Of a DNA stretch of 64,000 nt, positions 1-64,000 are shown piece by piece. The first letter of the stretch is position 1. Each line of letters begins with the position of its first letter. The translations under genes and the position numbers were made by a program. The stretch lies in contig OZ017763.1 of NCBI GenBank assembly GCA_963969365.1, positions 124,001-188,000 of the forward strand, given 5' to 3'. The DNA comes from Asterochloris sp. CNOR1. Its lineage: Eukaryota; Chlorophyta; Trebouxiophyceae; Trebouxiales; Trebouxiaceae. The notes beneath the pieces are model-generated. The model did not search any database. It saw only the letters and a list, made by a program, of their open reading frames with translations, and was not told where the DNA came from.

Positions 1-443
1 GCATCAGCCAGCTGCTTTCCACTTTTAGTGCCTCGCTGAGCGTTGTCTGCCAGGGCTGGGGCAGCCTCGGAAGGGGAAGCAAGCATTCTTCAGGACTGTG
101 GTCATGTTCATTGTTGTCTGCTGAGGGCCATCGGAGGGCTGCCATGGCTGCTCATGTGCTGCAATGCTTGGCTGCTCACATGCTGCAATTCAGTGGAAGT
201 GCTCCAGGGAAGGGAGCCCACAGGATTGAGGTCTGCCATGTCTTGTCACTTGGGCCATGGTGCCATGCCTGCTCCCATGCAGCTGTCTGCCCATGCTGTG
301 CAGCCTGATTGCTCAAGACATGGGCAGCGCTGCAGGCTGGGAGGGGTGTGGCAGCACGGCTCGAGCCTCATCAGCAGAGCCCAGGTGTGGCCCACATCTT
401 GATGGGGTCACCACCGCTCACCTTGCTGTCCTGTGTGCTGCAG
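1..443. other. Intron or upstream part of the peroxiredoxin gene
   Basis: No exon continuing the peroxiredoxin upstream could be recognised here. The stretch ends in a TGCAG acceptor at 439-443 that serves the first visible exon, so at least its right part is intron. Open frames in it show no family similarity. Confidence 0.5.
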
Positions 444-2020
444 ATCCTCGGCGTCTCAGTGGACTCACAGTTCTCTCACCTAGCATGGTGCCAGACAGGT
501 GGGGTATCCTGTGGGGGTTTGTGGGATGTTGCCTGCGCCTGTAGAGAAGGGCACGGTTCCTGCAGCATGCACCAGCTGGCCCTAGCACCCTGCTGCTCAC
601 CTGTGCTCTGGGCTGAGCAGTGCTGACTCCCGAGTCTCTGGCAGGGACATGTTTGTAGGTCTTGTGGCCTACAGCAGCAGCTGCCACAGCCAAGCATGCA
701 GCTGCTTGAGATGTCAGCTGCATCAGCTCACATCAACAGGCAGCAGGCACGCCGCACGGTCAAGGCCCTGCTCACTATGTGAGACAGCAGGCCTGCTACC
801 CACCTAAGTTGCTGTTCACATCGCAAGGCAGGCGCCACCACAGGCTGTTCAGGACAGCACCCGCTGGAAGCTGTGGTGTGCTGCAACTTGGCACGCTGCG
901 CTGGGTGCAGATCGCAAGGAGGGTGGCGTCGGTGACCTGAAGTACCCCCTGGTCTCTGACCTGAAGCGTGAGATCAGCAAGAAGTACAATGTCCTGACGG
1001 AGGATGGAGTCGCGCTGCGCGGGCTGTTCATCATCGACAAGGAGGTGACTTGGGGCTTGAGGCGGACAGGACGAGAACCTTCAAGCGCGCGGGTTGCATT
1101 CTGAGCTTCACTGCCTCGTCTCAATGCTGGCAACAGCCCTCAGCACGACGTGTCGGCCTCGGGATCAAGGCCGGAGCTTGCATGGGAGCGGGCCACTGGG
1201 GCTTGAGCATGCTCCGTTGGGCTGCAGCGTCTGATGATCGAGACTGCAGGGGCCCCTGGGGCTCGTCAAGGCTTCCACCACACACCGCTGCGCTGGGAAA
1301 CCTGCCTCATGCACTGACAACTGGGCACTGATGGCCACCCTCACTTCCCAGTGTCGGTTGTCTGCCACTGCGTCTGATGCCTGTCAGGACCTCAGCCACT
1401 CTCACAGGAGCCTTGTCTGGTGCTGGGCCTGAGAGAGTGCAAGGATGCATGCCCCTGCTCATGCGTCGAGGTGGTGATGCTCTGAACGACTTCACATGAC
1501 GTGGTCAACAGTTGACCAAGATGTGCACTTGTTGGCTGCACACGCAGGGCGTCATCCAGCATGCCACCATCAACAACCTGGCCTTTGGGCGCAGCGTGGA
1601 GGAGACCATCCGCACTCTGCAGGCTATCCAGTATGTGCAGGAGAACCCTGATGAGGTCTGCCCGGCAGGTAGGGGTACATCTGCAGCCCAGGCTGCCCGC
1701 ACAGCATGTGTGGTAGTGATCTGCCCACCTGGGCAAGGGTGCGCGCAACTCAGGGCTGAGTGCATTTCTCTGGCCTGAGCATCTCGTTGGGCTGCCTGCT
1801 CACACGGTTGCCTGGCCACGAGACTGCATGTCCCCAAATGACACGAGAAGCATGGTGGGCACACATCCCTGATCTCCCAGACTACTGAAATTTGACACTC
1901 AGCTCGTTGTCAGGTCCAGTGTCACGCTGAGCACCTTGTCCCTCTGCAGGCTGGAAGCCTGGGGATGTGACAATGAAGCCTGACCCCAAGAAGTCCAAGG
2001 AGTACTTTGCCGCCATTTGA
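444..2020 (+). CDS. 2-Cys peroxiredoxin, chloroplast type (3' part)
   Basis: Thiol peroxidase that reduces hydrogen and alkyl peroxides with electrons from thioredoxin or NTRC; plant and algal members act in the plastid. Four exons join in frame: 444-498, 911-1044, 1548-1668 and 1950-2020, all with GT..AG introns. The joined product runs from the VLGVSVDS-type strand through HLAWCQTDRK, the PLVSD loop, GLFIIDKEG and the resolving-cysteine motif EVCPAGWKPG to a C-terminal KSKEYFAAI, which is the family's normal end. The last exon supplies the YF helix that makes eukaryotic 2-Cys enzymes sensitive to over-oxidation. The exon carrying the peroxidatic cysteine (FVCPTE-type motif) and the transit peptide were not found in bases 1-443, so they probably lie left of the window. 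One residue differs from most plant relatives: a cysteine (LAWCQTD) where valine or isoleucine is common. The family call is very secure; the plastid location is inferred from similarity. Confidence 0.93.
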
Positions 2021-2964
2021 GAGGTTCAGATTGAGCTGCTGATTGTTGCCTCAAGCTTAGCAATGCAGCTGCACTTGCTTTCTGTTTGGAACGCCTCCCC
2101 TGCATACAATGAAACTGCCGGGGGGAGATTATCCTTGGCATTTAAAAACTTGCAAAAGACTTTGAACATCAGGGGACAGAGCCCACCCTGATCGGGCTGC
2201 ACACTGCCGCCTTGCAGGTCATGTCCTTATTGAAGGCACAACGCACTTCAAATCTTCCTGTTTCTAAGCAGAAGGGGATGACAGTACATGTTCCACAGTG
2301 CATGACTGAGCGGTCAAGAGGACCTGCCAAAATCCGCAGGACTGGATATCACCAGCCAACTGCTGCCTAGCAAAGGCAGGGCTGTGACTGCAGACATTGG
2401 TAAAGAATAGGTACACGCAGAAAGCTGGCCCCGCACACTACTGTTCGTGCCTCTCACCAGCCCAGTGGAATGCCGTCATTGGCAGAGGCATCTCCAGCTG
2501 TTGGGGTCAGCAGCTGCATGCTCAGCTTGGTGGGGGGCTGCTGCGGGAGACAGCTGTCTGAGCCTGAGGTAGGGCTAGCAAGGCAGGGGTTCGGTTGGGT
2601 TTTCAGGCAAAGTCGCGTCCAATGCCCTCATGAGTATTCCACAGCAGCAAATGTGTCCCCAAGCTGGGCGTCCAAAACACACTTTGACTGCGCTTGGCAC
2701 TGCAAGGCCACCACAGCACTGCAGCATCGAATTCAGACTTCCACGCCAGCGCTGCAGCATCGACCTCAGAGCTCCACGCCAGCGGCGCTCTGCCCTGTGG
2801 CTGACCACAACTGTGGCCCAGCCGCTGGCCGTGTGAACCAGGCCAGGTTGGCAATCACCTGCAGCAGCCAACACAGCTCGTCACAAGGACACAGACTGGC
2901 AGGTGACAGACCCAAGGTGCACAAAAATGTGTCTCCAAGCTCCAAGCACCAAGTCCCCCCTCAC
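2021..2964. other. Peroxiredoxin 3' flank and unresolved end of the minus-strand membrane gene
   Basis: After the peroxiredoxin stop there is A/T-richer sequence consistent with a 3' UTR. From about 2470 the last exon of the converging minus-strand gene should occur. A short minus-strand tail near 2580-2610 is possible, but no splice-consistent ending could be chosen. Confidence 0.35.
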
Positions 2965-5900
2965 CAGCGCAAAGATGATGTAGTACCGCATATGACGTAT
3001 GTGCAGCACTGTCTCCAGGAAGCGCAGGTGGCGCCCCACGCCCTTGGCAACCGCCAGGACGACCTGCACCTGCGAAGCACGCGCAGGGGGTAGGGTCAGG
3101 GGATGCACCACATGAAACTGTAAGCTGCAGCAGGAGCTGCCTGCCTCGCCCTGCAGAGAGCTTTGTGCAAGCCAAAGCTGCCCCCCTGCTCGTGGCTTCA
3201 GCCAGTGCTCCAGGGACTTGTCCGCAGGTCCAGCGCTGTGCAGCTTGTGCGCATCGAGGCTCCCAACCACTTGCTGGCTTGACCACTGCAGCAGGAGCCG
3301 GTCCAACCTTCTCCAACCTCGCACAGCTGTCTCCATTGGCAGGCCTCTGCCAATCCCATCAGGTTTGAGCTGGTGCAGCAAAACCCCGAATTGCAGGTCC
3401 AGCCTCCAGTGCAGTCCTTGCACACTGAACAGGCCCTTGATGTGTTCACTGACCGAGCCCCCCATCAGGAGTCGGCCGACCCTGTCCAGCCTTGCCCAAC
3501 TGTCACAGATGGCAGGTCTCTGCCGATCCACCAGGCCTGAGCTGCAGCAGCAAAGACCCGGCACCCGGATCCAGCCTCCCATGCACACCAGGCAGTCACC
3601 TGATCAACTCACCGGCTTGAGCCGCTGCATGAGGAGCCGGCCCGACCTGTCCAGCCTGTCCCCGCTCTCCAGGTACCCCTGCCAGAAGGGCCCCAAGTTG
3701 TCCAGCGAGCGGTCGTGCTGCTGCAGAAATCCCTGTCGCAGCTGGGCCTGCAGGCAGTTGAGTGCTGGTGCTGCAGTGCATGTATATACGTACACTGTTG
3801 GCAGGCGCACAAAGTATTCCCATTCTGCCATGGGCACACCACAACATGGTGAGTCTGCGGTGATATGCCTCGTGCCAGAGGGGTGCTGGCTCCGCAGTGG
3901 CTGCGAGGGAGCTGCCTGTAGGCGGCCGTGCAAGCTCGTTGTGGTTGGGAGGCAGGTGCTTGTGGGGCCAGCCAGCCAGCTGAGCAGCGTCTGCCAGCCA
4001 CTCTGACTGTTGGGGTGGCGCTTGCCAGGCAGGGCCTTTGGTTCAGGCTGCGCTCACGTCCGTGGGCACCCCTGGCCAACAGGCAGCAAAACGCCCAGCA
4101 GGACGACTGCAGCGCCTGCGGTTACCTCCCCTGCCCCGCCCCTCCTCCCCTTTTACCCAGCCACTGTGACTGTTGGGGTGGCGCTTGCCAGGCAGGGCCT
4201 GTGATTCAGGCTGAGGCAGCAAAACGCCCGGCAGGACGACTGCAGCGCCTGCAGTTGACTCCCCCGCCCCGCCCCTCCTCCCCTTGTGCCCCCACAAGCA
4301 GCCCAAGGATGCCACAGGGGTGTCAATAGGGCTGGAGCTCAGCTCCACAGTAGTCCTCCAGCCAGTCCACAGCAGGACGACCAGGGGGAGGCCTGCTGCA
4401 GGCCCCCATGCAGGCAGGCAGAGATATTGGATCTGGGACAGGCTGCAGCTCACCTCCATAGTAACGCCCAGGCCCAGGGGCACAAAAACGCCCAGCAGGA
4501 CATACAGCAGCGTCTGCAGCAGGGGACTCTTCCACGGCGACTGCCCAAATTCACCCATGGCCCACCGCGACCACACCATGAGCTCAAAGACTAAGAGCTG
4601 GAGGACGTACAGGCGCATTGAAGTGTGCAGGCGAAGCTGCAGGGCAGTGTTCCAGGGGTAAGTGATGAACAGGCAGCATCAGGAGATGGCTGCTACCAGT
4701 GGGCAGACATGCCCGACCCGCAGTGCAGGTGTGTCTGCACGACAGGGGTGCCAGCCCAAACCATAAGCATGACACAGTGCTGACATGGCCTACAGCATGC
4801 AGTGGGAGGTGGTGACAAGGCCGTGTGTGCAGGAAGTTGCAGAAGGCGCATGCACACCACAGCGTGCAGGCAGTCAGCAGTGCAGGGACAGCGGTGCCAC
4901 AGGCTGGCAACTGCCTCACATTCCAGCTGTGGCCATCCTCAGAAACAGTTTGCAGTGCCCAGCCTGGGCGACGGTCATGGAGATCTCAGAACAGACAGGA
5001 GGGTTTGCAGGGCAGTGTGGCGCTGGTGACTGATGCCATTAGCCTCAGCTGGGCTGAGGTCATACAGAGTCTCTGCACCATGCGCCTCTGCCAGCCGCCA
5101 TGACCCGCTGGCAAGCTGACCAAGGCAGCAAGCGCGGATCCCCTCACCTGGTCAATCGTCATGCAGAAGCCACGCAGCACCATGGCAGACAGGGGGGTGT
5201 TGAAGGCCAGCTCCCCCGACTTGAGCATGATAATCGTCACCAGCAGGGCTGTCAAATTGACCACCTCGACTGCCACCTTGTAGTGTTCGTGGTAGGAGTA
5301 GTACCTGCACCGCAGTAGATAGTGGGCTGGGCAGCGTCAGCGATGGAGTGCAGCCCTGGCTGCCTGGCAGTGGCGGCTTGGCTGCCAGGGGCACGCGAGT
5401 GGGTTTCTGCTTCAGGGCCCTAGCATGCAAGCTGCAAGAGCCATTTCCTCAGCTGTGATGTGCGCCTCGCAGCGCAGTCGGGTGAATTGATGCTGCTGGT
5501 GAATTGATGCTGCCAGAATGTGCTGGGCTGATGCAGGTAGCCTAATTCATTGGCCAGCTCAAAAGCTTTGGCGCAATGCCAGGAGCGCGCTTCAAACCAG
5601 GTGTCCATGCAACAAGAGGCAGGAGGGGCAACCAAGTTGAAGGCAAGGCCAGAGAAGGGGATGGGCAGCTCACTCCACACCCCTACCTGGGGCTTTGTCT
5701 GGGGAAAGACAGGGGCCACGTCACAAGCAGTCTCCCTTTATGGATGAGGCAGGTAGAGAAGGCAAGACCAGGGGCAGTGTCAGTCAGCCCATTCATAGCT
5801 CTGGTTTCAGCTTTGGAGCAATGCCAAGGGCGTGCCCCAGACAGGTTTCCTTGCAGAGATTGAGGCCTGGCCACAGCAAGCCCACCTGACACCTGGTCGC

Positions 5901-7884
5901 AATGGGGCCGCCAGTGCCCACACCTGCAACCCTGCCGCAGAGAGCATGAAGGCGGCCGCCAGCAGGCATCGATTCCTGCAGGCAGGTGGGGCGAGGAGTC
6001 AGCAGTGTCAGACAATGCCAGGCCCGCCAAGGTCGTCCATTTGCAGCGAAGCCGAGTGGGAGAACGACCAGCAGGCGGCCCATTCTGCAGGCACACAGGT
6101 GCGCAGTATGAATTTGAGAAGGCAGTGAACGGCAAACCAACTCAGCAAAGCGCAGCTGTGCCAGGACCCAGCAACCCATTGCAAGGGCACGTCCTGCTGC
6201 AGGTCAGGAGTGCATGGGCGTGCACAATTTACCATAGTCGAACGCTATTTGTCACGTGCAAAGCAAGTCGAGCTGAATCCATCTGTAAATGACATGAGAG
6301 AAAAGGGAAGGAGCAGCAACAGGAGGGCCTCAGCCTGGCAGTGCTGCTACAGGTCCAAGACACAGGCAGCCAGCAGAGAGCAACTATGTCGTGACATTGG
6401 CCCAGCAGAAAGGGGATCTGTGCACAACAGAACTGGAATCTGCACAGCAGTCCAGTGCTCAACTACATTGATGGCTGCAGCTAGGATGGTGTGCTGAAGC
6501 TATCTGCTGCTGCAAAACCTGCAGAGGGCTAGAGATCAGCACGCCATACCTTCCACGGTGTGAGAGGCATGGAAACTCTGACCAGCCATTGAGCCGCCTG
6601 TGTGAATGCATGGGAACCCAGGCCAGCAACTGAGCCGCCTGTGTGAAATGCATGGAAACCCACACCAGCAACTGAGCCGCCTGCAGCAAGCTAAAGGCAA
6701 GCACGCCAGATGCCGGGTTTTCCGCTCTGCAGGGTAGCCTGATCAGGCCTCCGAATTCCCCTCAGCAGTTGCACTCATCCAGCAGTCCGAAGCCTTACCA
6801 ACAGCAACAAACCCCACTCCTATCCTGCAGCTACTTCCTGCAGAGGAGCAGGACGCTGGGGCCTGAGGTTGCGCCGACAGGAACCCTGCCCAGCGACCCT
6901 CCTCTACTGCTGCTGCACGGCAGGCTGGCCGCACACATTGGGGAGCTGCAGGCCAAGGTTGGACAGGCAGCAACCCGCTTGCCAGCAACAGCACTCCTGT
7001 CCTGCTTAGCAGGCTGCCTCCTCAGACCAGCCTTTGCTGACAGCGGCATGCTTTGATACGCAGTGGAAGCTCTGCTAGGCAGTGCTCATCATGAACAGAA
7101 CCCTGCAGTCCGCAGCCATGTGAACAGCGACCCTCCGCAGCATCCCCGCTCCTACTCTGCAGGGCCGCTGGTACGGCAGGCCAGCAGCAGTCTGGGGCTG
7201 CAGGGCGGCAGCCTGCAGCTGCAGGCCAACCTGGGGTGCTCCATCACACATTGGCAGAACCCTCGCATGGGGATGGTCCTGGCATGAGAGTCGCCAATCT
7301 GTCGTCTGTCACCTGCCGCCCTGAACACTGCAGGTCCGCTGCCTGTCGCCTGCAGCTGGTAGCTTGCTGCAGGTGCCAGGGCCCCAGGCTGCGAGCCCCA
7401 CATCCCTCAAAGGACAGCAGTCTGGGAGCCTACCTGACTCCCCCGCCACTGACCGCCAGCATGAGTATCTTCATGCAGGCCATGCCTGAGCAGCCGCAGG
7501 ACACCAGGCGCTGCCACCGCGCCACTTTGTTGTTGGTCTGCCCCACATAGCGCAGGAATGCGATCTCGTCCCTGCAAACAGGGAGGGAAGGTGTGCTGCT
7601 CGATATTGTTGTGCTCTGTTTAGCGGCTGCAGCTCAGGAGTGCAGGGCTCAAGCTGGTCTTGCTGAAGTGAGGTTTGTCAGAGGTGAAGCAGGCAACTGC
7701 TTCAGGATCTGTTTTGGTGTGTAGAAACCGCTCTGCAGTACATGCTGGGCCTGCACCTTGAGTCTGGAAAGAAGAGCACGGAGCCTGAGGTCTGAGTGGA
7801 CCCAGACATAGGTGACGCCTCTGCGTCACCTTTGCCAGTGGAAGGCATGCGCCCCACCTCTGGACGATTGGAGGGCTTAAACAC
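2965..7884 (-). CDS. Unidentified multi-pass membrane protein (partial model)
   Basis: I do not recognise the family. Exons that keep frame on the minus strand are 7757-7884, 7434-7571, 5924-5975, 5148-5276 and 4454-4636; then, after a gap that is not resolved, 3613-3747 and 2965-3069. They encode a Ser/Pro-rich stretch, a basic segment (DEIAFLRYVGQTNNKVARW), then several hydrophobic helices: KILMLAVSG, LLAAAFMLSAAG, VVNLTALLVTIIML, LYVLQLLVFELMVW and LLYVLLGVFVPLGLGVTM. A polar helical part follows (QLRQGFLQQHDRSLDNLG). That is about four to five membrane spans, as in a channel-like or carrier-like protein. A further exon around 3800-3840 (AEWEYFVRLPT) is likely but its phase does not yet fit. 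Start and stop are not found. Introns contain decayed copies of the 4454-4636 and 3613-3747 exons. Existence of the gene is fairly sure; function is unknown. Confidence 0.6.
3285..3660 (-). repeat. Degenerate copies of exon 3613-3747
   Basis: The minus-strand exon end encoding RLDRSGRLLMQRLKP has two further diverged copies: one near 3465-3500 (RLDRVGRLLMGG in the same sense) and one near 3285-3310 (RRLDRLLLQ in the same sense). The spacing of the last two is about 180 bp. They lie in the intron that follows the exon. Confidence 0.65.
3996..4292 (-). repeat. Two decayed copies of a membrane-gene exon end
   Basis: Two blocks of about 135-160 bp (from about 3996 and from about 4156) share long near-identical stretches, including the run around the AAAACGCCC..GCAGGACGACTGCAGCG core. 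The same core in slightly different form lies inside the true exon at 4454-4636, where it encodes LLYVLLGVF on the minus strand. They look like duplicated exon fragments now sitting in the downstream intron. Confidence 0.7.
6555..6690. repeat. Three copies of a ~45-bp tandem repeat
   Basis: Three successive units share a GCATGGAAACC..CAGC..TGAGCCGCCTG pattern with small changes. They lie in an intron of the minus-strand membrane gene. Confidence 0.8.
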
Positions 7885-8099
7885 CTAGAAAACACTTGTG
7901 AGACTGGGAGAATGGAAGTGTCCGAGAAAATACAAAAACATGACGTGGCATCGAGTCTTGCTGCTGGCTGATACGGCATCAGATATGTCAAGCGGGAGGT
8001 CCTCGGGGGTGCAACAAAGCTCAGCCGGCTAATCTTCAGAGGTGAGGCATCAAGTCTCTGTATGGGTCGCGCAGCCACACCCTTGCTTCCCTGAGGGAC

Positions 8100-9488
8100 A
8101 TTTCTTGACTTCTGGAGCATTGAAGCTGCACATTACAGGACATGCAGCTAACCAGTCAGCCCAGTGCCTTAAGCAGGCAATCTGCCCTGTGCGTCACACG
8201 GCAACAGCAACAGCCAGGTCTGCCAGGGGCAAAGGCTCTTGCTCCACCATCATTCACAGCAGGTCTCTGTTGCGGACATTCTGCCTGTCTGACAGGCCAG
8301 GTGCAGCGGTCCCACACTGTTCTCGAGCAATGGCAGCATTGCCACAGAAGTGGAAGGGCCACATGATCGTGAGGTGCAGTTAGTGACCTCAGGGCATGAA
8401 AGATGGATGGGTGCAGACTGCAAAGTGCGGGGCAGGGGGACTTGCTCAGATGCACAAGCTAAGCAGGACCGACACTTCAGCTGGAGGGCAGGCATGATGA
8501 CTTCTCCTGTCTGGAGGGCACTGCTATGCATTTGCAGCGTGTCATGCAGAACATGCAATTGCAGCATGTCATGCAGACTATGCAATTGCAGCGTGTCGTG
8601 CAGAGAGGGGCTCATGTGGCAGCAGGTGCAGATGGTTCCGGGCAGCCCCTGGCTGCTTTGCTGATAAGTGGTCGCTGTCCAGGAGCAAAGACTAGATGGA
8701 CAGCAAGCAGCAATCAACTGCCTGTAGCTGAAAATGATGTGTGGACGACCTGGCCAGCCTCTCCCTGGTGGGCTCCTGATTACTGCAGTAGGCTGTCAGT
8801 CCTCCCACCACACCATGCACAATCCCTGGATCCGTTTACACATGCTGCCGTGCTGCAAATACCTGATGAGGCATCAGCGTGGACTCCAGGTGTTGCAGGG
8901 AGTGCTGCATGCCCATTCTCAGCAGAACAGTGTACAGCCAGACCAACGCTACCAGTATGCTAGCACTGCAATAATGACATGTCGGCATTGAAGCCCTTCT
9001 CCTTCAGCCCCGCACCAACTCATTGGTCATGTGTGTATGCCCAGGATGACGGACCTGGTGTCTACATGGCTCACCGCTTTTGCCTCCGCAACACGTTGCG
9101 CCTGATGCCAGTGTCACCAGGCACCTGAAATGCAGCTACAAGGCTCTCTTGGTGACTACCGACTCAGTGAGATGCTGCTGGCCTGCCCCTTCACAGCAGC
9201 GTGGTTTATGCTGTTCACTCTGGGCTTTGCCTGAGCCATAGCTGACAGCTGAGATGCAGTTATCTTTGAAGCCTCCAGAGAGAATAGGAAGCTGATCAGA
9301 CCTGCATTGAAGCTTAGCAAATGCTTTTGTTGTGGGTGTCAGGACCAGGAGATACAGGAATTTCACACAGGCGACTTGTGTCCTGGAAATGTCTGAGTAA
9401 GATTTGTTGTGATCTAGTTGCTGGCCAAGTTCCTCTGCTGTATCCACTTTTTCAGCAACCAGGCTCACAGGCCAGTTCATTTCCACCA
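8100..9488. other. Intergenic stretch with a short ~30-bp repeat
   Basis: No exon could be supported here. It separates the 3' end of the DEAD-box gene from the 5' side of the membrane gene, both on the minus strand, so it should hold the DEAD-box 3' UTR and the membrane-gene promoter. At 8522-8605 a unit of about 30 bp built on TGCAATTGCAGC and GTGTCATGCAGA is repeated nearly three times. Confidence 0.5.
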
Positions 9489-12400
9489 TCAAAGCAAAAT
9501 GGAACGGCGCTTCTTGGCTTTGTGTCTGCTCAATCGAACATCTGCATCACTGTCACTTGCATCTGCGTGTGCCCCATTGACTTGCGGCATGCCATCAGCA
9601 GGGTCTGCCTCCAGGTCTGTATTGTCATCATCTGTCTGCTGCGCAGCCTGCTCGCCTTCCTCTGCAGCGCCTGCATCCATGTCAGGCTCCTGGCCTGCTT
9701 CCATGGAGCTCAACTTCTGTGCTGCCAACTGGTAGGACTCGGCCAGGAGTTTGAGGTTAGGGTCGACAGGCTGCCCATGCACCTGCAACAGCGCAAAGGA
9801 GCCTGCATTGCAGAAGTGATGATGCTTCGCGCTGGGACTGAACGCGGCGCCTGCAGCAGGCTGCGGTCCCATAGCAATGTGCTCCTGCCTCACAGCAACA
9901 TTGGGGTGAGAGACGTGCGGGTGGTAGGCCAATCACAGCCATGCGACAGGCTGCAGCTGCAACATCTTGCCCTGAGCAATATTTCCAGCTGCGAAGTCAC
10001 TGGGCGAGTGTGCATGTATCCTGTTGTGCGTGCTGGCTGCACCCCACCCAAAGCAGCTGCTCTGCCGAGGCCGCCAGGTTTCAAGAGATGTGATACACAC
10101 AAGCTTGCTGCACGCAGTCTGCGATTCAGGCTGCGCCCCACCTGGAGCAGCTTGAGAAGCGGCTCTGCCAGGGGCGCCAGATTCCGGGTCATGAACGAAT
10201 AGGCATGCCCATCAGTGGAGAGGCGCCCTGTGCGCCCTACCCTGCAACCCACAGAGCCGTGTTCAGAGCCGCCTGGCAGGGCACTACGCCAGATTGGCAG
10301 TCTGCCAGGTGCTGTGCCTTCATGATTCTGACAGGCTGACTGACAATGCTCACAAGCTGAGCAGAGCCACAGACTCTCTGTCTTCTTGGGGTTTTTGAGG
10401 TGTGTTCCACTTAGCGCTGCACGGTGCCTCTTCATGAGTGCACCAGCCACTGTACAGACCAGGACAGCTGGGGGCCAAGGATGTCCCAGCATCCAGTGCA
10501 ACCCCAGCAGCGCCAGCCAACATCTAGTGCACACAGAGACTCATCTCAATGCGCTTCTGCACCCCCTGACACCCAATTACTTTCCTTCTGAGTGCGTGAC
10601 AAGCCTTCAGTCAGCGCTTGTGGCCTCACCTGTGTATGTATGTCTCCAGGTTCCCTGGGAAGTCATAATTCACAATGTAGGGCAGGCCTCCAGTGATGTG
10701 CAGGCCTCTGGCTGCCACATCTGTGGCCACCATGACCTGCGCCTTGCCAGACCTGAAGTCCAGAAGTGCAGCCTGCAGCAGACAGACACTTGGGTGGACA
10801 CTCAATTACTGTCCAGGAACTGCAGCACAACATACTGAGATACTGGATCTTCAAGCTACCTCAATTGCTGGATGTAGTTGTTACAGGACCACTTGAGCAA
10901 TGCTTTGGCAGACTGAATTGTGGCCCTGGAAGCATGTTACCGCCTGTTAAAGCAGACTGCTGCCCACAGCAGTCTACAGCATCAAGCTCTCCTGGGGCAC
11001 ATCCTGCAGTGTGCCCAGTTCGGCTCCTGTGAGGAAGGAGTTTGGGGTCAGGGTACACCTTAAACCCTAAACCCTAAACCAAGCTACACCGCATGTCAGC
11101 CGGCCGCCTGCAGCTCCCCATGCAGCTGCGAAGTGAATGCCTCATAGGAGCAGGCAGGGCTAGCTTACCTGTGCTGCCCCTACACGAGGGGTCACCCTAT
11201 GCAGCACCTGCGCCCGGCTTGGACTAGAGATTACCATCCATCACACCTCTGCTCATCAGCAGGTGACAGCGTCCTGCTCACCTCGCGTTCCTCCTGGAAG
11301 CGCTCCCCGTGCAGCTGCACAGCACGCCAGCCGCCGGTCTGCAGCTCCCCATGCACAAAGCGCACCGTCTTGATGCGGTTGGCAAAGATCAGTACCCTGC
11401 ACCACCAGTAAACTTTCAGCAAGCTGTGGCATGCTCAGTGGAGGCAGCCCCCTGGATGCCTCCCTCCACCACAGCAGTTGTTGCACGTCGCACCCAGAAG
11501 TCATCTGGGCAGGCCACTCCACATGCTCCTACCACCCAATGCCTCCCTCCACCACAGCGGTTGTTGCACATCGCACCCAGAAGTCATCTGGGCAGGCCAC
11601 TCCATATGCTCCTACCACCCAATGCCTCCCTCCACCACAGCGGTTGTTGCACATCGCACCCAGAAGTCATCTGGGCAGGCCACTCCACATGCTCCTACCA
11701 CCCAATGCCTCCCTCCACCACAGCAGTTGTTGCACAGCGCACCCAGAAGGCATCTGGGCAGGCCACTCCACATGCTCCTACCACCCAATGCCTCCCTCCA
11801 CCACAGCAGTTGTTGCACAGCGCACCCAGAAGGCATCTGGGCAGGCCACTCCACAGGCCCTACCACCCAATGGCCATGGGGAGGGGTTGTGCACACATTG
11901 CACCATCTTCTTGCAAATGCCACAGGCCAACACTCTGCACAATTCCAACAGCACAGTCACAGCAAGATCAGGGATGCCCTTGAGCAGCACACAAGCTGTC
12001 TCCACCATGCATGGTAGCATGGGCTCCTGCCAGCCAGCGACTTGATTTCACAGTGCCGAACCTGTGTCAAGGTGAGCCTTACCTGGGAGGGTTCCGCATG
12101 CCAGCAGACTGCTCTTTGATAGAGGCCAAGTGCTTCAGCAGCTTCTGTGGCTTCTTGTGTTCAGCGCAGACATGCACAACCTTCAGCAGGAAGGAGAATC
12201 TGATATGCAAGGCATCGTGCAGGGGCACAGCAGCTGAACTTGATGCAGTCATGCACAGGCAAGTCTGTTGATGAATCATGGTGCAATGTTGATGATACTT
12301 ACAAGAGGTCGTAAGGCAGCTTGATGCAGCACACCAGCAAGTCAAAAGCCATTATGTGGTGCAGCCTGGCCCCCAAGTGACCCATGAGCTTACAGCAATG

Positions 12401-15400
12401 AAGGGATATCGATAAGAATGGAAGCAACTCAGCACTGCCAGGCTGGGTGTTCTGGCTGCCTGCTGTGTCCCACTTTCTTGACTCAGGCTTGGCACACCAA
12501 CGCCAAGTGCAAGCCCTAAGCTTTCTAAGGCAAGCATGCAGCCACTCACAGGGCATTTTGGGTCAGTCAGTGCAACTGACAGGCTCTCAAAAAGAAAATA
12601 AGGCACAGAGGGCATCTGCCCCGATAATTCACAAAATTGTTGTCCCGATGCCCCCTTGCCATCCCTGCTGCCTAGCTAGCGCTGTGAAACCAAAGGCAAT
12701 TCATTGACACTCAGTGCTGCCTGGACCACTGACCTGCACCACTGATCGGCTGATGGCTGTGTCTGCCTCAGACAGCTTCACCACCTCAGGGTGGCGCAGC
12801 CACTTGGCCGTCATGGCAGCCAGGGACTGTGGCATCGTCGCCGAGAACAGCAGCACCTGCAGGCGTCTCAGAGTTCAGTCGCTGTAAATGTCACCTAAGA
12901 GCTGTGTCCTGTCTTCACGCAAGGCACAGGAGCAGGCTCGCAGAGAGATGGCAAACCTGTCACCTGGGGTCGGGCGCGGGCAGGAATTCGGAGCAGTGCT
13001 CCAGGGGAACCCTCAGGGTCTGGCTCCCGCTGCTTCCTGCCCTTGGGCAGCACCAGCTGGCGGACCCATTTGAGCTGGGGCTGCAGCCCCTGGGACAGCA
13101 TCTTGTCTGCCTCATCCAGCACCACATACTGCACCTCACCTGCAGCCATAGGATGATAATGGGTGTGGCACAACAGTTCGCACTGTGGCGGTAGGAGCAA
13201 GGTCTGCTCGACTGGACAGCAGCGCCCCTCAGTCATGGACACATGTAGTGGTACATGTTGCACCATCGACTGCGGGCAGAGCCGCATTGAGTTTTGAATG
13301 CAGCTTGAGGCTGTGCGCTGCAATGAGATGGACTGCGGGTTGCCTGCAGCTGATGGACAGCTGTACACCTGCATTTGAGGAGGAGTCGCACAGGTTGGCT
13401 GTGCTGAGGTCTGATGTAGCAAGGGCACTTGATGTGAGTGCCAAGCAGACTGAGCCTGCACTGCCATCAGGCAGCCAGGCAGGCCAGCACAACGGTGAGA
13501 GCAGGGCTTGTGCATTCATGCATCAGCCTCAGAAAGAGCATGTTGTTTTGTCTTCACAGGGTATCAGTAACTGTGAAAGCGAGACTGTGTCATCATGGGC
13601 TGTGCACAGATGATCAGGGAGCTGAAGGGCAATGCAGAAACAGTGGGATCATGTGTGCTATGCCGCGTCAATAGTATGTGCCCTACTGCATAGCCCAGTC
13701 ACCATAGGACACACAAACTCCAACGGCACTGAGGCACCCTGTGTTCATGTGTCAGCAGCCAGTCATGCAACAAGTGCAGTGCCTAGCCCCAGAGCCCAGA
13801 GGGACAGCAAGTGGAGGTACTGACTGACTCTGTGTGTTGGATTTGGGGGGCATTGCTTGAGTGAAACGGCACGCTTCTAGAGGAAGCCAGCAGCTGGCTG
13901 ACTTGCAGGCAGAGCCACTCACTCAGGGTCAGAGGGGCTGCCTCATCATCCACCAGGTCCAGCAGGCGCCCAGGAGTGGCCACCACTATGTGGGGGTGCT
14001 TGCCCAGAGCCTCAACCTGCACACAGACAAGGCAGCCTGGTATGGCGTGTCGTGTCAGACAGCAGATGACAAGTAAAGGAAGGCTTGGCCAGAGCCCCCG
14101 CCCGCTCACGCATCGCCAAGGCAAGTGCGCCAGCAGCGCAAGGGGGGCAAAGTCAGGCTTCTGTCAAGAAGCTCCATGCGGGGCACCCGCTCCCACCTGA
14201 CGCCATGCAAGCCTCAAGCACAGCAGAAACCTGTCACTCTCGCAGCACATCACTGCCCTTGCCGACCAGGGGGACCCTGTTGCATCACCTGCGAAGCCTT
14301 GTCGACCCCTCCGACGAGGCAGACCGTGCGGAGCCCAGACGACTTGCGCACTGCTCGGCACACAGAGGCTATCTGCTGCGCCAACTCCCTGCAGGCAGGC
14401 CAGCATGAAGTCAGGCTGCATGCTGCGCCTCATCAGCAGCATAGCACCAGGGCCCATCATCCCACAAAACACGTAACAGCCCTGGCAAGCTTTCGCCAGC
14501 CTCTAAAGCGCTCCTAAGCAAGCAGCACAGCTGCGTGCTGCAACTCACCGTGTCGGCACCAGCACCAGAGCGACAGGTCCCAGCGGGTGGGTGTCTGCGC
14601 TGTGGCCCAGCTCCTGAAGACGCACAGCTGCTGGCAGCAGGAAGGCCAGCGTCTTCCCGCTGCCGGGCTCTGCTGTGACCTCCGCATCACGCCCCGCCAG
14701 GCAGTGCGGCCAGCACCTGCAGCTAGGGGGTGGCCCCACCTGAAGCTAATGTGAGCTTAAATTTCAGAGCAAGGGCATAAGCACGCGTTGCTGTGGCCCC
14801 ACGTCAGGGCCTGCCTGCAATTGTGGCCAGCACCTGCATGGTTTCAAACACAGCTGATTCTTTCAGTGAGCAGATGAGCCCCGACAAGTGCACAGGTAGG
14901 CTGCCTATGCTGTCGGTGCCCCACACGCCACCATGCAGTGTCACTGGGTCCTGCCACACAAGCAGGTAGGCAGCATGACCCTCGCCCACCCTGCCCACTG
15001 TCTGCAGCATGCCCCGCCCCTGAACTGCCTACCCAGCATTGAATGCTTTTGGAATGTGCCAGCAGCACTGTTCGGACAGTGCCCAGACAGGGGTTGTGCA
15101 GGCCAGGCTCGAGTCTGCATGGGCCCCACTGTAGACATGCATGACTCATAGGGGGACTACACAGACCGTTCCCTGGGCAGTCATGCACAAGCCCCGACGG
15201 CGTGCACACCAAGTGTCCCCAATGCCATAGCTGTTCACTCTGAATACAGCAATGTCCATGCTGTCCCTCATTTCCTCCAACAAGCAAGAAGGAGAGCAGC
15301 ACTGCACGGACCTTGCCTGGACAGGCATGGCTTGGGTGAGGCCCTGAGCCTTCATGATCTGCTGGAGAGTCTTCGGCCACTGCTCCAGCTCAGCTTCGGG

Positions 15401-16693
15401 CCTGGAGGCAGCCCCTGCACCAAAGCTAGAATGGGTCAGTGCACTTCGTGGCACAGTCAATGGGCTGGCTGCAGCACTCTGCAAGCAAGCAGAGGTTGAC
15501 ATCAAGATCCAAGCAGTCCCTGCCAGCTGCTTGCAGAGTACGTTGTCAGTCAGGGTGAACCTTGGTCGGCCAGGCACAGTGCCGCCTCCTGCTGCCTGGA
15601 ACAGCAGAATCGCAGTGCAGAACGCAAAGCTGTGGGAAGGTGATGGCTCAATTACCTTGCCTGCTGCGTCCTACCATGCAGAGATGCTTCAATGAGGCGA
15701 AAAGTGCCCAACCGCTGCCAGGGGTTTGCCATGCTTTGGTCGAAGAACCACACGGCTACAGGGCAGGTAACTGCTCATCAATGCCACAAGATGAACCCTT
15801 GCCCCTGCTGCCCTGGTGGGCAGTGGCAAGGCCCCAGGCACAGCAGGGGTACCCCACACATTCCTGATGATGCCGAGCTGGCTGGCCGGGCAACAGACCC
15901 ACCCACTGGACTTCCACTGGCAGCACTGCATGAATGCAGAGCCAGTCAGGGGAAGCTACAGTTACCTGCTATGACCTTCTCTGTTTCCTTCCCTGCTCTG
16001 GTTCCTTCGCTGTTGCCTTGCTGTGCCGCAGGGCCTGTGTGCAGGATGGAAGGGGAAAAACAGCATGATACAAAGCCTGTCAGTGCAGACGCTGGCTCAC
16101 CTGCTCTGCCAGCTGCAGCCTTCCCTGGTGCCTTCCGATCCAGCAGGTTGACAGCAGTGGACTGCCGCATGCCATCGCCCTCCGGCTTGCCCGTCTGCCG
16201 CCGCCGCTTCCTGGCCGGCGGCTGCTGCTCCGAGCTCAGTGGTGCTGCCACTGCTGCCTCTGCATTGCTGGCGCTGCCTCCAGCACCAGGAATCCACTCC
16301 ATGTCCTGTGGAGCCAGCCCAGGCGGCTGGAAACAAACTCCCCGACACAGGCGGCGCACCTGCACGCGGGCCAATTCATGTGTTGGCTGGGACAGATTTG
16401 TGAGTTGGCTAAGCACTCTGCTGGCACCACATGAAGAAGCACGCTTTGGTTGCCTGCCCGAGGGGCAGGCAAGCGGGGAGCGGGGGGCGGCCCCACACAG
16501 GCGCATGAGAAGCGATGTTTGAGCAGGCCGCGCACTTTGTTAGTGGCGCAGGTCTAAGCAACAGCTTGGGTAGCATGCTGTGCAAGAGCACCTTGTTCTT
16601 CGACTTTCTCTGTCTCCTGGTTGGTTCATCACCCTCAGCAATGCGCTTGCGTTTCTTCTTGGCTGCATGCCTGGCATCATGGTCCTGTCCCAT
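9489..16693 (-). CDS. DEAD-box ATP-dependent RNA helicase
   Basis: Unwinds RNA duplexes or remodels RNPs with ATP. Thirteen minus-strand exons fit in frame: 16592-16693, 16101-16359, 15312-15414, 14549-14716, 14289-14388, 13923-14016, 12964-13139, 12734-12856, 12083-12180, 11282-11396, 10630-10772, 10142-10241 and 9489-9782. They give 624 residues. The N-terminus (about 1-120) is lysine/arginine-rich with nuclear-signal-like runs (KKKRKR, RKRRR). The core follows: Q-motif region ([10 protein letters not shown]), motif I AEPGSGKT (about 170-177), PTREL, ATPGR, VLDEAD, SAT (about 339-341), [18 protein letters not shown] and HRVGRTGR (about 494-501). The tail from about residue 528 is acidic and ends in a basic KAKKRRS. 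An extra stretch of about 20 residues sits just before the SAT exon. The start was chosen as the first ATG before the basic N-terminus. The exact subfamily and RNA target cannot be told; nuclear or nucleolar work is inferred. Confidence 0.9.
11061..11080. repeat. Short interstitial telomere-type repeat
   Basis: Just under three copies of AAACCCT, the complement of the plant/green-algal telomere unit TTTAGGG, lie in a DEAD-box gene intron between exons 11282-11396 and 10630-10772. It is too short to be a chromosome end. Confidence 0.8.
11456..11870. repeat. Five-copy 83-bp tandem repeat in a DEAD-box intron
   Basis: Unit starts at 11456, 11539, 11622, 11705 and 11788, followed by a diverged boundary at 11870, give a period of exactly 83 bp. 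Units differ by only a few bases. The array fills most of the 686-bp intron between exons 12083-12180 and 11282-11396. Because 83 is not a multiple of three and the unit lacks stops, long open frames appear on both strands; none resembles a protein. Confidence 0.95.
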
Positions 16694-17198
16694 GGGGTTG
16701 AGCTAATTGTGCAAGAGCTGCCCAGGCCAGATGCAACTGAACTACCGAGATATATACACTCGAAGCTCAGAGCCGCAGATGCTCCTACTTGCTGAGCCCG
16801 CGAAGGATCTCAAAACTATTGTGGGAAAACCCCCAATCTTACTGGAAATGGTGAGAACACCCCGAGCCCTTCTCTAAGGCGTTGCAAAAAGCCCGAAAGC
16901 CGTTCCCCTGGCCCGTCAATCTGCTCTAGGGCGCAGGCCAACATATTCCTTGCATGTCTTCCTGTCGCTTTGCTTTCTTGCCGCTCGATCAGATCAGGGC
17001 ACGCAACATTCCTGTACAGCAGCCACATCAGTAAGAGCGTGCTTGATCTTTGTGATCAGTTGCTGCATCTTGCCACTTTGGCAGATCCTATTCATTAAAG
17101 AAGGCAGCCTGCCACGCAATCAGGCACCGCCCGTCTGAGGACCTGCGCCATCCAGGAGGCCTAGGGAGGAGCTTTGCCCTAGACATCTGACCTGGCCC
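16694..17198. promoter_or_regulatory. Divergent promoter region of DEAD-box and TSUP genes
   Basis: This 505-bp gap separates two divergent start codons, so it must carry both promoters and 5' UTRs unless there are upstream non-coding exons. A TATA-like run (GATATATACA) lies at about 16749-16758, but its use is not shown. Confidence 0.5.
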
Positions 17199-20100
17199 AT
17201 GGCAACATGGCACATGGCTTTAATTCTAATGGTGCCACTGCTGCTGGCGCTGACCCATGCAAGAGGCCTGGATGTCTCTGGCAATCCCACATCTCCAGGA
17301 CAACGCCTCTCTCCCAGTGCGCAAAACAGCTCTTTTGAGCAGACCGACCTGCCAGGGCTGTCTGAGCAGCCACAGCTTTTTCAAGCTGTCTTTGGCCGTG
17401 ACAGCCAGCCATTCTGGGTCATTGTGGTGGGACAGCTATTGGGATCGGTCATACGGGTAAGGCTTAGGGACATGTCGAGTGCAAATGCAAGCCAGTGCCC
17501 ATTACAGGCTTGCTCGACTGCTGCCCAGACCCGACATCTGGGTGGAGGTGCACCTCTCTGCAGCATCGCCATCATGCAGCAGCTGCATTGCGCAACATGT
17601 GGCAGTCCTGTAGCCACACAATAAAAGCACCTGTGCTTTTCTCGGCGCACAGCTGCCATCAGGCAGCTGCCTTGCCCTTTCTGTCTCATCAGCACAGCCC
17701 TCACCTGCAGGGTGTCACGGGCTTTGGCTCGTCAATAGCGCTGGTCGCAGTGTGGGTGATTGCGAAAAATGTTGGAATCAATGCTGGTGAGGGCTGCAGC
17801 AATGGTCGTGCAGCACAAGGCTGCCCATACAGTGCAGGCAATGCCAGCGCACCTGGGCAGGGGTGCACTGCATGCACCTAAGACATGCACTGATGTCAGG
17901 GCCTGCCCAGTGGTTAGGGTTTATGCCCACATGAGCAGCAAGCTCACATCCTTTGGCAGCTGCAGGAGGGGTTGGCCCTGCTGAACAGCAGCCAGGACAG
18001 GTCTTGTAGCGGGGGCTGAGCCCTGCACAGCAGCAGGCAGTGCAGCCTCATGGTAGCTGCAGCCGGGGGTGTCCCCTGCACATCAAAGCATGTGGACAGA
18101 CTGCCTGGCGGCAGCTGTGCTGAAGTTGAATGCTGAGTGCTCTTTCCCCTGCTGCAGGTGACTTCACACAGCTGGTGGTGACAGACAGTATAGCAGCTGC
18201 AGCAGCGGCGCCCCCTCTCATGTATGTCACGCGTGTCAGACGCTTCTGTGACTGGAGGCTGGTCATCACCGTCACGGTGTTTGGGGTGAGCCTGCCATAC
18301 AGTTCCTGGACTCCCCTGTTGCATGCATCACTGCGTGTCAGATGAGCGCTTCTGCTGTGCTGCAAGGCTTATGCTGGGCTTCATGTATTTGTCATTTGCC
18401 TTGGAGTCTGCAGTTTGAAGTCGCCCCACAAGCTGTGGCCATTGCTCCAAGAGCTCATGTGAACAGCTAGACCTTTGTCTGCAGGCCATGGGCTGCCCCA
18501 TTGGAGCCTACCTGCTGGACGAGCTGGATGGCCCACACCTGCAGGTAAATGCTGGCACTGAGTCAGGTTGCTGCAGTCGGACACTGTTGCGCCAGGCAGA
18601 AAATGCACTCAAGATCTGCTGTAACTCATGGGTCAGGGGTCTGTTTGGCCTGTCTAGATGCCGGTGTCCATGATCTCCCCGTGGAGCTGGCTGCCAACCT
18701 GGTGGGGGGCTCTCTGGATCAGGCAGTCAACGGTCTGCACAATGGCCATCAGCTGGGTGACGTGCAGCAGGAACTGCTTGCAGCTTATCATGTTTGCATC
18801 CCCAGTGGGTCTGGCAGTCTGCATCAGTGACCACCCTATAGGTGCTGTGGTTGCCTGCACTCTATTACTCACTGATCTCGCCAACAGCCTGCAGTTGGTG
18901 GCAGCTCACAGCCTGCACAAATCAGGGTTGGCGTAGGAGTCCCCTTGTCCCATGCGTGCTGGCCCCAGTCACAGGTTGCTCATCCCAGGTCATGTTGTGT
19001 GAGCAGAGGTGCAATATCTCACATTGCTCCAATTGGTGTGCAGGTGGCCATTGCTGTTGCCCTCACGTTCGTCTTCCTCAGCATGGTCTTTCCCCCGGCC
19101 ATAGTCATCCCTGCCCTGCTCAAGCTGTGCAGTCAGGGGGAGCAGCCAGCTGAAGTAGCGGCCAAGGCGGGCTACAAGGCGCTGCCTGACGCAGACACCG
19201 AAGCATCGTCAGGTTGGGGGGGGGCGGGGGGGGGGGGGGTCCCTGCAGTGCATGGGGAATCAATGAACGTGGCGGCCTGGGCTGCTTGAAGCCGAGGGGG
19301 GAATTGCAAGCAGCCAGGCATCGTCAGGTATGGGGGCGTCTCTGCAGTGCATGAAGAACTAACCAGTATGGCGGCCTAAGCTGCTTGAAGGGCATGAGGC
19401 GCTGCGTGATGAGGACGCTGGAGGGAGCTTGCAAGCGGCCAGGGATCATCAAGTGTGGAGTTGGTTCCACACTATACCAGCCATTATCAATTGCAGCAGG
19501 CTGAGCTGTTTTGAGGGTGTGAGGCGGTGCCTGATGCTGGAGGGAGACCGCAAGCAGCCAGGCATGTTCAGCTTTGCATGTGCCCAGCAGAGCCTGTGTG
19601 TCTATAGTGCAGTAGGCTACGGAAGGGTATGAGGCCCTGCCTAATGCTGAGGCTAAGTCGGGAGGGACAAGCAGCCAGGGATCCTCAACTGGGGGCAGAC
19701 ATCTCCCCTTAAGGCAGCACTGTCCTCTTGCATGTGCAGCCTCTGCTTGCTGCCTTGGTGCAAGGCAGCTCAGCGTCAAAGCAGTTGCCGTCAGCTGCCC
19801 CCTGCCTCCAGCCAATGTTGCTGCCAGGTGCAGCACATCAATGCCCAGGTAGGTGCAACTTGCGACACGTCCAGCAGCATTCAAGGCACAAAGTGGTGCA
19901 AAGTTCTCTATGCCTGCCTGCAGTTCGCGGCAAGTCAGCCCCCAGGCAGATGCGGCTCACAACGCCCCCTGCGTCTCCCATGGCCATGGCGGCAAGTCAC
20001 CATCACAAGGGCGACGGAGGAACGCCCTTTGGGCAGTCTCTCATTGTGCGAGCACTGACACGGGACTACCTGCGGGGGCACACCACCCCTCAGCTGAACG

Positions 20101-23100
20101 CATCTTCGCTGCCCTACCCCCGCACAGCGGCTCAGGTAAGGCACTGTCAGTTGTCAGGGGCCCACACCCCTCCTCAGCTGAACGCATCTTGCTGCCCTGT
20201 GTATGCACAGCACCCCAGGTGGGGCACTTTCAGTTGTCAGGGGACACACCACCCCTCAGCAGAGTGCGTTTGTGCTGCCCTACCCATGCACAGCAGCCCA
20301 GGCGAGGCTCGTCAGTTGTCAGGGGCGCCATGTGCGGCCTTCTTTCAAGGCACTTCCAATCAGAAAGAGACCTGTTGGGCGCAACAAGCCCCTGCTGCCC
20401 TTGGCGTGCTGCCTGAACCCTGTGAAGAAGTACAGGCAAGCTGGAGACAGTCCTCCAAGAGCTGCATGGGGCAGTCACCATGGGCCGCACCATTGGTGTG
20501 AGGAGTGCTTCTCACAGGCACCTGTCTCATCCCTGACAGCGTTCGGCCTAGATCTTGCGGTTGATCTAAGCCAGTGTGTGCTGCTCAGGTGTCCTCCCGC
20601 CAAGCCTGGGGTCCAGTGCATCACGAAGACATGGCAGCCTCAATGCCAGTCAGAGTCCCCTCTGAGGCTGGCAGTTCTGGCAAAGTGCAGGTGAGCACCC
20701 TCTCTGCAGTACAGGCTACGACGCCTCAGGGACTGTAACAGCTCTCGGACGCGCAGCAGGGGAAACTGTGGGTCACCCTGACTTTCGCTGCCATGCCAAG
20801 CTGCTTGAGGGGCCCTTAAGTCATCAAGCTCAGGCAAAATCTCTTAGGTGACAGGCTTGTCTGTGTTGGCGCACTGGCTGTGACAGAGGGCAGCAGGCAG
20901 CAGCAGGAGCCTGCTCCGCCCTTGTGGTATTGTCTGCCCCTACCTCGTCAGTGAGTCTGACAGAGACTCTATGCTGTGGTTGGCTTGGATGCAGAGATTT
21001 CAATCCACCTGCAGCACGGGGTGGCAGCAATGACATGCCTGGCCCTGCCTGACAAAGGGTCAGGCATCTCAGCTGCCCGATGTTCAGCTGCATTGTGGTT
21101 TGGGTGAAAGAGGGGGTCTAGTCCAAAGGGCAGTAGAGCACCCTGCCGCTCTTACATCAAATGCAGATGGCAGCATTGATGCAGATGGTGGCATCAGTCA
21201 TCCTATCAAATAATCTGGCCTGTGCTGCAGGTGGACTTGAGGCACTACATCACAGGCCAGCAAAGGGAGCAGCCTGCGGTGGATGGAGATGAGCATCTGG
21301 TCACAGTCAGGCACAACAAGGAGGAGCGACACCCGGACGACGATGCGGGTAAGCGACCTGAACACACTTTGAGCTGTGGCATGGGTGTTTCCAGGCTTCA
21401 GAATGGCCTGTGAGCGCAAGCAGGCATGTGTGGCGTGCTTAGAGCCCCACAACTCCTCTTGCCTGTGCAGGCCCCCCGCTGTTCTGCGTCAGCCCCCAGA
21501 CGCTGGCTCAGGTGCGTCAGGTGGCCCACGCGGAGCACGCCAGCTTCAGGGCAGCTGCCCTCTGGGGGAGCCTGCAGCCAGACCGGCACACGGTGGTGGC
21601 CGATGTGCCCATTCAGAGACGCCGGCTGGTGGCGCCTGAGGGGACACCTGAGCACCCGGCCGAGCACTCCCTGCCTGTGGCGTTCACCATCAGGTGGGCT
21701 TAGCCACTGAGCTGCTGGGTGTTACTGGATAGCGGGCCCAGGAAGAATGCCGTTGCATGGAGATGGGCTGCAACGTTGCTGGCAAAGAGGGGCACAGTGG
21801 TGGCCGATGTGCCCATCCAGAGAAGCCGGCTGCCTGATGCTTGCCACAACTGCAATGCAGCTGGTGCCCAAAAATTGGACTGCTGCTGGGTGGTGCTGGA
21901 TGGCGTGCTCTGGCAGGCAAATTGTGCTGTGCGTGCCCTGGCTCCGGCCAGACCGTTATGCAATTGTTGCAAATGCGCCCTTCGTCACAGCAGTCAGCTG
22001 GTAGCACCACAAGGGGCAGCTCAGCACGACAAGGGGCAGCTCAGCACGCGGCCGCGATTTCAAGAGGAGGCACACAAATTGTACAGAACTTTGAGTGCTT
22101 CTGCCTGCAGGCGGGGGGCGCGGGTGGCCGCGCGCAGCGGCTTCTCCAGTGGACGCACCAGCAGCGACAAGGGGCCCGACGTGCTGGGGCAGCACCCAGC
22201 GGCCCTGCGGCGCGGCCCGCCCGGTCAGGCTGCCCCTCCCTCTTTGCTGGGTACCACCACCATCAATTCTGTGGCTGGCTGGCCATCAAACAGGTTTGTA
22301 TGCCAAGGGTACCGGAGGTTACCAAGGGTGCCAAGCAGGTGCTTGCTGTGCACAAACGTCGCTCACAGCTTTTGACACACACAAGGACACAGCAACTGAC
22401 AATGGTGCGCATCAACTACTGAGTTATGTGTGCCAACTCTGCGGCAGGCAGGTTGTGGACGTTGTCTTGAAGCTATTTGGGGGGCTCATTGCTTACAGCT
22501 GCCTTTGCCTGCTGACAGGCGCTGCACGGTACATGGAGTGCCTAGTGACCAGCCACTACAAACAAAGCTGTTTGCCTTCTGGCTGAGGGCATGCACTCTG
22601 AGCAGGCCTGTGCTTGCATGAGGCCTTGCCGTCTGCAGAGCAGGTGTGATTGTGCTCCTGACTGCCTCACCCTCATGTGCAGGGCGGCCGACAAGCCAAC
22701 CCAACCCTCACAAGGGCTGCGGCTGGGGGCTTCGCCTCACTGGGAAGCAGCTGCCTCAGCTCTTGAGGGGGACTCCCCGGCGGGAGACAGCCCCAGGCAA
22801 GCCGTGCTGCGCCTGTGCTGCCAACAGCACTGCCGACAGGCTGCCCCCCTGTGTCGCCAGTGTTAAGCAGCAGGCTGGGTGGGAGAGTGCTGTGTAAGCA
22901 GCTCATGGGGTACCCGTGCACCTTCGATTGCCTATATCCCATGCTCTCCATGGTGCATCTCTCGTGATCAGGTGTGCCATGGGCTAGATTGTGGGCCATG
23001 TGGCTGGCAGTGCATTGCAGCTGAGCAGTAGGGTATGAGTGCTGCTGAGAGCCCTGTGGCGGTTGCACAGCCTGCTTTGCTGAGCAGTGCTCCACGCAGG

Positions 23101-25361
23101 GCAGATTGTACCCAGGGCCTGTGGACGCTACATCGCAGGCGTGGGATTGCGCCTCACAGTCGTCGAGCACTCAATATGTCACAGCGCTGCTCCAGCACAG
23201 GTGATGAGGTGTGCCCCGTATGGTGCAGGTCCTACGGAGAGTTTGTGGACCCTGCCTCCGTGGCTGAGGCAGCAGCCCTGGACAAAGCCAGCGAGGGCAG
23301 CAGCTATGCCAGCATCGGTGCCGATCTGGAGCACCCTGATGCACCTGTAGAGTCCCCTCTGCCAACAGTGAGCTGCCCTGATGTCGCTCAGGTTGCAGGA
23401 GCGGTGGGCCATGCAGCATCAGCATTCACTTTGCTGCTGGCACCAGGCTGTGCAGTCACCCTCACCAATGTTTGCATCACACCCAAAGAGCAGCACCAGC
23501 ACTCCACTTCCCTGCTGGCAGCAGGCTGCAAGGTCCCTGACATTTACCTTCCTGAGACTGCAGGATGCAGCAGAGGGCCATCCTTGACACTTGGTCTCTG
23601 ACACTGCAGGACGCAGCAGAGAGCCCATTTCATGACTCCTGGTCTTTGACACTGCAGAATGCAGCAGATGGCCAATCAGAGGGCCAGTCCCTGACACTTG
23701 GTCTCTGACACTGCAGGACGCACCAGAGGAGGGGCAGCAGCCTGGCAGCGCCCTTGCCGACGAGGCTGGTGACCTGGAGCAGACGGCTGACCTGCTGGCG
23801 GCTGCCAGCGCATCCACCCTGGGGCACCAGCTGCCCACTGATCCAAAGGGGGAGGTGACGCTGGAGGTCAGCGTCCCGCCTGGAGCAGGTGACGTCACGC
23901 GCCACTGCCTAAGTGCATGGGCTGAGTCTGTGAGGCCTCAGCTCGCTGCTCCCGCCCAATGCCCCACAGCGACGGCCAGCAAGAGGGCTTCGGCTTTGTC
24001 TTTCTGCAAGCTTCGCATCCTGTTTTGAGTTGTGCTGTGTGCCCAGAGAGACACCATCCAGCCGCTATCAACCGTTGAGCTGCTTCTCACCTGCCTGCGG
24101 CAGGACTTTGCTGCCGATGCAACCTCCCCCTTTCCTGCTGCAGTCGAGCTGGCTCATGCCGACAGTCATGAGCTGGAGGATGGTGTGACTGCCCGCATGG
24201 CTGAGTACAAGTTAGCAGAAAAAGACAAGTTCCGTGGGGCAAAGATTGCAGCGGCTGGCAGTCTCACAGGTGGGTTGGTCTGGGTAACACCCTATGTCAG
24301 GCAAGAGTTGGACAAGTGCACATCTCTCGGCATCAGATGCACCCTGGTGTCAGCACCTGCTGTGTGTGTACCTGAAGACCGTCTACAACAGAAATCTTGA
24401 TATGTGCTTGCCCACAGCTCGCTGCAGGACAAGCCATGCCTGCCAGCTGAGGATGGCATGGGGCAGTGACTTCAAGATAGATGTAGACCAATTTGCAGCC
24501 CAGCATGAAAGTTTGCCTGCTGGGGCATCGCCTCGCTCACACTGAAGGCCGTTCCTAGAGGCATTGCGGGTTGTTTCATTCTACGATCAGGTGCCACCTC
24601 TAGAACCTTTGCCTGGTCTCCCCAAGCACTGCCCTGCTCACAGCAGAGACTGCGCTTGCAGGCGTTGCGGGTGGCATCATGGGCACTTTGGCTGGGCTTC
24701 CAGGGCCGCCCCTGATCCTGATGTATGCACTGCTCAACGTTCCCAAGGTGAGGGCCTGCGGATACAGATGCTTTCAGCAAAAGGCCCAGATAATGGTGGC
24801 TGCAGGCCAGGACCCAAGTCATTTCTGACTGACGCCCACGTTTCGGTACTGCATGCTGCGCGCAGCTTGTCACCACCAAAAGTACTGTTGCTCTTGTACA
24901 GAGTGCACAGCTGTGCTCACATGCTGTGTGCAGCGCATCACTAGCAACACTCTGCTGCCTTAGATCATTCTGCTGAGGCTCACTTGGAAGACCCCTCCAT
25001 GCTTCACATGTGCTGCTCAGCTGGCGCTGCTCATGCAGGCGCCTGCCTTGGTGGCCACGCCTGTTGCCTGCCAACGCCCGGCCATGCTGCGCTGCAGGAG
25101 GTGGTACGCGCCACAAACGCTGTGCTGTGCATCGCAAGCCCACGTCTGGTTACCTACTTTGTCATAGGCGCACTAGAAAAGAGGTTCTTATTGACCTACA
25201 TAGCAGCGTGCGCCGCCTGCCTGTGCGGCCTCATGGTCGGTGACCAGATTGCCCGCAGAGTCTCGCAGCGCATGTTCTCTTGGTGCCTGATGGCCATGTT
25301 GCTGGCATCAACATTGATGCTGTATGCCTCTGGCATAGCAGGCATCATGAGAGGGGAATGA
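17199..25361 (+). CDS. TauE/SafE (TSUP) family membrane transporter
   Basis: TSUP proteins move sulfite, organosulfonates or related anions; the substrate here is unknown. Fourteen exons join in frame: 17199-17456, 17711-17786, 18158-18285, 18485-18544, 19044-19212, 19924-20135, 21231-21348, 21471-21693, 22111-22293, 23229-23391, 23717-23888, 24051-24269, 24662-24747 and 25098-25361. They give 776 residues. A signal-peptide-like start (MALILMVPLLLALTHARG) is followed by the first half: FWVIVVGQLLGSVIRGVTGF, a TDSIAAAAAAPPL segment and two more helices ending near IVIPALLKL, about four spans. A hydrophilic linker of roughly 400 residues follows. The second half opens with the family-type repeat GGIMGTLAGLPGPPLILMYA and has about four spans. 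The 23888/24051 junction could shift by a few bases (a donor at 23894 with an acceptor at 24046 also works). Several introns hold decayed copies of the preceding exon end. The long linker is the odd feature, and expression data would be needed to confirm each of its exons. Confidence 0.85.
19180..19660 (+). repeat. Repeated copies of a TSUP exon end
   Basis: The end of exon 19044-19212 (AAGGCGCTGCCTGAC... ending CATCGTCAG and a donor) recurs with changes: CATCGTCAG followed by GTATGG at about 19320-19335, GAGGCGCTGCGTGATGAGG near 19397, GAGGCGGTGCCTGATGCTGG near 19520 and a weaker one near 19630. GCAAGC(A/G)GCCAGG links the units. Confidence 0.75.
19213..19240 (+). repeat. Guanine run at a splice donor
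   Basis: Directly after the donor of the exon ending at 19212 come nine G, one C and about fourteen G. Such a run can form a G-quadruplex in DNA or in the pre-mRNA. Confidence 0.85.
20070..20326 (+). repeat. Three tandem copies of a TSUP exon-intron junction
   Basis: Each unit of about 82-90 bp holds the exon tail CACACC..CCTCAGC..AACGCATCTT, a CCGCACAGC or ATGCACAGC core, an AG donor site and the intron start TCAGTTGTCAGGGG. The first unit carries the donor used in the model (AG then GTAAGG at 20136), the second AG then GTGGGG, the third AG then GCGAGG. Confidence 0.9.
21736..21850 (+). repeat. Decayed copy of TSUP exon 21471-21693
   Basis: GTGGTGGCCGATGTGCCCAT with the following CAGAGA.GCCGGCTG of the exon (near 21590-21635) recurs at about 21795-21840 in the next intron, with a few substitutions. 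Confidence 0.8.
23555..23735 (+). repeat. Serial copies of a TSUP splice acceptor and exon start
   Basis: The true acceptor at 23716 (GACACTGCAG, then GACGCACCAGAGG) is preceded by three relatives near 23560, 23605 and 23650, each with a (G/A)CTGCAG(G/A)A(T/C)GCAGCAGA core. The blocks are about 45-60 bp apart. Confidence 0.8.
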
Positions 25362-25440
25362 AAACAGGATCAACTCGGAATGCAAACAGCTATTGCTGGC
25401 CTTGCCGGCCCTTTTCTTTGCAAAGTGTGCCTCTTGTGTT

Positions 25441-25445
25441 TGTAA
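25441..25445 (+). terminator. TGTAA poly(A) signal of the TSUP gene
   Basis: TGTAA, the usual chlorophyte polyadenylation signal, lies 80 bp after the stop codon and inside the 212-bp gap to the converging UTP25 stop. The cleavage site itself cannot be read from sequence. Confidence 0.5.
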
Positions 25446-25573
25446 CATGATTTCTTGATGCAATGAAATGATCAAACTGGGCTCAACAGCGCCACAGGCA
25501 CTCAGTTCTGTGGCAGCGTGCTGGGCTGTGCTTTCACTTCAACACAGGAGTCCATTGAGCAGTCCAACAGGGG

Positions 25574-28500
25574 TCAGCAATACAGGAATGTCTTGGCCTC
25601 CGCCTTCAGCATCTTCTTGGCGCGGGCAGCGCCCACCACTCTCTCCAGGCGGGCGGCATCAAATTTGCTGAAGAGAGCTGAGACGGTAGCGTGTGTCTGG
25701 CCACTGGTGTGCTGGGAGGCTTCTTCCACATGCCCAACCAGCTCGCTGTAGAAGTGAGCGTTCTCTGGGAGTTGATAGAAAAGCAGGTCCTGCATGCAGT
25801 GGCCATTTCTGGGTGATCTGTGACTTCAGCATGCTTGATCCATGGGCATTTGATGAGGTGTATTCAGGTTCAGCACTACACAGGTGTTGGGGTACCCCTT
25901 TGGTGCGCCCGCTCAGTGTGCAGCACAGGGAAATGTCCAGCTCAGGGGATGGCCTTTACCTTGGAGCCGCGGATCTTTAGGCGGTGGTAGAAGTGGGCCC
26001 GCTCAGTGTAAAGCATGATGCGGCGGCGGCCATGGAAGAATCCCGAACGCCCGCGCGAGACGTTGGGGCCGCTGGTGTACTCGCACAGCCCCGCGAAGGA
26101 CGCACCCTCCTCCACCAACAGGTTCCGCAGCCGCACAAAGTCAAAGTAGGACGAGACGAAGATGAGCTGGCCTGTCAGGCAATGGAGGGAAAGGATCTGG
26201 ATTCAGGCAGGGCTCGACGTTGAGGCTGTCAACCAGCGAGTGTTGCAGCCGCACAGAGATGCAGTGAAAAGACAAAACCTTGCTCTGGCCTGCAGGCATG
26301 AGAGGATGCTCAGAGGCTGAGCTGCAGCCAGGTGACTGCCCGCCAACCCAACCCCCCACAGGTGCCAATCTCCACCAGCAGGTCCACAGAGCCCAAGCTG
26401 GAGGGTACAAACTCAAATTCGCGTGAAGTCAAGACAGAGAGAGGTGTGTAGAGCTTATTGTGTGCAGCAAACAGGCAGCCATGTGCTGATGGCTCACAGC
26501 AAGGTCTGCTGGCCTGCAGCGAACAATAAATGTGGTCCATGGTGCTGCAGCACGCACCATAATAATGTGACAACGCAGACAATGCCAGGAATGGTATGAC
26601 ATGCACGCTCCCACTGCAGTGCACAACCATCTTTGGCCTGCTACCGGCAGCCATCCCAAGCAGGCTGTCGGCCTCCTTGTGATCATACCTGAGACATGGC
26701 AGAAAAAAGCGCAGTGCATCATTCTTAGGGCAATGGCGATCCCTGCTGTCAGCAAAGTTGCACATGAGCAGAGCCGCTCCACAGTGAGGAAGGTGCACAA
26801 CAGCAAGGGGCCATAATGAAGCATCTGTTCCCATCTGAGCTGCCTGCCACTTGTGATGCAAAGGCAGGGCTATCCCTGTGTGGCAGCCCTGCACTCCATT
26901 CAGCCTTGACCTCTGAGGCTGTCACCTATTTGCCTGCCTACTTGGAATTGACATCCTGGAGCCCCACCTTGGGCTCCCACTCACTGCAAAGCACAGGCAG
27001 GGCCAGAAAGAGTGCCAGCGGCCCTTCATTTTGTCCAATCAGATGATCACCTGAGTTGCCTGCCTCCTTGATGCGGGGCCAGATCTGGGACTTGAACTGC
27101 TGGAAGCGGGCATCAGCATCGGTGGCTGCACTGCTGACCTCGATCTGCTCAAACAGCTGCCGAATGGGGGCCAGCACGCGCCCCAGCACACCCTGCACAG
27201 TCATGGTCAGATGTCAGTGGGCCATGAGTGACTGATACGATGACCTCAACCTGCTCACAACAGCTTCCAAATAGGGGCCAGCACGCTCCCAAGCATATGC
27301 TACACAACGCAATACTTAAAGTCAAGGATGAGTGGAGCAAGAGTGGCGGCATTGCCAATGCCATCTGGTGCCAAAGGGGGGCCAGCACGCGCCTGTAAGA
27401 ACTCTGCACCAGACATGATCAAGCTCAGGAATGAGTGAGCACCAGATGAGCAGGCCCACCTTGTACACTGGCTTCAGGCGAGCCTTGCCAGCATGATTGA
27501 CGCAAGTACGGCTGAACAGGGCATTCAGCTCTGCCGAGACAAAGCTGCTGAGCAGTATGGTCTGGCGGTAGTGCCGTGCCTGGCCTCCCAGGCACCACTC
27601 CTTCACCCGCATGATGTCCACGTCCCGCTGCACTTGAGGCAGGCAGTTCACGGCATTGAACACTGCAGGCAGTAGGGACTTGGTTCAGGAGGGCAGAAAG
27701 CACAGAAGAGAAGGGAAGTTAGAACATTTGGCAGCACCCCCCAGAGACTGGGCCACAGGCACCGCCTCTTCACGTACGGGATGTGAGGTGACATGGCCTG
27801 AGCCCCACATCTGCAGCTGGGGGTTTGTTTTGACCAAGCGTGGACCTGGGCCCTGACGGAGGCAGCCAGTGCAGCTGTCCTCAGTGCATGTCACATGGGT
27901 CCGACATCCCCCAAGCAACTGCAGCCGCCCACCTGAGGTGACGTGGGCCCAGTTCTGCATCTGCAGCACATCACAGCGCTCCACCAGGAGCACCTCGATG
28001 GATGACAGGAAGTCAGCTGCCCCCGGCCCTGCGGCGCAGAGCAAGGCTTCCAAGACATCTGCTGAGCAACAGCTCAGCAAAGCATCATTTCCTGGAGGTG
28101 TTTGCTGTAGAGCTCTGGTGCAGCCTGCAGGCTCATTTCCAGATGCTGCCGCCTGGAGAATTGCTGTGTGATTCTACCCATCCAGCATTTCATGCTTGCA
28201 GTCGCAGGGCACGCTGCAGGAGGTCTTGATGAGGGCTTCAGGCTACTTTTGGACTCTGTACCACTCATGCCGCACCCAAATCAATGGCTGACAACATGAC
28301 ACAGTTCTGAGTGCAGGCTACAGGCCCACCTTCAGTCTCTGCCTCCTGCAGGGCGGTTGCCAGCGCCAGCGGGGAGGCCACAATGATGTCTGACTGGTAG
28401 AAGTCAGCGTACAGGCGCACTGCCCCCCTGCAGGCATGCATAGTCATTATTTGATGTGCCTGTGTCAAACACAGGGCGTTGTACGCAGCACACAGCTGCC

Positions 28501-31500
28501 CTGCAGGCACTACCACTCTGGCACCTTAATTTCATATTTGCCCTTGTTATAGCTCTGCATCAAAGGTAGAAGTCCCCAGTTGTCAAAGAAGCACAACTGT
28601 GAACACAGGTAGGTGCTGAGTAGATACATGTCAACAAAGATCTGGCGTACCCTTACATGCCAAGCAGGTCAGCATAGCATTATTGCGCTGCCTTAGAAAG
28701 CCGGCTATGCACAGGAGGTATTATTACAAAAGACATCCCCCAACATTCTGGATGGCTGCTTAGGTGCAGGTTCAGGGTTGCAATGCCGGCAGGCAGCACA
28801 GAAAAGGGGTGTCTCCCCAGAACATCCTAATATGTTTTGAGGGCACACCTCCGCTCAAACTGCTTTCAGTAACAGCTCTGCTTCCGCATATGAAGCACCT
28901 TCTAACTAAATGCTGGCGCACCTGGCGGGCTTGATGCTGAAGCAGACCTGGTTGATGTGTCCCTGCAACCTCATTGCTGGCCCTTTTGCTCTGCCTACCA
29001 GCATCACCCATGCAAACATAGATTGGCTGCTGCTACAGTTGTGCTGGTCATCATGGATACGACCTAGAAAGACTCAACATGTGACTTACCTGGTCAGCTT
29101 GATGCCTAATCGGAACTGGTCATCGCAGTTGCCAGCGAACTGCGCCCGGTGTTCATCAGGCCTCCAGAACCCCTCACGCTGCTTCTTGCCCTTTGCACCA
29201 TCTCCCTCACCATCCTTGCTACCATCTTCATCACCTTCCTGCAAAACACCTTGAATCAGCACATGTGCTGGAAGCCATTGTGCCCTCTCCTGGCCTTGGC
29301 AGTATCAGCCTCAATTGCATTGCAGGTCTCTTTATCTGCAGGACATGGCACAAATCTTGTCACAACAATAGACTCTTCAGCCTCTGTGCTGCGTGTTGCC
29401 CTTGGCGCAGTCACCCTCAGGTCTCTTGCTGCCCCATTTGTCTCCTCCTAGCACAAAGTGCAAGGCCTTGTTCACACTAGAACTCAAGCTTGACGCCTTT
29501 GTGATGCCTTGCTACCTCTGGAAAGTCCCCTCAGCTCTCCCCATCCTGGAAGCTCATGTTTAAAGCGACAACCAGCCTCATTCCGTCTGGCAAAACCAGT
29601 CAAGTCTTGGTACCCAGACTGCTTTACTTTTAGCCATGTTTTGTGAGGCAAATCAGCTTTATACTGCAACATTTAGATTCAACCTCCTTGGTACACTGCA
29701 GACAGGCTGGGCTGCTTCCCAATCGGTCAACAAGACCCTTGTGCTGCAGCTGCCTATGGAATGCCTTGCGTGAAGCCCTCCTCTGACCAAAGCAATCTTT
29801 GGAGCAGGATCGCAAACATCCACAGATGCATGGGTGCCAGCTTAGTTGATGCAGCAGCCTTACCTGAGGCCCAAACTCACGTAGGAAGCGCTGCTTGTGC
29901 AGGACGGAGTCGTTGCGGTTCTCCTTCTGGGCCAGCTGAACCAGGCGGGATACCACACGCAGTGCCGCATTGCGCATCGGCAGCAGGATCAGCACCTGCA
30001 GGGCAGGCAACACAAGTGCTGCTGGCTCTTGACGGCAGGCAGTAACATCTGGACCGAGTTTGTTGGGACAGCTAGTGCTGGCTGCCATATGCATGAATAC
30101 AACTATGGCACCAGCAGGGCCCAGGAATGCATTTGCAACAGGAATTCTCATTTACAACAAGCCCTGACCATGTCGAAAAACACCTGGGGACACACGATCA
30201 GCACTTTTTGTAAAGTGCCTTTGAGCAGGACTGGCCAGGCAACACCGTGGTCTCAGACATCGGCACCCTGATGCTCATGTCAGGCAGCCGTTGCCCGTAG
30301 GTGCTCGTTGCTGGTTGCACAGCAGCATTTGTTTTGCGCCAGGGTTGCAGCAGCTGTGTGGCGGCCCCCTGATGCACAGAGGGTGGCAGACAACAATCAG
30401 TCTTTGAGGTCAACAGGGCTAGAAAGCAAGGGTGCAGCCCCAACAGCAGGGCATGGCAGGTAAGCAGCCCAGATTGGGGTGTCCGAAGCTGTTGTCCTCC
30501 GGCGGTTTTCTGCTGTCCCCTTCTGCAGCAAAGATACAGCTGTACTCATATTTATTCACCACAGAACTTATGATCTTAAGCTTGCTTGAAGCCACCATAG
30601 GGCTGCATACAGTCAAAGCCACCTAGCTGGGGCCAAGTGAAATCCTTTGAGGGGTGGGAAGGGGGTCTGCAGCTTCAGAGTAGACTAGTGCAGCAATCCA
30701 CAGGCCCTGTGCCGTTTACAAGCTCAGCTGCGGGCCGGGATTGCTCACCCGAGGGCGTGTGAAGCCCTGGTCACGTGGGGGGTCGCCCTCTGTCCCCCCC
30801 TGCGCCTTGAGCTGCTCATTGTTGCGCTTGATGGCCGCAGCAGTCTTGGTGCAGTGGTTGAGGCAGTGCAGCAGGCAGGCATCCATCAGGGGGTCGCTCT
30901 CTTCCACTCTGCACACAGGCAGCAGGTCTCTCGTGCAGGGCAGCTGTGACTGGCTGCAGCGTCATGACAAAGGTGCAGTGGCTGTGGCAGTGCAGCAGTC
31001 GTCCACCAGGGGCCCTCCCTCCCCAGACAAGGGCAATTGCAGAGAGGGAGCTGAGATTCTAGCTCAATGTGCTGAGACTGGAGCAGCACAGGTTGAGGGC
31101 AAGGCAGGAGGCGGTGCAGCGGGCGAATACCCATGGACGCTGCAGAAGCGAGGGGTCTCGATGGCAGAACACAGGTTCTAGCTTGGCGCTGTGGATGGGA
31201 ATGTGCAGCAGGTGCACATCGATGAGGGGCCCAGCCCTTGCTACAAATGTTCAGACAGGGATGCAGGTGCGCATGCAGCTGTGTGTGAACATGGCCGGTG
31301 TGAGCCACACCAAAAGCAAGTGCGTGATGTGAGCATGCCAGCGACTCCTTGCTGCACACAGCACAGGTGTGCTCTTTGGTGTGGCCTCAGTGCAGACTGT
31401 TGTCTCATGCAGTGTGACCCTGTGAGCCAACTCGTGAACTGGCAGTTTGTCACGATAAAAAGAGAATGAGAAGTCACATCGGGCTGTGGAGTCGAACATG

Positions 31501-32709
31501 ACGCGCTGCAGCACCCTGGCCTGCCAGTGGAGCATCACATTCAGCAGCATAAAAGCTCTTGGGTCAGAGAACAACCTGAGTGTCTCAGCCACATCACATG
31601 CTCCAAGACGTCCCTGAAGAGGCAGGACTGCAACCTTGGGTAGCCATCGGCTTCCTGCTCACAGCACAGCTGATGTCCACAATGACACTTGTCAGCCCAG
31701 TGTATCTCACTGACCTGCTGGGGTAGGGCCTGCTTGGCAGCAGGACATCCCTGTAGCTGTTGAGCAAGCTGAAGAGGGAGCGCTGCTGGTCGCTCTCAAA
31801 GCGGCCTGCTGGCGCCGCGCCGTTCCCCTGCTCTGGCTCAGGAGCTGCCTTGCGCTTCCGGCCGTTGCTGCCACCCTGGCTGGGGCTGGTATTTGCAGAT
31901 GAGACTGCTTTGCCGGGTGCAGCATCCTCCTGCTGCACCTCCTGCCAGCGGGTAATGAGGCGGTCTCTGACCCCATATGCTGCCGGAGTTCGTGGGGCCT
32001 GCAGCCGGCAGCAGCAGAAGATAAGCAAACCTGTCGAGGATCAGACAGATGGCACGCTGCTGCAGGCCTGCAAGCCTGCAGTAGGCCTGGGGTCCGCAAC
32101 AGGCCACAGCAGGGCTGTATCAAGCAATCAGGAAGGATGCTCAAAGTCTGCTGTACAGGATGGTGCTCTGCAGCCCTGGCAGAAGCATGCTTCCCACAGT
32201 GGCCTCTTGCTCATGCGATCTCAGAGCAGACTGTGCACCTCTGGCAGCGCGTGACCATCTGTCGTGAGCCAAGCTGCATCTGGCCATGCCTGGTCCACAG
32301 GCCGCTGGGCAGGCTGCTTGAGACTCTGCTTGGCAGCACTCAGACTGAGCAATTGCTCCTCAGTGAGCACTATGTTGAAGTGCTGGCTGAAGAAGTCAGG
32401 CACTGCAGCCCCTGGTTCATCATCCGGTTGTGGTTGTTGGCCATCTGAACTTTCCTCAGCAATGCTGGGCGCAGCAGGGCTGACGGCTTGTGCGCTTTTG
32501 CCATTGCTGGGGAGAGCATGCTTGATTTGCCGCTTTCTGCCAGCACTTGGAAGCTCAGACAGGAGGCCCTGCTCTAGAGCCCCCAGGAGCACTGAGTATG
32601 CCTCTGCTGTACCCAGCTGGGTCAACTCGTCTTCCTCACTGTCACTGCCTTCAGCACGGGCATCAGGCCTGGCAGGCGGCAACTGATCACGCTTCCTCTT
32701 GCGCTTCAT
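25574..32709 (-). CDS. UTP25: UTP25 / digestive organ expansion factor homologue
   Basis: Nucleolar factor of the U3 small-subunit processome, needed for early cleavages of pre-18S rRNA; it has a helicase-like fold thought to lack ATPase activity. Eleven exons keep frame: 32239-32709, 31715-31998, 30749-30908, 29864-29995, 29090-29238, 28330-28427, 27933-28028, 27460-27662, 27051-27192, 25960-26171 and 25574-25789. They give 720 residues, close to other UTP25 proteins. The N-terminus is charged (MKRKRKRDQLPPARPD, then SDSEEDE). Conserved blocks follow in family order: LFSLLNSYRDVLLPSRPYPS, RDQGFTRPRVLILLP, FAGNCDDQFRLGIKLTR, LYADFYQSDIIVASPLAL, DFLSSIEVLLVERCDVLQMQ, RVKEWCLGGQARHYRQTILL, LIFVSSYFDFVRLRNLL, ERAHFYHRLKIRG and FYQLPENAHFYSELVGHVEE. 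The start is the first ATG of the basic N-terminus. Copies of the exon 27051-27192 edge lie in the preceding intron. The call is very secure. Confidence 0.95.
27240..27415 (-). repeat. Two decayed copies of a UTP25 exon edge
   Basis: The block GGGGCCAGCACGC, which in the true exon 27051-27192 encodes part of RVLAPIRQL on the minus strand, recurs at about 27268-27290 and 27371-27392 in the intron before it. Similar flanks (CC(A/G)AAT/AAGG on one side, GCAC or CTACAC on the other) make them likely duplicates of the exon start. Confidence 0.7.
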
Positions 32710-33124
32710 GCTGCTGTGAGGAAGCGACCTACGTTTCTTATCTGATTGGAAGGCATGAGCACAAGGAGGTCTCGGACAACGAGATCCTGGGGCTGACCTT
32801 CAATCGAGCCAGCAGGGCAATCCGTCAGGGCAGTTGCAAGTCAGGGGACCTTGATGTAAGGTAGGCCCTTGGCCTGACCAGCCAGGACATGCTGCTTGCT
32901 GAACACGCCAGGCTTGAAGGATATCGGTGGCTTGTCACCAGCAGAGTGTCTGCCAGGCTCCAGCGGCCCGGGAAACTGAACAAATTGCACAAGTGGCGCC
33001 AGTACTGTATCCAGCAGATTCCTATAAAGCCTGCCTGGGCCAAACGGGGGCTCTGCAGAGACTTTACTTCGATTTGGCATGAGTTCATCAGACTGGCATG
33101 CACTGTGTCCAGGCATGGAGCTGA

Positions 33125-45574
<12,450 letters not shown>

Positions 45575-45903
45575 CTACTCTGACAGGAGGAAGGATCGAG
45601 TTATATCAAGAGACCGTGAAGGCACGATCTAGTTGCTTACTGAAGCATTTGATGCAAGATAGAGGCAGCAGCAGGACAAGGCGCCTTGCTATTTGATTGC
45701 TCACTGGCCAGGCAATGGCGCCAGTCGTTGACTGCACTTCCGTTCTGGGATTCATGGTGCCCACATCTGAGCGTGCGCGATATATCAAAGCAAGCGGCTG
45801 CTGGTGAATGTGTGGCCAGGCAGGTGGACCAGGAAGCACCGGTCTTGTCAACGGAGCTCTGGATCCAGTGGTCTACTTGAGCCATACTGTGGTCATTGGC
45901 TGC

Positions 45904-46837
45904 ATGGCCTTCCAACTGCCACCATCCGGGCAGCAAAGCCCTGGAGAGCCTGCCATCCTGCAGCTGGCGGAGCAGGCAGCTCAGCGCCATGTCGCTGACT
46001 TGACCCAGCGCACTGACGCCACCCTTGCAAAATTGAGCCAGATCCTGGACAGCGCCGCCAATGTGCTCAGGTAGGCCTGTTTGCCTGTATGCCAAAACGC
46101 ATACCCGCCCATGTGCTGCCTAGCAATGGGCAGAGCTGCTTGGTGGAGTGCAATGCGTGGCTGCACATGTGCCTTCCCCTGTCTGATACGCCATGCTGCG
46201 GCAGTGCAGGCTGCACTTGGTGCATCCCATCACGCCGCCTCAGGATGCTGCAGTCAGTCCTGCCATGGCTGAGCCGTTGTGCCTTCACAAGAACCAGAGG
46301 TCGTCAAGGGCTGCCAGGCTGATGGCAGCAGACACCAGCCTGGTACACCAGGTGAGCCAGATGTGTCTCTGTCAGGCACTTGGGGCTACAAGTGACTGGG
46401 CACCCCCCCACCCCCCCCAAACTGTGCTGGTCAAGGCTACACAGCCTGTGCACATGGTTCCTGCCCTGGCTTGGGCTGCTAAGTCCCTACACCGAAGGAC
46501 GCCCCTGTCAAGCAGTGTGACCCCTAGCATGGCCAGCTCAGGCGGTTCACAGCTGCGTCTGCATCTCTGCATGAGTGAGACCACCGCCCAGTATCCCTGT
46601 GCTCCGCAGGGTGCACCACTGCCAATAGCAGTGCTCCCACTGCGAGCAGCTTAGAGCATGCCTCGCGCTCTGGCAGGCAAGATTTCTGCACAGGCCCACA
46701 CCCTTGTGCTGAGTGCATGCCTTGCTTCCTAGACAGAGCCCTGCACTTGCCTCACGCATGCTCGCTATGCTTGCTTGTCTCAGGTCATCCCCTACTGCAA
46801 TTCAATTTGCGTCACAAAGGCAGTTCTTGCTATTTGA
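45904..46837 (+). CDS. Small unknown protein, divergent from MCM3
   Basis: Three exons keep frame: 45904-46070, 46258-46351 and 46784-46837. They would give 104 residues. The first exon is helical and polar (ILQLAEQAAQRHVADLTQ, then TLAKLSQILDSAANVL), reminiscent of small coiled-coil subunits of larger complexes; the rest is MAEPLCLHKNQRSSRAARLM and a short end. I do not recognise the family. The start codon was chosen as the first ATG in the frame (ATGGCCTTC). It lies 329 bp from the MCM3 start in the opposite direction, so both may share one promoter region. The second and third exons rest only on splice-site fit, so the end may be wrong. Confidence 0.45.
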
Positions 46838-47058
46838 CGTGCTGGCAGGCAAGACACTGCTTTGGCTGGGGGCTGACTGACAGGGTGCGCATCCACAGGT
46901 ATTCCTCAATATTAATATATTGAGCTGGGCAGTACAAAATATATTATCATCAGAGCTGGCAGCTGGAAGGAGCCTAGAAAGTACAAGCGGCTGACTAGGC
47001 ATATAGCTGCACCAGTTCTGCCACCTCATAGCAGCACCTGTCACTTTACAGCGGCCAC

Positions 47059-49648
47059 ATGGAGACCATCAAGGAGGCTGCCGCTTATGTAGGAAACACA
47101 GTGGGAGGCTTTGTGACTGGAGCTGTTTGGAGCAAGAAGACCATGCGCAACCTGAAGGGCTGGACAATTCTGGTGATGGGAGCCAGCGATGGCGTGGGCT
47201 ACGAGGCTGCCAAAGCCTTTGCAGAGCATGGAGCACATGTCATTGTGCATGGACGTGATGAGGAGAAGACCTCCAAGTGAGTTACTCATGAGGCCTCTCC
47301 ACTGTTCATCTGCACAACAGCATGCCAGCCCAGTCCCTCAAGTAGGCCCACAAGCTCTGAAGCACACAATCTCATGCATAATGCATGTCTGTCAGGTGTC
47401 CACCCTCTGCTCGCAGCTTAGCCACATCACCTGCCCAAGGCAAGCCCTGCAATAGGCTGAGATCGTTCAACATGCAAAAGCCGGCTGCATGTTGGCTGAG
47501 GGTGAGGCATCAGCACCGCCTGACTGCAGGGCGGCAGAGGAGATCAGGCAGAGCGCGAGCGAGGGCGCTAAAGTGGACTACCTGCTGGGCGACCTGGCCT
47601 CATTCAAGTGAGCGCAAGCTACCGGTGTTGCCTGACGTGCACCCCGCTACAGCACTGACACCGAAATGCTTGTATAGGGCGATCCATCTGCATCAACGCT
47701 GCATCTTGACGCCATCACATTGAGTGCGCCTGGTCACTGTGTGCCGCGGGGGCACATCATTGTGTCCTGCCCAGCATGTGTTCCTCACTAGCTGCAGACT
47801 TGCAGCTCCACTGCATCTAGGGGTGGCTGGCACTGCAGAGTGTCAGCTTGCTTGGCACACAGATGGCAGCGGCTGCAGAAGCTGTGGATGCACTCTGCTG
47901 CAAGCAAGTCTGTGAGCTGTCATTTGCGCCATGCTGCAGGCTCATGCCTGCTGTGACTGACACTTCATGCTGCAGGTCTATCTGCCTTGCCCACAGGCAG
48001 TCACCTCCACATTCCCCTGGGCTGCAGGTCCATGCGTGCCTTTGCGGAGGAGTACAAGAAGCGTGGCTGGCCCCTGAATGTGCTGCTCAACAATGCAGCC
48101 ATCCAGTCCCCCAAGGGCAAGCGGGGAGCCAAGACAGAGGATGGCTTTGAGGTGAGGCCCCGCCGCAAGCAAGGAGGTGTTGCATATCAGTGCACGTCTG
48201 TGGCACTGGGATCCCTACAGTAGAGGCTGCTGTGCTATTGCCTCATGCCGCACCAGTCACGTGAAGTGAACCTGCCTTCTGTGCTGGGTTGTGTACACTA
48301 TAGGCGCATGCACTGAACAGTGACCTCCTGCCTGCAGATCACCCTGCAGGTCAACCATTTTGGCCTGGTTTATGTCACCTTGTTGCTGCTGGACCTGCTG
48401 AAGGCAGCAGCCAAGTCGGGCCCTGCAGCGCGCATTGTGTGGGTGACCTCTCTGGGCAGCCAGCTGGTGAACCCTCCCGTCATTGGTAAGGGCGGCATCC
48501 TCGGTGGAGACAAGGGCGTCGACGAGATCAACTGGAACGACCTCAAGTGCGTTCGTCCACCTTCACATCTGTCGATGCGATCGGTGTGGTGTGGTCATGA
48601 CATCGCATGCAGTCTTCTTTTGGTGTTGCACAGTGCCTTCCAACAGCTACTGCGGAGGATGTCTCATGGGCCTGGCTGTGATGCAGAGGGGAGCACATGG
48701 ATGAGAGTGACTGGTGGCGTTACTCCCAGACCAAGATCTTCAACATCATGACATCCAGGTCTGCAGTGTCTGGCAACTTGCTTGTACAGCTGGTGTGTTG
48801 GCGCTGCTGCCTTTTGCGGTCTCCCTGCCCTGGTTCCACCACCAAGTGGCTCTCTCTTGCTGTTCAGGGAGCTGGCAGACCGGCTAGAAGGCACAGGGGT
48901 GCAGAGTTTTGTGGCGCACCCCGGCCTGGTAAGCTTCAGCGTTTGGCAGCGGTTGCCATGCTTGCTTAGGCGTCTTGGAGGCAGCATGGAGCAAAGCTGC
49001 CTGTACGTTCGCGGTCCTCTGCTTGTCTGCAATGATGGCAACTGTGTCTCTCGCTGTTCACTGGCACTGACTGCAGCATGCTGACACCTCTCCTGTCTTG
49101 CAGGCTGTAACTGATCACTTCGGCAAGAGTGACTCAGAGCACAAACTGTCCAGCAAAATTGTGGAGACCTATGCAAACTCCCCCATTGGCCAGTCTGCAG
49201 AGAACGGCGCAATCCCTCTAGAGTATGCCTCTGTGTCTGCAGACCTGGAAGGTGAGTTTCACCGCCCCAAGTGCTGCCAGCAGATGCTGGAAGCATTTGC
49301 GGGCTGACAGCTGAGACTGACAGAGCATGTGCGGATGTGCCATTCAAACGCTCTTGCTGAGCATCAAGCTGCCTGCAAGGTGTGTGTGCGTACGCTGAGC
49401 GCATCATATCCTCAGCGCACCTCCCTGGCTTCCTTCAAGGATACACTGTTCTTGTTGCAGGGAAGCAGTGGACGTACATTGGGAGCCCTGAAACTGGAAT
49501 GATCAACTGTTTTCAGGCAAGGGAGCAGATTCCCAATGCTCCCCTGGCCAGCGACAAGCAGGCCTGCTCCCGTCTTTGGACAGAGACAGTGACCATCCTT
49601 GACGACACAACAGGAGAAAACCTGGGCAAGAAGACGGGCTTGGCGTGA
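47059..49648 (+). CDS. Short-chain dehydrogenase/reductase (WWOX/retinol-dehydrogenase-like)
   Basis: NAD(P)-dependent oxidoreductase of the classical SDR type; the substrate is unknown. Eight exons keep frame: 47059-47276, 47530-47607, 48028-48151, 48338-48546, 48687-48758, 48868-48928, 49104-49251 and 49461-49648. They give 365 residues. The nucleotide-binding motif is GASDGVG (41-47), followed by acidic and basic contacts (HGRDEEK). LLNNAAI (118-124) is the NNAG-type motif, the serine lies in WVTSLGS (about 178), and the catalytic pair is YSQTK (222-226). FVAHPGL is the normal post-catalytic PG motif. The N-terminal 33 residues before the Rossmann fold and the C-terminal 70 residues (from QWTYIGSP to GKKTGLA) are longer than the core. 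The start is the first ATG before the fold. The pattern resembles WWOX, retinol dehydrogenases and plastid TIC32; I cannot choose among them. Confidence 0.9.
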
Positions 49649-50243
49649 CCATGTCACCATTGACATGATATGTTGTAGTGACCTGCACTTTGCTACTTCT
49701 TTTGCTGTTATTGATGTTTACACTGCCTGCATGGCTGACCAAAAGAATTAGCGTCCATGTGTAGTTGAGCCTCAGAAGAGGCCCAAAGGCATCAACTTTG
49801 GGGCCACTCAGTTGTCAACACCAGGTGTACAACAGGTTGTCCCATAGACATTTCTGTCTGGCCGGGTCATCGGTCTGCTGCTGGCATTTGTAGGGCCCAG
49901 GCTGGCACTGGCACTTGCAGAGCCCAGGCTGGCACTGGCATATGCAGAGCCCAGGCTGCCACTGGTATTGTGGGCACTGCACCTGCATGGCATTCAGGGC
50001 TGTGCTCATGATAGCCATTGCTGCCAGCCAGCTGGCTGGCAGCACTTCCCCTTCATCTGGCCCCTTTGGAAATCTGATTCTGCTGATGCGCATCATGATG
50101 ACATGTCGCTGCAAAGTCTAACATACCCTCATCCAGGGATGCTATGGTGAGCTGAGGCTAAGTTGATCTTCAGGTCCCCAGAGCACCAGCTGGACACCTG
50201 CAGGTGTCTACCACAAGGCTGGGTGCTTGTCTCAAACACAGGC
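49649..50243 (+). other. SDR 3' flank with a 30-bp repeat
   Basis: No gene seen. At 49893-49968 a unit of about 30 bp (CAGAGCCCAGGCTGGCACTGGCA) is repeated about three times. The ankyrin-gene promoter should lie towards the right. Confidence 0.5.
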
Positions 50244-51046
50244 ATGTTTTTTTACTTTTCCTCGAGTAAGTGCTGGTCGATGCAGCTGCATGTGCAGCCT
50301 CGTATATGGCCAGCCTCATTCACTTCATGATTGCTCTTGCAGGTGCTCAAAAAGCTGCCGAAGCTGGGGATCTACAGTACCTGCAGTCAAAGGCTCACAT
50401 GCTTGAGCGGCCTCTGCTCGAGCAGATCAGCTTGTACGCAGCCAGAGGAGGCCAACTGGAAGTGCTGCAGTGGTTGAGCCTGCAGGGGGCTGCTCTCAGC
50501 CCGCACATGTGCACATGGGCAGCGGAAGGAGGCCACCTGGCAGTGCTGCAGTATGCCCACCAGAATGGCTGTGCCTGGGACTCGAGCACGTGCGAGGCTG
50601 CAGCAGGAGGAGGGCACCTGGCAGTGCTGCAGTATGCCCGCCAGAACGGCTGTGCCTGGAGCTCAGGCACGTGTGAGGCTGCAGCACGAGGAGGGCACCT
50701 GGCAGTGCTGCAGTATGCCCACCAGAACAGCTGTACATGGGGTCCAGCGGTCTGCAGTGCAGCCGCTGAGCTTGGCAACCTCAGCATTCTGAGGTGGCTG
50801 CGCCAACATGGATGCCCGTGGGATTGGCGCACAACTAGTGCAGCAGCTGTTGGCGACCATCTTGAAGTTTTGAGGTGGGCTCGTCTACAGCAGCCTCCCT
50901 GCCCGTTATGGCCCCGCCAGGAGCAGTTACGATTGATCATCCGCAATCTTAGCCCCTGCATGCTGGTGTACCTCTTACAGCAGCAAGCGCCCATGAGTGC
51001 CAGACACCTTGCTCAGGCTCGTGCCGCTGCAACAAAGATGACATAA
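50244..51046 (+). CDS. Ankyrin-repeat protein
   Basis: Protein-binding repeat protein of unknown partner. Two exons are proposed: 50244-50265 (MFFYFSS) and 50343-51046, joined in frame, for 241 residues. Five to six ankyrin units of about 27-33 residues follow each other; the central ones are almost identical (GGHLAVLQYAHQNGCAW). This HLAVLQYA..NGC.W form is typical of the large ankyrin families of protists, algae and giant viruses. The second exon is sure; the tiny first exon rests on a GTAAGT donor at 50266 and frame match. The gene is likely shortened. After the stop at 51044-51046 the same frame continues for about 30 more codons that are also conserved in the 3' copy at 54320-54413, so the present stop is probably a recent mutation. 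Confidence 0.75.
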
Positions 51047-51523
51047 GCAGTTCTCTCACTCAGAGCAGCTCTCCCTGACAGGACTCCCCATGAAGCTGTT
51101 CTGAAGATTGCGAGTTTGGCATTAATGCAAGCTTGGCAGTAACCAAAACAATACTGTTTTAGAGTTGCTGTATGCCTGTGCAGACTTGCAAAAGACCCAA
51201 GCTCTACTCAAATAACGTCTGCACAGGCAACAGCTTATGCTCTGTCAGCCGTATAAGACTTGAAACACGAACCTTTGAAATGGAAGCTTTGTTAAGCCTG
51301 GCCACCGGGCACCTGAACCTGGCAGATTGCGCCGCACTGCTCTGCCACATGGACACTCTCTCTACCTGCGCGGCAATCTGAGTAAGACTTGGTTACTCAC
51401 TGCACCCACCAGGCATTAAGTTGGCCTGCAGAACTCAGGAGCATATGAATTGTCAAGCCACTGCACGCGTGCATGGTTGCATCTCTTTGCAGCCGTTCCA
51501 GCAGCATCTCAAAGCGCTTTTGC

Positions 51524-52994
51524 CTAGAATGGACTGCACTGTGGTGTCGCAATCCGCAAAGTCTTCCTTCTCACAAGCTGTAGCATGAGCTGTAGCTTCC
51601 CTGGATCCATCCGCTCATTGGAGAGCTCCTGACCCTCCAGCAAAGTGCCAGAGTACAGGTTGTAAACACTTCCAAATCCTGCATGGTCATTGACAGACAC
51701 TTTTTGCAAAAGTGGAGCTAAATTCCGAAAAGCCGCTGCAGATTGCCAGCCTCATCCCAGGTTCAAGGATGCTTCTAGCAGCTTGCAAAGCATACACAGC
51801 TGCCACTCACCCACAGCTGCGTGTCTAGCTGTAGGGGAGAGGCCCTGCTCTTGACAACAATCCTGTGGATGGCAGCTGGGCACACAGAGAGCCCTGCACA
51901 TTGGAGCACCTTGCCAAGTGGCAGCTGGTGGTGCCACTGCTGAGAGGCCGCCACACCGTTGCACCAGGCAGACGCCAGCACACTGAGCGTGGCCTGAGCT
52001 TACGTGGTGACTACCTACATGATCTTGTGCTGCCACAGCCTGGGTGCCAGCTTGGAGCTGCCCAGTGACTGCTGCTGAGGCTGCAGCGCCTTCTGTCAGT
52101 GAAGCGGGAGCGCTGGGTTGCCCCTGTGCCTGCTGCAGTGCACCTGAGCTCACAAGACAGCCACAGCAGTTGCTGCTGCTCTGCTTGTGCTGGCCATCCC
52201 TCAACTGATGGCCAGGGAAGACAAACGATGAAGCGCGAGGCAGATGCAGGCTGAATCCCATGAAAGGGCAACAAGATTGTGACAAGGCTGTAATGCTGGT
52301 TGACAGCAGCTGGTTGACAGCAGCCAGATGACAGCATCTTGCGCCCCATCATCAAAGCTCCCAGGCAGGCTGCACCCAGCAGCGTGGTAATGCGTTCCAC
52401 CTGCAGTTGCAGTGAACTATTGGGAGGGTCCTTCTCGTGTCTCAGTGAATGGATGACCAAGTGATGCAGGGACCTCCTTCTTCTATTGCTAGATGTGCTG
52501 AGCACACTTGCTCTGGCCACTCAACTTGGCCAAGGCAGGGAGCCGCTGGCTCTCTGAGGGCCAGGCCACAATGCCATTCGCACAGTCTGACAGCCATGCT
52601 GTAAATCTTACAGTCCGATGGCCACACAGCCAGACGAGGGACAGGTGGGCAGGACTTGCAGCATGCTTGTGCATCTGCAGCCTGGTGGCGTTAATGACAG
52701 GACAATGCACTCGCAGCATGCTGAAATGTATCTGTCCAAAATGAGTCCCTGGCCTGAGAGGAGCTCTCTACTATGTTGCTGACCTGGTAGGCATCTTGCT
52801 GCCAAGCCTTGGACGTCAGCAGGCTTGACGACTGAGCGGCAGTGTGCTGGCAGTGTGCAGAGTCCACAAGCTGGGCAGCTGAGTAGCACCCAAAAAGCTG
52901 AAGGCCCCGCCATAAAGTTGAGCACAGGGCTTTAGCTGCCTCAGATGCACCAAGCAACAGGTGAGGCACAACGAAATGGTCTGGCCCTGACCAC
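51524..52994 (-). CDS. Unidentified minus-strand gene (partial model)
   Basis: I do not recognise this protein. Exon 52784-52994 encodes SGPDHFVVPHLLLGASEAAK and on to SKAWQQDAYQ; it joins in frame to a segment starting at 52400 (VERITTLLGAACLGALMMGR). Further likely exons are about 51808-51923 (VLQCAGLSVCPAAIHRIVVK onward, ending at a GTGAGT donor) and about 51524-51713 (KVSVNDHAGFGSVYNLYSG onward, then a stop). The protein seems soluble with one hydrophobic stretch. Upstream exons past 53000 were not resolved; the inverted repeat and minisatellite lie exactly there. It is interleaved between the ankyrin gene and its copy. Confidence 0.45.
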
Positions 52995-53085
52995 CTGACA
53001 GCCCCACGACTTGTGAGATACCACCCCACACAACGCTGGGAAGGCCACAGACCCTGGCTCACAAACAAAACACATGGGGCGGCAC

Positions 53086-53504
53086 ATCTGACACAGACCT
53101 GGCCTGAAGAGTCCCTGCGTGCTTTGCTCCCAGCCTGCAGTGGCCGTAGAGCACTGGCCATGGCCATGGGGCAGTGCATCCTGAGGCAGTGGCCCATGGC
53201 CATGGGGCAGTGCATGCCCGAGGCAGTGCCCCACGGCCAGTGCCCCACGGCCAGTGCCCCACGGCCAGTGCCCCACGGCCAGTGCCCCACGGCCAGTGCC
53301 CCACGGCCAGTGCCCCACGGCCAGTGCCCCACGGCCAGTGCCCCACGGCCAGTGCCCCACGGCCAGTGCCCCACGGCCAGTGCCCCACGGCCAGTGCCCC
53401 ACGGCCAGTGCCCCACGGCCAGTGCCCCACGGCCAGTGCTCTACGGCCACTGCAGGCTGGGAGCAAAGCACGCAGGGACTCTTCAGGCCAGGTCTGTGTC
53501 AGAT
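53086..53504. repeat. Perfect 74-bp inverted repeat
   Basis: Bases 53086-53159 are the exact reverse complement of 53431-53504 by eye. The 271-bp spacer holds a short GC-rich block and a minisatellite. Transcribed in either direction, the arms would form a 74-bp duplex. Confidence 0.95.
53229..53438. repeat. 14-bp minisatellite, 15 copies
   Basis: CCCCACGGCCAGTG is repeated fifteen times without visible change, followed by one diverged unit (CTCTACGGCCACTG) that is part of the right inverted-repeat arm. Having no stop codon in any frame, it creates long open frames of 14-residue repeats on both strands that are not genes. Confidence 0.97.
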
Positions 53505-53967
53505 ACTGGCCTTGAGGCAGTGCATGCCCGAGGTCCCACGCGCACCTGATAATGACGGGCCTGAAGGTGATGTACGCTGGGGCGGGTGCACCTCAGACTC
53601 GTTGCCTCAGCGCACCAGCAAGAAGTTGGGGGCTGTGGAGGGGGCACCTGCACAAACGTTCAGTAGGGTTGGTAGAGTGGAACCTGACCAGTATGGAGTC
53701 ACCAGGGCTGGGTATAACAGCCTGAGAACAGAAGGAGCTGCCTTACACACACGGAAACCAGGTGTGCCTGGTGTGCGTGCAGGGCCATGCTGCATGTGTG
53801 TTTGAGGAGGCCAACTCTCAAGGCCTGCTTGGGGCAAGGTGCGGTCTGCACCAAGCCCAGCTGGGGGCACCTGCGCACAAAGGTTTATTGCCTCCAGAGC
53901 CACTGGCTGCTGCCTCGCCCTTGCACATACTAAAAGCGCCCTGTATCAGCAGTGGCTCTGCCCCAAG

Positions 53968-54413
53968 GAGGCCACCTGGCAGTGCTGCAGTATGCCCACC
54001 AGAACGGCTGTGCCTGGGGTCCAAAGGTCTGCAGTGCAGCCGCTGAAGGTGGCAACCTCAGCATTCTCAAGTGGCTGCGCTAACATGGATGCCCGTGGGA
54101 TTGCTGCACAAGTCGCGCAGCAGCTGTTGACAACCATCTTGAAGTTTTGAGGTGGGCCCGTCTACAGCAACCTCCCTGCCCTTTATGGTTCCAGCGGGAG
54201 CCCTTAAAATTGATGATTCAAAATCTTAGCCCCTGTATGTTTGTGTACCTTTTACAGCAGCAAGCGCCCATAAGTGCCAGACACCTTGCTCAGGCTCATG
54301 TTCCTGCAACAAAGATGACACATGCAGTTCTCTATCTCAGAGCAGCTCTTCCCAACAGGACTCCCCATGAAGTTGTGCTAAAGATTGTGAGCTCAGCATC
54401 TCAAAAGCTTTGA
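53968..54413 (+). pseudogene. Truncated copy of the ankyrin gene with a stop codon
   Basis: The stretch matches 50525-51140 at DNA level but lacks the 5' part; it begins within one repeat (GGHLAVLQYAHQNGCAW). The codon equivalent to CAA (glutamine of LRQHGCPW) is TAA at 54081-54083. Past it the frame is intact to 54413, including about 30 C-terminal codons (AVLYLRAALPNRTPHEVVLK) that the first copy has lost behind its own stop. Confidence 0.88.
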
Positions 54414-55200
54414 ATCAGATAACGTTGCATACTTGAGCAAGCTTGCACAGAACTGGAACACATGTTGTGCTGCAGCAGCTGTATCAACAGACTTAAGTAT
54501 AATATGTTGAATGTACATTATGTTCAACTGTCTGTTGAATGCATAAGCAGTGAAATAACAGGCCATATGCCTTGACTGCTTGCTGCAGCTGCAGAGAAGT
54601 TCATCTGAGCAATGTGAGAGCTAAGGGACCTGTGCAGCCCAGGCTTCCTAGCGTAGCTACGAGAAATTGCCAAGCCCAGGCTGCCTAGCATAGCCTACGA
54701 GAAAATGCCAAGCAGCACCCTTGTTTTCCTCTATATACTTTTGCCAGGCCTCGCATGATGTATAAAGCTTGCAAGACTCAGGTGGACTTAGATCAACCGA
54801 AGTCATTGACCTCAGCAGCTACTAGCATGAAGGAGTGACTCCTCAACCGGATAGTGGAGCATAACACCATGAAGTTTGCAAAGAAGCAGTGGCAGACATC
54901 ATCTGCTCAGGCACAGTGCCAGAGATTTGCATATCATTGCAGGATGCTCAGCCATCTTTGAATGAGCAGACGGCACCAGAAACCAGTTACATGGCGACCC
55001 TTGTTTGATTACCTGGGAGTGAGAACCCCAGCCCAGTGACCGGAGCCAGCCTCAGACAGTGCTGGAACGACTTGCTTTGCAGCCTCCGGCAAGTTGCTGC
55101 AGAGGCTGAGCGCGGAGGCTGCCATTTGCTGCAGAGGCTAAGCGCAGTCTCTGCTACAGGTAGCTGCAGTCAGTCTTGCGACAACAAAAAGGGAGGGGAA
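54414..55200. other. Non-coding stretch with a ~45-bp duplication
   Basis: A/T-richer than its surroundings. GCCCAGGCT(T/G)CCTAGC and TACGAGAAA.TGCCAAG occur twice at about 54637-54705. Nothing codes here as far as I can see. Confidence 0.5.
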
Positions 55201-55290
55201 GGCCAAGGCTGGACTTGAACCAGCGACGCCGGGGTCTTCGATGGTTTTAGCTGAACGCTTTGCTTTTTGAAAGAAGTTGACTTCTTGGCC
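55201..55290 (-). other. tRNA-like structure (T arm plus acceptor-like stem)
   Basis: On the minus strand the 90-nt stretch begins GGCCAAG and ends CTTGGCC, a perfect 7-bp stem. Before the 3' strand of that stem lies a perfect T arm, GCTGG-TTCAAGT-CCAGC, which also fits the Pol III B box (GGTTCAAGTCC). No convincing D arm, A box or anticodon arm was found. It may be a decayed tRNA, the end of a tRNA-derived SINE, or chance. Confidence 0.35.
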
Positions 55291-55409
55291 GGGATTCGTG
55301 CTGTATTGAGACAACTGTTGTCGATACAAAGACGATTCCCAGCTCTCGTCAGGCAGCTGCAAAGGATTCTAGATCCAAGACAGGTCAAAGGCTTGATCTG
55401 AGGACAGTC

Positions 55410-58400
55410 ATGGAGGAAGGCCATGCAAAGGCTGCACAGGTCATGCCCTGGCAGCCAGTGGTCATGTTTGCCAAGTACTCCACCCCCTGCAGCAGGTGCC
55501 ACCTGCCCATCTCTGTGGGCAATAGCATATACCCTTGGCAAGACTATGACGGCTATCAGCACCTCAAGTGCGCACTGCTGGAAGCCGAGGAGCAGAATGT
55601 TCCCCTGCAGCCGCCCGTGAGTACATATCCAATGGCATGATGCCGCCAGTGCTGCACAACAACGCTCAGTGCCGACTGCAGGTCTGCAAGCACTGGACAA
55701 GGCGAGGATTTTGCCTCTTCAAGGAAACTTGCTACTTCAGGCACCCGCCCGATGCGCATCCTCCAAAGGCGCCTGAGCCTCCCATGTGAGCAAGGCCGCT
55801 GTGCTGGCGGTCCATGTCAGGGGTGTGCCAAAGCTGCAAGCCATGCAAATGCATGGGACAGCTGCCTTGAAGAACCTCTGCTCTCAAGACTTGACTGCGG
55901 CCTTCAACGAATTATGCAGGCCACAGCTGCACCTACTGGGGTGTCAAGCAGTGCCTGGGCTGCTTGGGTGGCTTGGGGCTGCCCAGGAACAGGCTGTCTA
56001 TGATTCCAAGCTGCGCATGTTGTTCAGAGGCGCCAGGAAGCACAACAGCAGAGCCCTCTGTGCCCCTGCTCAGGCTTCTGAGAGACAGGGTTCAATGTTG
56101 GTCAATCACATGGTTGACCCTGCACTGAAGCAGGCCACAAGAAGGCCAAGCTGCTTACAATGGTGAATTGGCACCAGCTCAGCCATGTGGCCTCGCAGCG
56201 ACAGGAAGCAACAGCTTACCATGTTCAGTCATGACTGGCTGAGATGGTCTTGCTGCCAGACCATCGCAGATCATAACAGACACTGCCATGGGAAACAAGG
56301 TGCATGCCTCTACTGCGTGCTGGCTGCAGAGAGGCCCAGCTGCCTGAAAATGAGGTGCAATCCAACAGCCATGCCAACTGTACAAGAATGGTGCCTGGTC
56401 TGCTGAGAGGCAACGCTACCCAACGTGTTGCCCTGAGGTGCAAAGCATCGCACATTAATGCTGGTGCTGCTATCTGGCAGAGACACCAAGGTGCTCAAGA
56501 CGAACACGCCTATTGCAGACTTGACCTCAATCAAGGGAAAGCACAGTCCTCACTGAGCAGTGTGCCTGCTCCCGTCTGCAGAGAGGCAAAGCTGCCCAAC
56601 GATGAGATGCGCAAGGCCAACCGTGGGCTGGGCCGGCGCAATCTCGTGAGGAACGGTTTCAGAGCCGGCACTGTCAGAAGGTGGTCCTGCGGTGACTATC
56701 TGCTGAATTAGGTATTGCATTGTTTTTGTCTAGCAGGTATGTGCAGCAAGCTGGTGGATCAGAGCCAGCTCTTGCTGCGCCTCCTGCACGTTCTGTCCTT
56801 CTGCCCTGAGCAGAGGCTATGAATATTGGCTGGGGCAACGTGATGTTGCAAATGCCTGACTGATGCTGGTTGCCAGCAATGAGTTGGCCAAGGCCAAAGG
56901 GAAGCTCACTGATCACGCCAGAACAGGTCTGCCTGCCTGCAGATTCCTGATCGACGTTTTTGGGAAGGATGTGCTGGCCAGTGGTAGCGGCGTACTGGAC
57001 GTGGCAGGAGGCAAGGGGGAGCTGGCATTTGAGCTGGTGAACCTCAATGCAATCCGTGCCACAGTGGTGGAGCCGCGCCCCCTGCAGCTGGCGCGCCCTT
57101 TGAGACTGCTGGCCAAGGTGAGACATGGGTCTTGACACGGACGTCATGCCTTGGCACCAGCGGCTGGCGCAGCTTCTTTGCACCTTGGCAAGAGCAATGA
57201 CTTGCGTAGCCACAGTGGTGGCCGCGTCTCCTGCAGCTGTGGGCGCCTCTTGAGGCTGCTGACCAAGGTGAATGGCATGAATGTAAACGCAGCTGTCAGT
57301 TCTTGCCGCCTACAAGTGGCATTGCCCTTCACAAAGTGCCTCCAACAATGCCTTGCATGGCAACCTTGGTGGCGCCCAGTCCCCTGCCGCTGATGGTCCT
57401 GCAGGTCACGCTTCTGCTCGATTTGCTGCAAGGCTGTTGAAGGAGGAGCCCACATGAGGGCTCGCAGCTTCCTGCCAGCACAGCCTGCAGCTCCTGCCTA
57501 TGACTTGCTGCAGGGCTTCCAATGGCGGAACCCCCACTTCACGCGCTACAACGACACCAGCTGCCAGGACTTCCTGCAAGGCACCAAGCAGGGTGTCAGC
57601 CCCCCACACCTCAGAATGGTGCTGGACGCCGCAGTGGTGGCCTGCCTGGCGCAGCAGGCTCGGGGGCAGCAGATCGGGGCAGACGCTGTGCCTGCCAGCG
57701 CTGACTCTGGAGATGCTGAGCCTGCCAGTGCCGACTCCGAAGACAGTGTGCCTGCCAGCGCTGACGCTGGGGATGCTGGCATGGTGACACAGCAGCATTG
57801 TGCACAGCAGGCAGCAGCCTGCGCAGCTGCAGGTGAGGAGGCTGAGCAGCGGCCTCCAGCAGTGCTGGATGCTGCGGCAGATGCTCGAGCTGCTGTGGCC
57901 CAAGGGAGCAGCGCAGGGGATGGCGGGTGGCTGTCAGTGTTCCAAAGGTCTATGCGGGATGCGCTGGACAGCAGCTGGACCAAGAAGGGCCTCCGGGTGA
58001 GTGAGCTGTGTGGCATCAAGCCCTGCAGCCACTGCAGCGCACAGACTGCCCTAGATGGCTTGCTGGCTACTGCTTCAGCTGCTGCAAGCTCAATCCAGGT
58101 CGCTGATTTCTTGCTGGTCAACGTCAGGATTTGCCTTCCCCTTCATTTCTGTGATTGTATCAATGTTGAGAAGCCTGCAGCCAGCAAGCTCTCAGTTCTC
58201 CTCTCTGCTGTACAAAGTGGGCATGCGTCTCGCAAAGTTTACGCCAGACCAACTCTTGACCCAGGCAATGTGTCTGACTGGCGGCATACTGCTGTGCAGT
58301 GGGGACACAGACATAGCCCTTGCCGGGCTGATACAGGCACCAAGGCCTCATCACACAACACTGCTGTGCAAGGCCTTGTAGTAGGACTGTGTAATACGAG

Positions 58401-59628
58401 GTGTAAGGCCCCATGACAAGACGATCTGCAAGGCTGTACTGTATGCTGTGCAGGGCGGCCATGAGGACGGAGCTGGCTGGGCAGACACAGACAGCTCCGC
58501 CACGGACGTGACAGAGGAGGCTGTGAGTGATGCCCCTGAAGTGGGGCCCACGGACATCATTGACCCTCAGCTGGCGCTGGCAACCCTCCTGCATAGCAGT
58601 GTCATTGTGGGCATCCATCCTGACCAGGTGAGGCCTGCTGTGTCCAAACTTGGAGCAGCTGCTCCCACTGGCAGCACTGCTGCATTTGGAAGGAAGTTGC
58701 TGCATGCATGTGCTGGGACTCAAGCCCCAGGAAGGTGGGCAGGATGGCATTGTTGTCTCGTGGTGGGCTGGGCTGAGGATGGCTCAGCCGAATGGTGGCT
58801 GCTGACTCAGCCGCCTGATCTAGGAGGGGGCTTGCTGCGTGCAGTGCAGCCTCTCCATGTTCAGTTGAATTTCAAGGGGCGTGTTTGTTTCAAAAAAGGC
58901 CATTGATACACACTTCTTGGATGGGGATGCTCATCAGGGCTCTCCTGTTTGACACCATCAGGGGAATGTCATATACTGAGCCAAGTGGCAGCTGTGCTGC
59001 ATTGTTTGCCAGCTGTCTGTCGCATTGCAGCATTGCAGCTGGCAGCACTGCTGAGTGAGGCCCCCAGCACTCTGCATGCCAGACTGCACAGCATGTCCGG
59101 TCCAGAGCAGCACTTCTGAGTGGTTCCATTGCTGGCTGCCTGCCAGGCAGTACAGATGTTTCTCCTCATGGTGTGTTGCTGGCTTACTGTGATAAAGAGA
59201 GTCACTCTACTGGCGCAACCTTCTCATCTGTGCACTGCCAGGCTGGCAGCACATTGGGCTACGCCACAGAAGTGCTGCTGAGTGCATCAGCCGCTGTGAA
59301 GTTGCTTGTCCTGCTTGAGTCAGGTCTCACAGCAGCGCCGCTTCCTAAATCCCTGTCTTTGCGTCTGTAGGCAGTGGAGCACATCATTGAGATGGCGAGG
59401 GTGTTGAGGAAGCCCTTCTGTGTCGTGCCCTGCTGCGTGTACCCTGCAGAGTTCCCTTGGCGGCGTGTGGTGGAGCCTGATGGCAGCCGGGTGCAGGTCC
59501 GACAGTATGAGCAGCTGCTGCGCTACATCCAGCAAAAGTGTCCTCAGACTGTGCTTGAAACCCTGCCCTTTGAAGGCCGCAACAAGGTTCTGTATTGCAC
59601 CCAATGGCCAGATGAACCAACATCTTGA
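55410..59628 (+). CDS. Zinc-finger and methyltransferase-like protein
   Basis: A conserved but poorly studied protein type. Seven exons keep frame: 55410-55616, 55682-55785, 56582-56680, 56943-57117, 57433-57996, 58454-58627 and 59371-59628. They give 526 residues. Near the N-terminus a CSRC..HLKC cluster (C27, C30, H51, C54) resembles a PARP-type zinc finger, followed by a perfect C-x8-C-x5-C-x3-H finger (C71, C80, C86, H90), which usually binds RNA. The SAM-binding-like motif is VLDVAGGKGEL (about 154-164), followed by NLNAIRATVVEPRPL. The C-terminal half contains VIVGIHPDQ, then KPFCVVPCCVYPAEFPWRRV and LPFEGRNKVLYC. A Ser/Ala/Glu-rich, repeat-bearing insert lies between (about 240-330). 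Similar MTase-type proteins with HPDQ and VVPCCV motifs occur in protists. The start is the first ATG. The acceptor at 57432 (CAAG) is the weakest junction. An RNA methylation role is inference only. Confidence 0.82.
57061..57270 (+). repeat. Decayed copy of a methyltransferase-gene exon end
   Basis: The end of exon 56943-57117 (CCACAGTGGTGG..GCCGCG..CCTGCAGCTG.GCGC, then CTGCTGGCCAAG and a GTGAGA donor) recurs at about 57209-57271 as CTGCTGACCAAG with a GTGAAT donor-like site. Confidence 0.85.
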
Positions 59629-59770
59629 ACTGCCAGTACTATGAGTGTTTTGACGCGATTTTGTTGCTGTACCCCCCTTCCCTCCCCCCCAACACCCTCC
59701 CTTTTCCCCCAATTCGTGGGCAATGCTTTGCAGTCGTGGCATACGGCATAAAGTCAAGACCTGGTGGTGA

Positions 59771-59775
59771 TGTAA
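59771..59775 (+). terminator. Possible TGTAA poly(A) signal
   Basis: TGTAA occurs about 143 bp after the stop of the zinc-finger/methyltransferase gene. A long pyrimidine-rich run lies between the two. Confidence 0.35.
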
Positions 59776-60299
59776 GCAGTGAATCTCAGGGCTACCTCAA
59801 CAGAACACTTTGCAGCACGCAGTGATTGTGCACAGATCTCGACATCTTCAGAGCTGATTGCCATCTGTCAGAGCCATGCGGGTACAGAAATCTCTCTCCT
59901 TCTCCATCAAGCTCTCCACCCTGCATACCAGCACCACACACGTACCCTCAGCCTGGTGGCAGCTATTGAAGGCAGCTCAGCTTGCTCCTCACCAACTGAA
60001 TGCAGGCAGTCAGCCAGGCATCATGCGCAGGGATGCACAACCAGCACACGTCTGAGGACATGCATGGCCATCACAAGGCTGACAACAGTACCATCAACGG
60101 GCACACAGCACAAAATGTTGGCTTCACATGCTGACCAGCCACGCTTTGCATGTGCAGGGAGCTGGACCATGTCTGAATGCCCAGTGCTTCACCTGCAGTC
60201 CCTTGAGCAGCATTTCAAATGCCTGCCTGTTCTCAGAGCGTACCATGCTGCACAGGACCCTGTGTTTTTCTTGACGCCACAACACTCTTCTCAAGCAGC

Positions 60300-63200
60300 C
60301 TCCAAAAGCTCACCTGCGCTCAAATGGCGTGCCATGCATGCGCAGGGGCTTGTTTTCCTTGAAAACAGTGGCTGGGTTCTCCACGCCCACCACCTGAGGA
60401 GCCCTCTGCCCAAAGGGGCGCTCCAGCACAAAGCGGGGCTGGGTCCCAGGCAGGCTTGGCCGTCCCTGCACAAGTGTGGTAGCAGTGCAACACAGGGGTG
60501 CTGAATGAGTAGCTCCAGCATAAAATACGGGTGGGTCCCAGTGAGTCTTGGCCATCCCTGCAGACGGTGCAATGGGCAGTGCGACACAGGGCACAAAGCC
60601 CTCTCCAAAACAGGGTGCTTGAACACCACACAAATTCAGCTCTCAGGCATGCCTGGCCACCTCTGCAGCATATATGAGCATGTCAGCAGTGCATGTAGCA
60701 ATGGCAGAGAGAGGAGAGCACTGGTGTGCAACAAGTGAGGCTTTGATTCATGAGTCTCTTGGCAGCCGTAATGTTGGGAGGCCTGTGCACAGCGGGGCTA
60801 TATCTCAGGCATGCTTGGCCAACCCTGCAGCAACACAGAGGACAAACAGTGTTATTGTGTTGTAGGCAGCTGGCGCGGAAGAGGCATTTCAGCACAACAG
60901 GGGGCCTGGTTCACTGGCACTGTCCAGGGACTGCAGGGTGCCTCTGTGAACGACGCTGCAGAGTGCTGGCCTGAGATTATGCTATAGCTGTATTTGCGCT
61001 GCACTGGGCCCGTGCGGGGCGCTGCACCAGCTGAGATATCAAGTGGCTGCCAGACTCAGGGTGGTACCAATACTGCTGGCCATGCAAGCGCTCAAGATGC
61101 TACGCTGCGGTGGCTGCAGTGAGGCTGCTGAGGGAGGCTTCAAGCTGCCCCAGAAGTGGTGGCTGGCAGCTGCGCCTGCATGGGCCTGGACCACACTAGC
61201 AGTGCTGAATGCTGAAGTCTGGTACTGGCTTCTGGCCACACCCCTGTGGAACACTGCCTGAGCTTCCCCATCACCCCATACTGTGCCCTCCTACGCTGTT
61301 AGAAGTGGCAACAGTGCCTCTGCCTGACTGCTGCTGCAGCACCCACGTTGTGCTACCCATGTGTATGTGGGTTTGGGGACAGTGCGACGTGCCAGCCTGG
61401 TCAGCTGCTCATCAAGCAACCATAGAAGCCTTTCAGCAACCCCACTGTCATCTGCACTGGTCATACGCCCACCAGTGAGGGACTCAGCTGCTGTCCTTGA
61501 GCAGCATGAGTCTTACTTACAACGAGGCCTGCTGCAGAGGTTCATGAAGCAGATACAGGCCCAGGTGCAGTTTCTGTTCCAGCACCCACCAGTGAGGGGC
61601 TCGTGCTGTCCCTTTCAGACTTCAGGCCAGCGGGGCAGGAGCCCCTCTCCAACAGGGGGGTCACCAGGTCCTCTGCGCTGCTCCTCAGGGCTCCAGGGCT
61701 GCCAGAGGCAGCCCCGCTGGCATCGGCGACACCTGCCAGTCATGCAGCGTGCATGTGTCAGCTGCGGAGGTGGCAGCTGCAACATCACAGGCCATGACAG
61801 GGCCAACTATGCGCTGCTACAGGGTGTCCTGCCTGCTGTGGCTCCTTACTGCCCTGTGTGGCGTTTGGGTGAGGACCTGCGGCACTGTCGCGTATCCTGG
61901 ATTGACCAGGGACTGGGGGCCCTTGGATGCTCTCCTGTTTATGTCCCTGTCTGCTTTCTACAACAGCAAAGTTAGTCAATCATCCATGGCTCTGAGGCCA
62001 TGGCTGAGCCAGCAGCCATCCTCCAGCAGTGGCCTCCATGAATGATGCAGTCTTGCAAAGCCAGGACGGCTTGACCAGGGCTGAGAAGCCATGCTCCAGC
62101 CATGAAATGAAAGGCACGATGCAGAAGGAAGCCGCGCAGAGCCAGCGGCAGCTTACCGGTGGTCAGCCCAACAGAGTAGTCCCGCGCCAGAGCCAGTGTG
62201 ACAGGTGAGGGGCTCCTGGCCTCAGACAGCATGGGCAGGCACACTGCAGCAGTCTCATCACGCCGCGCTGTACGGCCTGCACGTTGCACAGGCCAAGTGC
62301 CTGTGGCTGTGCTGTCTGGGTGCAGTGAATCTGGCTTGGGTAAGCAGGTAGCCAATTAGTTGCTGCCATGCGATGCAGTGGAGGACTGCTGCAGCGCTGT
62401 TGTTCTGGCCTGCGCGCGGTCTGCATTCGGGGCTGGCTGTGGGCTGTGACATCTGACTACAGCGGATTGGGTGGCAGTGCCAGCAGGTACCACTGCAAAT
62501 GCTGTCCTGAAATGCAGTCTAGGATTGCTGCAGTGGACGTGTCATGGCCCAGTGTTGGGCCAGCTCATTCCTCACACTGACTGTGGCTGTGCAAGTGGAA
62601 TGCCTGGCGATGCAGCAGGTACTGAAACACAGTACAGCTGCTGCTACAATTCCCAGTGCTCCATCAGAGGGGAGCAGATGGCTCCCACGCCGCGAAGCAG
62701 TGCACGTGCTGGTCATCAATGCAGCGCACTGCCAAGGGGCTGCCTCTCGCACTGCCACCTGATGGCTCTGGCGCCATATATTAGTGCACCTGCTGGACGC
62801 TGATGCAGCGCACCTGACAAGGGGACGCCTCCTGCACAGCCAGCGCCCGCAGCAACCCTTGCTGGGGCGGGGCTGGCCGCGACAGGGGTGCTCTGCTGGG
62901 CGGCTCCCCTGTGCAGGCGTGCACTTTGCCCAGGAGCCCTGAGCCCCGCCTCGAGGTCGCCCCTGTCGCCGCCTGCATGGAGAGGCACCACTTTTGGGTT
63001 GGCCCCAGTTGCTGCCTGCATGCAGGGGTACCACTTCTCAGATTGCCCCTGTTGCTGCCTGCATGCACAGAGACCACTTTTCAGGATTGCCCCTGTTGCT
63101 GCACAGTGAGGTACATTCTGTCAGTGGTTTCATGACCACGCTCAGGGGCCCTCAGAACTGCCTCTCAGGCCCTGCATGTTGCTGCCTGCCCTGCGAGACA

Positions 63201-63547
63201 TTGCGGTCAGGAGCCATGACACGAGCCTTGAGGGTATGCGTGTTGCTCCCTGCCCAAAAACCCTGCTCATGCTTCAGGGAGGTTCCAGAAAAGAGCTTGT
63301 GCGTCTTGAGTGAACGGTGACAAACATCTGGGTTGATAGGCCAGCCCCAGCAAGCAAGAGGTGGCACATATGTGTCCAGGGGAGCTGCAGGCAGCATGGA
63401 CGTGCTTTAACGCAGCTGCTGCACTTCATCATGCCTGGAGGTCCACAGATGCAGTAGACCCACCTGGTGCATCAGCAGAAGCCTGTGCCCTCGTGCCCGG
63501 CCGCCTGAAGCAGCGCCAAATCAGATCCAAGACTGCCATCAGTACCC
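60300..63547 (-). CDS. Unidentified minus-strand exons near the right edge
   Basis: Several minus-strand segments look coding but no full chain was found. One at 63464-63547 encodes VLMAVLDLIWRCFRRP; one near 62155-62260 encodes VCLPMLSEARSPSPVTLALA and ends at a GTAAGC donor; one near 60315-60460 encodes VVGVENPATVFKENKPLRMH and ends at a GTGAGC donor. I do not recognise any of them, and they may belong to more than one gene. Plus-strand pieces (for example YLQRGLLQRFMKQIQAQVQF near 61520) are alternatives. Confidence 0.3.
60400..60850 (-). repeat. Four diverged copies of a ~100-bp exon-like unit
   Basis: Units near 60400-60500, 60503-60595, 60598-60700 and 60770-60850 share, in order, a CTCCAGCA(C/T)AAA-type or related start, GGGTCCCAG or CTCAGGCA, CTTGGCC..CCCTGCA and an ACACAG end. 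On the minus strand CTGCAG followed by GG(A)TGGCCAAG resembles a splice acceptor with exon start. Confidence 0.7.
62973..63102. repeat. Three copies of a 43-44-bp repeat
   Basis: CTGCATG..GG.ACCACTT begins each unit and GCCCC(A/T)GTTGCTGC ends it. A partial fourth end lies just left. Confidence 0.9.
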
Positions 63548-63559
63548 CTGCCGTGTAGG

Positions 63560-64000
63560 CTGTCTTTAGCAGGGCCCAATGGGCCAGCTGCTGCAGCATG
63601 GCATCCTCTTTGACTCAGTCAAAGTAGGCCTCAGTCAAAGTAGGTACTTTCACTGCTCGGCTTGGCAATCGGCTCTCATCCGGGAAGCGGCACTTCCCAG
63701 GGTCTGCTAGCATCGAGCGTCAGGTCACCCTCTGCAAAAATCGCCTACTTCAGCAGATCCACATGGTTTGCTCCGCTGCGGAGCACACCTGGTCATTGCA
63801 GATGTCTTGCACACTTTGGCAATCGACTCCTATCTTCCAGGCAAGACTTTTGTCGTTTTTGGCTGTCAAACCTGTGAACTGTGATTTTTGGGAAGGGTTT
63901 GCTTAGTCTGCCATTTCAGTTGGGCGGCTGCCTAAATCTGGGACTGGTGAGTGCACAGCTCCAAGAGAGGCTTGCAAGCCTGCCCTGCCCAAAGAATGAC
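63560..64000. other. Right edge, nothing recognised
   Basis: Contains a doubled TCAGTCAAAGTAGG near 63615-63643. No exon could be supported. Confidence 0.4.

Follow-up and report, generated by a model that had tools for sequence, protein, structure and literature searches.

Copies of exon edges in the introns of Asterochloris sp. CNOR1 and their probable origin in short local tandem duplications

The 64-kb window analysed here, from the 56.4-Mb genome of the green alga Asterochloris sp. CNOR1, contains several unrelated genes whose introns hold copies of neighbouring exon sequence. On the forward strand lies a gene of the TauE/TSUP family (PF01925), and on the reverse strand are MCM3 (PF00493 and three further MCM families, with matches to solved chains as well), UTP25 (PF22916), a DEAD-box helicase gene (PF00270, PF00271) and a putative membrane gene. 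The Pfam scan thus bears out the names TSUP, MCM3 and UTP25 given in the original prediction; the forward-strand gene at 55410-60176, earlier named a zinc finger/methyltransferase, has no Pfam family at E<=0.001. The sample also includes 200 kb from two other chromosomal blocks of the same genome, making 264 kb in total. Exon and intron classes are those of models predicted by a gene finder trained on the 264 kb, and 188 of the 559 predicted introns are treated as confident (both exons at least 50 nt, coding log-odds above 8).

In the TSUP gene (+) the exon 19044-19212 is followed by an intron, 19213-19923, with internal direct repeats at 19233/19332, 19376/19501 and 19387/19622. The exon end recurs there about four times, faintly, and is recognisable by eye and by lenient alignment only. 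This intron is the most telling to the eye, yet its scores of 22 and 19 fall below the strict exon-edge threshold, and its lenient score of 15, where 24 control introns reach no more than 14, indicates that its exon copies are old and only marginally significant. Three units of ~84 bp lie head to tail at 20079-20325; the exon end and its donor at 20136 belong to the first, and the others are intronic. The acceptor and exon start at 23717 have decayed copies upstream (23552-23728), in an array with a period of ~48 and a best pair 106 apart.

The MCM3 gene (-) has copies of both donor and acceptor edges. At 33806-33998, 51 exon and 26 intron bases including the donor have been copied into the intron with a period of 116, and at 34091-34298 an acceptor and exon start have a copy upstream in which the AG is lost (AC). 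Three exon-to-intron copies, 36706/36922, 37053/37215 and 37288/37470, occupy 36706-37499. About three tandem units of 92 bp are found at 40112-40406, each carrying the exon end together with a GT donor. The coding end is assigned to the first unit alone; in the gene finder's output the second copy was an exon, and the alignment with yeast MCM3 omits this second unit. Two contiguous units of ~142-147 bp extend across acceptor 40487 (40464-40774), again with the AG lost in the copy (GG). Within 41721-42836 there is a donor-side copy, 41721/41799 (GT to AT), and an acceptor-side copy, 42667/42786 (AG to AA), and within 43812-44501 there are exon-edge copies at 43812/44019, where the AG is kept, and 44225/44443. 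In UTP25 (-) an acceptor and 58 exon bases are copied upstream in the intron at 27135-27306 (period 106), and 27 exon bases are copied into an intron at 30848-30998 (period 124).

The putative membrane gene (-) has contiguous duplications at 3289-4519, with periods of 174 and 163, identities of 69% and 76%, and a third partial copy. The helicase gene (-) contains an exon copy, 11082/11313, and an intron-only, fresher array of five 83-bp units at 97% identity, both within 11082-11872. The gene at 55410-60176 (+) has acceptor copies at 56324/56576 and 56398/56574 and a further pair at 57058/57209 (56324-57271). Downstream, at 57272-59628, no pair reaches 32 bits, and short-unit arrays at 57681-57810 are all that is seen.

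Non-redundant local direct pairs (at least 32 bits, periods 20-400) number 38 in the window: 24 exon-intron, 7 intron-only and 7 exon-exon by the predicted gene models. Their identities run from 69 to 97%, in agreement with the graded age originally proposed. Three of the 38 lie inside 49700-55300, where the sequence encodes ankyrin repeats and also includes a minisatellite, and are discounted for the exon-edge claim. Paralogues at 50.5 and 54 kb within it were considered as a before/after pair and rejected; they consist of coding ankyrin repeats, for which the genome has 78 matches, so the stretch was dropped (3 of 96 pairs). The remaining 93 pairs comprise 58 exon-intron, 23 intron-only and 12 exon-exon.

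The copies are local and in direct orientation. In BLAST comparisons of the 264 kb, tallied as matches of at least 32 bits so that arrays are counted repeatedly, and with 5 palindromic self-matches excluded, 133 direct and 2 inverted matches are less than 400 bp apart. Direct matches at that level dwindle to 3 at 400-800 bp, 1 at 2000-2400 and 0 at 5000-5400. At 40 bits or more there are 88 direct and 0 inverted matches, 82 of the 88 being less than 500 bp apart. An independent diagonal scan yielded 105 local clusters, compared with 1 at control offsets of 1200-1499; its period histogram peaks at 90-104, and of 107 clusters in a scan extended to 600 only 1 has a period above 345. The unit is 75-250 bp in 85 of the 96 pairs. 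The TSUP intron, the MCM3 arrays and MCM3 33250-34000 each have one place in the genome, in a search that skips very common words, and for these three stretches no dispersed copies were found as would be expected for introners or transposons. To that extent the view that the repeats are not transposons is upheld.

Are exon edges truly copied into their own introns? A 60-nt exon edge was compared with its own intron at a score of at least 28. Matches were found for the upstream edge in 14 of 188 confident introns and for the downstream edge in 13 of 188; 26 of the 188 hold flanking exon-edge sequence copied in direct orientation. The same edges match other introns in 0/564 (upstream) and 1/564 (downstream) comparisons, and the reverse complement of their own in 1/188 and 0/188. 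Copies also fall away with distance of the exon bases from the junction (191 introns), from 28/379 at 0-60 to 2/307 at 60-120 and then 0/161, 0/65 and 0/29, and in reverse complement the first bin gives 1/379 and all later ones 0. The excess over control introns that the original prediction called for is real, and lengthening of introns by local direct duplication is seen in unrelated genes and in the two other chromosomal blocks. The description of the copies as exon edges carried along with their splice sites holds in part, since many pairs do not span a junction. Some are intron-only and others come from inside an exon, as in the TSUP gene (+), where 40 nt at 21589-21628 recur in the next intron at 21793-21832 with 92.5% identity.

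The copies decay neutrally. Between them, C>T/G>A change at CpG is 0.247 against 0.041 at other sites, differences by codon position are 0.161/0.140/0.216 (both tallies include the ankyrin stretch), and 15 of 32 copies are frameshifted. Splice dinucleotides are kept in 13/23 donor copies and 20/31 acceptor copies (33/54, with three donor/acceptor rows from the ankyrin stretch) against 0.71 expected from neighbouring bases, and so there is no sign of upkeep. The suggestion that the repeats provide reserve donors and acceptors thus finds no backing here. Selection on the copies, as alternative exons or reserve splice sites, is highly improbable: some have intact donors, as in all three 92-bp MCM3 units, and 15/23 donor copies read GT or GC, but retention is not above background, nearly half of the copies scored are out of frame, and the 92-nt unit is not a multiple of three.

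We consider it probable, at roughly two chances in three, that the exon-edge copies are ordinary short local tandem duplications which are hidden by splicing and survive as exon-linked pairs, with no need for targeting of junctions. Short stretches, mostly 75-250 bp, would occasionally be duplicated beside themselves in direct orientation. Within introns such duplications would be neutral. Those bridging a junction would be nearly so, because splicing can remove the extra copy: the spliceosome could keep using the copy joined to the exon body, presumably the one used in RNA. A second piece of exon and its splice site would be left inside the intron, now longer by one unit. The intronic copy would then erode by point mutation, above all CpG loss, and by insertions and deletions, with its twin fixed as exon. 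Exon-linked pairs would be visible for longer because one twin is protected, and would remain recognisable after intron-only pairs had faded, so that junctions would appear favoured.

The original prediction was of a mechanism directed at splice junctions that duplicates 50-160 bp across them; breaks coupled to splicing or R-loops could be an example of it. The steep drop of copies with distance from the junction is in its favour, as is the number of exon-intron pairs, 58 against 37.4 (sd 4.5) under rotated annotation. This raw excess is real, and it can be explained by slower fading, one copy being constrained, if most pairs are old. Units of the observed lengths placed at random cross one junction 34.5% of the time (ankyrin stretch included). 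Only 4 of 20 fresher tandem arrays cross junctions where 0.40 is expected, with one junction array and one exon array from the ankyrin stretch in this tally; the test is weak for the 75-250-bp class, as periods of at least 60 occur in only 5/24 arrays, of which 2 are at junctions. Well-preserved units are divided among 7 exon-intron, 5 intron-only and 4 exon-exon, and the 23 intron-only pairs also speak against aiming. We regard a junction-aimed mechanism as very unlikely, although a modest bias towards junctions may exist.

How well does tandem duplication followed by decay account for the pairs? A forward model of these two processes (ankyrin stretch included), at a divergence per lineage of 0.3 and 0.4, puts the ratio of exon-intron to intron-only pairs at 1.59 and 3.26, with 58:23 observed; exon-exon pairs (14/96, or 12/93 after ankyrin removal) are kept out of this ratio. 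Median gaps in the model are 48 and 81 nt, and those observed are 78 for exon-intron and 45 for intron-only pairs. A version with uniform ages was rejected because its ratio is only 1.15-1.30, which means that the fit requires a mostly old pair population. With the ages that fit, pairs in the model have a median identity of 0.74-0.75, lower than the 0.82 and 0.80 measured, and exon parts seem shorter than uniform units predict, judging by the few copies beyond 60 nt (2/307).

The spacing of the copies is where another origin has to be weighed. In repair-mediated duplication a nearby stretch is copied at a double-strand break by synthesis-dependent strand annealing, leaving a spaced rather than tandem copy. 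In many pairs no homology is detectable in the spacer, and spaced pairs of high identity (at least 0.85, length at least 35, less than 60% of the period) make up 11/96 of those observed, two in arrays, against an estimated ~2% of detected pairs in the model. Such events are known in human, where the sequences copied include exons and splice sites (PMC2671141). Distances in the human set reach 5 kb, and an exon copy there is inverted; the algal copies are direct with hardly an exception, and there is almost nothing beyond ~350 bp. The best-preserved units, those with the longest matches, are head to tail (11456, 40112, 40464, 20079 and 3994). Among 49 older pairs the spacer is homologous to a flank in only 13 at p<=0.05, with 4.8 expected; an earlier test, weak and anchored at alignment ends, gave 6/52. 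The old, spaced pairs may also have begun in tandem, a reading against which the small share of homologous spacers counts. Repair-mediated capture may contribute, and as the general source it is rather unlikely.

Exon-like sequence in introns is also predicted if introns are born by tandem duplication of exon pieces containing AGGT (the Rogers model), each intron then being one repeat unit, and such births are documented elsewhere (PMC4974935, PMC2891723). Here none of the 188 confident introns reaches 18 in-register matches between donor and acceptor flanks, with intron start resembling downstream exon start and intron end resembling upstream exon end. Among 504 introns 2 reach 18 on one side, the stronger of them (27) being an ankyrin-repeat array misread by the gene finder. 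There is scarcely any chance that this is the origin of the copies.

Short local duplications, variously termed doublets, close direct repeats or short tandem insertions, were reportedly described by Thomas 2004, Achaz 2001 and Messer and Arndt 2007. The algal pairs resemble them in being direct, near and short; what sets them apart is a unit length of mostly 75-250 bp, an almost uniformly direct orientation and a frequent presence in introns, exon edges included. In primates and flies most short insertions have a tandem template (PMC2374710). The human repair-mediated duplications are similar in being closely linked copies that include exons and splice sites, and two copied exons are without constraint there (PMC2671141). 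In potato RdRp a unit crossing an intron-exon boundary was likewise duplicated in tandem, but a new intron was made (PMC4974935), whereas the algal duplications lengthen an existing one. In Drosophila duplicated exon sequence is also spliced out; there the unit lies in a coding exon with a proto-splice site and yields a novel intron position, unlike in the alga (PMC2891723). Exon-edge copies in green-algal nuclear introns were not found named in titles or the beginnings of abstracts among the open-licence matches listed.

Added together, the units of the exon-intron and the intron-only pairs come to ~12 kb, set against 183 kb of noncoding sequence (12,048 without the ankyrin stretch), a figure which counts each pair as a full tandem unit and leaves out growth too old to be recognised. 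Local duplication accounts for the origin of some intron DNA in a gene-dense genome, and an apparent preference for junctions can stem from survivorship, as selection keeps one twin of an exon-spanning duplication. If the density of copies is specific to this lineage, exon shadows would be a countable clock for intron growth. It is doubtful, and we think improbable, that duplication in this lineage favours a unit of ~90-120 bp, takes place mostly near exon edges (at no more than about twice the rate inside introns), ranks among the main sources of new intron DNA, continues to generate cryptic splice sites and makes gene structure datable by the decay of exon shadows. A preferred gap of ~40 nt, seen in 11/63 clusters at 39-44 nt, became a broad hump at 24-65 nt in a larger set and was rejected. 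A floor in the period at ~75 may in part reflect how BLAST behaves close to the main diagonal, and short-unit arrays at 15-44, followed by a dip at 45-74, are also present in the diagonal scan.

The Asterochloris sp. CNOR1 genome comprises 56.4 Mb in 21 contigs (the window lies on C18), with 31 matches, tallied per exon, to the chlorophyll a/b-binding family; these and its introns indicate a photosynthetic eukaryote, probably a green alga. A small gene finder was trained on 264 kb, made up of the window and two further 100-kb blocks (C1 and C5), in which it predicted 559 introns (median 253 nt, mean 292 nt) with a donor consensus of about CAG/GTGAGC, an acceptor consensus of TGCAG/G and GC donors in 21. 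Mean intron lengths quoted in PMC12636532 are 272 for Chlamydomonas reinhardtii, 206 for Chlorella vulgaris and 179 for Auxenochlorella. Errors of the gene finder include fusion of adjacent genes, very small exons, ankyrin coding repeats read wrongly and one copy within an MCM3 intron scored as an exon. In a Pfam search of six window proteins, five were recognised (TauE, MCM3, UTP25, a DEAD-box helicase and a short-chain dehydrogenase) and no family was recognised for the sixth. A short telomere-like run of CCCTAAA units is present at 11060-11085, between predicted helicase exons.

Introns of at least five genes had been proposed to contain decayed copies of the neighbouring exon edge and its splice site, and such copies do exceed chance. 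Among 188 confident introns (both exons at least 50 nt, coding log-odds above 8), a 60-nt exon edge matched its own intron at a score of 28 in 14 cases upstream and 13 downstream, against 0/564 and 1/564 when edges were compared with other introns and 1/188 and 0/188 when they were reverse complemented. In total 26 introns, about one in seven, carry a recognisable shadow of their own exon edge. These average 467 nt, versus 326 nt for other confident introns, and length-biased sampling by itself predicts 427 nt. The signal is restricted to the exon edge: a copy was found for 28 of 379 segments 0-60 bases from the junction, 2 of 307 at 60-120, and none in the own intron beyond 120 (0/161, 0/65, 0/29). 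A weak point of the case is the TSUP intron at 19213-19923, in which about four exon-end copies are seen by eye. Its edges score 22 and 19, under the threshold, so it is absent from the 26; lenient scoring gives 15, and the 24 control introns go no higher than 14.

The copies are local and in direct orientation. Across the 264 kb, with gene models not used, matches less than 400 bp apart were direct in 133 cases and inverted in 2, and a diagonal scan gave 105 local clusters versus 1 at control offsets. Extended to 600, that scan placed only 1 of 107 clusters above 345. The 96 non-redundant pairs (search range 20-400 bp) have periods of 54-330, with 85 at 75-250, and the peak in both scans is at 90-104. 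The longest-matching units lie head to tail, while older ones consist of a matching core and a spacer. Pair density per 100 kb is 59 in the window, 3.5 times the 17 of C1, and 41 in C5.

Do the copies serve as reserve donors and acceptors, as the original prediction held? Retention gives no hint of it: of 23 donor copies, 13 still read GT (15 if GC is counted), and 20 of 31 acceptor copies retain AG, where neighbouring bases predict 0.71. Of 32 exon copies, 15 have a frameshifting indel and 2 an in-frame stop. Differences from the exon fall on all three codon positions (0.161, 0.140, 0.216), and C>T/G>A changes are concentrated at CpG (0.247 versus 0.041 elsewhere), the pattern expected of decaying noncoding DNA. 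Splice dinucleotides, reading frame and codon positions gave no sign of function in these copies. The roughly sixfold CpG excess, seen in intronic copies across the window and the two further blocks, may reflect CpG methylation. In MCM3, each of three 92-bp units keeps a GT donor; splicing at a later one would insert 92 nt and break the reading frame. The alignment to yeast MCM3 spans this region with the extra copy absent, that copy having been removed from the query beforehand.

Is the splice junction itself a target? Exon-intron pairs number 58, more than the 37.4 (sd 4.5) under rotated annotation, and intron-only pairs number 23, fewer than the corresponding 39.1 (sd 4.5). Two plain effects push in this direction, random junction crossing and one-sided divergence. 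Units of the observed lengths, placed at random, cross one junction in 34.5% of cases and include fewer than 8 exon bases in 45.1%, and an exon-linked pair diverges chiefly in one of its two copies. With both effects included, a forward model yields an exon-intron to intron-only ratio of 1.15-1.30 for uniform ages, and 1.59 and 3.26 at divergences of 0.3 and 0.4. To match the observed 2.5, the model needs pairs that are mostly old, an age profile that could arise through loss of young tandem repeats; modelled identity (0.74-0.75) is lower than observed (0.82 and 0.80). In fresher TRF arrays (at least 80% match), where survivorship counts less, 4 of 20 non-exonic arrays cross junctions (expected fraction 0.40), though only 5 of 24 have a period of at least 60, 2 of them at junctions. 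Given the model and these arrays, targeting is not needed, and a junction bias may reach about twofold.

Local tandem duplication of a short stretch, followed by neutral decay of a copy that splicing would hide, is the best supported origin, at a probability of about two in three. Its main rival, repair-mediated capture of nearby DNA, is known from human, where PMC2671141 describes copying of exons and splice sites, and would account for the 11 of 96 pairs in which copies of high identity are separated by a spacer; it leaves the scarcity of inverted copies unexplained and seems unlikely. Short local duplications are an already known class; accounts exist of tandem duplication over an intron-exon boundary in potato (PMC4974935) and of a duplicated exon with intronization in Drosophila (PMC2891723). 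The present analysis adds the count of about one confident intron in seven. Birth of introns by tandem duplication left no sign, as donor and acceptor flanks were alike in register in 0 of 188 confident introns; of 504 introns in a wider set, two passed the threshold on a single side, and the stronger of these lies within the misread ankyrin array.

Three stretches from the TSUP and MCM3 genes that bear copies each matched a single place in the genome, so within the reach of that search these three are not dispersed transposons or introners, in keeping with the original prediction. A fourth stretch, at 50.4-51.1 kb, had 78 genome matches, several close to the start of contig C2, and was rejected as an intron copy. 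It is ankyrin-repeat coding sequence, present on the forward strand at 50354-51122 and 53966-54399 as 27-aa repeats (Ank_4, E 3.8e-8 for 50438-50761). A minisatellite at 53224-53453 (14-bp unit, 16.4 copies, 98%) sits within a larger self-complementary stretch, 53086-53504.
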